Shown here: piece after piece, positions 1-64,000 of the stretch | How positions within the stretch are numbered: the first letter of the stretch is position 1 | How the letters are laid out: each line of letters starts with the position of its first letter | Position numbers and translations under genes: made by a program | The notes under the pieces: model-generated | Database searches by the model: none | Seen by the model: only the letters and a program-made list of their open reading frames with translations | Told to the model about the DNA's origin: nothing | Assembly: GCA_005773635.1 (NCBI GenBank) | Contig: SXHN01000118.1 | Coordinates: forward strand, 124,001 to 188,000 | Direction: 5' to 3' | Length of the DNA stretch: 64,000 nt | DNA from: Actinomycetota bacterium | Lineage (GTDB): Bacteria > Actinomycetota > Acidimicrobiia > IMCC26256 > PALSA-610

Positions 1-1
1 A

Positions 2-202
2 GCGGCCGTCGCGGGTATTCTCGCTAACCCCGCGTTCACCACTGTGCTGCCAACCGTTGTCACTGTTTCCGAAATTCGCGAATACGCCGCCGCTTCGGAA
101 ATGCCACTGTCATCAAGCGAGGCACGAGACCTCGACAACATGTTCGCTCGCAATTTCGACCACGCGGATCGCTACGTCATGCCGCTGAAGACCAGCGTGT
201 AG
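2..202 (+). CDS. Aldo/keto reductase, C-terminal fragment
   Basis: An open frame enters from the left edge and ends at TAG 200-202, giving 66 residues. It contains ILANPAFTTVLPTVVTVSEI followed by a helix ending in DLDNMFARNF. This matches the C-terminal barrel strand and helices of aldo/keto reductases, where a conserved 'pattern of position, serine or proline, xx-v-ip-g' segment precedes the last helices. The catalytic Tyr/Lys/His lie upstream, outside the window, so substrate and activity cannot be judged. The next gene starts 14 bases after this stop on the same strand and may be co-transcribed. The family call rests on the C-terminal pattern only. Confidence 0.6.
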   Translation, partial: AAVAGILANPAFTTVLPTVVTVSEIREYAAASEMPLSSSEARDLDNMFARNFDHADRYVMPLKTSV

Positions 203-216
203 AAATCTCTACTTCA

Positions 217-798
217 GTGCGCTTACCTGCCGAACAACGGCGACGCCAACTCCTCGACGTCGCCCGCGACGTATTCGCCGAACGCGGGTTCCATGCGACG
301 GCAATGGACGACATAGCAGTCGTCGCAGGCGTCACCAAACCGGTCTTGTACCAACATTTCGACAACAAACGTGCGTTGTTTTTGGAACTCCTCGACGACG
401 TCGGCAATCAGCTCCTTTCCGAACTTTCGGTCGTAACCGCGCCAGAACTCAACGGCCGCGAACGTGTGGAGTCTGGGTTTCAGGCATACTTCCGCTTTGT
501 AACTTCGAATCCGGCCGCGTTTCGATTGCTGTTTGGTGCGTCGGTTCGCAATGATCCAGATTTCGCGCAACGGGCCGATACCGCGCTCGACAATGCAGCG
601 CTCGCCATTTCCAAGTTGATCGATTTGCCGGTCGACGAGCAACATCGTCTCGTACTCGCGCACGCGATCGTTGGCATCGCAGAGGCGACGAGCAGGCGAT
701 CACTCGCCAGCGACAACGAAGCAAATACGGTCGACACCGACAAACTCGCAAGTTGGCTTGCGGAACTCGCGTGGTTCGGCTTGCGCGGCGTCCGCTGA
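217..798 (+). CDS. TetR/AcrR family transcriptional regulator
   Basis: A 193-residue protein with an N-terminal helix-turn-helix at about residues 5-50. The sequence VFAERGFHATAMDDIAVVAG followed by KPVLYQHFDNKRALF is the classical TetR DNA-binding domain. The rest is an all-helical ligand-binding and dimerisation domain of unknown specificity. The GTG start at 217 is the only candidate, since the preceding frame is closed and the upstream gene stops at 202. The gene converges on coaA, whose stop lies 5 bases away. The likely target is its own unit or the upstream aldo/keto reductase, but no palindromic operator could be assigned because the promoter lies off the window. Confidence 0.9.
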   Translation: MRLPAEQRRRQLLDVARDVFAERGFHATAMDDIAVVAGVTKPVLYQHFDNKRALFLELLDDVGNQLLSELSVVTAPELNGRERVESGFQAYFRFVTSNPAAFRLLFGASVRNDPDFAQRADTALDNAALAISKLIDLPVDEQHRLVLAHAIVGIAEATSRRSLASDNEANTVDTDKLASWLAELAWFGLRGVR

Positions 799-802
799 AC
801 TT

Positions 803-1753
803 TTATCGCTTGCGAAGTCTGACCCGCTCGACTTGATGATCCCGACCTTTTTCAAGAATGAGGTCGGCACGAGATCGAGTCGGCAGGATATTTTCACGGA
901 GATTCACGCCATTGACATTGGCCCAAATCATCTCCGCGAAGTCCAACACTGCGCCATCGGCCATCGGTACAAGAAATCCGAAGAACGAACGTGGATCCGT
1001 TTTCGCAACATCACGCAGATGAAACGTTCGGTCGATATACCACTGGCGAACATCTTCTTCCCGCGCATCAACATAGATAGAAAAATCGAAATAGTCGGAG
1101 ACAAAACGATCATCTGATGTGTCTCGGGTCGGAGGTACTTGCAATACATTGATGCCCTCGACAATTACGATGTCGGGCACCCTCATGTGCATAGATGTCT
1201 CCGCAACGTCGTAAGTGACATGCGAATACAGCGGCACTTCTACGCTTTCAACGCCAGACTTCAGGTTGTGCAACAGGGCAACCAAGCGACGGACGTCGTA
1301 ACTCTCCGGAAACCCCTTTCGGTGCATCATGTTGCGTTCGTGCAGTACCGCATTCGAATAGAGAAATCCGTCGGTCGTTACAACCTCGACGCCAGGATGC
1401 GATGGCCAGCGAGCCAACAGGGCCTGCAGCACCCGTGACGTCGTGCTCTTCCCCACGGCAACGCTGCCCGCAACACCGATCACAAACGGGATGCGCGGCG
1501 TCAACGTACCGAGAAACGTCGCTGTCGTTTCGTGCAAATGTTGGACCGCAGCGACGCGGAGATTCAATAGTCGACTCAACGGCAGATAGACCTCAGCTAC
1601 TTCGCCCAAAGCAACGTTTTCATCCAGACCACGCAAGGCCAAAAGATCGGATTCATCCAACGTGAGTGGAGTGTTCGCCCGCAACGCCTTCCACGTAGCA
1701 CGATCGAATTCGTCGTAAATTTTGTTAGCTGCGGCCTGGTGATCAGTCATCAC
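803..1753 (-). CDS. coaA: Pantothenate kinase, type I
   Basis: A 316-residue protein that phosphorylates pantothenate with ATP, the first and usually controlling step of coenzyme A synthesis, in the cytosol. The Walker A loop GVAGSVAVGKST lies at residues 93-104. It is followed by the family-typical TTDGFLYSN and KGFPESYD segments, and by IVEGINVLQ. Length and motifs fit prokaryotic type I CoaA, the form used by most actinobacteria. The first codon is GTG at 1753 with an ATG directly after it at 1750; either may be used. The MocR-type regulator ends 26 bases upstream on the same strand, so the two could share a transcript. Confidence 0.95.
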   Translation of the reverse strand: MMTDHQAAANKIYDEFDRATWKALRANTPLTLDESDLLALRGLDENVALGEVAEVYLPLSRLLNLRVAAVQHLHETTATFLGTLTPRIPFVIGVAGSVAVGKSTTSRVLQALLARWPSHPGVEVVTTDGFLYSNAVLHERNMMHRKGFPESYDVRRLVALLHNLKSGVESVEVPLYSHVTYDVAETSMHMRVPDIVIVEGINVLQVPPTRDTSDDRFVSDYFDFSIYVDAREEDVRQWYIDRTFHLRDVAKTDPRSFFGFLVPMADGAVLDFAEMIWANVNGVNLRENILPTRSRADLILEKGRDHQVERVRLRKR

Positions 1754-1779
1754 GGGCGATTCTTACCGAGCGAGCCGGG

Positions 1780-3159
1780 TCACGACGGACGCTGCCATGG
1801 CTGTGTGCGTTCGGATCGCAGCGCATACGCAATTTCGGCAACGATGGGTTCGATCTCTGCTGCGGTTCCCAAGATCCCAGCGACCGTGATCCGAATGTGT
1901 TCTGGCTGCGACGCGTCGACGGTAAATGGCGACCCTGGTGACGCTCCAATGCCGCGCGCCGCAAGTGCCAATAGCGCATCGCTTTCACGTTCGACTGCGA
2001 TCCAGACGTTGATGCCGTCGTCAGCGCGAGCGTCGATGCCGTGGGTCGTCAAAGCATCGACCACGACGCTTCTGCGCAGTGCGTAGGCGGCGCGAGCCTT
2101 TGCAACCGAAGCAATCGCGGCCCGGTCAGTCAGCAGATCGGCTAAAACTCCTTGCAGTAGGCGCGAAGACCAACCCGGTCCCAACATGCGCCGAGTCGCG
2201 ACCGCATGGACGATCGCTGCGGCTCCGCCAATTGCAGCCAAGCGGAGATCTGGTCCGTGCGATTTCGAAAAGCCCAAAATGTGGACAACACGATCCGGCA
2301 TTCCCGTTCCGAGACTGACGACCGGCGCGCTGGCAATATCACCGCTGTGATCGTCTTCAATAACGACCGCAGCGCTTGGCTTCAGTATTTCGCAGAGTTG
2401 CTTCGCGCGGCCTGGGGTCATACTCACACCAGTTGGATTTTGGGCTCGCGGTTGGAGAAACAATGCGACGGGATTCGCGTCGAGCGCGGCTGATAGCGAG
2501 TCCGGGCTGATTCCTTCGGCATCACCAGCAACGCCGATCACGTCGGCGCCCGATTGCTCGAGAAGATCGAGCAGCGGAGGAAAACACGCAGCCTCGACGA
2601 CGACGCGATCGCCTCGATTCACCACAACCGCACTGATCCGATCCAGGGCATCCATCGCGCCATCCACCACGGTGAGCGCTCCTGGAACGAACGGCCAACG
2701 CCGCAGCAACACGCCGTGCAGCTCCGGCAGGACCGCGGAATCGACGTATGTCATCGATGCTCCATCGCCGCGCTCAACTCGCGTCGCAGCCCGCAACAAT
2801 GCAGCTTGCATGTCTGGCAACAACGACGGATCTGGCGTGCCGCTCGACAAGTCGAGTGCGAACTGGCCGCCACCCTGCGTCACCCGTCGGTATCTCCGAG
2901 GCCCCAGAATCGGATCCGGAATTCCCAAAACCACCGTGCCATTGCGACCGTGCGACGCCACGATTCCGGCGCGACTCAAGGATTGCCACGCTTCGCTCAC
3001 CGTCGTCGGACTAATACCGAGTTCCTGAGCAACGACGCGAACCGTCGGTAACCGCGTTCCTTCACTCAGCAATCCCATCGAAACCAACCGCCGAATCTCA
3101 GCGGCGATCCCGCGTGCACTGCGATCGGGGAGTTGGCCCCACATGTTTTCCGGCAACAT
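1780..3159 (-). CDS. MocR-type regulator (GntR HTH fused to class I aminotransferase domain)
   Basis: A 459-residue two-domain protein. Residues 15-75 form a GntR winged helix (LSEGTRLPTVRVVAQELGIS, then a TVSEAWQSLSRAGIV helix). The remainder is a fold-type I PLP domain with the Schiff-base lysine in GFSKSHGPDLRLAAIGG. MocR proteins sense PLP or amino-compound adducts and usually regulate the adjacent divergent gene. Here that is the semialdehyde dehydrogenase at 3221, followed by a class III aminotransferase, so the protein probably controls catabolism of an omega-amino acid. The start is the ATG at 3159, before MLPENMWGQL. A PLP-synthesis (PdxR) role is less likely given the neighbours. 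Confidence 0.88.
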   Translation of the reverse strand: MLPENMWGQLPDRSARGIAAEIRRLVSMGLLSEGTRLPTVRVVAQELGISPTTVSEAWQSLSRAGIVASHGRNGTVVLGIPDPILGPRRYRRVTQGGGQFALDLSSGTPDPSLLPDMQAALLRAATRVERGDGASMTYVDSAVLPELHGVLLRRWPFVPGALTVVDGAMDALDRISAVVVNRGDRVVVEAACFPPLLDLLEQSGADVIGVAGDAEGISPDSLSAALDANPVALFLQPRAQNPTGVSMTPGRAKQLCEILKPSAAVVIEDDHSGDIASAPVVSLGTGMPDRVVHILGFSKSHGPDLRLAAIGGAAAIVHAVATRRMLGPGWSSRLLQGVLADLLTDRAAIASVAKARAAYALRRSVVVDALTTHGIDARADDGINVWIAVERESDALLALAARGIGASPGSPFTVDASQPEHIRITVAGILGTAAEIEPIVAEIAYALRSERTQPWQRPS

Positions 3160-3171
3160 TCTTTGTACGGT

Positions 3172-3189
3172 AACAAAATAACTATTGTT
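3172..3189. promoter_or_regulatory. Divergent promoter/operator region with AACAA/TTGTT inverted repeat
   Basis: Between the divergent MocR gene (starts 3159) and the dehydrogenase (starts 3221) lies an inverted repeat. The arm AACAA at 3172-3176 and the arm TTGTT at 3185-3189 are separated by 8 bases in an AT-rich stretch that contrasts with the flanking GC-rich DNA. The position suits an operator for the MocR regulator. Only the repeat is seen; binding is inferred. Confidence 0.35.
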
Positions 3190-3220
3190 TGTCTATCTCT
3201 GTGTGATTTATGCTGACGAG

Positions 3221-4708
3221 ATGCGAACACTTTCTCACTGGATCAATGGTCACTCCACGCCGGGCACGTCAGGTCGGCACAGCCCAGTATTCAACCCGGC
3301 GACAGGCGAGCAAACTGGCACCGTTGACCTAGCCTCGGTCACCGAGGTGGACGCCGCAGTCGCCGCCGCCGCGGCGGCGTTCCCGGCCTGGCGCGCCACA
3401 TCGTTGTCTCGCCGTAGCGAAATCATGTTTCGAGTGCGCGAGATCCTCGATGCTCGCCGCAAGGAGCTCGCCGAAATCATTTCGAACGAGCACGGCAAGG
3501 TCATCGCCGACGCTATGGGTGAAATCGCGCGCGGGCTCGAAAACGTCGAGTTCGCATGCGGAGTACCCCAAATGTTGAAAGGCGGCTTCAGCGAACAAGC
3601 GGCTAACGGCGTCGACGTCTACTCGATTCGTCAGCCCCTCGGCGTCGTCGTTGGTATCACTCCGTTCAATTTCCCTGCGATGGTGCCAATGTGGATGTTT
3701 GCGAACGCGATTGCAACTGGCAATACCTTCATCTTGAAGCCATCAGAAAAAGACCCAAGCGCGGCACTGTTTCTCGCCGAAGTACTGCACGACGCGGGTG
3801 TACCTGCGGGAGTGTTCAACGTGCTGCACGGCGACAAAGTTGCAGTCGATCGTTTGCTCGAGCATCCAACGGTACAAGCCGTGAGCTTCGTTGGATCTAC
3901 GCCGATCGCCAAGTACGTATACGAAACGGGCACCGCGCACTCGAAACGGATTCAGGCACTCGGTGGCGCGAAGAACCACATGGTCGTACTCCCTGATGCC
4001 GATATCGAAATGGCCGCCGATGCCGCGGTAAGCGCGGCATACGGATCCGCGGGCGAGCGGTGCATGGCGATCTCAGTGGTCGTCGCCGTTGGTGATTCGG
4101 CCGACCCGATCGTGGCCGCGATCGACACTCGCCTTTCGACGCTGCGTATCGGCCCCGGCAGTGATCCAGATTCCGAAATGGGTCCGCTCATCAGCAAAGA
4201 TCACCGCAACAAAGTTGCTGCTTACCTCGGTGCAGCAGAACGCGAAGGCGCCACCATCGTTGCCGACGGACGCAAGCTCAATGTCGAGGGAGATGGTTTT
4301 TTCCTCGGTGTTTCGCTCATCGACAATGTGCAGCCGGAAATGTCGGTGTACACCGACGAAATATTCGGGCCGGTGTTATGCATCGTGCGGGTTGCCACCT
4401 ACGAAGAAGCACTCGCACTGGTCAACCGCAATCAGTATGGCAATGGTGTTGCAATGTTCACACGCGACGGAGGCGCTGCCCGTCAATTCCAATTCGACGT
4501 GCAGGTCGGCATGGTTGGTATCAACGTTCCCATACCAGTGCCCGTCGCTTATTACAGCTTCGGCGGTTGGAAAGCTTCGCTCTTCGGCGACACCCACATG
4601 TACGGTCCCGAGGGCATGCAGTTCTACACGCGGGGCAAAGTCGTCACCAGCAGATGGCCCGACCCCACCACCTCGACGATCGATCTCGGTTTCCCACAAA
4701 ACCGTTAA
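3221..4708 (+). CDS. mmsA: CoA-acylating (methyl)malonate-semialdehyde dehydrogenase
   Basis: A 495-residue member of the aldehyde dehydrogenase superfamily. The catalytic cysteine is C281 in GSAGERCMAIS, the signature of CoA-dependent methylmalonate-semialdehyde dehydrogenases. Also present are the cofactor-site segment ITPFNFPAMVPMWMF and the family-typical tail FGDTHMYGPEGMQFYTRGK. The family converts malonate or methylmalonate semialdehyde with NAD and CoA to acetyl- or propionyl-CoA plus CO2. The ATG at 3221 (MRTLSHWINGH) is preferred to an upstream in-frame TTG at 3185, because the family N-terminus begins here and the TTG lies in the promoter region. The following aminotransferase could supply the semialdehyde from beta-alanine or 3-aminoisobutyrate, so the gene may be bauC in role. 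Confidence 0.9.
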   Translation: MRTLSHWINGHSTPGTSGRHSPVFNPATGEQTGTVDLASVTEVDAAVAAAAAAFPAWRATSLSRRSEIMFRVREILDARRKELAEIISNEHGKVIADAMGEIARGLENVEFACGVPQMLKGGFSEQAANGVDVYSIRQPLGVVVGITPFNFPAMVPMWMFANAIATGNTFILKPSEKDPSAALFLAEVLHDAGVPAGVFNVLHGDKVAVDRLLEHPTVQAVSFVGSTPIAKYVYETGTAHSKRIQALGGAKNHMVVLPDADIEMAADAAVSAAYGSAGERCMAISVVVAVGDSADPIVAAIDTRLSTLRIGPGSDPDSEMGPLISKDHRNKVAAYLGAAEREGATIVADGRKLNVEGDGFFLGVSLIDNVQPEMSVYTDEIFGPVLCIVRVATYEEALALVNRNQYGNGVAMFTRDGGAARQFQFDVQVGMVGINVPIPVPVAYYSFGGWKASLFGDTHMYGPEGMQFYTRGKVVTSRWPDPTTSTIDLGFPQNR

Positions 4709-4770
4709 CCATCAATCCCACAGCGTGCCAATAGCAGGCACTGTAACCGTCACCCATTCGAGGACATTTC

Positions 4771-6111
4771 ATGAGCACTGAACAAGATGTTCGCCACAAC
4801 GACCGCACCCACGTCTTTCACTCCTGGAGCGCACAACGCCAGATCAATCCACTGCCGGTCGCGGGCGGCGAGGGTTCGTGGTTTTGGGACTTCGAAGGGA
4901 ATCGCTACCTCGATTTCTCAAGCCAACTCATCAACCTCAACATCGGACACCAACACCCGAAGCTCATCGCCGCAATCCAAGAACAAGCAGGCAAGTTGTG
5001 CACAATCGCGCCCGCGTTTGCGAACGAGGCTCGCGGCGAAGCAGCACGGATGATCGCCGAGCGTGCGCCGGGCGATCTCAACATGGTGTTCTTCACGAAC
5101 GGCGGCGCCGAAGCCACAGAAAACGCCGCTCGCATGGCGCGTCTTCACACGGGGAAGCACAAGGTGCTCACTGCGTATCGCAGTTACCACGGTTCGACGA
5201 GTGGCTCAATCGCATTCACGGGCGACCCGCGCCGCTGGCCCAACGAACCAAGCGTCGGCGGAGTCGTGCACTTTCACGGCCCTTATCTCTATCGTTCGCC
5301 GTTCTACGCCGAGACCGAGATACAAGAATGCGAACGGGCGCTCGCTCACCTCGCCGACACGATCATGTTTGAAGGCGCCAACACCATCGCCGCCATCATG
5401 CTCGAACCGGTAGTCGGCACGAACGGCATCCTCGTTCCACCGCCGGGTTATCTCGCGGGAGTCCGCGAACTTTGCGATCAGCACAACATCGTGATGATTT
5501 GTGATGAGGTCATGGCCGGTTTCGGCCGCTGCGGCGAATGGTTCGCGGTACAGCACTGGGACGTGGCACCCGACCTCATCACCTTCGCGAAAGGCGTGAA
5601 TTCTGGATACGTTCCGCTCGGCGGCGTGGTCATCTCGCAGCGCATCGCCGACACATTCGCCGACCGAATCTTCCCAGGCGGATTGACTTACTCCGGCCAC
5701 CCGCTCGCCTGTGCCTCTGCAGTCGCAAGCATGAATATTTTCGAAGAAGAAGGCATCATCGACAACGCCCGCAGCCTGGGCACCGACGTTTTCGGACCTC
5801 AACTCCGCGCCTTGGCAGACCGTCATCCAAGCGTTGGCGAAGTACGCGGTCTCGGATGTTTTTGGGCACTCGAACTCGTGCGCAATCGCGACACTCGTGA
5901 GATGCTTGTGCCGTTCAATGCTGCTGGAGCCGACGCGACACCCATGGTTGAGGTCGTCAACGCGTGCAAGGCGCAAGGCTTATGGCCCTTTAGCCACTTC
6001 AATCGCATCCATGTGACGCCTCCCTTGATCATCAGCCCCGAAGAAGCCAAACAAGGTATTGCGATTCTCGATGACGCCCTCACGGTGGCCGACGGTTACT
6101 ACACGGGCTGA
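4771..6111 (+). CDS. Class III aminotransferase, omega-amino acid:pyruvate type
   Basis: A 446-residue fold-type I PLP enzyme. The PLP lysine is K274 (TFAKGVNSGY), the cofactor-ring aspartate is D245 (MICDEVMAGFGR), and the phosphate-binding segment is FFTNGGAEATENAARMAR. The overall pattern resembles beta-alanine:pyruvate and taurine:pyruvate aminotransferases. A GAGGA ribosome-binding site ends about 7 bases before the ATG. It lies 62 bases downstream of mmsA, and together they would turn beta-alanine or 3-aminoisobutyrate into a semialdehyde and then acetyl- or propionyl-CoA, under the divergent MocR protein. The exact amino donor is not readable from sequence; taurine is an alternative, though no sulfoacetaldehyde enzyme is nearby. 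Confidence 0.85.
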   Translation: MSTEQDVRHNDRTHVFHSWSAQRQINPLPVAGGEGSWFWDFEGNRYLDFSSQLINLNIGHQHPKLIAAIQEQAGKLCTIAPAFANEARGEAARMIAERAPGDLNMVFFTNGGAEATENAARMARLHTGKHKVLTAYRSYHGSTSGSIAFTGDPRRWPNEPSVGGVVHFHGPYLYRSPFYAETEIQECERALAHLADTIMFEGANTIAAIMLEPVVGTNGILVPPPGYLAGVRELCDQHNIVMICDEVMAGFGRCGEWFAVQHWDVAPDLITFAKGVNSGYVPLGGVVISQRIADTFADRIFPGGLTYSGHPLACASAVASMNIFEEEGIIDNARSLGTDVFGPQLRALADRHPSVGEVRGLGCFWALELVRNRDTREMLVPFNAAGADATPMVEVVNACKAQGLWPFSHFNRIHVTPPLIISPEEAKQGIAILDDALTVADGYYTG

Positions 6112-6112
6112 A

Positions 6113-7324
6113 TCAACGCTCGAGACGCAGCGCCCGGTCGGCGAGGATGTTCTTTTGCACTTCGGTCGGGCCAGCACCGATGGTCGTGTAACGCTGCCAT
6201 ACATAATTTCGCGCCCAGAGTCCGTCGTCGATCGCGCCTTCACCACCTTTGGTGACAAGGCCAGCGGGACCCAACACATCTATGGCCAGTTCTGCGAGCC
6301 ATAGCGAGATATAGCCCCATTGCAGCTTCGACAACGGCACTTCCGGAAATCCCTTTTCGCCCTGCAACACTTTGGACAGCGCACGCTCCAACAACATCCT
6401 CGTGAATTCGATTTGAGTATGAAGCTGGCCGACCCGATCGCGAATTAGCGGATCCCGCAGCGCGCCCGGATTGACTGCCTTCGCAGTTTGTAACAGCTGC
6501 CGAAGATCATTCGCCATCGAAATTGCTTGGCCCGCGCTCCCCACTCGTTCCTTGCCGAGTGCTCCCATCGACACCGACCAGCCTTGATTTTCCTCACCAA
6601 GTCGATCGTTCGCACTCACTCGCACGTTCTCAAAGACGACTTCGCAAAACAACGAGTCACCGGTGATTTCGCGAATCGGCGTGATGGTAATTCCTGGTGC
6701 ATGCATGTCAACGCCGAACATGGTGATCCCATCGTGTTTCATGCCCCTCGCGATGGCACCAGGATCCGTACGAAACAAGCACATTCCCCAGTCGGCGATT
6801 TGCGCGCTGGAAATCCAGGTCTTGACGCCATTGACGACGTAGTCATCTCCTTCGCGGATCGCAGTCGTCCGCAAGTTTGCAAGGTCCGATCCAGCGTGCG
6901 GTTCCGAAAAGCACTGACACCAGTGCTCGGTCGCGTCGAGGATGTTGGGAAGCCACCTTTGCCGTTGTTCTTCGGTTCCCCATTCGATGATGGCAGGACC
7001 GATTTGCACAATGCCATTCGCGTTGTAAATACCCGGCGTGCGGTACTTGGCCATCACCTGTGTATAGATCACGTGTTGGCTCACCGACGCGTTGCGCCCA
7101 CCCCACGATTCTGGCCATAGCACCGCCGCCCAACGTTCGCGTTGCAAGAGGTGCTGCCAGGCCTTGCGTTTCTCCATCGCACCCATGACGCCTGCCGACG
7201 ATCCTTGCTTCGCAGCAGATTGAGCACCGTTCCAGTGCTCAAGAAATGGCGCGAGTTCGCGATTCAAAAAGGTCGTGAGCTCCGACTCGAAGTTTCGGTC
7301 TTGTTCCGACCAGGAAAAGTCCAC
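6113..7324 (-). CDS. Acyl-CoA dehydrogenase, possible catalytic subunit of a heteromeric pair
   Basis: A 403-residue flavoprotein with the complete acyl-CoA dehydrogenase fold. It has the flavin/substrate segment CFSEPHAGSDLANLRT, GVKTWISSA, and a C-terminal GAGPTEVQKNILADR. The usual C-terminal catalytic glutamate (EGT-x-E-I-Q-R) is absent. A glutamate at about 259 in GALGKERVG instead sits where isovaleryl-CoA-type and steroid-side-chain (FadE26-like) enzymes carry their base. The start is GTG at 7324. It is divergent, 68 bases away, from a shorter acyl-CoA dehydrogenase lacking any obvious base, as in actinobacterial alpha2beta2 dehydrogenases. The substrate is unknown, and the pairing is inference. 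Confidence 0.85.
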   Translation of the reverse strand: MDFSWSEQDRNFESELTTFLNRELAPFLEHWNGAQSAAKQGSSAGVMGAMEKRKAWQHLLQRERWAAVLWPESWGGRNASVSQHVIYTQVMAKYRTPGIYNANGIVQIGPAIIEWGTEEQRQRWLPNILDATEHWCQCFSEPHAGSDLANLRTTAIREGDDYVVNGVKTWISSAQIADWGMCLFRTDPGAIARGMKHDGITMFGVDMHAPGITITPIREITGDSLFCEVVFENVRVSANDRLGEENQGWSVSMGALGKERVGSAGQAISMANDLRQLLQTAKAVNPGALRDPLIRDRVGQLHTQIEFTRMLLERALSKVLQGEKGFPEVPLSKLQWGYISLWLAELAIDVLGPAGLVTKGGEGAIDDGLWARNYVWQRYTTIGAGPTEVQKNILADRALRLER

Positions 7325-7392
7325 GGTGTCACCATCTGAACGTTGAACGGTTTCGGTTGCTCGATCGCGGTCAACGATAGTGTCGACGAACT

Positions 7393-8496
7393 ATGGAGTT
7401 CACCTTCTCCGACGAACAGCGCGCCATGCGCGACGCTGTCAGCGAATTGGTTCAACGCGAGACTCCGATTGCCGTCATCCGGGAACATCTTGAAACGGCG
7501 CAGCCAGCGGGCAATCAATTGTGGAGTGTGATTTCGCAACTCGGGTGGCAGGGGTTGCTGGTCCCGACACAATTTGGCGGTATTGGCAGCGGACCAATCG
7601 TGGCAGTTGCAGTTGCTGAGGTGCTTGGAGCAACCCTGCACGGTGGGCCAATGCTCGCTGCCGGCATGCTGGCTCCGTGGGCGCTCGTGGAGCTCGACGC
7701 CACGTCGCTACTTTCATCGATCATCGATGACGCTCGACGCTGCACCGTCGCGTTCGAAGAGGCCGGAGCGGCAGACCCCGTCGATCGCATCAGCACAATG
7801 GCAACCGGCAGAGGCAACGACTATCGGCTGAACGGCGTGAAGGTGGCAGTGATTGATGGCCATCTCAGCGACTCGCTCATCGTCTCGGCTCGCAGCCGCG
7901 AAGGCGTTCGTGCATTTCTTGTCGATCCGGGAGATGCCGAGTTGCGTTACACGCCTTCGCTGGACTTGACCCGAAAAACCGCGACTCTTCGATTCGTCGA
8001 TACACCCGCACGCCCGATTGGCTGCGACGGCGACCAGACTTCGCAATGGCGACGTATCAATGCATTTGGCGCACTGTTGCTTGCGGCGGAAATGGTCGGC
8101 GTTGCCGCGAGCGCCCACACTTTGGCGCTGCAGTACGCAACTACGCGAGAAGTCTTCGGGAAGCCACTTTCGAAGTTCCAAGTGACCAGACATAAAGCCG
8201 TCGACGTGTTGCGCGAAATCGAACTGGCGCGAGTCGGAGTCCATGCCGCTGCATGGCAGTGGAGTCAGGGCTTCGATTCCAAGACTGCATCGGCTATTTC
8301 TATGGCGAAGAGTTTTTCGGGTGAGGCAGCAAACCATTCAGCGGCCGAATGCATCCAGATTCATGGCGCAATGGGCTACACGTGGGATTGTGATGCCCAT
8401 TTATTTCTGCGCCGAGCCAAAACGAACGACATCTTGTTTGGCACCCAAAGCTGGCACCGCAACCAGGTGGCCGATAGGTACCTAGCGTCGCTCTAG
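7393..8496 (+). CDS. Acyl-CoA dehydrogenase, possible non-catalytic partner subunit
   Basis: A 367-residue acyl-CoA dehydrogenase-family protein. The N-terminal domain (FTFSDEQRAMRDAVSEL) and the C-terminal four-helix domain with YATTREVFGKPLSKFQ and IQIHGAMGYTWDCD are intact. The middle strand domain is short, and neither standard glutamate position holds a glutamate: the C-terminal site reads ILFGTQSWHRNQ. In actinobacteria such short chains form heterotetramers with a catalytic chain, and the divergent gene at 6113-7324 is the natural candidate. The short 68-base shared promoter region supports co-regulation. It could alternatively be a partner for another dehydrogenase elsewhere in the genome. 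Confidence 0.82.
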   Translation: MEFTFSDEQRAMRDAVSELVQRETPIAVIREHLETAQPAGNQLWSVISQLGWQGLLVPTQFGGIGSGPIVAVAVAEVLGATLHGGPMLAAGMLAPWALVELDATSLLSSIIDDARRCTVAFEEAGAADPVDRISTMATGRGNDYRLNGVKVAVIDGHLSDSLIVSARSREGVRAFLVDPGDAELRYTPSLDLTRKTATLRFVDTPARPIGCDGDQTSQWRRINAFGALLLAAEMVGVAASAHTLALQYATTREVFGKPLSKFQVTRHKAVDVLREIELARVGVHAAAWQWSQGFDSKTASAISMAKSFSGEAANHSAAECIQIHGAMGYTWDCDAHLFLRRAKTNDILFGTQSWHRNQVADRYLASL

Positions 8497-8513
8497 CGAA
8501 TCCGGCACGGTCG

Positions 8514-9140
8514 TCAGAGTTCGATAACGCCGCTGCGCCGAGCAGTCGCGACCGCTTGCAACCGCGACGAAACGCCCAACTTCGCGAAGATTCGCCGGAC
8601 GTGAGTGCGAACCGTGTTGCGGCTGATGTGCAGGACTGCCGCAATTTCACTGTCCGCATGCCCATCCGCGAGCAACTTGACGATTCCTAACTCGCGGTCA
8701 GTTAACCCAAAGTCCTTCGAGGTCGCATCTTCAAACGCGCCCTCAATCAAAATAGAGACCCGGCCGCTGCGCGCTGCTCGAATCGCAGCAACCAGATCTT
8801 CGGCCGGTCGATTCTTACTGATGACGGCCGCCGCGCCGTGCGCCAAAGCCAAGGGCACTGTGTCACTTCGGACCGACGCCACCAGTAAAATGAATAACGT
8901 TTCCGGTAACTTTTCGTGCCAAACACGCAATAAATCCATCCCCGACTCGCCATCGAGTTGGAGGTCGAGAACCACAACGTCGACCGGCTGATCCATCAGA
9001 ATCGCGCCTGCGGAGCAGATATCGGTCACCGACGCAACGAGCCGTAAATCGACCTCACCGGCGATCGCTTCAGCTACAACCTCGCCAAACATCGCGTGGT
9101 CGTCAACCACCAAGACTCCCGCTACTCGCTGTGTCATCAT
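8514..9140 (-). CDS. LuxR/NarL-family response regulator (orphan)
   Basis: A 208-residue two-domain regulator. The receiver domain has acidic residues in VLVVDDHAMFG, the phospho-acceptor D59 (VVLDLQLDGESG) and a lysine in ISKNRP. The C-terminal LuxR-type helix-turn-helix reads LTDRELGIVKLLADG, then ISRNTVRTHVRRIFAKLG. The ATG at 9140, with another directly after it, is preferred to an upstream in-frame start at 9362. The extra 74 residues would have no receiver-like sequence and would run under the divergent promoter of the next gene. No histidine kinase is adjacent, so its signal is unknown. It resembles the second orphan regulator at 48245 in domain layout. Confidence 0.88.
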   Translation of the reverse strand: MMTQRVAGVLVVDDHAMFGEVVAEAIAGEVDLRLVASVTDICSAGAILMDQPVDVVVLDLQLDGESGMDLLRVWHEKLPETLFILLVASVRSDTVPLALAHGAAAVISKNRPAEDLVAAIRAARSGRVSILIEGAFEDATSKDFGLTDRELGIVKLLADGHADSEIAAVLHISRNTVRTHVRRIFAKLGVSSRLQAVATARRSGVIEL

Positions 9141-9323
9141 GTTCGAATGCCCGTCACTAGAAATCTTGGTGGAGTTACGATCCGGTCCAGGGAACCGCAA
9201 CGACCGGAACGTACTGTCCACGCAGCGTGAACCTGCGGCAATCCCAAGGCACTTTTCGAACACACTTCGTGACGTGTTGCCGATCCCACAGTCAGTGAAC
9301 ACACGATTCCAGGAGGAGCCAGA

Positions 9324-10085
9324 ATGAAAATGGCCGCAATCCAACACGACGTGACCTGGCAAGACGGCCCAGTTACTACGCAGGCGTTACGTCCCCGCAT
9401 CCAGCTTGCCGCCGATGGCGGAGCGCGCGTCATCGTGCTGCCCGAAATGTTCGCAACTGGCTTCTCCATGGACACTGCCCTCATTGCGCAACGCCCCGAT
9501 GGCCAGATTGCCACGTTCCTGCACGACAGCGCCGCCGACAACTCATGTTGGGTCGGGGGATCGTTTGCATGCGTTGCTGATGGCACTCCCCTAGCAACCA
9601 ATCGCTTCATGATCGCGGGTCCGGCTGGCGAAACCGTTTGGTACGACAAGATCCACCCCTTCACCTACGCGCAGGAACATCTGGCGTATAGCCCTGGTAC
9701 GTCAACTGAAGTCGTTGATATCGAAGGCGTGCGCTGCGCATTATTTGTCTGTTACGACCTTCGCTTCGCCAACGACTTTTGGAAAGTCGCGCCGGACACC
9801 GACGTGTATCTCGTACCGGCGAATTGGCCTAGCACTCGCGCTCACCATTGGCGCTCGTTGCTGGTTGCGCGCGCAATCGAGAACCAGGCCTACGTCGTTG
9901 GGTGCAACCGGGTGGGAACTGCAGACAAACTCGATTACCAAGGTGACTCGATGATGATCGACCCACTCGGTCGAACGCTGGCCCAAGCGACTCACAGCGA
10001 AGCGATCCTCTTCGCCGAAATCGACCCTGTCGTCGTCGCGTCCACACGAAACCGGTTCCCATTTCTCGCCGATCGCAGGCCCTAA
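9324..10085 (+). CDS. Carbon-nitrogen hydrolase, omega-amidase (YafV/NIT2) like
   Basis: A 253-residue nitrilase-superfamily amidase with the full Glu-Lys-Cys triad: E41 (VLPEMFATGFSM), K109 (WYDKIHPF) and C143 (FVCYDLRF). The LPEMFxTGFSM segment is characteristic of the YafV/omega-amidase branch. That branch hydrolyses 2-oxoglutaramate or 2-oxosuccinamate to the oxo acid and ammonia, and may also clean up deaminated glutathione. A strong AGGAGG site at 9312-9317 fixes the ATG start. The protein is cytosolic and single-domain. Its transaminase partner is not adjacent, although aminotransferases lie at 4771 and 55080. The branch is fairly clear, but the true substrate is uncertain. Confidence 0.85.
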   Translation: MKMAAIQHDVTWQDGPVTTQALRPRIQLAADGGARVIVLPEMFATGFSMDTALIAQRPDGQIATFLHDSAADNSCWVGGSFACVADGTPLATNRFMIAGPAGETVWYDKIHPFTYAQEHLAYSPGTSTEVVDIEGVRCALFVCYDLRFANDFWKVAPDTDVYLVPANWPSTRAHHWRSLLVARAIENQAYVVGCNRVGTADKLDYQGDSMMIDPLGRTLAQATHSEAILFAEIDPVVVASTRNRFPFLADRRP

Positions 10086-10167
10086 GCCCTCAGCCAAGGG
10101 CCGTCGTTGAGCTCAGCAAATTCGCACCGGACCTCAATTTTGCCACCGAGCGCTCCGATAAGACTTC

Positions 10168-11796
10168 GTGAAACTCACGCTGCGTCGAAGTTGCTGCGCG
10201 GCACTCCTCGCAGCCACATCGTTGAGTGCGATTCCTGCGAAGCAGCAGGAGGCCACAGCCGCGCTCGCACCGAGTTTGGCCTGGCAACGCAATCTGAGTG
10301 GCCGGATTCAGCTCTCGGCGCCAACGATCGCGGACATCAACGGGGATGGCGTCAACGAAGTGATCGTGGGTGACCTCGATGGGTGGGTGCACGTGTACCG
10401 CGGCGACGGGGCCGCCGAATTACCCGGTTGGCCGCAACGCGCCCGTGTCAACGGAGTGCACGCAACGGCGGTTGATAGTTCGCCGGCCGTTGCCGACCTC
10501 GACCGTGACGGCAAGCCTGAAATCATCGTCGGCGGCACGTCGGTGTGGGTTCCAAATCAACAGGGTGGGTTGGTGGTATTCAACAACGACGGAACGCTGC
10601 GATGGCGTTGGCAAGGCATCGACTACATCACAATTTGGGGCACCACGAGCTTCAATCACGACGGATACACCGAAGGAAACCTCACTGCACCGGCAATTGG
10701 CGACATCGACGGCGACAAGTATCCCGACATTGTCTTCGGCACGCTCGAAGCGCGAATTCATGCGTTGAATCGCCACGGTCAAGAGATCGCCGGGTTTCCG
10801 TATCAAGCCGACGACACGGTGTGGGCGTCAGCAAGTTTGTACGACTCTGACGGTGACGGACGCCAAGAAATCTTCATCGGATCGCCCAGCACCGGAGGCG
10901 GTCCGCAGCCCCACATGGGCGGCACGATGTTCGCGCTCGATTGGCAGACCAACGGCACCGTTGCAACGAGGTGGCGCAACAACATCGGAGAATCAATCGA
11001 CGCGTCTCCCGCGATCGCCGACATCAACGGTGATGGACGCATGGAAGTCATCACAACAACAAGTTGGGCTTTTTCAAACGCCCATAGCCGCATGATTTGG
11101 GCCTGGCATCTCAATGACGGCAGCCGAGTACCGGGGTGGCCAGTCGACACCGGGAGCATCACGCCCGGCAGCATCGCGGTCGGCGATGTCGATGGCAATT
11201 CGTCGATCGACGTCGTCGCGGGGAGTTGGGACGGGCGGGTCCGAGCCTATCGGGGCAACGGCCAAAAAATTTGGGATTCCGACGTGTTCGCTGGACAACC
11301 GCGCCGAGTGAAAATTGAGGGTTCGCTCGCAATCGCTGATGCCGATGGTGACGACGACCAAGACGTATTCGTGTCCGCAAATAATCAAACCATCATCCTC
11401 AATGGGCCCAACGGTGCCATCGTTGCCCAGGCCTTAGGTGCGGGATATGCGTACTTCAACGCGCCAGCGATTGGGATGGTGAACAAAAAGTGGTCGTTGG
11501 TAATCGCAGGATTCGTCGCCGGTCATCCAGTGCCCGAGACGCATCCGGGTGCAACCGGGCGAATCTCAGTGTTTACCCTTGGTGCAAACAGCCTCCGCGC
11601 CGACTGGCCAATGTTCCGTCACGATGCGGCGCGCACCGGTCGTTATTCGGCTCCCGCATCCCGGGCACTAGCGCCGTGGCAGTGCGCCCACAACATCACG
11701 CCACCACCAAAAACCCGCGTCGACGGTCGAACCCCGAGACTCGGAAATGGCGCGATTCCCAAGTCCAAGACCTGTGGCCCCTCCCCATCGAGGTAA
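10168..11796 (+). CDS. Secreted FG-GAP/VCBS-type beta-propeller protein
   Basis: A 542-residue secreted protein starting at GTG. A signal peptide occupies about residues 1-30 (basic KLTLRR, then a hydrophobic stretch CCAALLAATSLSAIPA). Seven calcium-loop motifs of the D-x-[DN]-x-[DN]-G type follow at about residues 56, 110, 179, 226, 285, 340 and 391 (for example DINGDGVNE and DVDGNSSID). They are spaced as in FG-GAP/VCBS repeats that build a seven-bladed propeller. Near the end is WPMFRHDAARTGR, a sequence common in secreted bacterial propellers. A tail with two cysteines follows. The protein probably acts extracellularly in adhesion or polymer binding. No catalytic residues are recognised. 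A second secreted repeat protein follows 111 bases later. Confidence 0.85.
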   Translation: MKLTLRRSCCAALLAATSLSAIPAKQQEATAALAPSLAWQRNLSGRIQLSAPTIADINGDGVNEVIVGDLDGWVHVYRGDGAAELPGWPQRARVNGVHATAVDSSPAVADLDRDGKPEIIVGGTSVWVPNQQGGLVVFNNDGTLRWRWQGIDYITIWGTTSFNHDGYTEGNLTAPAIGDIDGDKYPDIVFGTLEARIHALNRHGQEIAGFPYQADDTVWASASLYDSDGDGRQEIFIGSPSTGGGPQPHMGGTMFALDWQTNGTVATRWRNNIGESIDASPAIADINGDGRMEVITTTSWAFSNAHSRMIWAWHLNDGSRVPGWPVDTGSITPGSIAVGDVDGNSSIDVVAGSWDGRVRAYRGNGQKIWDSDVFAGQPRRVKIEGSLAIADADGDDDQDVFVSANNQTIILNGPNGAIVAQALGAGYAYFNAPAIGMVNKKWSLVIAGFVAGHPVPETHPGATGRISVFTLGANSLRADWPMFRHDAARTGRYSAPASRALAPWQCAHNITPPPKTRVDGRTPRLGNGAIPKSKTCGPSPSR

Positions 11797-11907
11797 ACGC
11801 AACGCACGAACATCGCGCTACATCGGTCCTTGACCCCATGCGTGTCATGCGCCACATCGGGGCACTCCAGCCTTAGACCAGACGACTCCAATTCGTTGAC
11901 GGAGTGC

Positions 11908-13713
11908 ATGATTCGTGTGAACTTGGCTGGACTCATGTTCCCTAGCCCTGCCCATCGCCGCGCCCGCACGCGAGTTTTGACGTTGATGTGCTTGTTCGCC
12001 GTGGCGACCGGCACTCTGACGGCAGCATCGCCACGATCCGACGCGGCCACGCTTGGCGGCTACGAAATTCCAACTATCGCAGATTCGAACTACGCGATTC
12101 CCGCCGGTGCCGTGTTCGTCTCGTCGAGCGGCAACGATGCCAATGCAGGCACAAGCAGCTCGCCGAAAAAGACTGTCTCCGCCGCCGTCACCGCGGCACC
12201 GTCGGGTGGAACTGTCGTCGTGCGGGCCGGCACATATCGCGGGAGCATCGGCGTTGTCACCAAACGAATAACGATCCAGGCTTATCCCCACGAAAAAGTG
12301 TGGATGAAGGGCAGCACGGTGACGACTGGCTTCGTTACCAGCGGCGCATTCTGGAAGCGGAGCTGGACCTCGACGTTGTGCGCCACGTGTTATGCAAGCA
12401 CCGCGCTCGACCCGCTATACCCCGCGGCCGGGAGCCCCGAACAGATTTTCCTCAGCGGCATTCCTCTCACTGAAGTCACGAACCAGTCGGGTCTCGGCGC
12501 CGGAAAATTCTGGCTCGATCGGACAACCGCAACCATGTGGATCGGATCGAGCCCAACGAACAAGACTGTCGAAATTACAACGCATCGTTACTTCGTAAAC
12601 TTCGCATCCGCCGCCGCAGGTTCCGCACTGAAAGGTGTTGGCATTTCGCACTTCGGCTCGCACTACAACACCGATCTACCGGCGATGGTCATCAGCAGCG
12701 CAGCCAACACCAGCTTCGATCGCAACACCTTCGCGTGGAGCGCGTCACGAGGATTGGCAGTTTTCGCGGCTGCTCCTACGATCACCAACAACCTCTTTGT
12801 CAATAACGGCATGAACGGTCTCTTGGCGAATACCGCCGACGGCATGAGCTTCACCGGAAACCGCATTTCCGCTTCAAACGTTGAACATTTTGCTATCGCG
12901 GCCGCATCCACCGCCGTAGTCGCGGCGGCCAAAATCACCTCTACACGCGGTGCGATGTTTTCGAACAACATCTTCTCCGACAACATCGCGACCGGCCTGT
13001 GGTTCGATATCAGCACTTCTTTGTTGACGATCGTGCACAACACTTCCGTGCGCAACGCGTCCCACGGATTTCAGCTGGAGTTGTCGGCCGACGTCACGCT
13101 CGCTGACAACGTCAGCGCGAACAACGCACGCGATGGAATCCGTATTTCTGGGTCGAACCGGATCGAGGTGTGGCACAACACAGTCGTGAACAACGGTTAC
13201 TCCCAAATTGGTGTCTACGAAGACGCCCGCACCAATACCAACGCGACACAAATCGCGCAGGGCATAACCTGGGACACTGCTGCGGTACGGGTGAAAAACA
13301 ACGTAGTCATGGCTGGCGCCAATTCTGCGCGGCCCGTGTTCTACAGCTTCGACCTCAACGTTCCGGTCAAATACTCAACGCTCACGATGGTCACTGCCGA
13401 TGACCGCAACATCTGGGGTCGCACAAGTTCGATCACCACCAAGTACGCGGCGTCGATTCAGCTCACACTGACGAGCAAAGGCACATACACGACCTTCCCG
13501 GCGTGGGTAACAGGTACGGGACGAGAGTTAAAGAGCGCCTTCGCCGACAACACTGCACTCAGCACGATATTCGTGGACACAGCGGCGGGAAACTACGCCC
13601 TGGCGACGACTGCGCCAAGTGTGTACCCAGGTTCCTTACCGACGACCGTAAAAACTGCGCTCGGCGTCGCGGCGGTCGCAAAAATCGGTGCGTATGGCGC
13701 CCCGATCGCGTAA
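11908..13713 (+). CDS. Secreted right-handed parallel beta-helix protein
   Basis: A 601-residue protein with a signal peptide: an arginine-rich start, then TRVLTLMCLFAVATGTLTA. The segment AVFVSSSGNDANAGTSSSPK with GGTVVVRAGTYRGS is the entry motif of many DUF1565/pectate-lyase-like beta-helix proteins. Numerous irregular coils follow, with asparagine ladders such as ITNNLFVNNGMNGLLAN and VSANNARDGIRISGSN. These proteins are usually polysaccharide lyases, hydrolases or surface binders, but no catalytic signature could be identified. The ATG at 11908 has GGAG just upstream. An in-frame start at 11830 would add 26 residues unlike a signal sequence, and an ATG at 11935 is a further alternative. 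Confidence 0.82.
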   Translation: MIRVNLAGLMFPSPAHRRARTRVLTLMCLFAVATGTLTAASPRSDAATLGGYEIPTIADSNYAIPAGAVFVSSSGNDANAGTSSSPKKTVSAAVTAAPSGGTVVVRAGTYRGSIGVVTKRITIQAYPHEKVWMKGSTVTTGFVTSGAFWKRSWTSTLCATCYASTALDPLYPAAGSPEQIFLSGIPLTEVTNQSGLGAGKFWLDRTTATMWIGSSPTNKTVEITTHRYFVNFASAAAGSALKGVGISHFGSHYNTDLPAMVISSAANTSFDRNTFAWSASRGLAVFAAAPTITNNLFVNNGMNGLLANTADGMSFTGNRISASNVEHFAIAAASTAVVAAAKITSTRGAMFSNNIFSDNIATGLWFDISTSLLTIVHNTSVRNASHGFQLELSADVTLADNVSANNARDGIRISGSNRIEVWHNTVVNNGYSQIGVYEDARTNTNATQIAQGITWDTAAVRVKNNVVMAGANSARPVFYSFDLNVPVKYSTLTMVTADDRNIWGRTSSITTKYAASIQLTLTSKGTYTTFPAWVTGTGRELKSAFADNTALSTIFVDTAAGNYALATTAPSVYPGSLPTTVKTALGVAAVAKIGAYGAPIA

Positions 13714-13728
13714 TCAACTCCGAATTCG

Positions 13729-14193
13729 CTAACGAATCCGAGCCTTCCAGCTATCTGGATCGTCGACCAGCATTTGCACGCTTTCAGGCAGCTGGCCACG
13801 CGCAATGTCGCCCAGCGTCACATTCTCAAGAATCGACCTGATGTTCGCCCGCAACGCGATCCACACATCGGCCAGCGCAGTTGCCGCACCGTCGTAATGC
13901 AGCTGTTCGGGGCGCTCTCCTTGGATCTCCGCGAGCGGGCCCTCGACAGCGCGAATCACATCCGCGACTGTGACTGTCTCGGGGCCTACCGCAAGGAGGT
14001 ACCCCCCGTCAGCACCCCGTTGAGTCCGCACGATGCCCGCGCGACGCAACTCACGCAAAATGTTCTCGAGAAAGTTCAGGGGTATGTGTTGCGCCGTAGC
14101 AATCGCTTCGCCTTTCACCGGCACGCCGGGAACCGCCGCCGCGAGTACCGCCGCCGCTCGCACCGCATAGTCGGCTTTGGCCGTAATCCTCAC
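13729..14193 (-). CDS. Rrf2-family transcriptional regulator without cluster-binding cysteines
   Basis: A 154-residue Rrf2 protein with an N-terminal winged helix (MRITAKADYAVRAAAVLAAA, then HIPLNFLENILRELRRAGIV, RGADGGYLL) and a dimerisation helix. It contains no cysteine at all, so it cannot bind an iron-sulfur cluster as IscR and NsrR do. Such forms include the cysteine-metabolism regulator CymR. It is divergent from a TauE/SafE anion transporter across a 190-base region holding a consensus-like promoter and two GTTGA/TCAAC palindromes, so control of sulfur-compound transport is a reasonable inference. It converges on the beta-helix gene with 15 bases between the stops. Confidence 0.88.
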   Translation of the reverse strand: MRITAKADYAVRAAAVLAAAVPGVPVKGEAIATAQHIPLNFLENILRELRRAGIVRTQRGADGGYLLAVGPETVTVADVIRAVEGPLAEIQGERPEQLHYDGAATALADVWIALRANIRSILENVTLGDIARGQLPESVQMLVDDPDSWKARIR

Positions 14194-14225
14194 AGGTCAC
14201 ATTCTGCACTATCTCAAGCGTCTCA

Positions 14226-14274
14226 GTTGACATTTCAACCAACGGACTCCTATGATCTCAACAAATTTAGTTGA
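14226..14274 (+). promoter_or_regulatory. Promoter with two overlapping GTTGA/TCAAC palindromes
   Basis: TTGACA at 14227-14232 and TATGAT at 14251-14256, 18 bases apart, make a near-consensus sigma-70-type promoter pointing at the TauE/SafE gene, with a leader of roughly 120 bases. GTTGA-N4-TCAAC at 14226-14239 overlaps the -35 box. TCAAC-N7-GTTGA at 14258-14274 covers the expected transcription start. Two symmetrical sites flanking the polymerase footprint suggest repression by the divergent Rrf2 protein. The sequence is seen directly; the binding is inferred. Confidence 0.6.
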
Positions 14275-14383
14275 CAAAGTGCACATTGCGTCGTGCCGAT
14301 AGGACACTCGTGGATTTCAACTGGCACCAGTCGCTCACCAAACTGATCCAGCGATTGACACCACCCGCCGTCGGAGCACGGCG

Positions 14384-15301
14384 ATGACCGACCTCATCAT
14401 GGTCGCCATCGCGGGTTTCGCCGCTTCCATGGTGGACGGCGCACTCGGCATGGGATTCGGCCCCACATCTTCCACGATATTGCTCAGCAGCGGGCTCAGC
14501 CCGGCTGCAGCATCTGCGACGGTCAATATCGCCAAGATCGCGGCGGGGATTACCGCGGGACTGTCCCACTGGAAGTTTAAGAACATCGACCGACGCCTAG
14601 TGCTCAAGCTCGCCATCCCCGGCAGCATCGGCGCGATTATCGGCACCACGGTCTTGGCCAACGTCGACGGAAAATCCATACGCCCGTATCTGGCCGCGCT
14701 GCTGATCTTGGTCGGGTTCCGAATTCTGCTGCGATTCAGCACGGCGCTGCCAAAGGCAGCCGCGTCTGTATCCGACCAGGGCGATACTGCGACATCCACA
14801 CCGACGACGAGATTCAACGAACGTGGCGTTGAGGCCGCGGGCGCAGCTGGCGGGATCACCAATGGCCTCATCGGAGCATGGGGCCCAGTGGTGACGCCGT
14901 TCTTGTTGCACCGCGGCGTCCCTCCGCGCTACGCCATCGGCTCGGTCAACACCGCAGAGGTCGCAGTCGCGATTACGTCTGCCGGGTCCCTTCTCACGTC
15001 CGCGCAGGGATCGGGCATCGAGCTCAGCGTCGTCCTGGCAATGCTTGCGGGTGGAGTTGCCGCGGCACCGCTCGCTGCGTACGTGGTGCGATTTGTGCCC
15101 GCGCGCCTGATGGGCCTGGCAGTGGCGATGCTGTTGCTGCTGACCCAAGCACGCGAACTCGCGAATCTGCATGACTTCCCCGGGAGCCGTTGGATCGCGT
15201 ATATCGGAATTCCCGTGGCGGTCGCGCTAGCCGCGCTGCGACCGCGGCTAGAACGTCGCGCAGCCGCCCGCCGCGCGGCAGCCGCTACAAACCGCCCATA
15301 A
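14384..15301 (+). CDS. TauE/SafE-family membrane anion transporter
   Basis: A 305-residue integral membrane protein with about eight hydrophobic segments in two halves. Each half starts with the family's Gly-rich turn: MVDGALGMGFGPTSSTIL near residue 17 and GGITNGLIGAWGPVVTPFLL near residue 155. The halves are joined by a hydrophilic loop at about 120-145. TauE/SafE proteins export sulfite or sulfoacetate or move related small anions across the cytoplasmic membrane. The gene is divergent from an Rrf2 regulator, in keeping with sulfur metabolism. The C-terminus is a basic arginine/alanine tail. The last 17 bases overlap the convergent SDR gene. Substrate and direction cannot be read from the sequence. 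Confidence 0.85.
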   Translation: MTDLIMVAIAGFAASMVDGALGMGFGPTSSTILLSSGLSPAAASATVNIAKIAAGITAGLSHWKFKNIDRRLVLKLAIPGSIGAIIGTTVLANVDGKSIRPYLAALLILVGFRILLRFSTALPKAAASVSDQGDTATSTPTTRFNERGVEAAGAAGGITNGLIGAWGPVVTPFLLHRGVPPRYAIGSVNTAEVAVAITSAGSLLTSAQGSGIELSVVLAMLAGGVAAAPLAAYVVRFVPARLMGLAVAMLLLLTQARELANLHDFPGSRWIAYIGIPVAVALAALRPRLERRAAARRAAAATNRP

Positions 15302-16103
15302 TTTCGTTGATGTCAATCTGACCAGTTGTCATGGCGCCAAGGAAGCCGCCATCGACATGAATCGCTTCCGCAGCGACGTACGAACTCCTAGGGCTGTTCA
15401 TGAAGATCATCGGCCAGGCTTGTTCTGCAGCCGATGATCGCCGCCCCGATGGCCCGATGAACGCATCGATCAACGCCTTGCCGTTTTGTTCCTCGAAGGT
15501 TGGCATCATTGCGGTGTCGGTCGGGCCAGGATTCGCACAGTTCAAGCGGATGCCTTGCTCCATCAACTGCGCGCCGCGCCAAGCAACCCAAGCATTCACG
15601 ATCTTCTTCGACGGGTAGTAACCCGTAGCGATCGCGGCGGGGTTCGCTTCGCACCAGGCTTTACCTGCATCAAACCCTTCGGTGCTGACAATCGGCATCA
15701 ACGCTTCGAGGTCTTGTTGCCAGCCCAAACCCGCATTCGAGGCGACACACACAATCGACGCGCCCGACGACATCGATGGCACCAATGACTCGATGAGGTG
15801 GCGCGCACCGACGAAGTTCACCACCACGGTGTCGATGTCTGAAAACGGCGCACCGGGAAGGCCCGCGATGCTGAATATCGAGTCGACGGGAACGCCAATT
15901 TCGACCACGGCCGCGTCGATCGATGCTTTATCGCGCAAATCAACCTGCACGAACGACTTGACCGCCACCTCGGTGGGTTGAACGTCGAGGCCGATGACCT
16001 CGGCACCGAGATCCACCAAGATGGAAGCCGCGGCGGCGCCCATCCCCGAAGCGCAACCAGTGACGACCACTCGTTTGCCTTCGTACTGCAACGGGTCTTT
16101 CAT
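15285..16103 (-). CDS. Short-chain dehydrogenase/reductase
   Basis: A 272-residue classical SDR. The dinucleotide loop is TGCASGMG near residue 14. VVASNAG-type strand residues are replaced by VCVASNAGLG, and the active-site tyrosine/lysine lie in GYYPSKK with the N-x-x-P segment NCANPGPTDTAM. A region between the two (about 125-150) is longer than in typical SDRs, resembling the 3-alpha-hydroxysteroid dehydrogenase/carbonyl reductase (HsdA) branch. Start choice: the ATG at 16103 has GGAG nine bases upstream, while further in-frame starts (ATG 16112, TTG 16118) sit inside or against that site. The next gene upstream on this strand starts at 16683 and ends 22 bases away, so co-transcription is possible. 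Confidence 0.85.
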   Translation of the reverse strand: MKDPLQYEGKRVVVTGCASGMGAAAASILVDLGAEVIGLDVQPTEVAVKSFVQVDLRDKASIDAAVVEIGVPVDSIFSIAGLPGAPFSDIDTVVVNFVGARHLIESLVPSMSSGASIVCVASNAGLGWQQDLEALMPIVSTEGFDAGKAWCEANPAAIATGYYPSKKIVNAWVAWRGAQLMEQGIRLNCANPGPTDTAMMPTFEEQNGKALIDAFIGPSGRRSSAAEQAWPMIFMNSPRSSYVAAEAIHVDGGFLGAMTTGQIDINEIMGGL

Positions 16104-16125
16104 CGATGTCATCTCCAAGATCTAT

Positions 16126-16683
16126 TTAGACAGTGCGACCAAGAAACGCGGCAAGCTGATCGGCGTTGCTCGCACCCTCTGGTGCAGCCTGTTCCATGCC
16201 GAAGACTGCGCCATCTTCGCTACGAAATGCTGGCTGAATTGACAGCTTCGCGGCGGCCAGCAGCGTTGCCGCAAGGTCGGGCGCAATGTTGGTGTCTTGA
16301 CCAGTCGCCTTGGCAAGATCCCACGCGTGGGTGAATGTGTCGTTCGTGGCAAGACCGACAAACGCCACGCCCGGCATAACGCCGAATGGCAGGGTCAGCA
16401 TTTTCTCCATCACGCCTTCGCCCTGAAACGCGGCGATACAAGCTGCTGAGTGCTCATCGAATGCGGCCAAGTAGTCGCCTTCAGAGAACTTGGCTTCGAT
16501 TCCTGCAGGCGGAGCGCCGGTGACTCCGGATGAAAAGAAGATATTCGCGCCGACCATGTGATCGATCAACCCGCCAACATTCCATTGCGCACACGGGGTC
16601 GTGTCGCCAAGTTGATCGGCTTTGACATTCTCGAGAATTCCCCGCGAAATCGCGACCGCTTGTTCGAGTGCTTGAGTGCTCAT
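16126..16683 (-). CDS. TIGR03086/mycothiol-dependent DinB-fold family protein
   Basis: A 185-residue protein with the DinB-like four-helix bundle of the TIGR03086 / maleylpyruvate-isomerase-N family. It has the opening helix ALEQAVAISRGILENV, the CAQWNVGGLIDHMVGAN motif with its conserved WxVxxLxxH-like histidine, and a second histidine in ATNDTFTHAWDLAKATG. These histidines are the usual metal ligands. Related proteins use mycothiol as a cofactor, for example in maleylpyruvate isomerisation, but the individual reaction is unknown here. The start ATG 16683 has AAAGGAA eight bases upstream. A longer reading to 17019 lacks family sequence. A perfect 16-base palindrome lies 26-41 bases upstream. 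Confidence 0.8.
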   Translation of the reverse strand: MSTQALEQAVAISRGILENVKADQLGDTTPCAQWNVGGLIDHMVGANIFFSSGVTGAPPAGIEAKFSEGDYLAAFDEHSAACIAAFQGEGVMEKMLTLPFGVMPGVAFVGLATNDTFTHAWDLAKATGQDTNIAPDLAATLLAAAKLSIQPAFRSEDGAVFGMEQAAPEGASNADQLAAFLGRTV

Positions 16684-16708
16684 AGGTAGTTCCTTTGTCG
16701 AAGTGATG

Positions 16709-16724
16709 CCATGACGCGTCATGG
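16709..16724. promoter_or_regulatory. Perfect 16-base palindrome upstream of the DinB-fold gene
   Basis: CCATGACGCGTCATGG reads identically on both strands. It lies about 25 bases in front of the ATG at 16683 and 167 bases before the divergent ApbE gene, which fits an operator for a dimeric regulator. No regulator gene is adjacent and no second copy was noticed in the window. Confidence 0.45.
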
Positions 16725-16890
16725 GTGCTAGTGATAGCGAACCGCAATCTCGCTGCGATCTACGGGACCGTACCAGGAGCCTGCGACATTTGCCCGGGCT
16801 TGGCTCAATCTTCGCAGCCTGCTGGTCGATGACCGAGACGGTGTAGGTGCGGCTGCATGGCCGGATCGGAGCGCCCAGAAGGACGATGTC

Positions 16891-17862
16891 ATGACACCGA
16901 TGCAGACGCGCAGTCTGACCTGGCCGGCAATGGGATGCCAGGCCCACGTAGTGGTTGTGAGCAACGACGCATCGGTTTGCTTCGACGCGCTGCAATACGC
17001 CCAGGAGCGCATCGAGCATCTCGAAGCTCGCTGGTCACGGTTTCGCGCGACCAGTGAGATCTCAAAGCTCAATGAACACCGTGGGCGGCCCGTCGTCGTA
17101 TCTACCGACACCTACCGCCTCGTGCAGACCGCGACTCAGGCGTGTAGCGATACCGACGGACGATTTGACCCGACCGTGATTGACGCAATTTGTGCTGTCG
17201 GTTACGACCGCGACATCAAACTCGTGCGAGCAAACGCAGCGTTCATCACCCCTATCGGTCAACCGGCTCCAGGGTGCTCGGCAGTACGACTCGATCCCAT
17301 TCTCAACGCAGTAAGCCTTGGCGAAGGTGTCGGATTCGATGCAGGCGGCATCGGCAAAGGCCTCGCGGCCGACATCGTCGTCAGCGAATTGCGTAAGTCA
17401 GGAATCGAAGGCGCCATGGTCAACGTGGGTGGCGACGTTGCCGTCGATGGCACGCCGCCCAACGACGATGGTTGGATCGTGGGCATCCAAGACCCCCACG
17501 ATCCAACCCGGATCGTCGGCCGCGTCACAATCGAAGCTGGCGGAGTCTGCACGTCAAGCCGCGTCGGCCGAAGCTGGACGGCTACCGACGGCACACGATT
17601 GCACCACCTCATCGACCCCCGCACCGGGACATCGCTCGAGACACCAATACTCACCACAACCGTCGTTGCCGGTTCGGCAGCATGGGCCGAAGCCCTCACT
17701 ACCGCGATGTTCGTCGCATCAGGCGAACACGCACAAGGTGCCACCCAATTCGCGAGTCTGCTCGTCAATGCTCACGCATGTTGCATAACCGAACACAACG
17801 ACTTCACGACCTACGGAGAACCCGGCGTGTTCGACTTCACCAGCGACCGTGCCGCGCCGTGA
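16891..17862 (+). CDS. apbE: FAD:protein FMN transferase (ApbE family)
   Basis: A 323-residue ApbE-family protein. Its motifs are in order: MGCQAHVVV near the start, RFRATSEISKLN, DGRFDPTV, the magnesium/FAD-binding GFDAGGIGKGLAADIV near residue 150, MVNVGGDVAVDG, and HHLIDPRTGTSLE near 250. The family transfers FMN from FAD to a threonine in target flavoproteins such as Nqr/Rnf subunits and FMN-binding-domain proteins. No signal peptide is present, so it would act in the cytosol, unlike the lipoprotein forms of Gram-negative bacteria. No FMN-binding target or ferric reductase lies next to it, so the substrate protein must be elsewhere. AGAAGGA precedes the ATG. Confidence 0.88.
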   Translation: MTPMQTRSLTWPAMGCQAHVVVVSNDASVCFDALQYAQERIEHLEARWSRFRATSEISKLNEHRGRPVVVSTDTYRLVQTATQACSDTDGRFDPTVIDAICAVGYDRDIKLVRANAAFITPIGQPAPGCSAVRLDPILNAVSLGEGVGFDAGGIGKGLAADIVVSELRKSGIEGAMVNVGGDVAVDGTPPNDDGWIVGIQDPHDPTRIVGRVTIEAGGVCTSSRVGRSWTATDGTRLHHLIDPRTGTSLETPILTTTVVAGSAAWAEALTTAMFVASGEHAQGATQFASLLVNAHACCITEHNDFTTYGEPGVFDFTSDRAAP

Positions 17863-18072
17863 AAGCGAACAATTCGCTCCTGATGTAGCTAGTGCTCAGC
17901 AGTACAACTTCGGATCTGCCCAAAGATCGTTCCGCGCTGGCTCGCTCCCGGCGAACGGCGCTGCGGCGCTTCCAAAACTGTTGCTTCCAATGTTGAGAGT
18001 GCAACGCATTCGGACGAAACGCCTTCAAGTCGGGATCTTGTGGTGCACTGGGTGGTTGAGGATTTTCTATGG

Positions 18073-18828
18073 TTAAGTTTCTTGATGCTCATGGTCGGGG
18101 CGAACAAGCGCACGACCCGCGGAGCCCCAAGCTCGAACTCCGCCGATGAGATCAGTGGCGTTGAAAAAACCCAGTCGATGCAACGACGCCGCCGCAAGAC
18201 TCGAGCTGTACCCTTCGCTGCACAACACCACTAGCGTCTGATCGAAGCCAGTAATCGCCTCATGTTGATAGCCCGAAGCTGGATCCACGAGCCACTCAAG
18301 AACAGTCCGCGGCGCGTGTATCGAACCAGCAATCACACCATCTCGTTCTCGGTCGGTCGGAGTTCGCGTGTCGAGCAGAACCAACTGCGAATCGCGTGCT
18401 TGCAACGCGACGAGATCATCCACCGAAATCCGACGCAGCTCTTCCCTCGCATCGGCGACTAAGTCGTGGATCGTTGCGCGATCTGCTCGCCGCCACCACG
18501 CGACGCCATCGACGATTCCTTCGCGTTCTAGACCACACGCAACCGCGTGCCCAGCAACGAATGCATGCTCACCGGTCGCGAAACTACCCCTCGGCGCAAG
18601 GTTTGCCACGACGTTGTGAACAAGCAGCCGCGTCGCATTGGCATCGAGCATTGTCCACACGTCGGGGTGAATGACGACCGCAGCGACACGAACATCAAGT
18701 TGGACATGCTGCGCCCAATCGATCGGCGCGGTTGAGGGGAGCACGGCCAATACGCCAACGTCACCCAAAGACGCGATGACTGCCGACATATGAAACCCGG
18801 TCGTGACGCGTGCCTTCTCACCCTTCAT
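18073..18828 (-). CDS. Rhodanese-domain protein with methyltransferase-like N-terminal half
   Basis: A 251-residue protein whose C-terminal part is a rhodanese domain: VDDLVALQARDSQLVLLDTR, the CH2A-like REDGVIAGSIHAP region, and the active-site loop LCSEGYSSSLAAASL with its cysteine near position 195. The GGVRAW tail is also typical. The N-terminal half (RLLVHNVVANLAPRGSFATG, then GLEREGIVDGVAWWRRA) resembles the C-terminal strands of a class I methyltransferase, but no glycine-rich SAM loop is visible, so that half may be degenerate. Rhodaneses move sulfane sulfur from thiosulfate or persulfides. The ATG at 18828 with GAGGGG upstream is preferred to one at 18861. It is isolated from its neighbours by about 200 bases on one side. 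Confidence 0.78.
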   Translation of the reverse strand: MKGEKARVTTGFHMSAVIASLGDVGVLAVLPSTAPIDWAQHVQLDVRVAAVVIHPDVWTMLDANATRLLVHNVVANLAPRGSFATGEHAFVAGHAVACGLEREGIVDGVAWWRRADRATIHDLVADAREELRRISVDDLVALQARDSQLVLLDTRTPTDRERDGVIAGSIHAPRTVLEWLVDPASGYQHEAITGFDQTLVVLCSEGYSSSLAAASLHRLGFFNATDLIGGVRAWGSAGRALVRPDHEHQET

Positions 18829-18935
18829 GGCACTCGACCCCTCTGACCCGCAGGCACACAAACCAAACCCGCTGAAGTTGATGTTGCTTCCCAGCCGCAG
18901 GTCTTTGCGCGGCTTCGACTACTTCCGAGAGTACA

Positions 18936-20189
18936 TCAGCCCATGACGATGTCGAGGTGGAGCCGCTTTAGCCCTCGCAACACCACGCTGGGCAAGTACT
19001 CAAGAGAGTTGTCATTGTGCAAGCGATACGAGGCAATATGCAACGCGAGCCGCTCTAACGCGACAACAGTCTCCAAACGGGCGAGATTCGCACCAACGCA
19101 GTAATGAGCCCCATGACCAAATGACAGCTCAGCGTGCAGGTTGTCTCGATCGGGGCGGAGTTCATTCGGGCATGGGTAGAGCGATTCGTCGCGATTGGCA
19201 GAGGCGAACATCACGATGACACGCGCCCCTTTGGGAATATCAACACCAGCCAACGTTGTATCGCGCATCACGATGCGCGACATTCCTTGATTTGGACTTG
19301 CCAACCGAAGACTCTCTTCCACGACCGTCGGTATGCGGCTCGGGTTTGCACGAATGCGTTCCCACTCACCCTCTTGCCCCGAGATGAGCCACATCATTTC
19401 CGTGATGAGCTTCGCAGTCGTCTCATTGCCCGCGACTAACAATTGTTGGGCAATCCGAACTAACTCCGGCATTTCAAGTGGAGCCGTGTCGCTTCCGTCT
19501 GGTCCTGTCCCGATATGCGAAGTCAACAAACCGGTCAACAAATCATCTTGCGGCACCGAACGTCGCTGTTCAAACTGCTCGACAAAAAATTCCTGCAATT
19601 CAAGGTTTATTCGAGCGTTTTCGATGTGCTGTTCGTCGGTGATGCTTGCGCCGATCGTGGCAGTGCTGGCATCTGTCCAACGACGAAAGTCGCCATGGCG
19701 AGCAGGCGACAAATTCAACACGCGGGTGATGACTTGAACCGGTAGCGGGACGCTGAAAGCATCGACAAACTCGACCGACGATGGGTCGGGCCAGGCCGCG
19801 ATGAGCGAGTCCGCGACCGACTCCACGAACGGACGCAACTGTGCCATTCGACGCGGCGTAAATGCCCGCGAGACGGTGCGGCGATATCGATCATGACTCG
19901 GCGGATCGTTATCAAGGAGCGTGCGAGGACGCGGCAAACCCTGTGCGCCGAGCCGCGCGATCTCGGCTTGGGCCGCGTCCGACGGCTGCTCGCGATTCGA
20001 CCCGAGCTGGGATGAAAAGGTCTCAGGATCGCGCAGTACCGTCAAAACGTCCGCATGGCACAGCACGACCCAAGCATCATTTGCAGGCAGGTACTGCACG
20101 CCCCCAGACCGCATCGTTGCGTAATGCGAATGCGGCGCTTGTTGGACCACGGGATCGTTGAGGTCGAAGCTCTCCAGCCCAGAAGTCAT
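18936..20189 (-). CDS. Cytochrome P450
   Basis: A 417-residue soluble bacterial P450. The I-helix oxygen-activation motif is LLVAGNETTAK, the ExxR motif is EESLR, and the heme loop FGHGAHYCVGANLAR carries the thiolate C364. No membrane anchor is present, so it should draw electrons from ferredoxin and a reductase; neither is encoded nearby. It starts 13 bases after the stop of the phosphohistidine-swivel gene on the same strand, making a two-gene operon behind an operator-like palindrome at 21968. The context is a CoA-linked catabolic region, so a monooxygenation step in uptake or degradation of a hydrophobic substrate is likely. The substrate class is not readable. Confidence 0.95.
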   Translation of the reverse strand: MTSGLESFDLNDPVVQQAPHSHYATMRSGGVQYLPANDAWVVLCHADVLTVLRDPETFSSQLGSNREQPSDAAQAEIARLGAQGLPRPRTLLDNDPPSHDRYRRTVSRAFTPRRMAQLRPFVESVADSLIAAWPDPSSVEFVDAFSVPLPVQVITRVLNLSPARHGDFRRWTDASTATIGASITDEQHIENARINLELQEFFVEQFEQRRSVPQDDLLTGLLTSHIGTGPDGSDTAPLEMPELVRIAQQLLVAGNETTAKLITEMMWLISGQEGEWERIRANPSRIPTVVEESLRLASPNQGMSRIVMRDTTLAGVDIPKGARVIVMFASANRDESLYPCPNELRPDRDNLHAELSFGHGAHYCVGANLARLETVVALERLALHIASYRLHNDNSLEYLPSVVLRGLKRLHLDIVMG

Positions 20190-20202
20190 GACGATGACTC
20201 AA

Positions 20203-21936
20203 TCAACCGAGATCAATGATGGTAACTACGCCGGTGTCGCCATCCACTTCGACGGTCGCGCCGTGAGGAATCAGCTGGGTGGCTCCGGTGGCCGACACGA
20301 TGCACGGAAGCCCGAGTTCGCGACACACGATGACGGCGTGGCTGATCTGTCCGCCAACGTCCACAACGACAGCCCCGGCTGTCATAAACAGTGGAGTCCA
20401 TGATGGATCCGTATGCGGCGCAACGAGCACGTCGCCAGGCTCCAATGCCGTCGGGTCATACGTATCGAGCACAATTTTGGCAGTCCCGCGCACCACGCCC
20501 GGCGAACCCGATACCCCAACGATGTGAGCACCGACTCCCATTGCGGGCTTGGCGGCGACTTCGGTGCGACGAGGCCAGTCGCGCAACGCCGGTAGTTGTC
20601 CGTCGCGGATGATAAACGGCGGCTCGATGTCGGCCAATGATTCATGGGTGGCCATTCGCTGCACAAGCAGCTCGCGAAATGCCGAAGGGTCACGCACGAA
20701 ATCGTCGAGCTCGGAGTTGAGCAACATGAAAACGTGTTCGGCATTCGCGATATTGCCTGCTTCTGCGTGTCGCCGACCAAGCTCGCGAAACGCCATCCGC
20801 GCCTCATGAATGACCTTAACGATCGTCGTTTTGGTGCGCTCCCGGTAGGCCATCATGTTCGCAGCGATCAGGGCCGCCTCGAACATCGCGGAAAGCTCAT
20901 CGTTGCCGACAACCTTGGCCCGAACCTCTGTCGTGACCGCGAGTCGCTGTGAAGCAACAACGTCGTGACGCGCTTCGGGAGACTCATCATCAGTTTGAAA
21001 CCGCACGCGATCGAGCGCCGCCAACGGAACGGTGGGTGACGACTCCCAGCTTTCTGCGTTGATATCCCATTCATTCGACCCGCGAGAACCAAATTCGTCA
21101 ATGAACGCTGCCCAATCCGCGAGCAACGCTGGCCCACCCGAAATCGCCTTCAGGCGATCGAGGACACCATCGAGACCTTCATCAAAAGCCGCCGTGAGTG
21201 CTGCGTCGCTGCGGATGACACGTGACATCGCCCACAGAGCATGGCTGGGAAGCGCCGAATCCACGTCACCAACTCCCGCGAGCAGCTTCATTGGAATCGT
21301 TGGGTCGCCAACGCCCTCACCTACCACTGCGAGAATCCCGGGCGCGACCGCGGCACTCGACCCCGAAATTACGTGCTGCTCAAAAAGGTGATGCAACATG
21401 GGGCGAATAGATCGCACGCGCGCCAAGAGCTCAGCGTCTGCGTACTTCGTCAGGTCACCACGAGCCTCTCGCAGTGCGGCCGCAGCAGACTTGTCTGTAT
21501 CAATCTCCGGCCAGCTACTCGCCGACATTACCCACGCCGTATTTGCGGCAATTTTCTCGACGAGATGAGGTTTCTCGTCGTCGGGATGCGCAACGTAAGC
21601 AGGCACGTCCGGATGCGCGCCGAAGAAGGCCATGTCGAGTTGCTCAACCGTCACTCCAGGATTACGCACACCCTGTAAACGACAACTCGACAGATTGAGA
21701 TAAAAGTAGCCGCCGAACATCCCGAACGTTTCGGGATGATCTGGATCAAAATCGGACAGCTCATGCGTCCCGCCGCGAATCCAACCGTCGCGCATGCCCA
21801 ACACCATTGCGCCATCCCAGCCGTATGTCCAGCCCAACGGACTCACGGGATCACCCATGACTTCACCAGCATTCGCACGCGTGTAATGCGGGAAACGTTT
21901 GCTGATCGGCCAGTCGGTTAGGTATCCATCGGTCAT
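20203..21936 (-). CDS. PEP-utilizer phosphohistidine-swivel protein lacking an ATP-grasp domain
   Basis: A 577-residue protein. The last 90 residues form the mobile phosphohistidine domain of PEP synthase/PPDK-type enzymes: SGSPGVVRGTAKIV, PGDVLVAPHTDPSWTPLF, and GGQISHAVIVCRELGLPC with the phospho-acceptor H533. The first 460 residues are not the ATP-grasp domain. They resemble the substrate-binding middle region of rifampicin-phosphotransferase-like proteins (for example EFGSRGSNEWDINAESWE). An ATP-binding partner would be needed, as in the split phenylphosphate synthase, or the protein works in another way. The start ATG 21936 has AAGGGG upstream. It is the first gene of an operon with the P450, behind the shared TetR-type operator. 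Confidence 0.8.
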   Translation of the reverse strand: MTDGYLTDWPISKRFPHYTRANAGEVMGDPVSPLGWTYGWDGAMVLGMRDGWIRGGTHELSDFDPDHPETFGMFGGYFYLNLSSCRLQGVRNPGVTVEQLDMAFFGAHPDVPAYVAHPDDEKPHLVEKIAANTAWVMSASSWPEIDTDKSAAAALREARGDLTKYADAELLARVRSIRPMLHHLFEQHVISGSSAAVAPGILAVVGEGVGDPTIPMKLLAGVGDVDSALPSHALWAMSRVIRSDAALTAAFDEGLDGVLDRLKAISGGPALLADWAAFIDEFGSRGSNEWDINAESWESSPTVPLAALDRVRFQTDDESPEARHDVVASQRLAVTTEVRAKVVGNDELSAMFEAALIAANMMAYRERTKTTIVKVIHEARMAFRELGRRHAEAGNIANAEHVFMLLNSELDDFVRDPSAFRELLVQRMATHESLADIEPPFIIRDGQLPALRDWPRRTEVAAKPAMGVGAHIVGVSGSPGVVRGTAKIVLDTYDPTALEPGDVLVAPHTDPSWTPLFMTAGAVVVDVGGQISHAVIVCRELGLPCIVSATGATQLIPHGATVEVDGDTGVVTIIDLG

Positions 21937-21967
21937 ATCGAGACCCCTTCGAATCGTGAAGCTACAA

Positions 21968-21987
21968 AACTAACCGCTCGGTTACTT
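21968..21987. promoter_or_regulatory. TetR-type operator, copy A
   Basis: AACTAACCGCTCGGTTACTT is an inverted repeat with 8 of 10 symmetrical pairs. It lies 32 bases before the start of the swivel-protein/P450 operon. The same element recurs at 29371, 33496 and 35547 in the promoter regions of other catabolic operons. A TetR-family gene ends within the 33496 copy, which is why it is the proposed binder. Confidence 0.65.
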
Positions 21988-22040
21988 CTGCGGTAGTCCT
22001 GTCATCTCATTCGGACACATTCACGCGCCTGCCGGGCGCG

Positions 22041-22196
22041 ATGGTGTTGTCATGGATCGTGACCAAGCAGTGCAGCCTCCTACTCCTGTTTCGTGAACAT
22101 CGCACGGGGCTCAGAAACCAACAAGTCGCTGAACTTCTCGGCGTGTCGCCAGCTACAGCTCTCAGAATTGTGCGCGACGCAGCCCAACGACATTAG
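22041..22196 (+). pseudogene. Remnant of an HTH (IclR-like) regulator
   Basis: Within the 375-base gap 21937-22311, a 51-codon frame from ATG 22041 to TAG 22194-22196 encodes LLLLFREHRTGLRNQQVAEL, then LGVSPATALRIVRDAAQRH. This closely resembles the N-terminal helix-turn-helix of IclR-type regulators. A second frame, starting at ATG 22052, gives MDRDQAVQ, the usual lead-in of that domain, so one base shift at about 22076 would join them. No effector domain follows. Most likely this is a frameshifted, truncated gene; a genuine 51-residue DNA-binding protein is less likely. The rest of the gap holds the TetR-type operator at 21968 and nothing else I recognise. Confidence 0.45.
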
Positions 22197-22311
22197 CTCC
22201 GAAACGGCAAGCTGATCGCGCTCAACGCCGGCGGCGAAACCGCAATGACAGCCGTTGCCGGAATAGGTCGGTGGCGACGACGCAGACAACGGTCCAACGC
22301 TCGAAGGAGCG

Positions 22312-23838
22312 TTACCGACCTGCCCAGTACGGCGCTCGCAGAGCACGACGACTGATTTTGCCCATCGACGTGCGGCCTAAATCGTCGACAAACTCCACCG
22401 AGCGCGGGCACTTAAACGCCGACAATCGTTGCCGGCAATAGGCGAGAATTTCGGCCTCGCTCACGGCGCAGCCCTGCGTCAACACCACCAAGGCCCGCAG
22501 TTCCTCGCCCATCTCAGTGTGTGGGATGCCGATGCAGGCAACATCATGGACGCCAGGGTGGTCGATGAGAAAATTCTCGACCTCGGCCGGATACAAATTC
22601 ACGCCACCCGAGACGACCATGTCCGAGAAACGGTCGGTGATGTACACGAAGCCTTCTTCGTCAATCCGACCCATTTCGCCGAGCGTAAACACCCCCGGTT
22701 CGAGATGTGCTGCGGCAGATTTCTCCGGATCATTGTGGTACACAATTCCTCGGCCGGTGGTGTCACGAAAGTACAGCTTGCCTTCAACATTCGGGCCAAC
22801 TGGTTGGTCGTCATCGTCAACGATTATGGCTTCAAACGGCGGATCGGCTTGCCCAACCGACCCGGGGTGTGCCAGCCAATCGACGCTGTTGATCGAACAC
22901 GTGGTGCCCACTTCACTTGCCCCGTAGGCCTCAAGAAACACAGGGCCCCACCACTCGATCATCGCACGCTTCACCTCATCAGGACACTTGGCACCGGTAT
23001 GCGCGACATACTCCATCGACGAGATGTCGTACCGAGCGCGCACTTCAAGCGGCAGGGCAAGAAGACGCACGAAGTGGGTTGGCACCATCACCGAACTCCG
23101 TGTCTTGTGACGATCGATCGCCGCGAGCGTGGCTTCGGCATCGAAACGACGAAGGATCACCGAGGAAGTACCTGCGGCGAGAATGCGCATGCCAGACAAC
23201 GGCCCGGTGTGGTACATCGGCCCAACCACAAGGTGCGGCCCGTAGTCGGCGAAGCGCGCATGCTTGAGCGCATCGAGATGCTGCGCCATCGTGTCTCCTC
23301 CGGCAAACATCGAAGGAGGAAGCTCAGTGCCTTTCGGCAAACCTGTCGTACCCGACGTATACAGCAGGTTCGGGCGGGGTCGGATCGACGTTGGCGGGTT
23401 CGCGTCATCCGCCCCACCAATCCAAGTCGTCCAGTCCACGACATCGTCATCGCCGCACCCACCCCAACCAACGATCGTCCCAACCCCAGCAGCCTTTGCC
23501 GCTTCAACGCCTCGAGCCGCTGTCTCGGGTCCTACGAACAGGATCGATGTGTCTGAATCTGCGAGGATGTATGCAGCCTCGGATGCATTCAGGTGAAAGT
23601 TGACCGGCACCGTCGAAGCTCCGCCAATCAAACAACCAAGGTGTGCCAACGCCGTCTCGGCTGCGTTCTCGGCGAACACTGCGACTCGGGCACTCGGACC
23701 CAGATCAGCGGCTAGCACCTGATTCGCCACGCGATTCAGCGTCGAGTTGATCTCGGACCAAAGAAACACTCGTTCACCATCAACGAGCGCGTGCTCGTCG
23801 GGTCGAAGTCTGGCGAGTGTCGCGGCAAATTCAGGCAC
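22312..23838 (-). CDS. Acyl-CoA synthetase (AMP-forming, FadD family)
   Basis: A 508-residue ANL-superfamily ligase that activates a carboxylic acid to its acyl-CoA with ATP through an acyl-adenylate. The motifs are LLYTSGTTGLPKG near residue 158, EAYGASEVG, ITDRFSDMVVSGGVNLYPAE (the hinge region) and the C-terminal catalytic lysine in SMGKISRRAL. The start is GTG 23838, only 2 bases past the stop of the histidine-phosphatase gene. This is the last gene of a tightly packed six-gene operon running from the molybdopterin oxidoreductase at 29361. It would supply the CoA thioester used by the thiolase-fold/DUF35 pair and dehydrogenases of the region. The acid specificity is unknown. Confidence 0.92.
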   Translation of the reverse strand: MPEFAATLARLRPDEHALVDGERVFLWSEINSTLNRVANQVLAADLGPSARVAVFAENAAETALAHLGCLIGGASTVPVNFHLNASEAAYILADSDTSILFVGPETAARGVEAAKAAGVGTIVGWGGCGDDDVVDWTTWIGGADDANPPTSIRPRPNLLYTSGTTGLPKGTELPPSMFAGGDTMAQHLDALKHARFADYGPHLVVGPMYHTGPLSGMRILAAGTSSVILRRFDAEATLAAIDRHKTRSSVMVPTHFVRLLALPLEVRARYDISSMEYVAHTGAKCPDEVKRAMIEWWGPVFLEAYGASEVGTTCSINSVDWLAHPGSVGQADPPFEAIIVDDDDQPVGPNVEGKLYFRDTTGRGIVYHNDPEKSAAAHLEPGVFTLGEMGRIDEEGFVYITDRFSDMVVSGGVNLYPAEVENFLIDHPGVHDVACIGIPHTEMGEELRALVVLTQGCAVSEAEILAYCRQRLSAFKCPRSVEFVDDLGRTSMGKISRRALRAPYWAGR

Positions 23839-23840
23839 CG

Positions 23841-24545
23841 TTATAACGCATTCATTGGATTGAGTTCAGTTTGGAACGATCGCACGTGCGTGTGATCATT
23901 CACCTGCACGACCCGGCGCATCTCGTCCATTGCCCGAACTGTCGTGATCGAAGTGTGATGCACAGTGCACGGAGTGTCGAGGCTCGATTCCAAACAATGA
24001 GCAAGGTATGCATTAATGACTCCACCATGGCACGCCACCGCGACGCGCTGGCCGACATGGGTCCGCATAATCGCGTCGATGGCGTGCACGACGCGTCGAC
24101 GAAACTGCTCGCGGGGTTCGCTGTAGGGATACGAATCCCAGCGTTGCGTGCGGTTGCCAGTTTGCATGATGGCTCGCAATGCTGCCGCGTCAAGCGAGTC
24201 GAGTAAGCCCTTGTCCTGCGGAAGTTCGCGCCAAAGATTGATCTCACCCAGGTCCTCGATTTCTGAGACTGTGAGACTGTGCGATTCGGCGATGGCACGC
24301 GCGGTATCGCGAGCACGCTGCAGCGTTGAGCTGTACACCGCACTGATATTGAGCGTCGACAAGCGTGCCCCGACTGCGGCCGCTTGACGAAGGCCGAGTT
24401 CCGACAGTGGCGCATCGACAGCGTCGGCCAAAGCCATATTGGTGGCAAGCACTTGTTCACCGTGCCGTACCAGTAGCACTTCGCACGCACCCTCGAGATT
24501 GGTGAGGAACGAACTAGCTAGATCGACTGAACGGACACGAGCCAT
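23841..24545 (-). CDS. Histidine phosphatase family protein
   Basis: A 234-residue phosphoglycerate-mutase-like protein. The catalytic RHG motif is in LLVRHGEQVLA, a phosphate-pocket arginine in SSTLQRARDTARAIA, and the second catalytic histidine in VAVACHGGVINAYL. The family removes phosphate from small molecules or proteins through a phosphohistidine. Its start ATG shares a base with the TGA of the thiolase-fold gene (TGATG), so translation is coupled. An in-frame TTG one codon upstream is less likely. Placement inside a CoA-ester degradation operon is unusual; dephosphorylation of an intermediate, perhaps made by the swivel protein at 20203, is a speculative link. Confidence 0.85.
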   Translation of the reverse strand: MARVRSVDLASSFLTNLEGACEVLLVRHGEQVLATNMALADAVDAPLSELGLRQAAAVGARLSTLNISAVYSSTLQRARDTARAIAESHSLTVSEIEDLGEINLWRELPQDKGLLDSLDAAALRAIMQTGNRTQRWDSYPYSEPREQFRRRVVHAIDAIMRTHVGQRVAVACHGGVINAYLAHCLESSLDTPCTVHHTSITTVRAMDEMRRVVQVNDHTHVRSFQTELNPMNAL

Positions 24546-25693
24546 CAACGGCTCAAAATCGTGACACCCGAGATGCCGGGTGATCCGTACACATGGGTGT
24601 AAGCCACTCTTGGATTGCCTTGCACTTGGCGCGGTCCCGCGTTGCCACGGAGCTGCACGACATTCTCATACACCTGACGCAAACCACTCGCACCAACTGG
24701 TTCGCCATTCGCGAGACACCCACCATCGGTGTTCACCGGGAATCGGCCGCCAATCTCGGTATCGCCGCGAGCGATCATCTCTTCTTGTTCGCCATGTTCG
24801 CAGAATCCGTTCTCGGCCATATGCATGATCTCCGCTCCGACCTCAGTGTCTTGCAACTGGGCGACATCGATGTCGTCAGGGCCAACTCCAGCCATCTCAA
24901 AGGCCGCCTTCGACGCATCGATTGTGGGGCCATCACCGCGTTCGGTCGCAAGATGCGGCGCCATCACTTCGAACGAACCGAAACGGCGCGACCGCACCAC
25001 CGCGGCTTTCAGGTACACCGGAGAATTCGTGAACTCTCGGGCGCGATCCGCACGACACAGCACGAGCGCGACCGCACCCTCAGCAGGAGAACAAAACATG
25101 TATTGCGTGAGCGGATACGACAACATGCGAGACGAACGCACTTCCTCCACACTCAGTTCATTGCGACGCCACGCCATTGGGTTCATCGCTCCATTACGTG
25201 ACGCTTTGTTAGCTACCGAAGCCAGCGTCGCATGACTGATGCCGTAGTCGTGCATATACCGGTTGATCTTCATGCCAAAAAACTGTGTGGTCAACGCGAG
25301 CCCAGACTCGCCGTACCAGTCTTCAAGACCATTCTCCTTGAGGTCAACGCGAAACGCGCCCCGTTCGTGTTTGTCAAAGCCGATAGCTATCCCTACGTCA
25401 AACATGCCTGATTTGATCGAGTTGTAAGCGCTAAATAGCGCCGACCCTCCAGTGGCGCAGCCGTTCGAAACGTTGATGAATTGCAGCCCGGTAAGCCCAA
25501 GTTTGGAAACCATGGTGTCGGCCGCACCCGCGGCTTGACTGCCACCAAACGCGAACTGAATGTCCTCCCACTGTATCGACGCGTCGGTCAACGCCCGCCG
25601 CACGGCCACGACACCTTGATCGATTCCTTCGACCCCATCGTGACGGCCAAACTCGTGCATACCAATTCCGACAATGGCGACGTCATCACTCAC
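24545..25693 (-). CDS. Thiolase-fold protein (SCP2/Ltp2-like), probable aldolase or thiolase
   Basis: A 382-residue thiolase-superfamily protein. The nucleophile-position cysteine is kept (C79 in NVSNGCATGGSAL). The usual GHPxGxxG motif reads NGEPVGASG with E331 in place of histidine, and the C-terminal catalytic CxG is replaced by YGSPGISG. Such changes are seen in SCP2-type proteins like Ltp2, which work with a DUF35 partner as retro-aldolases in steroid side-chain breakdown. Exactly such a partner precedes it with a GTGA overlap. So carbon-carbon cleavage by retro-aldol reaction is more likely than classical thiolysis, though this is inference. The start is GTG 25693. Confidence 0.85.
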   Translation of the reverse strand: MSDDVAIVGIGMHEFGRHDGVEGIDQGVVAVRRALTDASIQWEDIQFAFGGSQAAGAADTMVSKLGLTGLQFINVSNGCATGGSALFSAYNSIKSGMFDVGIAIGFDKHERGAFRVDLKENGLEDWYGESGLALTTQFFGMKINRYMHDYGISHATLASVANKASRNGAMNPMAWRRNELSVEEVRSSRMLSYPLTQYMFCSPAEGAVALVLCRADRAREFTNSPVYLKAAVVRSRRFGSFEVMAPHLATERGDGPTIDASKAAFEMAGVGPDDIDVAQLQDTEVGAEIMHMAENGFCEHGEQEEMIARGDTEIGGRFPVNTDGGCLANGEPVGASGLRQVYENVVQLRGNAGPRQVQGNPRVAYTHVYGSPGISGVTILSR

Positions 25694-26139
25694 GATTGGC
25701 TCAACTTCTCTGTAGCGGAGACAGGTGCAAACGCGAAAGTGACAACTTGTTCACCATTCTCGTTCACGTATAACGGTTCGAGGACCAATTCAAGTTCCAT
25801 TCCAATATCGAGAAAGTCGGGATCGGCGATCGTCAACCGAGACTCCACCAGTAACTTGCCGTCGATTTCGATGTAACCGACGCCGTATGGCTCGAATGTT
25901 GCCGGGTCAACGTTGCCCGCGTACGGCGGTGCTTTTGGAGGATATGACTGCACAGTCCATGTCCACAGTGTGCCACGGCGACCGAGTTCAACGGTCGTGG
26001 TTGACGCGCCACCACATTTTGAACAACCCGCTTGCAACGGAAACATATGGTTGGCACAGGCTGTGCAACGGCTCGCGAGAAGTTGCGGAGCGCCGCTCGG
26101 CCCGGTGAAAAGACCTTGAGCTACCGGAATCGTTTGCAA
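25690..26139 (-). CDS. DUF35 OB-fold/zinc-ribbon protein, partner of the thiolase-fold gene
   Basis: A 149-residue protein with an N-terminal rubredoxin-like zinc ribbon (CTACANHMFPLQAGCSKCG, four cysteines) and a C-terminal OB fold (GTLWTWTVQSYPPKAPPY, GYIEIDGKLLVESRL). DUF35 proteins bind acyl-CoA and form complexes with SCP2-type thiolase-fold enzymes. The start is the TTG at 26139, one base after the stop of the zinc dehydrogenase. The family N-terminus (GLFTGPSGAPQLLASRC) begins at once and there is no other start. It overlaps the thiolase-fold gene by 4 bases (GTGA). Together they probably form one enzyme. Confidence 0.88.
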   Translation of the reverse strand: MQTIPVAQGLFTGPSGAPQLLASRCTACANHMFPLQAGCSKCGGASTTTVELGRRGTLWTWTVQSYPPKAPPYAGNVDPATFEPYGVGYIEIDGKLLVESRLTIADPDFLDIGMELELVLEPLYVNENGEQVVTFAFAPVSATEKLSQS

Positions 26140-26140
26140 G

Positions 26141-27181
26141 TTATGAACTCCATGTTGGTTTCACTAATACCTTCATTTGGTTCGAAGCGCCGCTCGCTAA
26201 TTCCGCGAACGTAGCGGCGAGCCCTTCGATATTCGTTGTTGATGTGTGCAACTGATCGACGCGCACTACACCGTCAGCCAATAGATCCATCGCAGCTTCT
26301 ACCTCATGGCGTACATACCCAATCGCACTGACAGTGGTGATCTCTTTTCGAAGCCACGTTGCTGAGTCGATTGAGATGAGATCGTCCTTCAACCCGATCA
26401 TCGAAACGGACCCTCCGCGTCGAGCGAGGCCAACCGAGGCGGTAAGCGACTCCGTTCCGCCGACACAGTCGTACACGACATTGGCTCCGATACCGCGCGT
26501 GTGATCCGCGACGATGTCGGCCGCAGCTTCAATCGAACACACTGAGGTTGCACCAAGCTCGGAGGCCAAAGCTTGACGGAATACGTTCGGCTCAACGACC
26601 ACCACATCGCGAGCGCCAGCTGAAAACGCGCATTGCATCACTGTCAGGCCAACTGGCCCAGCACCAAGCACCACCGCGACGTCACCGAAGCGGAGTGCGC
26701 TGCGGTTGACAGCGTGCAATGCCACCGCAACCGGCTCGACTTGAGCCAGGGTCTCATCGTCAAGGTTCGAATGAGCCGACACGACTCTGCTCGCGTTCAC
26801 AGCGATGCGCGCCGCAAACCCACCGTGTGGCGGTGCATCAGGGTCGCGACCGTGCAGCACGCTGACACATACGGCGCAGTGGGCGCCCGACCCATCTACA
26901 CAGGCGGAACACAGTCCACAAGCAGGCGGCACGCCAACAACCACGCGGTCGCCCTCTTGAACCGCAACGACTCCCGTGCCAATCGCCGAAACTGTTCCCG
27001 TCCATTCATGCCCACAGATTGCAGGCCTGTAGACCCGACCCGAAACGTACGCATGCACATCAGTACCGCATATTCCGCAGTAACCAACGTCGACTACAAC
27101 GCATCCCGCGGCGGGCGACGGCTCGGGGAATTCCCGGATTTGGATTACGCCAGCACCCGTAATCAACGCCGCCAACATCAT
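26141..27181 (-). CDS. Zinc-dependent medium-chain alcohol dehydrogenase
   Basis: A 346-residue MDR-superfamily dehydrogenase. Catalytic-zinc ligands lie in CGICGTDVHAY and GHEWTG. A four-cysteine structural zinc lobe spans about residues 88-106 (CGLCSACVDGSGAHCAVC). The NAD(P) loop is LGAGPVGL near residue 172. It should oxidise an alcohol or polyol, or reduce a ketone, in the cytosol. Two ATGs (27181, 27178) are in tandem. The first overlaps the stop of the molybdopterin oxidoreductase by 4 bases (ATGA), so expression is coupled to that gene. It is the second gene of the 29361-22312 operon. Confidence 0.92.
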   Translation of the reverse strand: MMLAALITGAGVIQIREFPEPSPAAGCVVVDVGYCGICGTDVHAYVSGRVYRPAICGHEWTGTVSAIGTGVVAVQEGDRVVVGVPPACGLCSACVDGSGAHCAVCVSVLHGRDPDAPPHGGFAARIAVNASRVVSAHSNLDDETLAQVEPVAVALHAVNRSALRFGDVAVVLGAGPVGLTVMQCAFSAGARDVVVVEPNVFRQALASELGATSVCSIEAAADIVADHTRGIGANVVYDCVGGTESLTASVGLARRGGSVSMIGLKDDLISIDSATWLRKEITTVSAIGYVRHEVEAAMDLLADGVVRVDQLHTSTTNIEGLAATFAELASGASNQMKVLVKPTWSS

Positions 27182-29361
27182 TGCGCCACTTCGCTCACGG
27201 AGCGCACGCGCACGGGGATCGCGCTCTGCACAGCCATGCCAGTAATGCGGTCGAACCCTTCCTCGGTTGACACCAATCGGTTCGTGGCAACGCCTTCACG
27301 ACGCACATCAGCTGGTCCCGTTGATGCCCCACCCCACGAGTGTGACATCGACACAACACCACGCTTTACATCATCGGCCGCGGCGGCAACGCCAACGATC
27401 GCGCCGTGCTTCGATTCGATCTGCACCAAGTCACCATCGGCCAAGCCAAGCTGCACCAAATCGTCAGGGTGCATGTAGGCCGGGTTCGTCGTTCCTACGC
27501 GGGCAAGGCCAGGGAGTTCACGGCCAAGCGAGTTGACCACGTGTTTCATCCGGCGGCTGACCAGTCGGAACGAGAACGGGTTGCCTTGCAGGGCATCGAA
27601 GGTTTCGCCAGCACTTGGCTCCGCGAGAACTTCTTCGAGCTCCGCAACGACATCCGCCGGAGCCAGGTCGAAACGAGCACCGTCGAGCGAGTCGTCGTCA
27701 ACAACCAACACTTTGTTTTGCGGATGGATAACGCCGCGATTCGAGCGCATCTCCTGCATCGACAGTCGCGCGTTCGCATACACGAGATCGAGGATCGAGT
27801 CGTCGTCGACCGTGGGGTCGAGCACTCCGTTCGCATGCGGAATGCTTCCACCGGCCAATTGGATCTGTGTGCCGTTGCGCGCCGCGATTCCTGCGAATAC
27901 TTCCCATTCGGCAAGGAGATCATCTCCGCTGTCGAGTATCGCGGGGGTGTAATTACTGTACGGGGCGGGAAATCTGCTGTCCATGATGTGCGGCACATCA
28001 GCTCGCTCGAGCTCCAAGCGAGGAGCGATGACGTAGTGCGCTCGCTGCGCAGTTGGAGTCATACGAGGATCAATAACCACGAGTAGTTCCAACGAGTCGA
28101 GAGCCGCCTCGGTCTTGGCCTGATCTGGGAACGCCACAACAGGATTGCCACCCGCGACAATGAGCGCCCGGACCTGGCCTGCGCCGGGCGTGAGAATCTC
28201 ATCGGCAAGCCGACTCGTGAGCATCTCACCAGCCATACCGGACAATCCATGCATCCGATGCTCCGCACCTGGTGTGGGATCGGAAGGCGCAATAACCCGG
28301 GCGCAACGCGTACCGCCAGCCACAAGAAAGCTCCCATTCTCGAACCAGTCACCGGGTTGGCGTACACGGCCGCACAACACGTTCAGCGCCAAAGTGAGGT
28401 GCTCGGTCAACATCGAGTGTGGCGCCATGTTCGGGCCGGTGCCGGTGCCAGCCGATCCACGGGGACCCGTCGCAAACATCTCGGCGGCGACCGCTATGTC
28501 GTTGCTCGAAACGCGGGCCCGATTCGCAGCGTAATCAAGCGAGTATCCGTCGACGGCACGAGCCAACTCCGCGACGCCATCAACGTGGCGCTCGCAAAAC
28601 ACTTGATCGAACAACTTGTTCGCGAGAATGTGGCGAATCATGGCCGCTAGGACCACGGTATCTTCGCCCGGCTGCACCTGCAGCCAAACATTCGCCGCGC
28701 TCGCCAATTCAGTGCGGCGCGGATCAATCACGATCAGCTTCATGCCGCGATCACGAGCCTGGCGCAACGCAACAAACGGGTTCGTGCCTTGCAGACCGCC
28801 TGCGGGGCCGTAGCTCGATACCAACGGGTTGTAGCCGACGGCGAGAGAAACATTGGCGTCAGTGAAGTTGTCCCAGCCGGCTTCCCAGGTGCCCATCCGC
28901 AATCCGGCAGCGCGATGCGCGGGTTGATCGATCGTGATCGAGGTGTACATCGACGGAGATCCGAAGCCTGCATGCCAGGCCGAGGTCACAGCTACCGAGG
29001 TTGAATTCTGAAACGCGCCCGTTCCCGTGTAGCTCGCCACGGCACGGGGCCCATGTTCACCAACAATCCGCGCGATGGTACGTGCAATCTCATCAAGCGC
29101 GACCGACGAACTGATGGCTTCGAATCCCACTGCCGCGCGCCGAAGCGTCGCCCGAACCCGATCAGGATGGTGGTGCTGATCGCCAAGTTGGCGACCTTTG
29201 ATGCACGTATAACCGCCAAACAACGGATCATCGCGATCTCCACTGACGGCGATTACCGTGTTGCGGTCGGCAACCTTGATCTCGAGGGGGCAGGCAGCAT
29301 GACATACACGACAAAACGTCTTGTGCGTCTCCACTATCTGGTCACCTAACTGGTCCGGCAT
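27178..29361 (-). CDS. Molybdopterin (bis-MGD) oxidoreductase with N-terminal 4Fe-4S cluster
   Basis: A 727-residue member of the DMSO-reductase superfamily. An N-terminal [4Fe-4S] motif reads FCRVCHAACPLEIK with a fourth cysteine in GYTCIKGR about 27 residues on. Molybdopterin-binding segments follow, such as SYTGTGAFQNSTS, IVIDPRRTELA-type text (KLIVIDPRRTELASAANVWL), and the C-terminal dinucleotide domain (GLADGDLVQIESKHG). There is no Tat signal, so it should act in the cytosol. The ATG at 29361 is chosen because upstream in-frame sequence is antisense to the divergent SDR gene and has no family similarity. It is the first gene of a six-gene operon directly behind an operator-like palindrome. 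No dedicated electron-transfer subunit is adjacent, and the substrate is unknown. Confidence 0.9.
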   Translation of the reverse strand: MPDQLGDQIVETHKTFCRVCHAACPLEIKVADRNTVIAVSGDRDDPLFGGYTCIKGRQLGDQHHHPDRVRATLRRAAVGFEAISSSVALDEIARTIARIVGEHGPRAVASYTGTGAFQNSTSVAVTSAWHAGFGSPSMYTSITIDQPAHRAAGLRMGTWEAGWDNFTDANVSLAVGYNPLVSSYGPAGGLQGTNPFVALRQARDRGMKLIVIDPRRTELASAANVWLQVQPGEDTVVLAAMIRHILANKLFDQVFCERHVDGVAELARAVDGYSLDYAANRARVSSNDIAVAAEMFATGPRGSAGTGTGPNMAPHSMLTEHLTLALNVLCGRVRQPGDWFENGSFLVAGGTRCARVIAPSDPTPGAEHRMHGLSGMAGEMLTSRLADEILTPGAGQVRALIVAGGNPVVAFPDQAKTEAALDSLELLVVIDPRMTPTAQRAHYVIAPRLELERADVPHIMDSRFPAPYSNYTPAILDSGDDLLAEWEVFAGIAARNGTQIQLAGGSIPHANGVLDPTVDDDSILDLVYANARLSMQEMRSNRGVIHPQNKVLVVDDDSLDGARFDLAPADVVAELEEVLAEPSAGETFDALQGNPFSFRLVSRRMKHVVNSLGRELPGLARVGTTNPAYMHPDDLVQLGLADGDLVQIESKHGAIVGVAAAADDVKRGVVSMSHSWGGASTGPADVRREGVATNRLVSTEEGFDRITGMAVQSAIPVRVRSVSEVAQ

Positions 29362-29370
29362 CTTGGCTAA

Positions 29371-29390
29371 AACTAATCGCTGAGTTAGTT
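29371..29390. promoter_or_regulatory. TetR-type operator, copy B, between divergent operons
   Basis: AACTAATCGCTGAGTTAGTT has six perfectly paired outer bases on each side (AACTAA/TTAGTT). It sits in the 37-base space between the molybdopterin oxidoreductase operon (starts 29361, leftward) and the SDR/Rieske operon (starts 29399, rightward). One bound dimer could control both directions. The very short leaders suggest leaderless or nearly leaderless transcripts. Confidence 0.65.
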
Positions 29391-29398
29391 TCTTGCCC

Positions 29399-30193
29399 AT
29401 GGGACTGCAAGAAATGTTCGATATGACCGACCGCGTGGCCGTCGTCACCGGCTCCGGACAAGGAATTGGCCGCGCCATCGCGTGGGGTCTAGCCGATTTC
29501 GGCTGCGACGTCGTCCTGAATGCCCGCCGCATCGACGACCTTGAAGTGACCGCTGGGGGCGTTCGCGAACGTGGTCGCCGCGCCCTGATCTGCGCGGGCG
29601 ACATCCGTGACTTCTCTGACACGATTGCACAGCGGGCGATCGCGGAGTTTGGACGTCTCGACATTTGGATCAACAACGTCGGCGGCTCCGACGACAAAGC
29701 CACCCGGGCGTTGGTTGATACTCCGGATGATGTGTTCCGTTCACAACTCGAACTCAACCTCACAAGCGCGTTTCAAGGCTGCAAGGCCGCAGCGAAGCAC
29801 ATGAGCGACGGCGGTGCGATCGTCAACATCTCGTCGGGCGCGGGCACCAGAGGGTCACCGTCGACAGGGCCATACGCGGCGGCCAAAGCTGGTATGAACA
29901 ACATGACCCAAACATTGTCGTTGGAGTTGGCGCCCCAGATCCGCGTCAATGGAGTTGCACCGGGACCGGTCGTAACCGAGGCCTTCCTTGAAACGCTCAC
30001 CAACGATGCCGCCAAACTCGCAGAAATCACAGCATCCATTCCACTCGGCCGCAACGGCACACCCGACGACATCGCCGCCGCTGTGGTGTATCTCGCTTCC
30101 GACGCTGCGTCATGGGTGACGGGCCAACTGATTTTGGTCGCGGGCGGTCGCACGCATCGCACGGTGAACTACGTGCCTAAGGGCGCTTCGTGA
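29399..30193 (+). CDS. Short-chain dehydrogenase/reductase
   Basis: A 264-residue classical SDR with TGSGQGIGRA (cofactor loop), INNVGG, NISSGAGTRGS with the catalytic serine, YAAAKAG (Tyr-x3-Lys), and VAPGPVVTEA. It should interconvert an alcohol and a ketone with NAD(P). The ATG at 29399 is preferred to an in-frame TTG at 29393. No ribosome-binding site is visible and the operator ends 8 bases earlier, so a leaderless message is possible; an ATG at 29414 is an alternative. The stop overlaps the Rieske gene by 4 bases (GTGA), so both are in one operon with the following 79-codon gene. Confidence 0.9.
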   Translation: MGLQEMFDMTDRVAVVTGSGQGIGRAIAWGLADFGCDVVLNARRIDDLEVTAGGVRERGRRALICAGDIRDFSDTIAQRAIAEFGRLDIWINNVGGSDDKATRALVDTPDDVFRSQLELNLTSAFQGCKAAAKHMSDGGAIVNISSGAGTRGSPSTGPYAAAKAGMNNMTQTLSLELAPQIRVNGVAPGPVVTEAFLETLTNDAAKLAEITASIPLGRNGTPDDIAAAVVYLASDAASWVTGQLILVAGGRTHRTVNYVPKGAS

Positions 30194-31551
30194 ACGACGC
30201 CACGGCGCAGCCGGGTGAGGCACGTTCACCAGGCATCAGCTATCAACAACTACTGGACACCGACACGCACCCAGTCCCCGACGTGCTGCGTCTCGAATCG
30301 CCGCGCTACCTCGGCAACGACGACATCGATGTCGCGCACTACACCGCTCGGGCTTGGCATGATCTCGAAGTCCAGCGGCTCTGGCCCAAGCTGTGGCAGT
30401 TCGCATGCCGAGATAGCGACATCCCCGAGGTTGGCGACCACGTCATCTACGAAATTGCACGTTCTTCCTACATCGTCGTGCGTACCGATAGCGACACGAT
30501 CAAGGCGTATCCAAACGCATGCCTCCATCGTGGCCGACAGCTCAAAGATCACGCCGGGCGTTGTAGCGAAATTCGCTGTGCGTTTCATGGCTTTGCATGG
30601 AACCTCGACGGCACGCTGAAAGACGTGCCGGCGCGTTGGGATTTCGACCACGTGCGAGATGAACAATTCTCACTTCCTGAATGCCGGGTCGGCGTATGGG
30701 CCGGTTTTGTGATGATCAACCCCGACCCTCAAGCGGAGCCGTTGGAACAATTTCTCGGTGAAATCATTGAACAATTTTCGGTGTGGGATCTTGCGGACCG
30801 CTACACGCAGGCACATGTGGCAAAGGTGATTCATGCGAACTGGAAGATTGCGCAAGAAGCATTCTGTGAGGCGTTGCACGTTGGTGCCACGCACCCACAG
30901 ATCCTGCCGTATCTCGCCGACACCAACAGCCAAGTCGACATCTGGGACAACTTCGCGCGTGTAGTCACCGCAGGTGGTTCACCGAGCCCACGACTCGATT
31001 GGGCACCAACGCAAGATCAGATGATGCGAGCAATGACCGACACACGCCACGATGAAGCGTCACCACTACCCGTAGGCGACGACGAATCGATGCGCGCGGT
31101 TGGTGCAAGCGCGAGCAGGGATCGGTGGCGGTCAGCCGTTGGGGATCGCGTCGACGAGATGTCGGACGCCGAAATGATGGACAGCATCGACTACACCGTG
31201 TTTCCCAATTTCCATCCGTGGGGTGCGTTCAATCGCATCGTCTATCGGTTCCGGCCGAACGGCGACGACCACCGGAGCTCCATCATGGAGTGTTTGTTCC
31301 TCGCGCCATTCCAAGGTGAACGCCCGGCCAACGTGCCCGTGCACTTCCTGAACGAATCCGAGACATTCCTCGACGCCCCCGAGCTCGGCATGCTTGGCAA
31401 AGTATTTAACCAAGACTTATTCAATATGGCGAACGTTCAGCGAGGTCTCGAAGCGACGCACAAACCCGGCGTCACACTCGCGAACTATCAAGAGTCCAAA
31501 ATTCGTTGGCTACACCAAAAACTCACACAATGGATCGAGGCGCCGACGTGA
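30190..31551 (+). CDS. Rieske non-heme iron oxygenase, alpha subunit
   Basis: A 453-residue oxygenase. The Rieske [2Fe-2S] motif has C111 and H113 (NACLHRG) and C130 and H133 (RCAFHGF). The C-terminal catalytic domain holds the iron-binding helix EAFCEALHVGATHPQ with two histidines. These enzymes hydroxylate, dihydroxylate or demethylate aromatic or alicyclic substrates with electrons from a reductase. No small beta subunit, ferredoxin or reductase gene is adjacent, so it may be a homotrimeric, alpha-only type using general electron carriers. The GTG start overlaps the SDR stop (GTGA), and the 3' end overlaps the next small gene the same way. Confidence 0.92.
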   Translation: MNDATAQPGEARSPGISYQQLLDTDTHPVPDVLRLESPRYLGNDDIDVAHYTARAWHDLEVQRLWPKLWQFACRDSDIPEVGDHVIYEIARSSYIVVRTDSDTIKAYPNACLHRGRQLKDHAGRCSEIRCAFHGFAWNLDGTLKDVPARWDFDHVRDEQFSLPECRVGVWAGFVMINPDPQAEPLEQFLGEIIEQFSVWDLADRYTQAHVAKVIHANWKIAQEAFCEALHVGATHPQILPYLADTNSQVDIWDNFARVVTAGGSPSPRLDWAPTQDQMMRAMTDTRHDEASPLPVGDDESMRAVGASASRDRWRSAVGDRVDEMSDAEMMDSIDYTVFPNFHPWGAFNRIVYRFRPNGDDHRSSIMECLFLAPFQGERPANVPVHFLNESETFLDAPELGMLGKVFNQDLFNMANVQRGLEATHKPGVTLANYQESKIRWLHQKLTQWIEAPT

Positions 31552-31787
31552 AAGGTATCTACCACCCGCTCACAGGCGCGCTCTACGAACGCGACCCCAC
31601 AGTGACGACCGGCGAAGCCAGCGCCCCGGTGCTGCTCGTCACCGCCGGCGAGCGGTGGGGCCGCTTTCGCCCCGACGGCACTTGGCTCGAAGGCGAGCTA
31701 CGGGAGTGCGACCCGCAACTCTGCGGCTGGGTAGCAGGGCCCCAGGTGCCCCACCACCGAATCGCCAGACCCGACGCCGACCATTAG
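31548..31787 (+). CDS. Small protein coupled to the Rieske oxygenase gene
   Basis: A 79-residue protein of unknown function. It starts at GTG 31548 inside the stop of the oxygenase gene (GTGA overlap) and is therefore translationally coupled to it. The sequence has a strand-rich look: IYHPLTGALYERDPTV, VLLVTAGERWGRFRPDGTWL. It has two cysteines (ECDPQLCGWVAG) and no membrane segment or signal. It is a candidate accessory factor of the oxygenase or SDR rather than a ferredoxin, since it lacks enough cysteines for a cluster. I do not recognise the family. Confidence 0.6.
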   Translation: MKGIYHPLTGALYERDPTVTTGEASAPVLLVTAGERWGRFRPDGTWLEGELRECDPQLCGWVAGPQVPHHRIARPDADH

Positions 31788-31811
31788 ATCGCGCGTGAAC
31801 CGATCGCTCAC

Positions 31812-32594
31812 CTAGTAGGGCATCGTCCCGCCGTCGACGGGAAACAATGTGCCGGTAATGTTTCGGCCCGAGGTTGACGCAAGCAACAACGCAACCGCAG
31901 CTACTTCGGAAATTTTGTTCGGTCGCTTGATCGCAGCACCCTGTGTGAACAAATCAATGAGCGCCTCATAACTTTCCAGGCCCATTGCTTCTGCCGATGC
32001 CGGGCCGTTTTCGGTGAGGTTGTCCGTCTCGGTCAGTCCGGGCAAGATTGCGTTGACCGTGATGCCCAATGTGCCGACCTCATGGGCCGCGGATTTCACC
32101 AGACCATTCACGGCGTGCTTCGCCGCGGTGTACCCGGGGATGCCGGGTTTACCAAGTTTGCCTTCAACCGATGAGGTCACAATGATGCGCCCGGTCTCTC
32201 GTGGGATCATGTGTTGCAGTGCACGCCGCATACCCCAAAAGACTTGGTTCAAATTCCAGTCCATTTCAAGTTGCCACTCTTCGTCGCTCATCGAAGCGAC
32301 AGGTCCGGTCTTGTCGACGCCACCGGAGTTGAGACAACAGATGTCGAGTTGGCCATAGTGAGCAATTGCGAAGTCGACCATGCCTTCGACGTCGGCTTGC
32401 TTTGATGCGTCGCCTTGGAAGAACACCGCGTTGTCGCCGGCGCCCATTTCAGCGAGACAACGAGCGCCTTTTTCCGCGTTGCGACCGTTGACGACGACCT
32501 TGGCACCTTCTGCGAGGAAGGCGTCGGCCATACCGCGTCCGATACTGCGCGTTCCGCCTGTGATTGCAGCAACTTTTCCGTCAAGCTTTCCCAT
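31812..32594 (-). CDS. Short-chain dehydrogenase/reductase, tandem paralogue 1
   Basis: A 260-residue classical SDR: cofactor loop TGGTRSIG, where serine replaces the usual glycine of TGxxxGxG; NSGG in place of NNAG; catalytic VTSSVEGK; YTAAK (Tyr-x3-Lys); and C-terminal PVDGGTMPY. The ATG at 32594 has GGGAG six bases upstream; an in-frame ATG at 32612 lies before this site. It is clearly paralogous along its full length to the next gene upstream (32646-33425), which ends 51 bases before this start. The pair may be a duplicated enzyme set for two successive alcohol steps or two subunits of one enzyme. It converges on the small gene at 31787. Confidence 0.9.
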   Translation of the reverse strand: MGKLDGKVAAITGGTRSIGRGMADAFLAEGAKVVVNGRNAEKGARCLAEMGAGDNAVFFQGDASKQADVEGMVDFAIAHYGQLDICCLNSGGVDKTGPVASMSDEEWQLEMDWNLNQVFWGMRRALQHMIPRETGRIIVTSSVEGKLGKPGIPGYTAAKHAVNGLVKSAAHEVGTLGITVNAILPGLTETDNLTENGPASAEAMGLESYEALIDLFTQGAAIKRPNKISEVAAVALLLASTSGRNITGTLFPVDGGTMPY

Positions 32595-32645
32595 TGTGGG
32601 CTCCCGCTTCATTAGTACGGCTAGAAAGGGCGAATAGCACGAGCG

Positions 32646-33425
32646 TTAGTATGGCGACGTGCCGCCGTCGATTGAAATGAGCGACCCGGTTATACCCGCA
32701 CCCGCATCGGATGCAAGTAGCACCAACACCTCAGCAACGTCTTCGACCTCATTGAGTCGTTTGATCGCAGACGCTTGCGCGAACATGTCCTTCAAAGCGT
32801 CGTAGGTCATACCCATAGATTCAGCCGCAGCTGGTGCGCTGTCGAGCATCGCATCAGTTTCGATGGCGCCCGGGCACACCGCATTGATTGTGATGCCGAG
32901 CGTTCCAACTTCTTTCGCGGACGTCCGCACCAGCGCGTTGACCGCGGCCTTCGCGACCACATAGTTCGACAAGCCGGGAGTGCCGACCTTTCCTTCCACC
33001 GACGATGTCGCAATGATCCTGCCACTGCCCTGCGGGATCATGAACGCGAGCGCGGCGCGCATCGACCAAAAGGTATGCCAATAATTGACCAACAAGGTGC
33101 CTTGCATTGCTGCATCAGTCATCGCAGCAACCGGTGCAGGGTCGACCGCGCCACCCGCGTTGGCATGCAAGATATCGATCTTGCCGTAGCGATCGACCGT
33201 CGCTTGAATCAGTGCCTCGCAGTCCTCGCGCACGGCCACGTCGCCGACGACGAAGTGCGCGTTGTCCCCCGCGCCCATCTCGGCCAACGCTTGTGCGCCT
33301 TTGGCGGCATCACGTCCGCTGACCACGACCTGCGCGCCCTCGCGAAGAAACGCCTCAGCCACGGCGCGACCGATACCACGGGTGCCGCCTGTGATGCAGG
33401 CGACCCGTCCCTCAAGTTGACCCAT
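32646..33425 (-). CDS. Short-chain dehydrogenase/reductase, tandem paralogue 2
   Basis: A 259-residue classical SDR: TGGTRGIGRA, ANAGG, ATSSVEGKVGTPG with the catalytic serine, YVVAK (Tyr-x3-Lys) and ISIDGGTSPY at the end. Large parts, such as EMGAGDNA, SSVEGK and EVGTLGIT, are shared with the neighbouring SDR at 31812-32594, so the two arose by tandem duplication. Both keep Ser-Tyr-Lys, so neither looks inactive. It starts at ATG 33425, 71 bases downstream of the near-perfect TetR-type operator at 33496 and of the TetR gene, making it the first gene of a two-SDR operon under that regulator. Confidence 0.9.
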   Translation of the reverse strand: MGQLEGRVACITGGTRGIGRAVAEAFLREGAQVVVSGRDAAKGAQALAEMGAGDNAHFVVGDVAVREDCEALIQATVDRYGKIDILHANAGGAVDPAPVAAMTDAAMQGTLLVNYWHTFWSMRAALAFMIPQGSGRIIATSSVEGKVGTPGLSNYVVAKAAVNALVRTSAKEVGTLGITINAVCPGAIETDAMLDSAPAAAESMGMTYDALKDMFAQASAIKRLNEVEDVAEVLVLLASDAGAGITGSLISIDGGTSPY

Positions 33426-33495
33426 CTGGCACTCCCTGCATGAATCCAGCGTGGGACGCCGGATTTCGCTGAACCATTTACTGACGAAGGCAAAA

Positions 33496-33515
33496 TACTA
33501 ACCGCGCGGTTAGTT
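33496..33515. promoter_or_regulatory. TetR-type operator, copy C (best palindrome)
   Basis: TACTAACCGCGCGGTTAGTT has an uninterrupted 18-base perfect palindrome (33497-33514). It overlaps the stop codon of the TetR gene (33510-33512) and lies upstream of the two-SDR operon. It is the best match to the consensus of copies A, B and D. A regulator binding at its own gene end could repress the downstream SDR genes directly. Confidence 0.7.
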
Positions 33516-34127
33516 CTTTGCGACGTATCCGTCGATGAGCAGCAAGAATCCATCAACGGCACGTCGGTGTTCGCGCAAATCTGCTGACAATCCGTCGGTA
33601 AGGCCGATATTGAACGCCCTGATAAAGCTAATGAGGCGGGCCCGATCACCCTTCGCAACCTCACCAGTCGATATGCCTCGGTCGACAATCGCCTCAAAGA
33701 AACCTTCACCTCTCGTATCGCTTCGACCCAGTGCGGCACCGAGACCTGCGTCGCGCAACCGATCGATCCGCGCCGAGCCCAGAAAACGGGCCAACGTTGG
33801 ATCGGAGCGATTGAGTTGGTGAGCGACCTCGTACACCGCTCGCAGCTTGGCAACAAACGAGTCGGCTTCGCGTTCCGCGAGCGCGAAGCGCGCGTACACC
33901 TGCTCTTGAAGTTCGTCGAGCACAGCCTTATAGATGTCAAGCTTCGAATCGAAGTAGTGGTAAATCGCGGCGGTCGTGATTCCGGCTTCGGAAGCCAGCA
34001 TCCGGTTGGTAGTGGCCTCATACCCATAATCGCCAAAGCATCGCCGAGCGACGCCAATGATCCTGCCGCGGGTCTCCGCAGAACTCGATGACGGCGGACG
34101 GCCAAGGCGGGGAGCTTTCGAAGCCAC
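33510..34127 (-). CDS. TetR family regulator, candidate master regulator of the catabolic region
   Basis: A 205-residue TetR protein with the DNA-binding domain at about residues 20-65 (RCFGDYGYEATTNRMLASEA, then GITTAAIYHYFDSKLDIY) and a helical ligand domain. A basic, serine-rich N-terminus (KAPRLGRPPSSSS) precedes it. Its stop codon lies inside a perfect palindrome of the type found before four operons of this region, and it is the only TetR gene in the catabolic block. It is divergent, with 77 bases between, from an acyl-CoA dehydrogenase gene. The likely ligand is a CoA thioester or pathway intermediate, by analogy with regulators of fatty acid and sterol catabolism. That assignment is inference. 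Confidence 0.9.
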   Translation of the reverse strand: MASKAPRLGRPPSSSSAETRGRIIGVARRCFGDYGYEATTNRMLASEAGITTAAIYHYFDSKLDIYKAVLDELQEQVYARFALAEREADSFVAKLRAVYEVAHQLNRSDPTLARFLGSARIDRLRDAGLGAALGRSDTRGEGFFEAIVDRGISTGEVAKGDRARLISFIRAFNIGLTDGLSADLREHRRAVDGFLLLIDGYVAKN

Positions 34128-34204
34128 ACCGAAACAGTAGGTCGTAGTAGCGCATCACGTCGGTTCCATCGGAGCTTGGCCACTGGCCCGACTACCTTGC
34201 AACT

Positions 34205-35479
34205 GTGACCGTATCCGTTGAAGAGTTTGCCGCTGACGCCGCACATTGGCTCGCGGCGCATGGCGAACGCCTGGGCCAAGACACCTCCGACGACGTCAAC
34301 GGTCACGAGGTCGTGTGGGGCCACGGACACATGAACGTCGCGGTGTTCCATGCACTGAGCTTCGACGACGAACGCGCGCTACTTGCGGACGCGCAACGAT
34401 GGCGCATGCTGAAAGCCACACGCGGCTACCACGCAATCACCGAAACTCCCGCGGTCGGTGGGCTCGGCCTCACCAAGGAACACGCCCGAGCGTTCGCGGT
34501 TCTCGAACGTGGATATCGAGTGCCGCCGAGCCACGAGTCGTTCAGCGTTACAACCGACTTGATCTCTCCGACAGTTGCGGTGTTCGGAAGCCCACAACAG
34601 CAGTCACAATTCGTGGGCGCGTTCCTCGCAGCAGAGCAACTGTGCTGCCAATTGTTTTCGGAGCCTGGCGCAGGTTCCGACCTCGCTGGGCTCGCGTGCC
34701 GAGCCGACCGCCACGAAGATGAATGGATAGTCAACGGCCAGAAAGTGTGGAGCTCGGGTGCACAGTTCAGCGAGTGGGGTTTGCTCATCACCCGCTCCGA
34801 CCCAAGCGCGCCCAAACACAAAGGCATGACTGCATTTCTCATCCCAATGGATTTGCCGGGGGTGGAGATTCGCCCTATCCGTCAAATGAGCGGCGGTAGT
34901 TCATTCAACGAAGTGTTTTTCCAAGACTGTCGGATCGCGGATTCAATGCGGCTCGGGGCAGTTGGCGAGGGCTGGAAGGTGGCAGTCACGACGCTTGGCT
35001 TCGAGCGCGACCACAGTGATCCCACTGGTGCGGCAGGCGGCGATCGCCCCGGTGGGAGGTGGTCGCATCTCTTGGCCACTGCACGCGCAATGGGTGTCAC
35101 TAATGATGCGGGCATGCGCCAGGATCTCATCAAGGTGTTCATCCATAAACGAGTCGAGGCACTACTCAACCAACGGGCCGCCGATCTGGCCCGCGGCGGC
35201 ACACCCGGCCCAGAAGGGTCGTTGGGCAAACTCATGTGGACCGAAGGCATGACCACAATGTCACGAGTTGTGACGCGCATCCTTGGGCCGAATCTGACGG
35301 CAGACACTGGAGCGTGGGGTACCTGGGAATGGGGGGAACACGTGCTCGGGGCCCCCGGATATCGCATTGCTGGCGGGTCCGACGAGGTACAGCGCAACAT
35401 CATTGGCGAACGGGTGCTTGGCCTCCCCATGGAGCCACGGCCCGATAAGACAATTCCGTGGTCCGAATTACCGCGTTAA
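34205..35479 (+). CDS. Acyl-CoA dehydrogenase
   Basis: A 424-residue acyl-CoA dehydrogenase with LFSEPGAGSDLAGLACRA, GQKVWSSGAQFSEWG and the C-terminal GGSDEVQRNIIGERVLG. The position of the usual C-terminal catalytic glutamate is non-acidic. A glutamate in TLGFERDHSD near residue 273 is the likely base, as in the isovaleryl/long-chain FadE type. It starts at GTG 34205, divergent from the TetR gene. It should introduce an alpha-beta double bond into an acyl-CoA and pass electrons to ETF. It lies 99 bases before the SDR at 35579, which has its own operator, so it is probably a separate unit. Confidence 0.88.
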   Translation: MTVSVEEFAADAAHWLAAHGERLGQDTSDDVNGHEVVWGHGHMNVAVFHALSFDDERALLADAQRWRMLKATRGYHAITETPAVGGLGLTKEHARAFAVLERGYRVPPSHESFSVTTDLISPTVAVFGSPQQQSQFVGAFLAAEQLCCQLFSEPGAGSDLAGLACRADRHEDEWIVNGQKVWSSGAQFSEWGLLITRSDPSAPKHKGMTAFLIPMDLPGVEIRPIRQMSGGSSFNEVFFQDCRIADSMRLGAVGEGWKVAVTTLGFERDHSDPTGAAGGDRPGGRWSHLLATARAMGVTNDAGMRQDLIKVFIHKRVEALLNQRAADLARGGTPGPEGSLGKLMWTEGMTTMSRVVTRILGPNLTADTGAWGTWEWGEHVLGAPGYRIAGGSDEVQRNIIGERVLGLPMEPRPDKTIPWSELPR

Positions 35480-35546
35480 CCACGCCATTCGCTGACCCGT
35501 CACACCGCACGCAGGAATTGCTTCTCAGCACCTTGCGTGGTGGAAT

Positions 35547-35566
35547 AACTAACCACACGATTAATT
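35547..35566. promoter_or_regulatory. TetR-type operator, copy D
   Basis: AACTAACCACACGATTAATT matches the copy-C sequence at most positions but is a weaker palindrome (6 of 10 pairs). It lies 12 bases before the ATG at 35579 and so fronts the SDR/ThuA/E1alpha/E1beta/E2 operon. Its GGAG ribosome-binding site follows directly. Confidence 0.55.
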
Positions 35567-35578
35567 ATGGAGTAGCGA

Positions 35579-36337
35579 ATGGATCTCGGACTTAAGGGCA
35601 AGCGCGCGTTGGTGACGGGCTCGACCAAAGGGATCGGGCGCGCCATCGCTGAAGTGTTACTCGCCGAAGGCGCGTCAGTGGCGATCTGCGCGCGCAGCGG
35701 CGACGCGGTCAAGGCGACCATCGCCGAGCTGTCTGAGCATGGCATGGTCGTGGGCGACGTTGTCGACGCGGCCGATCTCGCATCGATCGAAACATGGGTC
35801 GCGAACTCCGCAGAGCAGCTCGGCGGCATCGATATCTACGTGCACAACACATCTGGCAAACCCCAAAAGGTGCTGACCGATTGGTCGAAAAACTTCGAAA
35901 CCGATTTGGTGGCTCTCGTCGGCGGAGTTGCCAGCGCCGCAAACATCTTGGAAGCCGATGGTGGTGGTTCGCTCGTCAGCATCGGAACCACCGCGTCGGC
36001 GGAACACTTCGGCTCGGGTTCGGGGAGTTACAGCGCCTTCAAAGCTGCAGTGACCAACTGGACGTTGGGTCAGGCGCAAGTGCTCGGTGCACGCGGCATC
36101 CGGTGCAACGTTGTATCGCCGGGCCCCGTCGTGTTCGATGGCGGAGATTGGGCCAACATTCGTGCTGCGAAACCCGAGTTCTATGACGCGACGGTCGCGT
36201 CACACCCGACCGGGCGGCTGGGTTCTGCTCGCGATATCGCCAACGTCGTTGCGTTCCTGTCCAGCGATGCAGCCGCACACATCAATGGCGCCAACGTCAC
36301 GGTCGACGGCGGTTTTCTCAAGCGCATCAACTACTGA
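35579..36337 (+). CDS. Short-chain dehydrogenase/reductase
   Basis: A 252-residue SDR with cofactor loop TGSTKGIGRA, HNTSG in place of NNAG, catalytic serine region SIGTTASAEHFGSGSG, and YSAFK (Tyr-x3-Lys). The ending is VDGGFLKRINY. The glycine-rich insertion before the tyrosine is unusual. It should act as an NAD(P)-dependent alcohol dehydrogenase or ketoreductase. The ATG at 35579 has GGAG six bases upstream and directly follows operator copy D. It is the first gene of a five-gene operon ending with the E2 gene at 40511, with 25 bases to the next gene and then overlapping starts and stops. Confidence 0.9.
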   Translation: MDLGLKGKRALVTGSTKGIGRAIAEVLLAEGASVAICARSGDAVKATIAELSEHGMVVGDVVDAADLASIETWVANSAEQLGGIDIYVHNTSGKPQKVLTDWSKNFETDLVALVGGVASAANILEADGGGSLVSIGTTASAEHFGSGSGSYSAFKAAVTNWTLGQAQVLGARGIRCNVVSPGPVVFDGGDWANIRAAKPEFYDATVASHPTGRLGSARDIANVVAFLSSDAAAHINGANVTVDGGFLKRINY

Positions 36338-36362
36338 GTATCGGGATCTGAGTATTCAGCCC

Positions 36363-37136
36363 ATGACCGACCCCCGGGTGCCACCGTCTCGAATCGATGT
36401 TTGCCTCGTCGTAGGAGGCGTGTATCACGACTTCGATTTTGCTCGTCGAGAGCTTCTCCAACTACTGAGCGAACACGACCGTGCGCGCGTGTCGGTACGC
36501 CACAATTGGGACGACGTTCAAACACTGTCGGCGGCCGATGCGATCATCAGCTACACCTGTGATGTGCGTCCCAACGAGGCAAGCCAGGCTGCGCTGCGCG
36601 AATGGGTCGAGCGCGGTGGGCGTTGGGTTGCGCTGCACGGCACCAACGCCGCCCTCGATCACCCTCGACCCGCGGGGGTTGAAGCACCTCGTTGCTTTGC
36701 AAGCTTCGCGCACACCTTGGGGAGCCAGTTCATCGCGCACCCAGAGATAGGTCCATTCACTGTCGAAAACGCGAGCCCGGATCACTGGTTGGTCGCGGGT
36801 ATCGATTCGTTCATAACTCGTGATGAGCTATACCTGATGGAGCACCTCGACCCAGATGCACTCGAAGTGTTGCTCCGCACGCACTGGCTTGGCGAGACCC
36901 CCAGCTTCGCCGAATCCGATTGGAACAGCGGCTCGGGCGAACGGCTCGTGCAATATCTACGACCGCTCGGCAATGGTGCTGTGCTGTACAACACACTTGG
37001 CCACTGCCGCGGCCACTACGACATGGCGCCGTTGCAGGACTACTACCCGACCATCGAACGATGTTCTTGGGAAACTGCCCAATATTACGAACTTCTACGT
37101 CGAGCAATCCGCTGGGCCTTTGGAGCCACCGAATGA
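36363..37136 (+). CDS. ThuA-like domain protein
   Basis: A 257-residue protein with the ThuA (trehalose-utilisation/glutamine-amidotransferase-like) fold. It shows CLVVGGVYHDFDFARRELL, a central DAIISYTCDV, REWVERGGRWVALHGTNAAL, GSQFIAHP with the conserved histidine, and YNTLGHCRGHYDM near the end. ThuA proteins occur in sugar and sugar-derivative catabolism, but their chemistry is largely undefined. The ATG at 36363 is taken because sequence upstream in this frame is antisense-like text from the SDR. Its stop overlaps the E1alpha start (ATGA). Its presence in a 2-oxoacid dehydrogenase operon is unusual. Confidence 0.75.
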   Translation: MTDPRVPPSRIDVCLVVGGVYHDFDFARRELLQLLSEHDRARVSVRHNWDDVQTLSAADAIISYTCDVRPNEASQAALREWVERGGRWVALHGTNAALDHPRPAGVEAPRCFASFAHTLGSQFIAHPEIGPFTVENASPDHWLVAGIDSFITRDELYLMEHLDPDALEVLLRTHWLGETPSFAESDWNSGSGERLVQYLRPLGNGAVLYNTLGHCRGHYDMAPLQDYYPTIERCSWETAQYYELLRRAIRWAFGATE

Positions 37137-38149
37137 CCGCACAACCCAACATCGTCGATCAAGCAACCATCGAAGATCTCCATCGGCGCATGGTGCGTAT
37201 CCGATTTTTTGAAGAGTCGGCCGGAAAAATCTTCGAGGCCAACAAGATCCCCGGTTTCGTACACCTCTACGTAGGTCAGGAAGCTGTCGCGGCCGGCGTA
37301 TGTGTCGCGCTGCGCGATGAAGACCAAATCAGCTCGACACACCGCGGCCACGGCCACCTGGTCGCCAAGGGCGGCGATCTCGCCAAGATGATGGCCGAAC
37401 TCATGGGTAAAGCCACTGGCTACTGCCAGGGCAAGGGTGGCTCAATGCATATCTGCGACCTTGAGCTCAACATGTTGGGTGCGAACGGCATTGTCGGAGG
37501 AGGGATTCCGATCGCGGTCGGTGCGGGCTTTGCCAATAAATACCGCAAGAACGAAACCGTATCTGTGGCGTTTTTTGGCGATGGCACCACAAATATCGGG
37601 GCATTCCACGAAGCCGCGAATATGGCTGCAGCACTGAAGCTGCCCGTGCTCTTCGTTTGTGAGAACAACGAGTATGCGGAATATACGCAGCGCTCCAAGA
37701 CTATGGCGATCGACGACGTCGCGCAACGAGCAGCCGCGTATGGCATGCCTGCGACGATCGTCGATGGGATGAACGCCCTCGCCGTATTCGAAGCAACTGT
37801 TGATGCCCTCGCAGCAATTCGCTCGGGCAACGGACCGGCGTTTCTCGAATGTAAGACTTACCGGTACTACAACCATCATGGAATACAGACACTCGGAATG
37901 AAGTACCGCAGCGACGACGAAGTCGCGCTATGGCGAGCGCGCGATCCGATTGCCGCACATGAGACGACGATGATCAGCAATGGCGTCGCGACCCAGGCCA
38001 GCATCGACGCGACGCGCGCGACAATATCGGCCGAGATCGGCGAAGCGATCGCGTTCGCAGAATCCAGCCCGCTCCCCGACCCGAGCGGGTTGCTCGACAA
38101 CGTCTACACCGAAAGCTCCGATTCAGCGCCAGTTGGAGTTCGGACATGA
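37133..38149 (+). CDS. 2-oxoacid dehydrogenase (pyruvate/acetoin type) E1 alpha subunit
   Basis: A 338-residue thiamin-diphosphate enzyme subunit with HLYVGQEAVAAGVCVAL, STHRGHGHLVAKG, CQGKGGSMHI and the ThDP/Mg motif GDGTTNIGAFHEAANMAA. The end of the motif carries the family's CENNEYAEYT. Together with the next gene it decarboxylates a 2-oxo acid (or cleaves an acetoin-like diketone/ketol) and passes the acyl group to lipoyl-E2. Length and motifs are closest to PDH/acetoin-dehydrogenase alpha chains; branched-chain enzymes are an alternative. It overlaps the ThuA gene before it and E1 beta after it by 4 bases each (ATGA). Confidence 0.9.
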   Translation: MTAQPNIVDQATIEDLHRRMVRIRFFEESAGKIFEANKIPGFVHLYVGQEAVAAGVCVALRDEDQISSTHRGHGHLVAKGGDLAKMMAELMGKATGYCQGKGGSMHICDLELNMLGANGIVGGGIPIAVGAGFANKYRKNETVSVAFFGDGTTNIGAFHEAANMAAALKLPVLFVCENNEYAEYTQRSKTMAIDDVAQRAAAYGMPATIVDGMNALAVFEATVDALAAIRSGNGPAFLECKTYRYYNHHGIQTLGMKYRSDDEVALWRARDPIAAHETTMISNGVATQASIDATRATISAEIGEAIAFAESSPLPDPSGLLDNVYTESSDSAPVGVRT

Positions 38150-39150
38150 GCGAACGAGAACTTTCTTATCTGCACTCGTTTACCGAAGGTTTGCGTCAGG
38201 TAATGGAAGTGGACCCGAGCGTATTTGTCGCGGGCGAAGACGTTGGCCGCACCGGTGGTGTCTTTCACAGTTTCGATGGGTTGTTCGACGTGTTCGGCGA
38301 AGATCGCATGGTCGACACGCCGATTTCTGAACAAGCGATTATCGGGCTCGGCATCGGCGCGGCGGTCGTTGGTCTGCGGCCGGTCGTCGACTTGATGTTC
38401 ATGGATTTCGTGCTCGTCGCGATGGATCAGATTGTGAATCAGGCCGCGAAGTTGAAGTACATGTTTGGTGGCAACGCCACGTTGCCGCTCACTATCACCA
38501 CTATGGGCGGTGCAGGTTTATCGGCGGGGGCACAACACAGTCAGAGCTTGGAAGCCATGCTGTGTCATGTGCCTGGGCTGAAGGTCGTGATGCCTGCCAA
38601 CGCCTACGATCTCAAAGGGCTGACCATCTCGGCGATTCGCGACGACAATCCCACCATCGTGGTATTGCACAAGAAACTGCTGGGAATCAAGGGGTTTGTG
38701 CCCGAGGCCGCGTACGAGATCCCCCTCGGCTCCGCAACGGTTACTCGAACGGGCAACGATGTGACGCTCATCGCGTATAGCCGTATGGCGATCGAGGCCC
38801 TCGCCGCGGCGAAGCTTCTTGAAGACCAAGATATCGACTGCGAAGTGATCGATCTGCGCACCGTAAGCCCGATCGACTTCGACACCGTGCTCACCTCCGC
38901 ACGCAAAACGAATCGCGTGGTGATCGTGCACGAAGCCGTTCGTTCGGGCGGCCTCGGTGCAGAGCTCGCGGCGCAAATCCAAGAGCACGCTTTCGACTAT
39001 CTCGACGCGCCGGTCGCTCGCGTTGCAGCACCATTCGCTCCGATTCCGTTTAGTCCCGCGCTCGAATCTGCATACATTCCCGACGCTCACAGCATCGCCG
39101 CGCAGGTGCGAGCCACCTTGCATCGTCCGGTCCCTGGCATGTCACGCTGA
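38146..39150 (+). CDS. 2-oxoacid dehydrogenase E1 beta subunit
   Basis: A 334-residue transketolase-type subunit with VFVAGEDVGRTGGVF, DTPISEQAIIGLGIGAA, the QIVNQAAKLKYMFGG segment lining the ThDP pocket, GAQHSQSLEAM (conserved histidine), and the C-terminal domain with DLRTVSPIDFDTV and VHEAVRSGGLGAEL. It pairs with E1 alpha to form the alpha2beta2 decarboxylase. The start overlaps the E1 alpha stop (ATGA), ensuring equal synthesis. The E2 gene follows after 2 bases. Confidence 0.92.
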   Translation: MSERELSYLHSFTEGLRQVMEVDPSVFVAGEDVGRTGGVFHSFDGLFDVFGEDRMVDTPISEQAIIGLGIGAAVVGLRPVVDLMFMDFVLVAMDQIVNQAAKLKYMFGGNATLPLTITTMGGAGLSAGAQHSQSLEAMLCHVPGLKVVMPANAYDLKGLTISAIRDDNPTIVVLHKKLLGIKGFVPEAAYEIPLGSATVTRTGNDVTLIAYSRMAIEALAAAKLLEDQDIDCEVIDLRTVSPIDFDTVLTSARKTNRVVIVHEAVRSGGLGAELAAQIQEHAFDYLDAPVARVAAPFAPIPFSPALESAYIPDAHSIAAQVRATLHRPVPGMSR

Positions 39151-39152
39151 TC

Positions 39153-40511
39153 ATGGCCGTCGAATTCCAAATGCCGAAGCTCGGCCTCACCATGGAGTCG
39201 GGCCGCATCGTCGAATGGCTGGTAGCCGACGGCGCCAACGTGCAACAAGGCGAAGCGGTGCTGGTTGTCGAAACCGACAAGGTCGACACCGATATCGAAG
39301 CAAGCGGCTCAGGGATCCTGCACATCAGTGCCAATGCAGGCGAAACAATTGATTGTGGCGACTGCATTGGTTGGTTTCTCGCAGTGGGCGAATCGGCCCC
39401 TGTTGCCAAGGTTGCGCCCAGCACCCAGCCGAGCGCCCCGCCACTCGATACGGTCGCTTCACACACTCCGAAGCGCCAAACCGGCACCGACGGAACGCGT
39501 CAGTTTGTGTCACCCAATGCCCGCCGAGTTGCCGCGTCGAACAGTATCGATTTGTCGCAGCTCGTGGGCACCGGCCCCGGCGGAAGAATTGTTTCCGAAG
39601 ACGTCGAGGCCGCAGCGTCAAGCGGCTTGGCACCTCACTCATCTCTGATCTATACGGATGCGACTCATGCCGCACACCAGATCGCTCAACGATTTGGTAT
39701 CGATGTGCGCGACGTGCAAGCAAGAGGGCCCAACCCACGAGTCGATCGAGTCGACGTCGAACGCTACGTTCGCGAGCGCCTCGCGGAAGCCCAGAGCACC
39801 ACGATCGCAAACACTGCGCCCCCTGAGGCGGCATTACTCCAAATCCCCTCGTCGACGATTCCCTTGACGGGCATGCGCGGAACGATCGCATCAAGAATGT
39901 ATGAATCGTTACAAGCAATGGCGCAACTCACCTTGACGATGGATGCCATCATGGACGCAGTAGTTGCGCACCGGGAGGAAAGCGATCCGACCACACGGGC
40001 GAGCTACACCGACTATGTAGTCGCAGCTGTGGCAACCGCACTACAAGATCATCCGGTCGTCAACAGCCAGATCGCGGGCGGATCGCTCGCGTTGCTGCCC
40101 GACATCAATGTCGGCTTAGCTGTCGCGTTGCCGGGCGGCTTGGTCGTGCCAGTCATCAAGCACACGAACACTCTTGCCCTGCAAACGTTGAGCGAAGAAA
40201 CAACTCGACTAGCAAGCGCAGCACGGTCGGGTTCCCTGTTGCGCCATGAAGTTGAGGGCGGCACGTTCTCGGTAACAGCGCTCGGCGCATACGGCGTTGA
40301 TGCGTTTACGCCCGTAATCAATCCACCGAACACGGCGATACTTGGCGTCGGTCGCCTGCGCGACGAAGTGCGATGGGACGGTGACCTCCCAATGAAGACC
40401 AAAGTGGTGACGCTGAGCCTTACCTGGGATCATCGAGCATTCGATGGAGTGCCCGCCGCCGAATTCACCATGGCAGTCTGCGAACGCCTCAAAACCTGGG
40501 GCAGCGCGTAG
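39153..40511 (+). CDS. Dihydrolipoamide acyltransferase E2 with two E3-binding-like domains
   Basis: A 452-residue E2 subunit. The lipoyl domain is at 1-80 with the lipoylated lysine K43 (VETDKVDTDIEA). A peripheral-subunit-binding domain follows at about 117-153 (FVSPNARRVAASNSIDLSQL, GPGGRIVSEDVEA). A second similar segment lies at about 168-206 (AHQIAQRFGIDVRDVQARG, RVDRVDVERYV). The catalytic domain runs from about 236, with the active-site DHRAFDG (H427, D431). It transfers the acyl group to CoA and forms the complex core. No E3 (dihydrolipoamide dehydrogenase) gene is in the window, so E3 must come from elsewhere. Confidence 0.9.
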   Translation: MAVEFQMPKLGLTMESGRIVEWLVADGANVQQGEAVLVVETDKVDTDIEASGSGILHISANAGETIDCGDCIGWFLAVGESAPVAKVAPSTQPSAPPLDTVASHTPKRQTGTDGTRQFVSPNARRVAASNSIDLSQLVGTGPGGRIVSEDVEAAASSGLAPHSSLIYTDATHAAHQIAQRFGIDVRDVQARGPNPRVDRVDVERYVRERLAEAQSTTIANTAPPEAALLQIPSSTIPLTGMRGTIASRMYESLQAMAQLTLTMDAIMDAVVAHREESDPTTRASYTDYVVAAVATALQDHPVVNSQIAGGSLALLPDINVGLAVALPGGLVVPVIKHTNTLALQTLSEETTRLASAARSGSLLRHEVEGGTFSVTALGAYGVDAFTPVINPPNTAILGVGRLRDEVRWDGDLPMKTKVVTLSLTWDHRAFDGVPAAEFTMAVCERLKTWGSA

Positions 40512-40539
40512 CTACGCGCCACAGACCACCGACCGCGCA

Positions 40540-40590
40540 CCACCGTTGTCCGTTTTCGCACCGAAACGGTGCAGGAAAGGACAACAGTGG
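40540..40590. terminator. Inverted repeat between convergent genes, terminator-like
   Basis: CCACCGTTGTCC at 40540-40551 pairs with GGACAACAGTGG at 40579-40590 (11 of 12 positions). A second nested repeat, CCGTTT with AAACGG, lies between them. It sits between the stop of the E2 gene and the stop of the convergent acyl-CoA dehydrogenase. It could serve as a bidirectional terminator or an mRNA 3' end stabiliser. No U-run follows. Confidence 0.45.
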
Positions 40591-40605
40591 CTGCCCGAGT
40601 GAAAA

Positions 40606-41829
40606 TCAGGGAATGTGCAGGCCAGAGATGGCGCGAGCGATGACCAGGCGTTGGATCTCGCTGGTGCCCTCGAAAATCGTGTAGATCTTCGAGTCACGAT
40701 GCCATTGTTCTACCGGGTGCTCTTTGACGTAGCCCGCACCACCGAGAATTTGAATTGCTTCATCGGTGACACGCACGGCAACTTCACCGGCATAGAGCTT
40801 GCTCATCGAGCCTTCACCGGAAACGAACTGCTTGCCAGTGCGACCCATCCAACACGCACGCCACACCAGCAAACGAGCTGCGTCGATGTGCATTTTCATG
40901 TCAGCAAGTTTGAACGCGATGCCTTGATTCATAATGATCTTGCGACCAAAGGCTTCCCGTTCTTTGGCGTACTCAAGCGAATACTCATATGCCGCGCGGG
41001 CAATACCAATTGCTTGCGCACCAACCAACGGACGCGACGCTTCAAAGGTTGCCATCGCTGCCTGCACCCGTGAGCTCTTGCCTTCGCGCGCTCGTGCCAA
41101 GCGGGCATCAAGTTTTTCTTTGCCTCCAAGCAGGCACGAACCCGGCACGCGACAGTCTGTGAACACAACCTCTGAAGTGTGCGATGCGCGAATACCCATC
41201 TTCGAAAACTTCTGACCCATTTCACAGCCCGGTGTGCCCGGAGGAACGACGAACGATGCGTGACCCCGTGATTTCAATGCTGGTTCAACCGCAGCAACAA
41301 CGACGTGCACCGTTGGTACCTTCGTCATACCGCCGTTGGTGATCCAGGTCTTCGTCCCGTTGATAACCCATTCATCTTTGGCTTCGTCGTATACAGCGCG
41401 CGTGCGCAGCGACGACACGTCGGAACCAGCGTCAGGTTCACTCACCGCGAAGGCGGCCATCTGAATCTTGTCGGGAGTTCCGAAACATTGTGGCAACCAC
41501 TCACCGATTTGTTCGGGGGTGCCGTTGCCAAGAATTCCAGAAAGACCGAGCGTCGTGCCAAGCAGCGCGAGCGTGCAACCTGCATCGCCCCAAGCGAGTT
41601 CTTCGGATGCAATAGCGAGCGTAAGGCCCGTTGGGTCACCGAACGCCTCCGCGAAAAACTCCGGCGTGTAGAGCCCGATGCGTGCGGCTTCTTCAATGAC
41701 CGGCCACGGCGTTTCTTCTTTTTGGTCGTACTCCGCAGCGACGGGGCGAATCACATTCTTCGCGAAATCGTGAACCCATTGCTTCAACGTCTCTTGATCT
41801 TCATTGAGGTCGAGCGAAAATTCAGCCAT
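40606..41829 (-). CDS. Acyl-CoA dehydrogenase (canonical short/medium-chain type)
   Basis: A 407-residue acyl-CoA dehydrogenase with all usual signatures: FAVSEPDAGSDVSSLRTRA, GTKTWITNGG, YAKEREAFGRKI, QILGGAGYVKEHP, and the catalytic glutamate in FEGTSEIQRLVIARAI. It lies in the typical place for SCAD/MCAD-like enzymes, unlike the three other dehydrogenases of the window. An AGGAG site seven bases before ATG 41829 fixes the start. It converges on the E2 gene. Upstream (41874-41933) are two operator-like inverted repeats, one similar to the regional TetR-type element. Confidence 0.93.
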   Translation of the reverse strand: MAEFSLDLNEDQETLKQWVHDFAKNVIRPVAAEYDQKEETPWPVIEEAARIGLYTPEFFAEAFGDPTGLTLAIASEELAWGDAGCTLALLGTTLGLSGILGNGTPEQIGEWLPQCFGTPDKIQMAAFAVSEPDAGSDVSSLRTRAVYDEAKDEWVINGTKTWITNGGMTKVPTVHVVVAAVEPALKSRGHASFVVPPGTPGCEMGQKFSKMGIRASHTSEVVFTDCRVPGSCLLGGKEKLDARLARAREGKSSRVQAAMATFEASRPLVGAQAIGIARAAYEYSLEYAKEREAFGRKIIMNQGIAFKLADMKMHIDAARLLVWRACWMGRTGKQFVSGEGSMSKLYAGEVAVRVTDEAIQILGGAGYVKEHPVEQWHRDSKIYTIFEGTSEIQRLVIARAISGLHIP

Positions 41830-41873
41830 GTTGGTCTCCTGGGTCGGGACACGAGCATGTCCCGTAGTTACAC

Positions 41874-41933
41874 GTTACTAGTCGGTAACCATTGTACAAC
41901 TGGACCTGCGCAGCCAATAACTCGGCGAGTTAG
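41874..41933. promoter_or_regulatory. Operator-like inverted repeats upstream of an acyl-CoA dehydrogenase
   Basis: GTTAC-N6-GTAAC lies at 41874-41889, and ATAACTCG-G-CGAGTTAG at 41917-41933. The second, read on the minus strand, starts CTAACTCG and resembles the CTAACCG half-site of copies A-D, but its spacing is odd (one central base). They lie 45-104 bases before the ATG at 41829 and 56 or more bases before the divergent M23 gene. They could bind a related TetR protein. Confidence 0.4.
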
Positions 41934-41988
41934 TCAAGTGTCACAGCCAAAACGCCGATCAAGAAGGGTCCAACGAGGGGGATCCCGA

Positions 41989-43425
41989 GTGTCATTTCGC
42001 GCCAATCACAAACTGTCGCCGCGGCGAGCTACATCAGCGCACGCGCCCCGCAGCACCAGAGCAATTGCGCTCTTCGCAGCTCTGACTGTCGGAGGCACCG
42101 GATTGGCTGTAGCAGCCGGGGCTGCTGCGAACAACCCAGGGCTACCTGAGTACCGAACGATCGCGTTTCCGGTCCAAGAAGCAGTGAGTTACACCGACAG
42201 TTGGGGTGCCTGCCGGGGCGCTAACTGCTCGAGGCGGCACCAGGGTCAAGACCTGATTGGCAAGCGGATGTCGCGGCTCTTGTCCGCAGTCGCTGGCACC
42301 GTCACGAAACTCCAAATCGATACCGGTGGAAGCGCGGGCAACTACGTCGTCGTTACCGACGCCGCCGGCTGGTCGTACTGGTACATGCATGTCAACAACG
42401 ACACGCCCGGCACCGACGACGGCCTGAATCCTCCTGCATACCGTTTTGCGCCGGGCATCGTCGTGGGATCAAAAGTCAAAGCTGGCCAGCACATCGCGTA
42501 TATGGGCGACAGTGGCAACGCTGAGTTCTCCACGCCACATCTTCATTTCGAACAGCATCGCCCATCCGGCGTCGCGATCAATCCGTGGGCCAGCCTGCGC
42601 CTTGCCCAAGGCCTTGCAATCAACACCACTTGGTGCAGCGCGGGAAGCAACCCGTCACCAACCGAAGACCCAACGAGTGCCAAAGGACTTCTCGCAGTCG
42701 ACAAGTTCGGCGTTGTGCGGGCACTGGGTTCGGCGACCAATCTCGGCGACACTTCGAAGCTCAAGCTTTGGGGCCCGATGCTCGGCGTCCGAGCCTCCAA
42801 AACATCCAAGGGTTATTACCTCATTGCTCGTGACGGCGGCGTGTTTACCTACGGTGATGCAAGGTTCTTTGGTTCGACCGGCGGCATGAAACTGAACGCG
42901 CCGATCGCGGGAATCACACCGACGCCTACGGGCAAGGGCTACTGGTTGTACGCCGATGATGGTGGGATCTTTAGTTTCGGCGACGCCGCATTCCAAGGCT
43001 CGGGCTATTCGCGGCTGGGCTCAGCGACTGCCGTTGGAATGACGCCGACCCCAACAGGCAAGGGCTACTGGATCGCAGCATCCGATGGTCGGGTCCTGAA
43101 CTTCGGTGATGCTCCCGCCGCACCAATCACAACGAAGCCCAACAGTGTCGTGCGTGCAATTGTCGCAACCAAGACCGGCGACGGGTACTGGCTCGTGGCT
43201 GACAACGGCACCGTGATCGCTGCCGGCGACGCCAAGTCGTACGGCTCACCGGCGCGCAGCGGCCTGTGCAACGTCAACGGATCAATGGCCATCACCGTGT
43301 CAAGTTCTGGCAAAGGCTATTGGGTTGCACAGGCCAACGGGACCATCTTGAACTTCGGGGACGCACTCGACTTCGGCAGCGTCAATGCGACGAGTCCTGT
43401 GGTTGCACTCGAATCAGTGCGTTAG
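41989..43425 (+). CDS. Secreted M23 metallopeptidase with C-terminal GDAxFxGS-type repeats
   Basis: A 478-residue protein. A long basic N-terminus and hydrophobic stretch (IALFAALTVGGTGLAVAAG) form the signal peptide. The LytM/M23 endopeptidase domain spans about 56-205 with zinc ligands H84 and D88 (RRHQGQDL), H133 (YMHVNND) and the H184-x-H186 pair (STPHLHFE). The C-terminal half is six repeats of about 40 residues of the GYWL-x-A-x-DGG-I-F-SFGDA-x-F type (residues 225-470). The catalytic residues are intact, so it should cut peptidoglycan cross-links. The start GTG 41989 has GAGGGGG upstream; in-frame sequence further 5' lacks coding character. Confidence 0.88.
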   Translation: MSFRANHKLSPRRATSAHAPRSTRAIALFAALTVGGTGLAVAAGAAANNPGLPEYRTIAFPVQEAVSYTDSWGACRGANCSRRHQGQDLIGKRMSRLLSAVAGTVTKLQIDTGGSAGNYVVVTDAAGWSYWYMHVNNDTPGTDDGLNPPAYRFAPGIVVGSKVKAGQHIAYMGDSGNAEFSTPHLHFEQHRPSGVAINPWASLRLAQGLAINTTWCSAGSNPSPTEDPTSAKGLLAVDKFGVVRALGSATNLGDTSKLKLWGPMLGVRASKTSKGYYLIARDGGVFTYGDARFFGSTGGMKLNAPIAGITPTPTGKGYWLYADDGGIFSFGDAAFQGSGYSRLGSATAVGMTPTPTGKGYWIAASDGRVLNFGDAPAAPITTKPNSVVRAIVATKTGDGYWLVADNGTVIAAGDAKSYGSPARSGLCNVNGSMAITVSSSGKGYWVAQANGTILNFGDALDFGSVNATSPVVALESVR

Positions 43426-43450
43426 TGCTGATGTCACAACGTCCGAGCTA

Positions 43451-43957
43451 CTACTCGTCGATCGACACCGGCGCAGCGTCGATGACTGTGCGGTCTCCAA
43501 GTGGCGCGCGCAGCTTGATGTCAACGTAGTAGCGCTTTGCAATCTCGATGCAGGCAACCGGCTCTCGGGTCTTGAGCGCACCAGTCCGCAACGCGATCGT
43601 AACCTGCTTGCGATTCTCCACAACGGTGTAGCTGTCGAGTGCGAAGCACGGCGAAACTCCACCCCAAAGAAACACCCGAACACCGTTGCGAGTGGCCCGC
43701 GCCTCGTTCGGATCGAAGTTTGAATAGATCGGATTTCGAACATTGTGGGTAGGGCGCAGCCGCTCCGCACCGTCGCCATGCCCTGGATCGGGTTGTACAA
43801 CTGGATTCGACTTGGCGGGGGAACTCACAGTGGTGTCACCAGAGTTGGCAAGCGCCGGAGCGGCGACCATGAGGGCCCCGGCCACGATTCCTATGGCTCC
43901 TAGACGAAGTCCTCGCTTGTCTTGACTATGTGTTGGCGTAGAAACATGCATGTTCAT
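43451..43957 (-). CDS. Small secreted protein of unknown function
   Basis: A 168-residue protein with a signal peptide (basic DKRGLRLG, hydrophobic AIGIVAGALMVAAPALA). A polar, low-complexity linker follows (about 38-75), then a C-terminal domain with two cysteines (GGVSPCFALDSYTV and TREPVACIEIAKRYY) that could form a disulfide. The ending LRAPLGDRTVID is strand-like. I do not recognise a named family, although similar small secreted proteins occur in actinobacteria. It converges on the M23 gene with 25 bases between the stops. A long, possibly structured leader precedes it. ATGs at 43957 and 43951 are both possible starts. Confidence 0.7.
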   Translation of the reverse strand: MNMHVSTPTHSQDKRGLRLGAIGIVAGALMVAAPALANSGDTTVSSPAKSNPVVQPDPGHGDGAERLRPTHNVRNPIYSNFDPNEARATRNGVRVFLWGGVSPCFALDSYTVVENRKQVTIALRTGALKTREPVACIEIAKRYYVDIKLRAPLGDRTVIDAAPVSIDE

Positions 43958-43984
43958 ATACCTTTTCTGTAGGTACAGCTTGGA

Positions 43985-44079
43985 TTGAAGTTGGTCGTCT
44001 GACGGGTTCCCTGCCTCGTTCAGTTCCCCACTTGAGAGGATTTCTTGCCACCAACCGCCGCGTGACGTTTGCCACGCGG
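43985..44079 (-). ncRNA. Possible structured 5' leader of the small secreted protein gene
   Basis: On the minus strand, the 232-base region between 44189 and 43958 holds a strong hairpin (arms 44058-44064 and 44073-44079, 7 perfect pairs, 8-base loop). A multi-arm element follows, closed by GTTGGT (44050-44055) pairing with ACCAAC (43990-43995). Inside it is a stem formed by 44017-44023 and 43999-44004 with a purine-rich loop (GGCAGGGAACC). The arrangement looks like a regulatory leader or riboswitch. I could not match it to a class; a distant resemblance to c-di-AMP (ydaO) leaders is too weak to claim. Confidence 0.3.
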
Positions 44080-44189
44080 AGCGATCAATACTCAGCTGGG
44101 CGCTTCACTCACCGCACCGGTCGCCGATGAAGACGTGCACTTCAGGACGAAGTGTCACTTAGCTTTCGAGACCACGGACGGTCAGCACC

Positions 44190-44513
44190 ATGGATGGAAC
44201 CCGCGCTCGCGCGTTACTCGGCGTAGCCGAGCACTCGACCCACGACGATGTACGCCGTGCCTTTCGCCGACAGGCCTTTGCCACTCATCCTGATCGAGGT
44301 GGCGACGCAGAAGCTTTCGTACACACCCTCAATGCGTTCAGAGCGCTACAAGTGCATCCGCCACTTGCGGCGGTCAAGAACGAAGCAAGCTTCGAGCCAC
44401 AGTGCCGCATTGACACCTACGACTACGTTGCACCACAGCACCCTGCACACAATCGCGTCTCGTTTCAAGACTTCCTCGACTCAGCGGTGCGGCAGCGGGT
44501 TGCCGCCGCGTAA
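44190..44513 (+). CDS. Small J-domain protein
   Basis: A 107-residue protein. Residues 5-60 form a J domain: RALLGVAEHSTHDDVRRAFR (helices I-II), the essential HPD tripeptide in FATHPDRGGDAE, and helix III FVHTLNAFRALQ. J domains stimulate the ATPase of DnaK-type chaperones. The rest is a short polar tail with QDFLDSAVRQRV. It lacks the Gly/Phe, zinc and substrate-binding regions of DnaJ, so it should target an Hsp70 to a specific job rather than act as a general chaperone. The gene at 44523 follows after 9 bases and may share the transcript. Confidence 0.8.
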   Translation: MDGTRARALLGVAEHSTHDDVRRAFRRQAFATHPDRGGDAEAFVHTLNAFRALQVHPPLAAVKNEASFEPQCRIDTYDYVAPQHPAHNRVSFQDFLDSAVRQRVAAA

Positions 44514-44522
44514 CGTTGTGTC

Positions 44523-44960
44523 GTGGACAACAACGAGCTCATAATTCGCGAATCGATTCGCGACACAATTGCCCGGTACAACCACGCGGGCGACCGCGGC
44601 CAATACCCAGAAATGGTGGCGTGTTTCCACGCCGACGGTGCACTGCACATCGTCGATGGCGACACCCACATTGGACGTACCGCGATGCTGGCCTTTTTTT
44701 CCTCCGTCGCGGGCTCCACTCGCACACCTAACAATTTGACGTTGCTGCGCCATTGCGTAACCAACACGCTGATAGAAGTCACGTCGACGATGTCAGCTAC
44801 TGCAAATTCCTATTTTCAAGTGCTCACCAACAACGGTCTTGATCATTGGGGTCGTTACCGTGATGCTTTTGGGCGTGACGCACAATCCGGGCGATGGCTT
44901 ATCCATCATCGATCAGTCAAAACCGATGCGTACGCACCCGACAGCCTCTTCAACCAGTAG
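44523..44960 (+). CDS. SnoaL/NTF2-like protein
   Basis: A 145-residue protein of the NTF2-like cone fold. An N-terminal helix ESIRDTIARYNHAGDRGQYP is followed by the typical MVACFHADGALHIVDGDTHI, a strand-rich core and a C-terminal HWGRYRDAFGRD then WLIHHRSVKTD. Members bind small hydrophobic ligands or act as isomerases, dehydratases or polyketide cyclases. The histidines and aspartates in the core would fit a catalytic role. The specific function is unknown. The start is GTG 44523, 9 bases after the J-domain gene stop. Confidence 0.78.
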   Translation: MDNNELIIRESIRDTIARYNHAGDRGQYPEMVACFHADGALHIVDGDTHIGRTAMLAFFSSVAGSTRTPNNLTLLRHCVTNTLIEVTSTMSATANSYFQVLTNNGLDHWGRYRDAFGRDAQSGRWLIHHRSVKTDAYAPDSLFNQ

Positions 44961-45075
44961 CCGCAAACGACAAGTAGGCGCAATAGACAAGCGGTGACGT
45001 GGCGAACCCAGCAGCGAGGGACGAGCAAAATGGGGCGCTAGTCACCCGCCGCGCCGGACGAAGTAGGCGCAACAA

Positions 45076-47925
45076 TCAAGCGCAACTGCAGAACACGTTG
45101 CGATCGCCGTATGCGCCGTCGATGCGACTCACCGGAGGCCAATACTTCACGGAGCGTTGCGCGTCGCTGGGGTAGGCAGCAAGCTCGCGCGAGTATGGAT
45201 GTGACCAGTCGTCGCTCGTCACGTCGATGGCCGTATGTGGAGCGTTGCACAACGGATTGTCATCCGCGGGCCACTCCCCCATTGCCACTCGATCGATCTC
45301 AGCACGGATTGACAGCATGGCATCGCAAAACCGATCAACTTCCCGCAATGATTCCGATTCGGTCGGTTCGATCATCAACGTGCCCGGCACAGGAAATGAC
45401 ATCGTGGGCGCATGAAAGCCGTAGGCGATCAATCGTTTCGCGACATCGTCCACCGTCACGCCGGTTTCTTTGGTGATGTCACGAAGATCAATGATGCACT
45501 CATGCGCGACGCGACCGTTCGCGCCGCGATACAGCACTGGAAATGCGGCGTCGAGCCGATGCGCGATGTAGTTCGCATTCAATATCGCAATTTGGGTTGC
45601 ATCCGTGAGCCCTTCGGCACCCATCATCGCGATGTACATCCAAGGAATGGGCAAAATCCCAGCCGAGCCCCAAGGTGCTCCCGATATCGCACCGACTCCC
45701 GTTCTCGGACCAGCCTCGGCGACGAGTGGATGATTCGGTAGGTACGGAGCAAGATGCGCACGAACCGCCACTGGCCCTATGCCAGGGCCGCCACCGCCAT
45801 GCGGAATACAAAACGTCTTGTGCAAATTGAGATGAGATACGTCGGCGCCGAATTTGCCCGGCGCGGCGAGACCAACCAGTGCATTGAGATTCGCTCCATC
45901 GAGATACACCTGACCGCCGTTGTCGTGGATGAGCTCACAAATATCGACGATGTGATCCTCAAACACGCCGTGCGTGGAGGGATACGTCACCATAAAGACA
46001 CTGAGTCGAGCCTGATACTCTCCAACACGTTGTTTCAGATCATCAACATCGACGTTGCCACGGTCGTCGCATTTGATGACCACCACGTCAAGTCCGGCCA
46101 TTGCGGCACTTGCCGCATTCGTGCCATGGGCCGAAGCAGGGATGAGACACACATCGCGACCACTCTCGCCGCGTTCATGGTGATACTTGCGGATTGCGAG
46201 GAGCCCTGCCAGTTCGCCCTGCGATCCTGCATTCGGTTGCAGCGAGACCGCGTCGTAGCCCGTAATGGCGGCGAGCCAATCTTCGAGTTCGTGCACCATC
46301 GCTCGGTACCCAGCCGTTTGTGAACTCGGCGCAAACGGATGGATTGCTCCAAATTCCGGCCAAGTGATCGGGTCCATTTCGGCGGCTGCATTGAGTTTCA
46401 TCGTGCAGCTCCCGAGCGGGATCATCGTGCGGTCCAGTGCCAAATCACGATCCGCGAGAGTACGCAGGTACCGCATCATTTCGGTTTCGCTTCGATAACG
46501 ACGAAACGTTTCGTGCTCGCAAAACCCGCTTGTGCGTCGTAGTTCTTCGGGAATCGACGCGACCGCAGAACTCATCAGCGCGGCGATGTCGCACTCGATG
46601 TCAAAGGCGCGCAAGACCTGCGCCACAATTTCGGGAGTCGTCGTTTCATCGAGCGCGATCGTGACCGTATCGGTATCAACGAAGCGCAGATTGATTCTTT
46701 GTGTAGCCGCCGCAGCAACAACGGCCTCGGCATGTCCGGGAACGGACACCGTCACAGTGTCAAAAAAGGCATCGTGCACTACTTGTATTCCACCTTCGCG
46801 CAGCCCACCTGCCAACGCGCACGCAAGGCGATGCACTCGCCGCGCGATGCGCCGCAATCCGTCAGGGCCGTGATACGCCGCGTACAAGCCGGCGATGACC
46901 GCCAACAGCACCTGCGCTGTGCAGATATTGCTCGTGGCTTTTTCGCGCCGAATGTGTTGTTCACGAGTCTGCAACGCGAGGCGATAAGCGACCCGCCCGT
47001 GTGCATCGATCGACGCACCGACCAAACGGCCAGGGAGCTGGCGCTGTTGCGAAGTCTTGACTGCCATGTAGCCAGCGTGAGGGCCACCGAAACCAAGCGG
47101 CACTCCGAATCGCTGAGCAGAACCCACCACCACATCTGCACCGAGTTCGCCCGGCGGCGTGAGCAGCGTCAAAGCGAGTAGGTCTGCCGCGACGGCAACC
47201 CGAATTCCGCGGCCTTGCAACCGTTCGATCATCGGGCCAATGTGACGCACCACGCCGCTCGTGCCCGGATACTGCAGCAACGCGCCGAACGCGTCCCCGG
47301 CGAAGGTCGCAGGATCGGCCACCACTATCTTGATCCCGAGCGGTTCCGCGCGTGTCGTGACGACGTTGATGGTCTGCGGTAAGACCTCATGATCGATGAA
47401 GAACGTCGCTATACCTTTGTTATTGATGCGTCGCAACAGTGTCATCGCCTCTGCCGCCGCAGTTGGTTCGTCGAGCAACGACGCATTGGCGAGCTCCATG
47501 CCCGTGAGCTCAGCAATCACCGTTTGGAAGTTGATCAGTGCTTCGAGCCGTCCTTGACTGATTTCGGGCTGGTACGGCGTGTAGGCCGTGTACCAAGCCG
47601 GATTTTCCAACACGTTGCGCAAAATGACAGGAGGGGTAACGGTGTCGGAGTATCCAAGCCCGATCAACGAAGTAAATACCTCATTGCGATCCGCGTATTC
47701 ACGGAGCCGCGACAACGCGGCACGTTCGCTCATCGCATACCCCAACTGCAGTACTTCAGCATCCGCAATCGATGCAGGCACCGCCGAGTTCGCGAGTTCC
47801 TGCAGTGACGCCACACCGAGGGCCGAGAGCATCGCGGCAATATCACCAGTGTCTGGGCCGATGTGGCGCGCAAGAAAGTCGCGCGAGTCGTCGAGCGTTT
47901 CGATTGGTTGGACATTGTGCGGCAC
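45076..47925 (-). CDS. gcvP: Glycine dehydrogenase (decarboxylating), P-protein
   Basis: A 949-residue fused P-protein of the glycine cleavage system. It decarboxylates glycine with PLP and hands the aminomethyl group to lipoyl-H-protein. The N-terminal half ([17 protein letters not shown] onward) and C-terminal half are both present. The PLP lysine lies in [17 protein letters not shown], and the [18 protein letters not shown] and [16 protein letters not shown] segments are typical. The GTG at 47925 is chosen because GGAGG lies five bases upstream and the family N-terminus starts there; an in-frame extension to 48015 is riboswitch sequence. gcvT and gcvH are not adjacent. A tandem glycine riboswitch precedes it. 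Confidence 0.96.
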
Positions 47926-47979
47926 AGGAGCCTCCGAAATAGGGCCGACACAGCCAAGCTGCGCCCACCGGGTCTTGGG

Positions 47980-48195
47980 CTCCCCGCTCTGTCCGTTGAC
48001 CTGAAAGATTCGCACACGACCGAACTGCGGGCATGGCTTTCCTCGTCGGTGAAGGTTTCAGCGTCTCCGCACGCTTCCGCCTTGCTCTCCAGAGTTGCCT
48101 CAACCGGCGGTCCGTTGGCCTGAGAGATTCCGGGGAGGTTGCTCCTTCGGCGCATCCGAGCGGTTGCCCGCCATGATGCTCTCCCACCGGTGTCG
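47980..48195 (-). promoter_or_regulatory. Tandem glycine riboswitch upstream of gcvP
   Basis: On the minus strand two glycine aptamers follow each other. The first has GGGAGAGC, GCGCCGAAGGAGCAA and AAUCUCUCAGGCCAACGGACC-type text (about 48195-48105). The second has CUGGAGAGC, CACCGACGAGGAAAGCC and AAUCUUUCAGGUCAACGGAC followed by AGAGC (about 48097-47980). These are the conserved cores of gcvT-type riboswitches. A hairpin with arms GCCCA/TGGGC (47963-47980) then leads to the gcvP ribosome-binding site. Glycine binding would be expected to turn gcvP on. Confidence 0.93.
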
Positions 48196-48244
48196 ATGGC
48201 ATTGTCAGGCACGGACCGTAGCCGTGTGACAAACTCAATGTCCA

Positions 48245-48862
48245 ATGAACCGTGTCATGATCGTCGACGACCATCGAATGTTTGCCCAGAGCCTCGCGAG
48301 GCTGTTCGGGATGGAAGAAGATTTCGAGGTCGTCAGCACCGCCTACAGCGCCAGCGAAGCACTGACGACAATCGCGGATGCTCGCCCCGACTTGTGCGTG
48401 CTGGATTACCAGCTCCCAGACGGCGACGGCACCACGCTCGCCGCGCATCTGCGATCGGTCTCGCCGGAAGTACGAATTCTCTTGCTCACGGGCGTCAACC
48501 GGCCTGCAGGCGCACAAGAGGCTATGGCCGCGGGCTGCGATGCGTTCATCACCAAAGACCGCGCCGCGAACGAACTCATCCAAACGATGCGCAACATCGT
48601 TAGCGGCGATCATCTGATTACGAGCGATGTCGAAGCCGCGAACAAAGAACGCAGCAGCGCTCTCGATGTGTTCAACCTCACTGCCCGCGAAGCAGAAATA
48701 TTGCAAGCACTCGGTAGCGGAGCCTCAACTGCTGCAGTCGCTGAAGACATGCACATCTCACTGAACACGGTGCGAACGCATGTGCAGCGCATCATCAAAA
48801 AGCTCGGAGCACATTCGAAGCTCGAAGCAGTCGCGATTGGCCGATCGCGAGGCCTGCTCTAA
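48245..48862 (+). CDS. LuxR/NarL-family response regulator (orphan)
   Basis: A 205-residue regulator. The receiver domain holds VMIVDDHRMFA, the phospho-acceptor D54 (LCVLDYQLPDGDG), LLLTGVN and the lysine in FITKDRA. The C-terminal LuxR helix-turn-helix reads LTAREAEILQALGSG, then ISLNTVRTHVQRIIKKLG. No kinase gene is adjacent. The domain sequence is similar to that of the regulator at 8514-9140, so they may be paralogues. The gene is divergent from gcvP; the ATG lies about 50 bases from the riboswitch 5' end, so the two promoters probably overlap. Confidence 0.9.
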   Translation: MNRVMIVDDHRMFAQSLARLFGMEEDFEVVSTAYSASEALTTIADARPDLCVLDYQLPDGDGTTLAAHLRSVSPEVRILLLTGVNRPAGAQEAMAAGCDAFITKDRAANELIQTMRNIVSGDHLITSDVEAANKERSSALDVFNLTAREAEILQALGSGASTAAVAEDMHISLNTVRTHVQRIIKKLGAHSKLEAVAIGRSRGLL

Positions 48863-48874
48863 CACCACCGTGAT

Positions 48875-50452
48875 TCAGCGATACAGAGGTTCGTCCGATT
48901 CTCGCACCGCGCAATCGCGTCCGAATATCAAGAAACGATCACATGATCGCATCAGCCAACGATCGTGTGTGACCATGATGACGGTTCCTTGAAACTGCGA
49001 AATTGCCGCCTCTAACGCATCCGCGGAAGCAAGGTCGAGGTTGTCGGTGGGTTCATCAAGCAACAACAAGGTCGCCCCGCTATGTTCAAGCAACAGCACC
49101 TGAAAGCGTGCCTGCTGCCCTCCACTCAGCGTTGCGAATGGTTGCTCCCAACAACCGTGCAGTTCGTAACGGCGCAAGTTCGCCATCGCGGCCCCACGAG
49201 CCTGTCCCCGGTCCAACAAGGCTTCCAACAGCGAGCACTCACTGAGCGCCGGCTGTTCATGCATCTGATTGAAATATCCGGGCACAACTCGCGATCCAAG
49301 CCGACACGCTCCTTCGTGCTCGATAGCCTCGCCCGCGAGTAACCGCAAGAAATGACTCTTACCGGTTCCGTTGTGACCAATGATGCCAACTCGTTCGCCG
49401 AACCACACTTCCGCGTCAAACGGATCGGTCAAGCCCGAGAGTTCAAGTGACTCGCACACGACAGCACGCTTGGCCGTGCGGTCGCCACCCAATCGAATAT
49501 CGATCTGCTGCTGCTCCACGCGGTCGCGGGGTGCGGCCTGTTCGTGCCGTTCGATTTTGGTTTTGGCCGCTCGCACCCTCGATGCGAAAACATCGCTGCG
49601 TTGTGCTCTTCGTCGATATTCGGTGAGTTCGGCTTCGAGCTTCTTGCGCTGCTCCAAATACCGCCGATGTTCTTCGTCAATGCGTTCAAGGCGGGCATCG
49701 CGCACCTGATGGTACGTGCCGAACGTATCGCCATGAGTCCACGTCACAAGCCCTTCGAGCGTCACAATCTTTGTTGCAACGCGGGCAAGAAGTTCGCGAT
49801 CGTGGCTTACAAACAGAATCGTCTTGTCACACGCGTTCAGCGTGTCTTCAAGCCATTCCTTCGCAGGAACATCCAAGAAATTGTCGGGTTCATCAAGGAG
49901 TAGAACATCCGCGTCACTGCGCACGAGGTACTCCAACGCGAGACGCTTCTGTTCACCCCCCGACAACGTAGAGAGCCGCCGATCAGCGACAGCTTCATAC
50001 GAAGCCCGCAGCGCAATAGTGGTGCACGTATCAAACGCAATTTCCGCGTCCCAACCTCCGGCATCGCCCCAGGCCTGATGCGCTCGAGCGAGCGCCATTC
50101 CAACCGCGTCGGTCGGCGTTTCGCCAAACCGCGCCTCGGTCGACGCCAATACTTGAGCTGCGGTGCGAATCGCGCGTGGCGAAAGCGACACCAACAGATC
50201 TCGAACTGAAACTGCGGTTTCGGCACCACCCAGAAGCTGTCGCATGTAGCGCAATTCGCCCGAGACCCTGACCGTGCCCTTGTTGGGCGTGAGTTCACCG
50301 GCGATCAGCCGCAACAAGGTCGTTTTGCCGGTGCCGTTGGCGCCGATCAAAGCGATATGTTCGCCATCGCCGACCCGAAAACCCGCGTCACGAAACAAAT
50401 CGGAGCCACCCGGCATCGCGTAGCGCAGCCCGGCAACTTCCAACGCACCCAT
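48875..50452 (-). CDS. ABC-F family ATPase
   Basis: A 525-residue soluble protein with two ABC ATPase domains and no membrane segments. Domain 1 has GANGTGKTTLL, the LSGGEQKRLALEYL signature and a variant Walker B, LLLDEPDNFLD. Domain 2 has GHNGTGKSHFL, LSGGQQARFQ and LLLDEPTDNLD. The charged coiled-coil linker near residues 235-285 (RRYLEQRKKLEAELTEYRRR) is the P-site tRNA interaction motif of ABC-F proteins. These act on stalled or antibiotic-bound ribosomes. The start is ATG 50452 with a GGTGG site; sequence upstream in this frame is not family-like. It is divergent from the dioxygenase at 50510. Confidence 0.9.
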   Translation of the reverse strand: MGALEVAGLRYAMPGGSDLFRDAGFRVGDGEHIALIGANGTGKTTLLRLIAGELTPNKGTVRVSGELRYMRQLLGGAETAVSVRDLLVSLSPRAIRTAAQVLASTEARFGETPTDAVGMALARAHQAWGDAGGWDAEIAFDTCTTIALRASYEAVADRRLSTLSGGEQKRLALEYLVRSDADVLLLDEPDNFLDVPAKEWLEDTLNACDKTILFVSHDRELLARVATKIVTLEGLVTWTHGDTFGTYHQVRDARLERIDEEHRRYLEQRKKLEAELTEYRRRAQRSDVFASRVRAAKTKIERHEQAAPRDRVEQQQIDIRLGGDRTAKRAVVCESLELSGLTDPFDAEVWFGERVGIIGHNGTGKSHFLRLLAGEAIEHEGACRLGSRVVPGYFNQMHEQPALSECSLLEALLDRGQARGAAMANLRRYELHGCWEQPFATLSGGQQARFQVLLLEHSGATLLLLDEPTDNLDLASADALEAAISQFQGTVIMVTHDRWLMRSCDRFLIFGRDCAVRESDEPLYR

Positions 50453-50509
50453 ACGACCACCACGATACGTCGCGAACTCCGCTCGACCCGCTGCATTAAT
50501 CTCTGTCGG

Positions 50510-51373
50510 ATGCGGCCAGTCACTGCACAAGAGATCGAAACCTTCTGGCGCGACGGAGTGGTCTGTCTGTACGGGATCCTCGACATTGATCTCATCAGTG
50601 CAATGGCAGCGCCAATAGATGCGCTGCTCAACGAACCCACGATGGCCGACATGAGCGCGATGGGCGACGCGTTGGCTGCGAGCGGTGAAGTGGTGCTCTC
50701 CGAGCCAACACCAACTACGCAGCGTGGGGCATTTCGCAGCGGCGTTGATTCTTGGCGAGACCACGAAGCGTTCCGATCGTTTGCCTGCGACTCACCGCTA
50801 CCCGCGATCATCGGTCAGCTCCTGCGGTCATCCAAGATCAATCTTTGGGAAGACAGCGTGTTGGTGAAGGAACCTGGCACCCGCGAGCGCACTGCCTGGC
50901 ACCAAGACATTGGTTACTTTCATGTCGAGGGAAGCCAACTATGTACATCTTGGATTCCACTCGATGCAGTCGACCAAGCAAGCGGGGCGATGAGCTTCGT
51001 GAAGGGCTCGCACCGCGGCGAAATTTATCGCCCGAACTTGTTTGTGACCACCATGGATATTCCTGGAACGCAGGGCGAATCGGTGCCTGACATTGAGGCT
51101 CTCGCACGCAGCGGCGAGGCCGAGTTGATCTCCTATGACCTTGGCCCTGGCGACCTCACAGTGCACCACGCCCGCACGTTGCACGCTGCAGGCGGCAACA
51201 CCACAACGGCCCGCAGGCGTCGGGCGATTTCAGTGCGATACTGCGGCGACGACGCTCGGTACCTCATCCGAAGTGGCGCACCGAAAAAACCGCATCACGA
51301 ACACGTCAGCAATGGCCAACTTCTCGACAGTGACGATTGTCCAGTGGTCTGGCGCAATACCGATCGCGGCTAG
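50510..51373 (+). CDS. Phytanoyl-CoA dioxygenase family protein
   Basis: A 287-residue Fe(II)/2-oxoglutarate oxygenase. The iron ligands are H131 and D133 (TAWHQDIGYF) and the distal histidine near 225 (HHARTLHAAGGN). A conserved arginine lies in RRAISVRYCGDD for 2-oxoglutarate. Family members hydroxylate acyl-CoA, amino acid or natural-product substrates. It starts at ATG 50510, since the frame upstream is the ABC-F shadow. The stop overlaps the convergent ABC transporter gene by 4 bases. The substrate is unknown. Confidence 0.88.
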   Translation: MRPVTAQEIETFWRDGVVCLYGILDIDLISAMAAPIDALLNEPTMADMSAMGDALAASGEVVLSEPTPTTQRGAFRSGVDSWRDHEAFRSFACDSPLPAIIGQLLRSSKINLWEDSVLVKEPGTRERTAWHQDIGYFHVEGSQLCTSWIPLDAVDQASGAMSFVKGSHRGEIYRPNLFVTTMDIPGTQGESVPDIEALARSGEAELISYDLGPGDLTVHHARTLHAAGGNTTTARRRRAISVRYCGDDARYLIRSGAPKKPHHEHVSNGQLLDSDDCPVVWRNTDRG

Positions 51374-53211
51374 CTCCTCGTGTTGCGGATCCAGCTGGCG
51401 TAAAGGTCGGCGTAAACACCATTCGCAGTAACGAGTTCATCGTGGTGGCCAGTTTCGACGAGCTCGCCACCGTCGAACACCAACACAAGGTCCGCGGCTT
51501 CGGCTGTCGATAGGCGATGCGCGATCGAAATCGTTGTACGGCCGCGCGACACTCGCAGCAGGGCGTCAGTCAACGCCCGCTCTGTTTCTGGGTCGACTGC
51601 ACTCGTGGCCTCGTCGAGAATGAGCACCCCTGCGTCGGCAAGCTGCGCGCGAGCGAGGGCTACTAGCTGCCGCTCACCTACCGACAAGTTGTCGCCACGT
51701 TCGCCAACTTCGGTATCGAGGCCATCCGGCAAGCGGTTGATCCACCAATCAAGATCGAGGGCAGCAAAAGCAGCAGCGACATCGGCATCATTGGCACCGA
51801 GACGACCCAGCAAGACGTTTTCACGGATCGTCGTGTTGAACAAGAATCCATCTTGCGGAACGAGCCGAATTGCACGATGACGATCCTCTGCAGCCACTGA
51901 CCGCAGATCGATCCCGCCGACCGCGATCGTTCCACTCACTGGGTCGGCCAACCGACACAACAGTTTCGCAAACGTTGTCTTGCCGCTGCCAGTTTCGCCC
52001 ACAATCGCAACCCGCGTGCCCGCGGGGATCGACACGTTGACGTCTCGCAGCACGCGAGCACCCGCTCGATACGCGAACTCCACATGATGCGCGGCGACCG
52101 ACAACGCACCGCTTGGCAGTGGGCGGACGAGTTCAGAGGTTGGCTCAGTTACATCTATCGGCACGTCGAGCACCGCCAGCACTTTGCGCCAACCGGCGAT
52201 CGCCGTCTGCGTCTGGTCGAGAATTTCGCTGAGTTCGGCAACTGGATTCAATAACAACGATGTGAGAAATAGGAACGCAATCATTTCGCCGACGTCTAGG
52301 CCCCAACCCTTGCCGTGAAACGCAGCCGTCGCGGTAACCGCAGCGATAGCGATGGCAGCGAAAAAATCGCCTAGCGGGAACATCATGGCGAAGTACTTTG
52401 CCGCGCGCAGATGCGATCGATACACATTGTCGACTCGACGAGCAATCCGACGACTCGAGCGCCGTTGCAACCCATACGCGCGGATCACAGCCGATCCTGT
52501 TACTACTTCAGATATCTCCGACAACATTTCAGATGTGTCAGTACGCACTTGGTCGTATGCCGCGAGTTGCTTGCGTTGCAGAATACGAAACACCGGTATC
52601 ACGGGCAGGAAGCTCACAACTACGACCAACGCCAACTGCCACGAATACACAAACATCACCGCGATCGTCAGCACAAGCAAAGTGCTATTCAAAATCCACG
52701 ACATCGCACCCCACTGCACGAAGCGTGCAAGTGTCTCGATATCGCTGGTGACCCGTGCGACAAGTATGCCTTTGCGCGAGTCAGTGTGTTCTGCAATCGA
52801 CAGCCGATGGATATGTGAAAACACCCGAACCCGCAGGCCCGCAAGCGAGTTCTCCGCCGCGCGCAGAAACCGCAGATACGTGGCCTTTTGCATAAATGCG
52901 ACACCTACCACCAGCAAAATGCCGACACCTCCCACCGGGTAGACGATCTCGGGCCGAAATCCCTGGGAACCGCGCACACCCTTGTCCAAGATCTGCTGCA
53001 TTAGTACTGGAATCACCAACCGGCCAAACGCTGAAAGAAACGCGAACCCCATGCTGACCCGAATGCCCACTCGGAGTTCTGGCGAGATCGCGAGACCCCG
53101 TCGCAATACCGACATCGCGCCTTCACTCGCGACAGCATCATCGTCGTCGTCAAGGGCAACCCGAGCACTCGCGAGGGCGTGCTCAAGCATCACCAACTCG
53201 TCAGAGGTCAT
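51370..53211 (-). CDS. ABC exporter half-transporter, catalytic ATP-site chain
   Basis: A 613-residue half-transporter with a six-helix membrane domain (about 50-350) and a nucleotide-binding domain. Walker A is GETGSGKTTFAK, the signature is the non-consensus NLSVGERQ, and Walker B is LILDEATSAVDP with the catalytic glutamate; the H-loop is ISIAHRLS. The signature deviates from LSGGQ while Walker B is normal, which is the mirror of its partner gene upstream. Together they form a heterodimeric exporter with one active and one degenerate ATP site. The ATG at 53211 overlaps the end of the partner gene by 11 bases. The substrate could be a drug, lipid or peptide. Confidence 0.92.
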   Translation of the reverse strand: MTSDELVMLEHALASARVALDDDDDAVASEGAMSVLRRGLAISPELRVGIRVSMGFAFLSAFGRLVIPVLMQQILDKGVRGSQGFRPEIVYPVGGVGILLVVGVAFMQKATYLRFLRAAENSLAGLRVRVFSHIHRLSIAEHTDSRKGILVARVTSDIETLARFVQWGAMSWILNSTLLVLTIAVMFVYSWQLALVVVVSFLPVIPVFRILQRKQLAAYDQVRTDTSEMLSEISEVVTGSAVIRAYGLQRRSSRRIARRVDNVYRSHLRAAKYFAMMFPLGDFFAAIAIAAVTATAAFHGKGWGLDVGEMIAFLFLTSLLLNPVAELSEILDQTQTAIAGWRKVLAVLDVPIDVTEPTSELVRPLPSGALSVAAHHVEFAYRAGARVLRDVNVSIPAGTRVAIVGETGSGKTTFAKLLCRLADPVSGTIAVGGIDLRSVAAEDRHRAIRLVPQDGFLFNTTIRENVLLGRLGANDADVAAAFAALDLDWWINRLPDGLDTEVGERGDNLSVGERQLVALARAQLADAGVLILDEATSAVDPETERALTDALLRVSRGRTTISIAHRLSTAEAADLVLVFDGGELVETGHHDELVTANGVYADLYASWIRNTRS

Positions 53212-55021
53212 CGTCAACGACCCCGCTTTCAGCTTCAGCTTCGGCTTCGTAGGCCTGCACCATCGCCGCGTATTCCGGTTCGCTCGCCACCAGATCCGCG
53301 TGCGAACCGGTGGCGGCAATCACTCCATCTCGCAGAAACAGCACGCGATCGGCCAAGGCAATAGTAGAGACCCGGTGCGCGACGATCAGCGCCGTCGTTT
53401 GCAACTCGGCTTTGAGACCATCGAGAATACGCGCCTCCACTGTCGGGTCAACCGCGGAAGTGGCATCGTCAAGCACCAACAGCCGCGGATTTCGAACCAA
53501 TGCCCGAGCCAGGGCTACCCGCTGTCGCTGTCCGCCCGACAACGTCACACCGCGCTCGCCGAGCACCGTGTTATGACCAGCTTCGAGATTCGTAATGAAG
53601 CGATCAGCCTGCGCGAGGTGCACCGCTCGCTCGGCTGCCGCAAGCGGGACCTCGCCGAAGGTCAAGTTCTCTTCAACACTGTCGGCGAAGAGGAACGATT
53701 CTTGAAACACCAATGCGGTTTGTGATCGCAACGAAGCCGGTGCGATCCGTTCGATTGCCACGCCACCGATCGTGATCGATCCACGATCAGCATCCACTAG
53801 CCCGATCAACAGTTCACACAAGGTCGACTTGCCCGCTCCAGTAGCTCCAACGAGTGCCACGATTTCACCGGGTCTAAGGGTGAACGAACAGCCATCGAGC
53901 ACGGGTTCGCCGGCCACAAACTCAAAGTGCAAATTCGAAACTGCAACCGCGAGCGGTACATCAGGTAGCTCTATCGGATCAATAGGGTCTTGCATGACAT
54001 CGGCTGCAAGCACCTCATCAATGCGTCCTAACGCCACCACTGATCGTGGCATCTCTTCGAGCAAGAATCCCACGACTCGCATCGGAAACGACAACAGAGT
54101 AAACAGCGCCATTACCTGCACAAGTTCACCGGTGGTTAACGCCCCGGTAGAAATTCGCCAACCGCCAACCGACAGGATCGCGATAACACCCAGGTTTGGC
54201 AGGGCATCAAGCGTCGGTTCGAATACCGATCGCAGTTTGCCTACATCCATGCGGGCATCACGCAATCGCAATGCTGCCACTTCCAGACGACGCACTTCAT
54301 GAGTTTCCAGGCCAAGTGTCTTAACAACCAAGGCACCGTCGTAGCTTTCGTGGGCAATCGACGAAACATCGCCAATACGTTGCTGGGTCTTCTCGGCCGG
54401 GCCTTCGACCCGTTTCGTGTAGTAGCGATTGAGGCCCGCCATCGCCGGGAACACCAACAGCCCGACAATCGCAAGAACCGGATCGGCAACGATCAGTGCG
54501 ATCACTGAAAATGCGATGAGTAATACAAGCCCCAACGAAAACGGCAACGGGTTGATGACTTCGACTGCAACTTCGACATCGGTGTCGGCGTGCGCGAGGA
54601 GTTCGCCGGTCGGTTTGGATCGGTGAAACGACAACGGCGTATTGATGTAGTGATCCGTTATCTGGGTTCGCAACGTCACCTGCATACGTCGCGACGTGAC
54701 GGCAGCGTAATAACGGCGAGTGATTACACCCGCACTGCGCAGCGCAGCAACAATCACGACCGCGGCCACAGTGCCCCACACCGTCGCCGGATCGACATCG
54801 CCATCGGTCAAGGCGGGTTCGAAAACCGTGTCGGTGATGCGTCCAAGCACCACCGCGCCACCGACCGCCATAGACGCATAAATAGTCGAACCAGTAACCG
54901 CTATGGCAAAGGGCTTCGGGTGCGTTTTGATATAACGCCACAACACCGCCACCCCAGTGCGAAACGAGCCGGTTTCAGTAGCGACCGCTACGGGGTCTGT
55001 GGGTGTGCCAGTCATGAGCAT
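53201..55021 (-). CDS. ABC exporter half-transporter, degenerate ATP-site chain
   Basis: A 606-residue half-transporter with a six-helix membrane domain (about 25-330) and an ATPase domain. Walker A is GATGAGKSTLCE, the signature is the canonical TLSGGQRQRVALARA, but Walker B is LVLDDATSAVDP, with aspartate for the catalytic glutamate. The H-loop is IVAHRVS. A glutamate/alanine-rich tail (YEAEAEAESGVV) follows. It is the first gene of the exporter pair and ends within the start of the second. Tandem ATGs at 55021 and 55015 are possible starts. The divergent aminotransferase begins 58 bases away. Confidence 0.92.
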   Translation of the reverse strand: MLMTGTPTDPVAVATETGSFRTGVAVLWRYIKTHPKPFAIAVTGSTIYASMAVGGAVVLGRITDTVFEPALTDGDVDPATVWGTVAAVVIVAALRSAGVITRRYYAAVTSRRMQVTLRTQITDHYINTPLSFHRSKPTGELLAHADTDVEVAVEVINPLPFSLGLVLLIAFSVIALIVADPVLAIVGLLVFPAMAGLNRYYTKRVEGPAEKTQQRIGDVSSIAHESYDGALVVKTLGLETHEVRRLEVAALRLRDARMDVGKLRSVFEPTLDALPNLGVIAILSVGGWRISTGALTTGELVQVMALFTLLSFPMRVVGFLLEEMPRSVVALGRIDEVLAADVMQDPIDPIELPDVPLAVAVSNLHFEFVAGEPVLDGCSFTLRPGEIVALVGATGAGKSTLCELLIGLVDADRGSITIGGVAIERIAPASLRSQTALVFQESFLFADSVEENLTFGEVPLAAAERAVHLAQADRFITNLEAGHNTVLGERGVTLSGGQRQRVALARALVRNPRLLVLDDATSAVDPTVEARILDGLKAELQTTALIVAHRVSTIALADRVLFLRDGVIAATGSHADLVASEPEYAAMVQAYEAEAEAESGVVDDDL

Positions 55022-55079
55022 CCGAGACTACTGATCCACTTCGCAGTGGCCCTGAGCGGTTTCCGATACCCTCACCGAG

Positions 55080-56249
55080 ATGCTGCGCGTCAGTTCGATC
55101 CAATCCGAAGTCCACGATCCACCGGTGGCCATCGCCAAGAATTGGATCGCCGGTCGCAGCTTCGATGCATCCCCTCCACTGATTGATGTTTCCCAAGCAG
55201 TTCCGGGCATCGCACCCGCGGCCGCGCTGCGCGCCCATATCGCCGAAGTCGCGCAAGGCAATGACGCATCTCGATATTCACCCGCGCTTGGTCTCACCGC
55301 AACACGCGAAGCGATCGCCAGATCGTTTACCGATCAGAACCTCTCGCCCGACAACGTCATGGTGACTGCCGGATGCAACCAGGCATTCTGCTTGGCAATC
55401 GGATCGCTGTGCGATGCCGGCGACGAAGTGATCGTGCCAACGCCGTGGTATTTCAATCACGAAATGTGGTTGAAGGCTTGCGGGGTGCAGGCGGTGCCGT
55501 TGCCAGTACGCGCCGACGAAGCGATGTTGCCCAACCTCGCGGCGTGCAAGGCGCTGGTCACCGCCCACACACGCGCGATCGTGCTCGTCACACCCAATAA
55601 CCCATGTGGCGTCGAATACCCCGCCTCGCTCATCCACGCATTTTTTGAATTCGCGCAGAGCATTGGTGTCGCGCTGATTCTCGACGAAACGTACAAAGAC
55701 TTTCGAGCTTCAACCGAGCGTGCGCACGCTCTGTTCGATGATCCCAGCTGGCCCGACACGCTGCTGCATTTGTTCAGCTTTTCCAAGGTTTTCAGCTTGG
55801 CTGGATATCGAGTCGGTTCACTCACCGCGGCGCCACACGTGTTGCGTGAGGCCGTGAAACTCGCCGATTGCCAGACCATCTCGGCGCCCACCTTGTCGCA
55901 GCACGCGGTCGCGTTCGCGCTGGCGAATCTCGACGACTGGGTTGCCGAGCGTCGCTTGGAAATGCTCGCTCGAGTGAACGCATTTCGCTCGGCAATGGTG
56001 GCCGCACCGCAATTCGAGGTGGTTTCGAGCGGCGCGTACTTTGCCTACGTGCGCCACCCGTTTGTTAGTGAGCCAGCAGCAACCGTCGCGAAACGTCTCG
56101 CTGACGACTTCAACGTATTGTGCATACCGGGAAGCAGTTTTGGCCCCGAACAGGACCGTTTTTTACGTTTAGCGTTCGGCAATATCAGCGACGCCGCGAT
56201 GGACGAACTCGCCCATCGCCTAGCGATCGCCGCCTCGAAGCATCACTAG
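55080..56249 (+). CDS. Class I/II aminotransferase
   Basis: A 389-residue fold-type I PLP enzyme. SRYSPALGLTATREAIA, then VTAGCNQAFCLAIGSL (cofactor phosphate pocket), VLVTPNNPCGVEYP, LDETYKDF (cofactor-binding aspartate and tyrosine), and the Schiff-base lysine in FSFSKVFSLAGYRVGSL are all present. The C-terminal arginine region FLRLAFGNI binds the substrate carboxylate. It should transaminate an amino acid with a keto acid. The specificity (aspartate, aromatic or other) is not clear. The ATG at 55080 is divergent from the ABC exporter operon, and the stop converges on the ceramidase-like gene. Confidence 0.88.
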   Translation: MLRVSSIQSEVHDPPVAIAKNWIAGRSFDASPPLIDVSQAVPGIAPAAALRAHIAEVAQGNDASRYSPALGLTATREAIARSFTDQNLSPDNVMVTAGCNQAFCLAIGSLCDAGDEVIVPTPWYFNHEMWLKACGVQAVPLPVRADEAMLPNLAACKALVTAHTRAIVLVTPNNPCGVEYPASLIHAFFEFAQSIGVALILDETYKDFRASTERAHALFDDPSWPDTLLHLFSFSKVFSLAGYRVGSLTAAPHVLREAVKLADCQTISAPTLSQHAVAFALANLDDWVAERRLEMLARVNAFRSAMVAAPQFEVVSSGAYFAYVRHPFVSEPAATVAKRLADDFNVLCIPGSSFGPEQDRFLRLAFGNISDAAMDELAHRLAIAASKHH

Positions 56250-56273
56250 CCGGCGCGTAGCGCACAGCCGCGC

Positions 56274-57398
56274 TTACGACACCAAATGTGATTGCACGAC
56301 GTCCGTCAACGGTGGTCCGTAGCTCAACGATTCTTCGTAGCCTGCTGCATCGAAGGGATCCGGTAGGTAGCCCAGCCAATGTGGGCAAAACCCGGCGAGC
56401 ATCAACGGCATCGTCGTCGTTCGAAATGCCGCCTGGCCGAGCTTCGAGAACGCTTCCCCTGGAATCGTCAGTAGCCGCATTCCGCCAACCCGCCATTCGA
56501 CAAGCTCGGCCTGCACTCGAGCGGAACGCGTGATTGCACTCATTGCGCTGCCATCGGCGGTGACCGTCGTAATTCCGCTGCGATGCACTCTGGTCTCGCC
56601 AGTCACCGGATCCGCTGCCGCGAGCATTTCACCTACGAGTTCCGAAAATCCCGCACCGACCGCCGCTACTGCCGCGAACGCGGTCTCATGATTTGGGCCC
56701 TGCTCGCCCAACACCGGGTTGACATCTCCTTGTGCGCCCTGAAGAAACACCGTCATCCCGCCGAAGTCGCGTTCGACGTCCCGCCGCAATTCGCCGACGT
56801 AATCGCTCGACACATGCAAATTGCTTGGTCCGGTCACCGTTGGATGGACGCCAGCGTTCACGACGGTCCCGATCCGCGTTCCCGACTCTGCGTCGGCCAC
56901 ATCGAGCACTGCAATCATCGGTCGTTCGATATTGCCTCGACGGTTGTACGCCAATGTCGGCGGCACTTCTCTGTGCGCATACGTCAACGTGGCTGACCGT
57001 ACCCGTCGTCGAGCCTCGACCGCTGTGCTCGTACACGCGTCCACTAACGCCGGTCGCCATTCATGCGGAACAACCCAACCGAGAGCGTCGGTTCCTGTGA
57101 TGGTGCTCGGCGCCGCATGCGTGTGCACAGTCGACGTAAGAACCGCGGCTCGATCGGCAATTCCCAATTCGCCAGCCACGGCATCACGGATTGCATCGGC
57201 CCAGTCTCGACTCATCGCCATGAGATCGAGCGATAGGAGCACCAATACGGCGTCGCCTTCCACGGCAACCATGACGCGAACTTCAAGATCATCGTGTACG
57301 TGGTGGGCGAGTCCCGTACGGGCCCCATATCCGGAAAGTGCAACCGGTAATGGTGGCGTAATTACTGCTTTGGCGAAACCGATCTGCACCATGATCAC
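56274..57398 (-). CDS. Neutral/alkaline ceramidase N-terminal-domain-like protein
   Basis: A 374-residue protein matching the catalytic N-terminal domain of neutral ceramidases: FAKAVITPPLPVALSGYGAR, STVHTHAAPST (zinc-ligand histidines), NAGVHPTVTG, and FLQGAQGDVNPVLG with the catalytic-serine-like region. It is much shorter than true neutral ceramidases (about 650 or more residues), lacks their C-terminal immunoglobulin-like domain and has no signal peptide, so it is a cytosolic amidase-like relative of unknown substrate. The GTG start 57398 overlaps the transporter stop by 4 bases (GTGA); an ATG at 57392 is an alternative. Confidence 0.8.
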   Translation of the reverse strand: MIMVQIGFAKAVITPPLPVALSGYGARTGLAHHVHDDLEVRVMVAVEGDAVLVLLSLDLMAMSRDWADAIRDAVAGELGIADRAAVLTSTVHTHAAPSTITGTDALGWVVPHEWRPALVDACTSTAVEARRRVRSATLTYAHREVPPTLAYNRRGNIERPMIAVLDVADAESGTRIGTVVNAGVHPTVTGPSNLHVSSDYVGELRRDVERDFGGMTVFLQGAQGDVNPVLGEQGPNHETAFAAVAAVGAGFSELVGEMLAAADPVTGETRVHRSGITTVTADGSAMSAITRSARVQAELVEWRVGGMRLLTIPGEAFSKLGQAAFRTTTMPLMLAGFCPHWLGYLPDPFDAAGYEESLSYGPPLTDVVQSHLVS

Positions 57399-58294
57399 GA
57401 GCCTACGTCAGCAATCGCCGCAGCCCGGTCGCCCACACCGCTGATAACAAGCGCAACCACAACAGCACAAATGCCAATGATTTCAAGACCTTTCAAACGC
57501 TGCGACAACATTACAGCGCCCACAACTGCTGCGGTCGTGGGCAACAGCGCGAGCATGAGCGCAAAACTTCGCAAGGGCACCCGACGCATCACTACCTGAT
57601 CAAGTCCGTACGGCACGATTGTCGAAAAAATTCCGATCGCGATGCACAACAGCAACCAGCGCGGTTCGCCAAAGGCAGGTCCGCTGCGCCAAGCACCAAT
57701 TGGGGTGGTGAATAGCGCACCCAAACCAAGACCAACCGCAAGCCCGTCTACGCCTGCCGTGCGATTCGAAACGCGCTCACCCAACACGATGTAACCGGCC
57801 CACAAAGCCGCAGCAGCCAATGCAAACGCGATACCCATGGCATGGTCCGACCACTGAGCGCCAGATACCAACATCACGCCCACGGCCGCGAGCCCGAGCG
57901 ACAGCCAGCTCGATACGGAACGAGACGCCAAACCCGCGACCGCGATAGGCCCAATAAATTCAATCGCCACGGTGGTACCTAGTGGAAGCCGTTCCGTCGC
58001 CAAATAGAAGCTCATGTTCATCAGTGCAGTCGCCACGCCAAAGCCCGCAGCGGCGACAACAAGTGACCGAGTCCAGTGTCGTTTCCAGGGTCGCACAACA
58101 ATGAGCAACACCAACGACGCCCCGCACACTCGCAGCCACGCAACCGACTCGGGCGCTACATGGTCGAATAAATCGACTGCCCAAGCCGCGCCAACGTACT
58201 GCGCCGTGGCTCCCAAAATGAAAAGCAGCGGTGCGACTGCGAAGATCGACGCCGACCGGCGCGGGTCTACAACCGAGAGGTCTGATCGAGACAC
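57395..58294 (-). CDS. EamA/DMT-family transporter, RhtA-like
   Basis: A 299-residue membrane protein with ten predicted transmembrane segments and two EamA repeats. The segment MNMSFYLATERLPLGTTVAI, with EFIGPIAVA after it, is typical of the RhtA-type amino acid/metabolite exporter group, and the second repeat shows LWAGYIVLGERVS. It would move a small metabolite, perhaps an amino acid, across the cytoplasmic membrane. Its stop overlaps the start of the ceramidase-like gene, so the two are co-expressed. A 22-base gap separates it from the acyltransferase gene upstream, so all three may form one operon. Confidence 0.88.
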   Translation of the reverse strand: MSRSDLSVVDPRRSASIFAVAPLLFILGATAQYVGAAWAVDLFDHVAPESVAWLRVCGASLVLLIVVRPWKRHWTRSLVVAAAGFGVATALMNMSFYLATERLPLGTTVAIEFIGPIAVAGLASRSVSSWLSLGLAAVGVMLVSGAQWSDHAMGIAFALAAAALWAGYIVLGERVSNRTAGVDGLAVGLGLGALFTTPIGAWRSGPAFGEPRWLLLCIAIGIFSTIVPYGLDQVVMRRVPLRSFALMLALLPTTAAVVGAVMLSQRLKGLEIIGICAVVVALVISGVGDRAAAIADVGS

Positions 58295-58316
58295 AGTTCT
58301 CCGAGATGCTGCAACC

Positions 58317-60287
58317 TCATAGCAAATCTTGATCGAGGACGAAATCGTGGATCAGGTTGACATAGAACTCGCCACCGATTTTCGTGAGATGGTACGAGTC
58401 TCTCGCAAAATAGTCGGGCGGTTTCGCGGATGCGTGGAAGTACCAGTCGAGCACCTTCACATTCCTAAACTGCTTCGCACCTTCGATAATACGCACATTA
58501 TTCGGGCCTTCCCAACTGCGCGGCACTTTGACCGTCATCATCACAACGTGGCGTTTCGTACCTGTGATGTCGACCACCTGCTGCACAAAATTCTCTGCGA
58601 TAAATCCGTTGTCACCGCAATGCACGATAACGATGGGGCCGAGCTGCTGCGCGTCGCGCAAGGCGCGAAGAACGTCCAGACAAATTTGACCCTGCCGTCC
58701 AACCTCCGCGTTCACGTTTGCCGGACCACCGGCATCAGTGAGCTTCTTGGTCAGTGTGTTTTGCGCTCCCAACATGACCGAGTCGCCCACCGCTGTGAAT
58801 ACCCACCCGTTGCTTTCGACCACCGGCGGATTGGTACGAGGCGTTTCCCCGGGCTTGACCTTGCCCGGCTTAGTCGTGGTAGTCGGCCTCGCTCGAAAGG
58901 CAGGGGGTTTCGCACACTTCGGGTCCAAGATGATGTCATCGCCCTGGCACGCGATCGCCTTGGCCTCCTTCGGAGGTTCCGATGCATAGGCAGCCACCGA
59001 TAGTGATCCGACCACCAATACGATGGTTGCACCAACCACCTGCCAGAGCAACACAAGTTGTTCGTGTTGCTTCCCCTCGGTGGTTCCCAGATGCCGCCAT
59101 AGCCGAAGCAACGCTCCCGACCGGACGGGTTGTTCCACAAGCCGATACGAAGTTTCGGCAACCAAGCCCACGAGTACGACACGTACAACCAGCAACGTCG
59201 GTCCAGAGAAATGCACATCGAGACCGGGCCGAGTGAACTCAAATACCGCTATACCCCAAAGATAAATCCCGTAGCTGCGAGTACCAATCACTCGAAGTGG
59301 ACGAATTCCTAACAACCGCCCGACATGCGAAACTGGATGCACCGTTGCTGCAATCAGCACCACAGTGCAGATGTCTACGAGCGCGAATCCCCACCAGTAC
59401 AGCCACGTACTTTGGAACTCGGCAACAAAGACGAGCGTCAGCAGGACGACGCCTGCGCCGACGGCTGCTCCGTCGAGCAATCGAGCCGCATTGCGACCGG
59501 TCTTGCCCCGCAATTTTCGCGGCACCCAGAAATACGCGAGGAAGGCGCCGATGAGTAACCCTGCAGCGCGAGTATCCGTTGCCAAATACATGCGGTTGAA
59601 CCAGTTGCCCAGTTCTACGACTTCCGCGTTCACCAAGACTTTGCGTTCGAACGTCGGCCGCGCCGAAACCAGATACGCCATCCACATCCACGAAGCAATC
59701 GCGCCGCCCAGAATCACCCACTTAAAACGATTCCGAAAAAAGAACATTCCGGCCGCGAACAACATCGGCCACAACAAATAGAACTGTTCTTCAACCGCCA
59801 ACGACCACAGGTGCCCGAGCGGCCTTCGCTGCTCGCTTTCGGCGTACAGCACGCCCGAACTGATTTGTTGCCAATTCGAGATGTAAAACGCTCCCGAAAA
59901 CAAGGCACCGCGCAACCGCCCAAGGTCTTCGCGGTACATCACCGCGACCAACAGGCCAACCGACAACAGCATCGCGTACAGCGCCGGGAACAGGCGTCGT
60001 ATCCGTCGCATCCAGAAACTCCGCATACTGATGTTGCCATGTTTGCGACGTTCATCAAGCAACAGCGCGGTGATCAAATAGCCACTAATGACGAAGAAGA
60101 CTTCAACGCCCAAGAATCCGCCTGCAAGCAACGAACGATCTGGGCGGTAGTGGTACGCCAGAACCAGCAGCACCGATAGAGCCCGCAATCCGTCGAGTCC
60201 GGGTAAATATCCCAACGACCCCGCGCCGCGGACGGCGACTACTGGCGGCGCGGTCTCACCTTCATCTGCGTAATCCGAGCGCGCCAC
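58317..60287 (-). CDS. OafA/YrhL-type acyltransferase with C-terminal SGNH domain
   Basis: A 656-residue membrane protein. The acyltransferase-3 domain has about ten transmembrane helices, with GYLPGLDGLRALSVLLVLAY and the active-site histidine H46, GGFLGVEVFFVISGYLIT, and LGHLWSLAVEEQFYLLWP. After a threonine/proline/lysine-rich linker (about 450-490), an extracytoplasmic SGNH-hydrolase-like domain follows: AVGDSVMLG (Ser), IVHCGDNGF (Gly/Asn) and DSYHLTKIGG (Asp/His). Such fusions O-acylate cell-surface glycans, often peptidoglycan or polysaccharide. The start is ATG 60287, with the region around 60290-60365 otherwise empty of genes. Confidence 0.9.
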   Translation of the reverse strand: MARSDYADEGETAPPVVAVRGAGSLGYLPGLDGLRALSVLLVLAYHYRPDRSLLAGGFLGVEVFFVISGYLITALLLDERRKHGNISMRSFWMRRIRRLFPALYAMLLSVGLLVAVMYREDLGRLRGALFSGAFYISNWQQISSGVLYAESEQRRPLGHLWSLAVEEQFYLLWPMLFAAGMFFFRNRFKWVILGGAIASWMWMAYLVSARPTFERKVLVNAEVVELGNWFNRMYLATDTRAAGLLIGAFLAYFWVPRKLRGKTGRNAARLLDGAAVGAGVVLLTLVFVAEFQSTWLYWWGFALVDICTVVLIAATVHPVSHVGRLLGIRPLRVIGTRSYGIYLWGIAVFEFTRPGLDVHFSGPTLLVVRVVLVGLVAETSYRLVEQPVRSGALLRLWRHLGTTEGKQHEQLVLLWQVVGATIVLVVGSLSVAAYASEPPKEAKAIACQGDDIILDPKCAKPPAFRARPTTTTKPGKVKPGETPRTNPPVVESNGWVFTAVGDSVMLGAQNTLTKKLTDAGGPANVNAEVGRQGQICLDVLRALRDAQQLGPIVIVHCGDNGFIAENFVQQVVDITGTKRHVVMMTVKVPRSWEGPNNVRIIEGAKQFRNVKVLDWYFHASAKPPDYFARDSYHLTKIGGEFYVNLIHDFVLDQDLL

Positions 60288-60365
60288 GGCACCTATTCTC
60301 GCCCATGCAACCCGCGAAACTCGGGCACCTCCGAAAAATGTTTCCAGGCCGAGAATGCGGATCCG

Positions 60366-61646
60366 TTACCACTGCGTTTCTAGGTTGACTTCAAACGCAT
60401 CGATGTATTCCCGGGCCGCGTCGCGTATCGATGGAGCGTCCAGCCCGAACTGATCGAGGTGGTACTGCACTCCGCCGAATTTTCCACGGGGATGAACTTG
60501 CATGAAAGCATCCATCGCCCGGCGAATTTCACCACTGAACGGCTGACCCGCGACCGCGTAAACCTTTTCGACCGCGACGATGTCGTCGGCCATGAACTCA
60601 TCAAAATGAAGGTCGATGGAGTGCTCTGGTGCTACCAGGTGACGATCGCGGACCGCACCGGCGTAAAGATCCAGAATTCGGTCTCGCCAGTAGGCGCCCA
60701 ACTCATGCAGATCAATCGGAGTCCGGCGGCTCAAACGCGCCGTATACGCAGCCATCGTCACGAAACTCGCAATCACTGAAACCGGATCGCGATGGGTGAA
60801 TACCAGGGTTGCATCTGGGAACGAGCCCAGAATCGCTGGGATTTGTTCAAGGTGCTGGGGGGACTTCAAGACCCAACGGGTTGGCTCCAACCTAGGACGT
60901 TGAAACTGACACACCTGCAACATCAGTTTGAGGTAGTCGTAGCTCGGCTGTTGATCGTGCGCCTTGTAGTAGTCGCGATAGCTGGGAACTCGTGCAGAAG
61001 TCTCGAACAGCATCGTTGAGCAGTCGATCGCGAGGAGCTGAATCTCTTCGTGGACATGATCAACGGTCATTTCGTGCATACGCTTGAAATGCGGGAGCGC
61101 CTCGTTGAGAAACCACAATCCGGCTTCGCAACGGGCCCTTCGATCATCGGGACTGGCACCACGCTGTTCAGCGAGCGGCGGAACCGGTTCGAGGCTTTCC
61201 CAATAGGGCAGGCTCCGGAGATTCGGGTCGGCAGCCATCAGGTTGTGAAGATGGGTTGTGCCAGTGCGCGGCAGGCCGACAATAACGACTGGTGCGACAA
61301 TCGGTTCGGCGCGCACTGCTGGATTGCGACGCACAAAATCCGTTGCCAACAGGCGGTTTGTCAACAATTGCAACGTTTGCGAATGCACTACTACCCTGCC
61401 GGCGCCCGTCAGTTCCCCTTCCAAACGCGACGCGTCGACAAACACATGGACTCGTTCGAAAAACGAGTCGTCGGCGCCGAAATCTGTGAGTCCAGTCTCC
61501 GACTGTGCTTTCTGAATGAGCGCGTCCGCGTCCAACACCACGCCGGCGCCGATGGCATCCATGCCCGCCAGCATTTCTTCGATCGATGGCGAAAACATCG
61601 GGGTAGCGAGGTCATCGAGCGTGATCGAAGGCGGGCGTTCGCCCAT
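60366..61646 (-). CDS. Sulfotransferase-family protein
   Basis: A 426-residue protein with the PAPS-binding sulfotransferase fold. The 5'-phosphosulfate loop is VIVGLPRTGTTHLHNLMAAD near residue 121. The 3'-phosphate segment is WVLKSPQHLEQIPAIL, then TLVFTHRDPVSVIASF. It belongs to the Sulfotransfer_3-type group common in actinobacteria and marine bacteria, with lipid or small-molecule acceptors. The ATG shares a base with the stop of the CoA-transferase gene (TAATG), so the two are coupled. The acceptor is unknown, but the CoA-transferase suggests a carboxylic-acid metabolite. Confidence 0.85.
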   Translation of the reverse strand: MGERPPSITLDDLATPMFSPSIEEMLAGMDAIGAGVVLDADALIQKAQSETGLTDFGADDSFFERVHVFVDASRLEGELTGAGRVVVHSQTLQLLTNRLLATDFVRRNPAVRAEPIVAPVVIVGLPRTGTTHLHNLMAADPNLRSLPYWESLEPVPPLAEQRGASPDDRRARCEAGLWFLNEALPHFKRMHEMTVDHVHEEIQLLAIDCSTMLFETSARVPSYRDYYKAHDQQPSYDYLKLMLQVCQFQRPRLEPTRWVLKSPQHLEQIPAILGSFPDATLVFTHRDPVSVIASFVTMAAYTARLSRRTPIDLHELGAYWRDRILDLYAGAVRDRHLVAPEHSIDLHFDEFMADDIVAVEKVYAVAGQPFSGEIRRAMDAFMQVHPRGKFGGVQYHLDQFGLDAPSIRDAAREYIDAFEVNLETQW

Positions 61647-62878
61647 TAGCCCACCACGTTCGCAGCACGTAGGTCGGCGACCTTGGCCGCGTCGTACCCC
61701 AACAAGCGTGCGAGTACCGCGTCAGTGTGCTCGCCGACAGTTGGCGCTTTGGATGGCACGGGGACTTCTTCGCCGATCAACTTCACCGGGAATGGGAGTT
61801 GCTCGCAATCAAGAATCGACCGATCGATCCACGGCAAACGCGTTTGGAACTGCTCGTCGTCTGCAATTGTCTTGGGTGTGTTCACCGGTGCCAGCGGCGT
61901 GTTGTGGGTATTGCCAAATTCGAGCCATTCCGCGCTGGTCCGTGTCTTGAACTCATCGCGCAATAGAGAATGGAGCTCTTTATTGCCTTTCGCATGGTCG
62001 GCATACTGCGATCCAGGCCACCGCTCGAACCACTCTGGCTTGCCCACTCCGTGTGCAAAATTCTTCCAAAACTCGCGTTCGCTAGCCATGAAAAGCACAT
62101 GGCCATCTTTGGTTTCATACATCTGATATCGCACACCCTCGCGCATACCAGCCGTACCTGGCGCTCGACGCTCGAAGTTGTCCGAAGCATTGCCGGTCAC
62201 TTCGGATTGCGGACGCTCATACGCTTTGTGCGACTCAATGCGGTACCAATCGAAATATGCAGCTGCATCGGATTGTGCAATTTCCATAAAGGCGCTTTCG
62301 CCCGTCGCTCGTGCGCGAATAATTGCGGCGAGGATGCCAAGCGCACCGAATGCTGGGCCTGCATGAATCCCGATTGAGCTGTGCTCCGGGATGTAACAGA
62401 AGCCGTCATCGTCGTAAGCAGGGGGTACTTGGCCAGCCCATGTGTCGTAGGCAATGCCATGACTCGGCATGTCCTTGTACGGGCCAGTCATGCCGTAGCC
62501 AGAGATCGTGCAGAACACGATTTTCGGATTGACCTTCACAAGGTCGTCATAGCCGAGGCCGCGTTTCGCGAGCGCGCCCGGGCGCATGGCTTCGACCACC
62601 GCATCTGCACCCGCGACAAGATCTTTATAGATTTGCACTCCCTCAGGAGTGCGCAAGTCGATCGCGATTGAATTTTTCCCACGGTTGACGTGAAGGTGCA
62701 GCAATGAGTTGCCCTCCACAATGGGCCAGGTCATCCTTCGGATGTAGTCACCGGCGAGTGGCTCAACCTTGATCACGTCTGCGCCCATATCGGCGAGGTG
62801 CGTCGTCACCGAAGCAGGGCCGAGCATCGAAGATTCAATGATGCGCACGCCTGCGAGCAGTCCCTCGTTACTAGTCAT
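61646..62878 (-). CDS. Class III CoA-transferase (CaiB/BaiF family)
   Basis: A 410-residue family III CoA-transferase. The N-terminal GVRIIESSMLGPASVTTHLA, DVIKVEPLAGDYIRRM, NRGKNSIAIDL and the segment MEIAQSDAAAYFDW with the catalytic aspartate D204 are conserved. It moves CoA between carboxylates through an anhydride with the aspartate, without ATP. It starts at ATG 62878 and is coupled to the sulfotransferase gene by TAATG. Substrates could be hydroxy or dicarboxylic acids, such as carnitine-, bile-acid- or formyl/oxalyl-type compounds; none can be chosen from sequence. Confidence 0.92.
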   Translation of the reverse strand: MTSNEGLLAGVRIIESSMLGPASVTTHLADMGADVIKVEPLAGDYIRRMTWPIVEGNSLLHLHVNRGKNSIAIDLRTPEGVQIYKDLVAGADAVVEAMRPGALAKRGLGYDDLVKVNPKIVFCTISGYGMTGPYKDMPSHGIAYDTWAGQVPPAYDDDGFCYIPEHSSIGIHAGPAFGALGILAAIIRARATGESAFMEIAQSDAAAYFDWYRIESHKAYERPQSEVTGNASDNFERRAPGTAGMREGVRYQMYETKDGHVLFMASEREFWKNFAHGVGKPEWFERWPGSQYADHAKGNKELHSLLRDEFKTRTSAEWLEFGNTHNTPLAPVNTPKTIADDEQFQTRLPWIDRSILDCEQLPFPVKLIGEEVPVPSKAPTVGEHTDAVLARLLGYDAAKVADLRAANVVG

Positions 62879-62925
62879 GCCCAGAAACTACGGCGCTACG
62901 ACGCATCCTCACAAAACAACGATGG

Positions 62926-63450
62926 TCAGGAGCATGCCATCTCAAAGTCAAGCAGCCAACGTTTGACGGACAACCCCCAGGCGTAATGGTTGAGCTTCCC
63001 ATCAGCTGCAACGATGCGATGGCACGGAACAAACAGGGACGCAGCATTTCGTGCACACACTTGGCCCGCGGCCCGAGCACCGCGCGGCACATCCATTCTC
63101 TGCGCCAATTCGCCGTAGCTAATCGTTTCGCCTGGGCGGACCCTACAGAGTTCGCGCCAACCCCGTTCGCGCACCTGCGTCGATTGCTGCCGCACTGATA
63201 TCGAATCAATCGCGGTTGTATCGCCGTCGAAATACTGCACAATCAGCTCGGCGATCCCGCGATGCACAACATCCTGTAACACGCGCGGCCGCAGCGAAGG
63301 GTGAATGAGCGCGAGCAGCCGGTTCGCGTCCTGCGTGAAGCCGCATGCGATCACAGCGTCGCCGTTCGATATCACCATGCAGGTACCAACCGGAGTACTC
63401 ATCGAATACACCTGCGATGGCACCGCTTCTGATGACGACAACTCACTCAT
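62926..63450 (-). CDS. ogt: Methylated-DNA-protein-cysteine methyltransferase
   Basis: A 174-residue suicide DNA repair protein. The acceptor cysteine is C143 in the FVPCHRIVAADGKLNHYAWG motif. The recognition helix GETISYGELAQRMDVPRGAR, with the arginine finger and VCARNA asparagine hinge, precedes it. It transfers the methyl group from O6-methylguanine to the cysteine. The ATG at 63450 has GGAGG eight bases upstream; an in-frame ATG at 63471 lies before that site. It overlaps the stop of the alkA gene by 8 bases. The two-gene order matches alkylation-repair operons. Confidence 0.95.
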   Translation of the reverse strand: MSELSSSEAVPSQVYSMSTPVGTCMVISNGDAVIACGFTQDANRLLALIHPSLRPRVLQDVVHRGIAELIVQYFDGDTTAIDSISVRQQSTQVRERGWRELCRVRPGETISYGELAQRMDVPRGARAAGQVCARNAASLFVPCHRIVAADGKLNHYAWGLSVKRWLLDFEMACS

Positions 63451-64000
63451 GAGATATTCCTCCAAGCGCACTCCAACAGTGCATCATTGCGTAACTACGA
63501 AAGGGTCGCCATTGCTGCGAATGACCTTCGAGATCCTTTTCAATGCCCAACGCCAACGCACCTTTTCGCACACCAAGGTCCGTCGACAAGAAGGCGTCGG
63601 GGTCGCCGAGTGCTCGCATCGCGATGTAGCTCGCCGTCCACGGCCCGACACCTTTCACAGCGAGCAACATCTTCGCCGTGGCGATCGGATCGCTCCAAGG
63701 TTCGAGCACCACGTCCCCGCCGACAACAGCACGCGCGATGCGTTGCACAGTTGCAATCCGAGCAGTTGGCATCCCGATGTTGGTGAGATCCGCAGCTGCC
63801 ACGGCCGCCGCCGACGGAAACGACAAGCGCAACCCGCTGAAATGCGATGTGTAGGCATCCCCACACCGATCCACGATGCGACTCACCACCGTCCGTGCGC
63901 CTGCCACCGAGACTTGTTGGCCAACAATCGCACGAACTGCCATTTCAAACCCATCCACGGCGCCAGGCACTCGCAATCCGGGATTGCGAAGCAAGGACGC
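63443..64000 (-). CDS. alkA: DNA-3-methyladenine glycosylase II (AlkA), C-terminal part
   Basis: The last 185 residues of an AlkA protein; the gene continues beyond the right edge. GLRVPGAVDGFEMAVRAIVG, then QQVSVAGARTVVSRIV open the glycosylase fold. The helix-hairpin-helix motif is LLAVKGVGPWTASYIAMRAL, and the catalytic aspartate lies in FLSTDLGVRKGALALG. It removes alkylated bases from DNA. The segment resembles mycobacterial AlkA, which is fused to an Ada-type methyltransferase N-terminal domain, so this gene may be an Ada-AlkA fusion; the missing part is off the window. It is directly upstream of ogt and overlaps it. Confidence 0.9.
   Translation of the reverse strand, partial: ASLLRNPGLRVPGAVDGFEMAVRAIVGQQVSVAGARTVVSRIVDRCGDAYTSHFSGLRLSFPSAAAVAAADLTNIGMPTARIATVQRIARAVVGGDVVLEPWSDPIATAKMLLAVKGVGPWTASYIAMRALGDPDAFLSTDLGVRKGALALGIEKDLEGHSQQWRPFRSYAMMHCWSALGGISHE

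Follow-up and report, generated by a model that had tools for sequence, protein, structure and literature searches.

A phosphohistidine swivel protein of Acidimicrobiia with an RPH-type substrate domain and no dedicated ATP-grasp partner gene

This analysis concerns a gene at 20203-21936 (-) of the window, the whole 64,000-nt stretch of DNA that was analysed, encoding a 577-aa protein that joins a substrate domain like that of rifampicin phosphotransferase (RPH) to a C-terminal histidine swivel and has no ATP-grasp domain. Two-component small-molecule dikinases (HpeHI, CreHI and PpsAB) carry out ATP-dependent phosphorylation with release of AMP and Pi; their characterisation is recent, and each of them includes an ATP subunit of its own. 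The window protein is a variant of these systems, with the build of HpeH, CreH and PpsA, no dedicated ATP subunit and one residue of the swivel signature lost. That it performs phosphotransfer of some kind is probable. We favour, with rather less confidence, the fuller reading that it is the phosphohistidine-carrying substrate component of an RPH/HpeH-type phosphotransferase, working in a Cre-like order of steps and charged by a non-dedicated donor.

The open reading frame starts with ATG, and its product has a single Pfam match, PF00391 (PEP-utilizers, residues 499-569, E 4e-23), which marks the swivel at 20230-20442 (-); PF01326 (PPDK_N) was not detected in the Pfam scan. A PDB search aligned RPH of L. 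monocytogenes (5FBS) to residues 235-575 (E 2e-27), with RPH H825 opposite H533, the predicted phosphohistidine (codon at 20338-20340 (-)), and the catalytic R666-E667-x-x-K670 of RPH opposite R365-E366-x-x-K369 (20830-20844 (-)). The three RPH residues act in the second phosphotransfer step (PMC4844700). In the family sequences covering each site, H533 is conserved in 39 of 39, E366 in 41 of 41, K369 in 40 of 41 and R365 in 38 of 41. An AlphaFold model for which 21 family members were used (mean pLDDT 86, pTM 0.88) has RPH as its best Foldseek match over the whole query (5FBT, 5FBU and 5HV1, E ~1e-23, TMq 0.68-0.69), followed only by much weaker matches to the swivel domains of pyruvate kinase and PPDK. 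Because the match spans the whole query, the N-terminal 230 residues can be assigned to an RPH-type substrate domain, predicted from the alignment to 5FBT to occupy about residues 18-460 (20557-21885 (-)), and an ATP-binding domain hidden in the N-terminus is ruled out by the model. The full-length fold match and the single Pfam domain together indicate that the protein is RPH minus its ATP-grasp domain. Pfam, PDB search and model agree that, as modelled, it is the substrate half of RPH plus the swivel, with nothing else in place of the ATP-grasp domain. The preliminary description had placed H533 in a PEP-utilizer swivel motif, had found the ATP-binding domain missing and had likened a long region to the RPH substrate domain, and all three points are borne out.

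A scan of GTDB genomes recovered full-length relatives at 41-69% identity, nearly all from Acidimicrobiia MAGs (L012-L036), and others at 36-41% on Rhodococcus megaplasmids; the window's own genome has a 71% paralogue on contig C87. The family comprises two paralogue types that differ around the histidine, GGQISH (type I, to which the window protein belongs) and GAVASH (type II), often found in one cluster. Both types share a cluster, sometimes in tandem, in L012, L017, L018, L019, L020, L025, L029 and L031, where the two may be partners in a heteromer or may each handle one of two consecutive substrates. The L019 and L025 loci are near-identical, though one MAG is titled Acidobacteriota and the other Actinomycetes, so one is probably misbinned or mistitled. 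In a quick maximum-likelihood tree of 79 substrate-domain/swivel sequences, with several long branches and SH-aLRT as the only support measure, fused RPH-like and adjacently split forms stand apart from a group of 60 rows. This group contains one fused long-branch outlier, five members with a short PPDK nearby and 54 "orphans", a term referring only to the fetched DNA, in which no ATP-grasp gene was found, since some fetched loci are short. The clade of the window protein has 41 rows and a support of 100.

The swivel gene heads its own transcription unit, which continues 13 nt downstream and on the same strand with a 417-aa cytochrome P450 (18936-20189 (-); PF00067, E 1e-23), as first described, and then with a rhodanese-domain protein (18073-18861 (-); PF00581, E 2e-11). 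Of 34 loci from the window's clade, 19 have a P450 gene no more than 5 kb away (eight of them from near-identical marine relatives), against a background in the window's own 3.56-Mb genome of about 21-22 P450 genes, or roughly one per 160-170 kb. The window P450 gave CYP125-, YjiB- and vitamin-D-hydroxylase-like matches in the PDB, and CreJ is not among the best 60 PDB matches listed for it. Upstream of the swivel gene are encoded an AMP-forming acyl-CoA ligase (22312-23838 (-); NCBIfam acyl-CoA synthetase models, E 5e-120, below the curated cut-off), a branch 1 histidine phosphatase (23841-24548 (-); PF00300, E 1e-36), a thiolase or lipid-transfer-protein-like protein (24545-25693 (-)) paired with a small protein weakly like the thiolase subunit BbsA (25690-26139 (-); NCBIfam BbsA, E 5e-9, below the cut-off), a member of the Zn-dependent alcohol dehydrogenase family (26141-27181 (-)), and a molybdopterin oxidoreductase whose start is probably inside the ORF (27178-29763 (-)) and whose cluster, c4, occurs in the loci of 10 relatives. 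The phosphatase lies 1.9 kb upstream of the swivel gene, in the next operon and not directly adjacent. Histidine phosphatases accompany family members in four contexts (L114, L126/L127, L154 and the window), and homologues also adjoin a short PPDK in L228 and L232-L234. The phosphatase singled out in the preliminary description is thus a recurring neighbour of the family; that it belongs to the same pathway in the window's genome, and there undoes a phosphorylation, we infer.

A palindrome, TAACCGCTCGGTTA (TAACCGnnCGGTTA), at 21971-21984, 35 nt before the ATG of the swivel gene, is a probable TetR-type operator. A second exact copy at 33499-33512 precedes two SDR genes (31812-33425 (-)) and lies at the 3' end of a TetR-like gene (33510-34127 (-)), probably the common regulator of the SDR operon and the swivel gene. 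A genome-wide exact search for TAACCGnnCGGTTA returned these two copies only, with no ATP-grasp gene at either, and the suggestion that an ATP-grasp gene might be found under the same operator therefore failed, the sole other site preceding SDR genes.

The search for a partner covered the whole of the window's genome (95% complete, 125 contigs), where neither the Pfam family nor a profile of split-type subunits revealed a stand-alone ATP-grasp partner. PPDK_N occurs there only in an 885-aa full-length PPDK with a PEP barrel (contig C69) and in an unrelated 1009-aa fused protein (contig C17), and there is no short PPDK, the form with ATP-grasp and swivel but without the PEP barrel. The C17 protein (L005, 4857-7886 (+)) combines a nucleotidyltransferase-like N-terminus with PPDK_N and a swivel in an apparent polysaccharide gene cluster. 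PPDK_N is wholly absent from 16 of the 24 genomes with close relatives; missing sequence is no explanation for this, since rpoB is present in 13 of these 16 and in 20 of the whole set. With a profile of six ATP-grasp subunits from adjacent split pairs, 15 of the 16 genomes gave no match at E<=1, and the sixteenth a single one at E 0.5. The searches are able to recognise such subunits, as adjacent split H/I pairs were detected in several genomes from the same order (L139, L140, L141 and L137). Ten Actinomycetota carrier genomes, the window's included, are at least 94% complete: one of them (G454, 95% complete) has no PPDK_N, and the other nine have it within a full-length PPDK or other long proteins; most genomes in the order have a PPDK regardless. 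The loci of the Acidimicrobiia relatives contain no ATP-grasp gene. The separate ATP-binding partner envisaged in the preliminary description was thus not found in the window's genome or in those 16 carriers. That description would have been abandoned if, besides, close homologues had lost H533, and they have kept it.

Other candidate donors were considered and rejected. In some relatives the family gene is overlapped by that of an LLM-class protein (cluster c7), a kinase candidate by position that reads by sequence as an LLM flavin/F420-type oxidoreductase. APH-type kinases are encoded near family members on Rhodococcus plasmids and are absent from the Acidimicrobiia loci. A PPDK-type donor cannot be general, because 13 rpoB-bearing genomes and G454 have family members and no PPDK_N at all.

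On plasmids the situation is different in that a short PPDK accompanies the family. These proteins, annotated as pyruvate, phosphate dikinase and about 460-580 aa long, consist of PPDK_N and a swivel with no PEP-binding domain, and are encoded alongside orphan swivel proteins on plasmids of Rhodococcus, Mycobacterium and Diaphorobacter. All seven plasmids bearing a non-fused, near-full-length relative (H1-H6 and H10) carry one, at distances from <1 kb to hundreds of kb, a count that leaves out three Thioclava among the top-ten matches, annotated with a PEP/pyruvate-binding domain. This suggests the short PPDK as a candidate shared donor that charges swivel proteins, on the strength of few plasmids, several of them related. 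In Rhodococcus sp. ZPP the short PPDK is adjoined by a histidine phosphatase 39% identical to that of the window (E 8e-26), and three other Rhodococcus plasmids have homologues of it at the same place. Plasmid pRB98 of R. oxybenzonivorans encodes several swivel proteins, then a short PPDK, and beyond it a biotin-dependent carboxylase set, an OB-fold/thiolase pair and a phosphatase; this gene set resembles the Hpe pathway, whose steps are phosphorylation, carboxylation and dephosphorylation (PMC9618137).

Further split arrangements were also seen. On pRB98 (L229, 2186-13680) and in L235 (4706-9494), small swivel-only proteins are paired with separate proteins of 380-525 aa beside a short PPDK, one of these being fused in the order swivel to substrate-like domain; such pairs are three-piece versions of the dikinase. 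The window's genome has a second, further split system on contig C80 (L113), where a 116-aa stand-alone swivel ORF (3734-4084 (+)) is followed by an ORF of ~390-410 aa (3985-5220 (+)) homologous (E 6e-45) to the pRB98 proteins encoded near the short PPDK; this short contig shows no ATP-grasp neighbour. The pairing seen on the Rhodococcus plasmids recurs in another genome of the order (G051; L222, 1-3035 (-)), where a short-PPDK-like ORF has a histidine phosphatase ORF immediately downstream.

In the mechanism that we propose, H533 would be phosphorylated and would then swing to the substrate domain, where R365, E366 and K369 would help it to phosphorylate a pathway intermediate on a hydroxyl or another acceptor group. 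Because there is no dedicated ATP-grasp subunit, H533 would have to receive its phosphate in trans from a donor that is not dedicated to it. In rhodococci this could be the short PPDK, and in the window's genome the housekeeping PPDK, which is the one ATP-grasp candidate that the searches found there. The phosphate would serve as a temporary handle. CreJ of the Cre pathway oxidises a phosphorylated intermediate, and by analogy the adjacent P450 may oxidise the phosphorylated or a nearby intermediate, after which the histidine phosphatase encoded one operon upstream would remove the phosphate and the products of the CoA-ligase and thiolase genes would carry on. The earlier proposal that the enzyme phosphorylates a pathway substrate is supported by the invariant H533 and the RPH phosphotransfer residues, and phosphotransfer itself is likely. 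Weighing against the full reading are V525 in place of the Thr/Ser of HpeH, the location of the phosphatase in a separate operon, and the carriers that have no PPDK_N protein.

Three donor options remain: charging in trans by a housekeeping or short PPDK, ATP-independent transfer from metabolite to metabolite, and an unrecognised donor. A wider scheme, which we put forward tentatively, is a PTS-like hub in which one ATP-grasp/swivel protein, a short PPDK or in the window's genome the housekeeping PPDK, charges many substrate/swivel proteins in trans, with an unrecognised donor in the marine Acidimicrobiia without PPDK_N. If this were true, a new phosphorylation specificity would need the gain of a substrate half only. 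ATP-independent transphosphorylation, in which H533 takes phosphate from one metabolite and gives it to another by the second RPH half-reaction alone, is rather unlikely. HpeH alone moves phosphate from 4-phosphoacetophenone to acetovanillone (PMC12167813), PPDK_N is totally lacking in many carriers, and in many loci types I and II share one cluster; the HpeH rate without ATP is low, however (2.7 nmol/min/mg; PMC12167813), and on plasmids the family travels with a short PPDK, which in those cases speaks for a donor that draws on ATP.

It could also be argued that the system is a classic two-component dikinase whose dedicated HpeI/PpsB-like subunit is absent from the assembly or too diverged to be detected, given a genome that is 95% complete in 125 contigs, the need of all characterised split relatives for their I subunit (HpeI, CreI or PpsB) in ATP-dependent activity (PMC12167813), and the adjacent H/I pairs found in the same order. 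This is improbable in view of the carriers with rpoB and no PPDK_N, of the split-type profile, which detects such subunits elsewhere in the order and yielded next to nothing in those genomes, and of the lack of an ATP-grasp gene in the Acidimicrobiia loci or under the shared operator. Least probable, and very much so, is that the fold has been kept for a non-kinase task, as a ligand-binding protein or a phosphatase-like or eliminating enzyme: the loss of the Thr/Ser found in HpeH at position -8 and the GAVASH of type II would fit with this, but across the family H533, R365/E366 and K369 vary little or not at all, and phosphatases recur as neighbours.

A large clade, widespread in Acidimicrobiia and present also on Rhodococcus catabolic plasmids, thus keeps the phosphohistidine machinery without the ATP subunit. 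It raises the question of what phosphorylates these swivel proteins, and opens the idea of a shared phosphoryl donor to direct test; if true, a shared donor would explain the diversification of phosphorylation-initiated catabolism in actinobacteria. Annotation is also corrected, as many genes labelled "PEP-utilizing enzyme" encode neither an ATP-binding nor a PEP-binding domain.

Among known systems, the split phenylphosphate synthase invoked in the preliminary description is an apt comparison, because HpeH, CreH and PpsA, the components of two-component phenolic dikinases that carry substrate domain and swivel (PMC12167813), have the same build. Like them, the window protein is one chain of similar size with an RPH-type substrate domain, a C-terminal swivel with a conserved phosphohistidine (the H581Q change in HpeH abolishes activity; PMC12167813), an Arg-Glu/Lys block and a catabolic gene context. 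It differs in that their ATP-grasp subunit belongs to the gene set and none was found here. It also keeps only part of the HpeH swivel signature T/SxxGGxxxH (PMC12167813), with GGQISH retained and V525 at position -8, and is only distantly related in sequence to the split pairs of its order. RPH-Lm (5FBS, 5FBT and 5HV1) matches it in fold over the whole query and has counterparts of its catalytic residues in H825, R666, E667 and K670, but is one fused chain with an ATP-grasp domain, and the window protein reaches 151.9 bits where the NCBIfam equivalog model for RPH sets its cut-off at 999. The short PPDK bears the ATP-grasp domain that is missing here, whereas the PPDK of the window's genome is full length with a PEP barrel. 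The 4-cresol pathway of C. glutamicum (creC-J) starts with phosphorylation by CreHI (PMC12167813, PMC9618137), and its cluster encodes creH and creI with the P450 creJ and the phosphohydrolase creD (PMC7764795). The window has no I component, but by gene content, rather than by sequence, it resembles the cre cluster in bringing together an H-type component, a P450 and a phosphohydrolase in one neighbourhood.

Follow-up and report, generated by a model that had tools for sequence, protein, structure and literature searches.

Genes at the locus

The window, i.e. the whole 64-kb stretch of DNA analysed here, carries a TetR-family regulator gene (33510..34127, minus strand) with genes for oxygenases, dehydrogenases and CoA-type enzymes on both sides of it. 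A cytochrome P450 gene (18936..20189, minus strand; PF00067) is the second gene of its unit and follows the gene of a PEP-utilising mobile (swivel) domain protein (20203..21936, minus strand), in which PF00391 is the only match and an ATP-grasp domain is not recognised. Residues 235-575 of this protein align to residues 531-867 of PDB 5fbs. A search for a separate ATP-grasp partner gave PPDK_N matches in the source genome on contigs C69 and C17, and none on the window contig C115. One candidate partner gene (locus L101, 6790-7740) was dismissed as lying in the wrong reading frame; the frame overlapping it looks luciferase-like, and its Desertimonas flava counterpart belongs to PF00296.

Upstream of these genes, the minus strand encodes a molybdopterin oxidoreductase as first operon gene (27178..29361; PF00384, PF04879), whose start was moved from 29763 to the ATG at 29361, followed by a zinc-type alcohol dehydrogenase (26141..27181; PF00107, PF08240), a ChsH2-type OB-fold protein (25690..26139; PF01796, PF12172), a thiolase of the lipid-transfer/SCP-x kind (24545..25693; PF22691, the lipid-transfer protein models staying below cut-off), a histidine phosphatase superfamily protein (23841..24548; PF00300) and an AMP-binding acyl-CoA ligase (22312..23838; PF00501). 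The OB-fold protein is likely the partner of the thiolase. On the plus strand, SDR1 (29399..30193; PF13561) precedes a Rieske oxygenase alpha subunit (30190..31551; PF00848, PF00355), while SDR2 (31812..32612; PF00106) and SDR3 (32646..33425; PF13561) lie on the minus strand. An acyl-CoA dehydrogenase gene (34205..35479, plus strand; PF02770) diverges from the TetR gene and is followed on the same strand by SDR4 (35579..36337; PF13561), a ThuA-domain protein with approximate start (36357..37136; PF06283), a 2-oxoacid/acetoin dehydrogenase-type E1 alpha (37130..38149; PF00676 and PDB relatives), E1 beta (38146..39150; PF02779, PF02780) and an E2 lipoyl acyltransferase (39153..40511; PF00198).

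The protein encoded at 33510-34127 has an N-terminal TetR_N helix-turn-helix (PF00440; 3.7e-15, 55.9 bits, cut-off 24), and its AF2 model (pLDDT 90.2) adopts an ordinary all-helical TetR fold. The top listed fold matches of this model are FadR of Bacillus, a TetR-type, acyl-CoA responsive protein (3whc; Z 19.0, rmsd 2.7, 186 aligned residues); sequence identity is, however, 15-20%, and many other TetR structures follow within about 2 Z units, the fiftieth still reaching Z 16.7. One of the top FadR structure matches carries stearoyl-CoA. The protein scores 26.1 bits against NCBIfam FadR (cut-off 200) and aligns with KstR2 chains over residues 19-82 only. Plasmid-borne relatives are about 30% identical among the matches listed (10 of 270).

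Four copies of a 20-bp palindrome

The same palindrome stands before several of these units, with four sites serving five units in the window. The sites, to which no strand is assigned, are termed operators 1 to 4 here, and all four lie where the original prediction had placed them. Operator 1 (21968..21987, AACTAACCGCTCGGTTACTT; score 26.7 with the relatives-only model described below, 28.1 with an earlier matrix) precedes the PEP-mobile-domain/P450 operon, 31 bases from the start codon of the PEP-mobile-domain protein. Operator 2 (29371..29390, AACTAATCGCTGAGTTAGTT; 25.0 with the relatives-only model) is located between the divergent Mo-oxidoreductase and SDR1/Rieske operons, with the ATG at 29361 of the former at 9 bases and the SDR1 ATG at 29399 at 8 bases; a 20/20 identical copy precedes SDR1 in a relative genome (G395, locus L009). 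Operator 3 (33496..33515, TACTAACCGCGCGGTTAGTT; 25.9 with the same model) precedes SDR3-SDR2 at 70 bases from the SDR3 start codon. As had been claimed, its inner 18 bases (33497-33514) form a perfect palindrome, and it shares 6 bases with the 3' end of the TetR gene. Operator 4 (35547..35566, AACTAACCACACGATTAATT; 26.4, again with this model) precedes SDR4-ThuA-E1a-E1b-E2, with 12 bases to the SDR4 start codon.

When the 64 kb are ranked with the relatives-only model, the four sites take ranks 1 to 4 (25.0-26.7) and the next score is 12.0. The earlier matrix yields 27.4-28.4 for the four sites and 13.9 for the best other position in the window (14341); in 200 single-base shuffles of the window its maximum was 22.7 and its mean 12.4. 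The operator sequence quoted in the original prediction is absent from the window as an exact 20-mer and present as near copies, the best with one mismatch. Within 3 mismatches it has two matches, compared to a mean of 0.00 in 100 shuffles; the sites at 29371 and 35547 differ from it at more than 3 positions and hence fall outside this count. Together with the independent recovery of the motif in relatives (see below), this bears out the view that a chance origin is unlikely. The core AACCGNNCGGTT within 2 mismatches shows no enrichment in the window (41 found vs 37 expected) and was rejected as a signal by itself; thus, the operator signal is the full 20 bp. Outside the window, no place in the source genome with up to 3 mismatches to the pattern exceeds a score of 22.9, and the source genome holds 31 places at this distance for the pattern vs 18 for the reversed pattern.

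A looser variant proposed near 41917 is not a member of the set, since the best score in 41912-41921 is 3.0 as compared to 27.4-28.4 for the four sites under the earlier matrix. The position holds an inverted repeat, TAACTCG-G-CGAGTTA, with 7-bp arms and a single base between them, a layout that differs from the operator. The idea of one co-regulated TetR-type system is well supported for four sites, without 41917. The promoter region shared by TetR and the acyl-CoA dehydrogenase (34100-34229) has no operator either (best score -3.7), so that no site for autoregulation was found in the source genome.

The operator in related genomes

With the TetR protein as the sole criterion, 20 loci outside the window were selected, and their 105 upstream regions were put through a de novo palindromic motif search. 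The search returned AAYTRAYCGnnCGRTYARTT (20 bp) with a log-likelihood of 204, compared to 43-46 in three shuffled sets. The earlier matrix had drawn in part on loci chosen by the motif, and the relatives-only model from this search repeats the analysis without them. In a held-out test of the earlier matrix, with loci fetched after the matrix was made, five of ten TetR-centred regions score 20 or more, including all four with a TetR identity of at least 40%. None of ten control regions of the same genomes reaches 20, nor indeed 15. The remaining five TetR-centred regions, with a TetR identity of 34-39%, have no site.

Of 395 Acidimicrobiia genomes, 23 yielded a TetR ortholog; up to seven TetR candidates were scored per genome, and orthologs may therefore be missed. 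The exact consensus occurs in five of the 395, i.e. in 4/23 TetR-bearing genomes vs 1/372 others (p 4e-5), with an odds ratio of 78 that ignores kinship, the four TetR-bearing genomes all being of one family and two of one genus. Genome G032 (78% complete) has an exact site and no TetR ortholog at 1e-15, and G021 (TetR 41%) has no site within 2 mismatches. In Desertimonas flava all six matches (five places, two overlapping) lie within 63 kb of the 6.2-Mb genome, on the TetR contig. Raw counts at 2 mismatches are poor discriminators, because two genomes without TetR ortholog (G001, G003) have four matches each and the reversed pattern also matches (G397 4, G088 4, G001 2, 13 other genomes 0). 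Likewise, 73 loci of mostly other groups (L015-L088 without L058; 1.21 Mb) gave 49 matches with scores of at least 11, and 11 with scores of at least 18, under the first matrix, built from 14 sites, a null that is not clean.

A survey of 28 stretches yielded 65 sites scoring at least 17, none of them inside a recognised gene; their spacing from the estimated start ranges between -31 and 323 bp. A recognised gene start lies no more than 400 bp away from 55 of the sites, and no more than 120 bp away from 53 of them, which is not an unbiased rate because site-poor TetR loci (L098, L099, L100, L163, L164, L166, L167, L168) were omitted and the held-out regions entered only where site-bearing (L159, L160, L161, L162, L165). 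The relatives' sites precede the same genes as in the window, namely those of the Rieske oxygenase, SDR4, the PEP-mobile-domain protein, the Mo-oxidoreductase and SDR3, and also importer binding protein genes. In seven relatives' loci the operator stands between the TetR and acyl-CoA dehydrogenase genes, which suggests autoregulation there. Among the papers searched, none joined Acidimicrobiia, TetR, regulon and operator, and none had ACTAACCG as a palindromic repressor operator; in PMC6534649, one of the papers in which CTAACCG appears alongside TetR, the match is a primer.

Proposed regulation by the TetR protein

On sequence grounds, the four palindromes can with good confidence be regarded as operators of the 33510-34127 protein, which would repress about 17 genes, a putative catabolic regulon. 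The original prediction had assigned this regulator by inference; comparative support comes from the operator tracking the ortholog, clustering near its gene and being found de novo. A TetR dimer would sit on each 20-bp site just upstream of the unit starts and block five units: PEP-mobile protein/P450, the six-gene operon from Mo-oxidoreductase to CoA-ligase, SDR1/Rieske, SDR3/SDR2 and SDR4/ThuA/E1a/E1b/E2, 17 genes in total. Release of the repressor would come from a compound of the pathway, possibly an acyl-CoA.

Another TetR-family protein encoded elsewhere could be the true owner of the sites, with 33510-34127 a mere neighbour that has different targets. Operators of TetR-family proteins are alike, the TetR promoter of the source genome lacks a site and G032 has a site without ortholog. 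Nevertheless, the operator follows this ortholog across genomes and gathers around its gene, occupies the TetR's own divergent promoter in seven loci and emerges from loci picked by this very protein, which makes such an owner very unlikely. Somewhat less remote, yet still improbable, is that the protein activates at these sites or acts in both ways: activators exist among TetR-family proteins (FasR, the LuxR/HapR group), and the spread of distances to the estimated start would allow it. However, most sites near starts stand within 120 bp and many within 30 bp, in the space that polymerase or ribosome would occupy. That the palindromes arose by chance or have a structural function (terminators, repeats) devoid of regulatory role is hardly credible; short inverted repeats are common and the inner core shows no enrichment by itself, but the shuffles gave no chance matches, relatives yielded the motif independently and before gene starts, and the control regions hold nothing at 15 or more. 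Repression by the 33510-34127 protein remains the preferred reading.

Comparison with known systems and proposed pathway

In the KstR/KstR2 steroid-catabolism regulons of Mycobacteriales, a TetR repressor acts on scattered short palindromic operators before many catabolic units of an acyl-CoA-type pathway. The parallel drawn in the original prediction is fair only as an analogy: the hosts here are Acidimicrobiia, the protein, at 30.5 bits, stays very far short of the 280 bits required by NCBIfam KstR, and the KstR operator motifs presumably differ in sequence. Hallmark genes of steroid ring degradation in the KstR regulon are KstD, KshA and HsaC. On the evidence of the Rieske protein, whose best solved relatives are naphthalene- and biphenyl-type dioxygenases, canonical steroid catabolism is unlikely for the window.

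Sphingomonad plasmid clusters (Novosphingobium aromaticivorans pNL2, Sphingobium sp. TomTYG65) likewise unite Rieske oxygenases or relatives, SDRs, E2 and acyl-CoA dehydrogenase, with identities of 50% for ThuA, 63% for the thiolase (with its OB-fold partner) and 43-44% for E1a/E1b. In contrast, these loci (L155, L157, L158) have no operator match at 12 or more, TonB-dependent receptors are annotated at their edges, and the neighbouring regulators are annotated as LuxR (pNL2) or TetR (TomTYG65). Literature searches on ThuA with Rieske, thiolase and Novosphingobium, or with Rieske, acyl-CoA dehydrogenase and degradation, found nothing, and the main text of the Sphingobium tomatine paper (PMC10653915) mentions neither ThuA nor Rieske. 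The E1a/E1b/E2 genes resemble acetoin dehydrogenase (aco) operons, but sit here within an oxygenase/CoA cluster. D. flava has an NAD-kinase-like gene between E1b and E2, which we take to resemble AcoX; the window lacks it, with a 2-bp gap from E1b to E2.

Through the four sites, one repressor very probably governs the conserved gene cluster, which would break down some compound as judged from its gene content, and we infer that the five units form one pathway. The enzymes would fit CoA activation, oxygenation of a cyclic skeleton and beta-oxidation-like steps, and also a thiamine-dependent step that cleaves a 2-oxo or acyloin intermediate; in relatives an ABC importer would handle uptake. A more specific scenario is speculative: Acidimicrobiia might have an as yet undescribed aerobic route, with a counterpart on the sphingomonad plasmids, that degrades a cyclic terpenoid/apocarotenoid-like compound. 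The skeleton might be opened by oxygenases of the Rieske and P450 kinds, joined in relatives by luciferase-like and RPE65-type ones, the swivel protein might take part without an ATP-grasp half, the acetoin-dehydrogenase-type complex might cleave an acyloin or diketone, and one acyl-CoA might induce via the repressor.

In conclusion, the operator offers a way into an uncharacterised pathway, as it groups genes that are dispersed over tens of kilobases and adds importer genes to them in relatives. It also opens the question of the substrate to test, since compounds could be screened for their ability to free the repressor from a 20-bp DNA probe.

Putative operator sites and transcription units in the window

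The palindromes of the original prediction at 21968, 29371, 33496 and 35547 (operators 1 to 4), four of the five sites listed there, are present as written in the window, which belongs to contig C115 and whose host genome of 3.56 Mb is 95% complete. Judged from close gene spacing, five transcription units lie beneath them, with intra-unit gaps of -7 to 33 bp when computed with adjusted ThuA and E1a starts. According to domains and gene packing, these units encode a PEP-mobile protein and a P450; a Mo-oxidoreductase, a zinc alcohol dehydrogenase, an OB-fold protein, a thiolase, a histidine phosphatase and a CoA ligase; SDR1 and a Rieske protein; SDR3 and SDR2; and SDR4, ThuA, E1a, E1b and E2. 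For the Mo-oxidoreductase, the ORF as listed begins at 29763; given the protein's Fe4S4 domain layout (from residue 146) and an ATG at 29361, the true start adjoins the operator. Weak matches to the operator model are found at 14341-14360 (13.9) and at 21900-21919 (11.5). The latter falls within the first part of the PEP-mobile gene and is separated from operator 1 by 68 bp.

At 41918-41932, where the fifth site had been placed (41917), we find a 15-bp inverted repeat, TAACTCG-G-CGAGTTA, upstream of an acyl-CoA dehydrogenase gene (40606-41829). Its layout is unlike that of the operators, and it is a candidate operator for another regulator.

The PEP-mobile protein (20203-21936) has retained the swivel motif with its histidine (ISHA or similar), a residue invariant in four of four orthologs. 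No ATP-grasp domain was recognised in it, and the PPDK_N matches of the genome fall on contigs other than that of the window. On a Rhodococcus plasmid, a 41% identical homolog and an annotated pyruvate, phosphate dikinase gene are about 7 kb apart.

Recovery of the motif without the window

A matrix built from the four window sites scores them at 27.2-31.0 and the next window position at 9.0. This test is circular, and the motif was therefore rebuilt without the window. The search covered 93 regions that lie upstream of orthologous genes in relatives and used 220 random starts, the 12 best of which all reach AAYTRAYCGnnCGRTYARTT. With this model the window sites rank first to fourth (27.4-28.4; next 13.9), the maximum over 200 shuffles of the window being 22.7. 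Since some of the underlying loci had been found via the motif, the search was repeated on 105 upstream regions from 20 loci picked by the TetR protein (33510-34127, minus strand) alone. The identical motif appeared in all five refined starts, three shuffled inputs yielded no such motif, and the same four window sites came out on top (26.7, 26.4, 25.9 and 25.0; next 12.0).

The window's own genome holds no mismatch-free copy of the consensus; the three places with at most one mismatch all lie inside the window, and the fourth operator has two mismatches. Up to three mismatches, 31 places are found versus 18 for a reversed-pattern control. None of the 27 besides the operators scores above 22.9. 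Gene context was read for the four of them with two mismatches, which lie within long ORFs of 475, 334, 323 and 277 aa, while the remaining 23, with three mismatches, were scored only. A motif equally frequent in coding sequence had been named as one result that would speak against the regulon. The scan answers this check in part: in-gene lookalikes do exist, but they are weaker.

Pairing of regulator and operator across genomes

The best named relatives of the TetR protein are encoded by Acidimicrobiales/Acidimicrobiia MAGs (64, 53, 47 and 38% identity) and by Desertimonas flava (50%); on the basis of these relatives the host genome was assigned to the class Acidimicrobiia. An assignment as KstR is ruled out by the NCBIfam KstR model, and with none of the 18 matched NCBIfam TetR-type families does the protein reach the cut-off. 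Orthologs (E <=1e-25, at most seven candidates scored per genome) occur in 23 of 395 Acidimicrobiia genomes, the window's own included. The exact consensus is present in five of the same 395, four of which also carry an ortholog (Fisher p 4e-5); these four are not independent, because all belong to one family and two to one genus. The exception, G032 (78% complete), has the consensus without an ortholog.

In genomes with an ortholog the sites crowd near the TetR gene. All six matches (five places) of Desertimonas flava lie on one contig (C56) between 178 and 241 kb, and the TetR gene is at 229 kb; in G050 all four fall within 21 kb of TetR, in G112 three of four lie within 44 kb of one another and adjoin TetR, and in G274 four of five share its contig. 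Speaking against the pairing, G021 (TetR 41% identical) shows no operator match at up to two mismatches, and G001 and G003, without an ortholog, have four matches each at two mismatches. In a held-out test on ten further genomes, the sequence surrounding the TetR genes (up to 20 kb each) contained eight sites scoring at least 20 in 181,941 bp, versus none in 184,722 bp of control sequence taken from contig C1 of these genomes; by region, this amounts to 5/10 versus 0/10. The positives are G349, G173, G280 and G355 (40-50% identity) and G179 (36%), and the five negatives have identities of 34-39%. Judged from these identities, the pairing holds among close orthologs and weakens once identity drops under about 40%, as expected if more distant TetR proteins have other operators.

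Genes behind the operators in relatives

Mapping covered 65 sites scoring at least 17, drawn from 28 stretches in the window and in relatives. For 55 of them a recognised gene start is no more than 400 bp away, a biased rate, the stretches having been chosen around TetR genes or sites with site-poor ones excluded. Of these 55, 53 lie within 120 bp of the start, and none of the 65 lies inside a recognised gene. When targets are named by the best-matching family (identities of at least 24%; one site may face two genes), Rieske oxygenases lead with 12 sites, followed by acyl-CoA dehydrogenases (10), importer binding proteins (9), TetR itself (7), SDR4 and CoA ligase (6 each), P450 (4), and the PEP-mobile protein, Mo-oxidoreductase, SDR1, SDR3 and RPE65-type oxygenase (3 each); six other families have one or two sites each. 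A copy identical to operator 29371 in 20 of 20 positions precedes SDR1 in the genome of locus L009, whose TetR protein is the 64% identical one.

In Desertimonas flava, recognised genes account for about 70 kb of the 80-kb region analysed. This region also encodes a luciferase-like monooxygenase, more Rieske proteins, an ABC importer with binding proteins, and SnoaL-like, glyoxalase-like, TIM-barrel and RPE65-type proteins, and an NAD-kinase-like gene sits between E1b and E2. In locus L094, two identical operators at 6374 and 8270, 1.9 kb apart, each precede a Rieske match (one of only 88 aa), which looks like a tandem duplication. The window's own genome has nine matches to the RPE65/carotenoid-oxygenase family, seven of them strong (contigs C52, C25, C15, C66, C93, C115 and C8); none of the nine falls within the window.

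Parts of the enzyme set have counterparts elsewhere. Two sphingomonad plasmid loci (L155, L158) carry a parallel Rieske/SDR/ThuA/thiolase/aco-type cluster, with identities to the window proteins of 50% for ThuA, 63% for thiolase, 40-42% for the OB-fold protein and 43-44% for E1a and E1b; operator matches scoring at least 12 are absent from both loci. The Rhodococcus region with the PEP-mobile homolog holds three weak operator matches (17.1, 13.5 and 12.5). The strongest, at 17590-17609 of the R. pyridinivorans plasmid locus (L156), lies 26 bases upstream of an annotated phosphotransferase family protein gene, which is followed by an acyl-CoA dehydrogenase. In view of these plasmid counterparts, the enzymes occur outside Acidimicrobiia as well; this class is the one covered by the systematic search for the regulator-operator pair.

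Proposed mode of action

The TetR protein is predicted to adopt an ordinary TetR fold. In the VIA ranking, FadR proteins occupy the highest rows, one of them a structure with stearoyl-CoA, and the top Foldseek matches are Rv0078 and EthR2. Because many TetR structures fall within about two Z units of the top, an acyl-CoA is no more than a plausible guess for the ligand. The anatomy of the system fits a repressor with several operators, through which it would block a catabolic pathway until binding of a pathway metabolite lifts the block. Such a regulon would work like the KstR-type regulons.

In conclusion, the conserved TetR regulon is very probably real. It is ordinary in kind, and, judging from the literature searched, its content is new.
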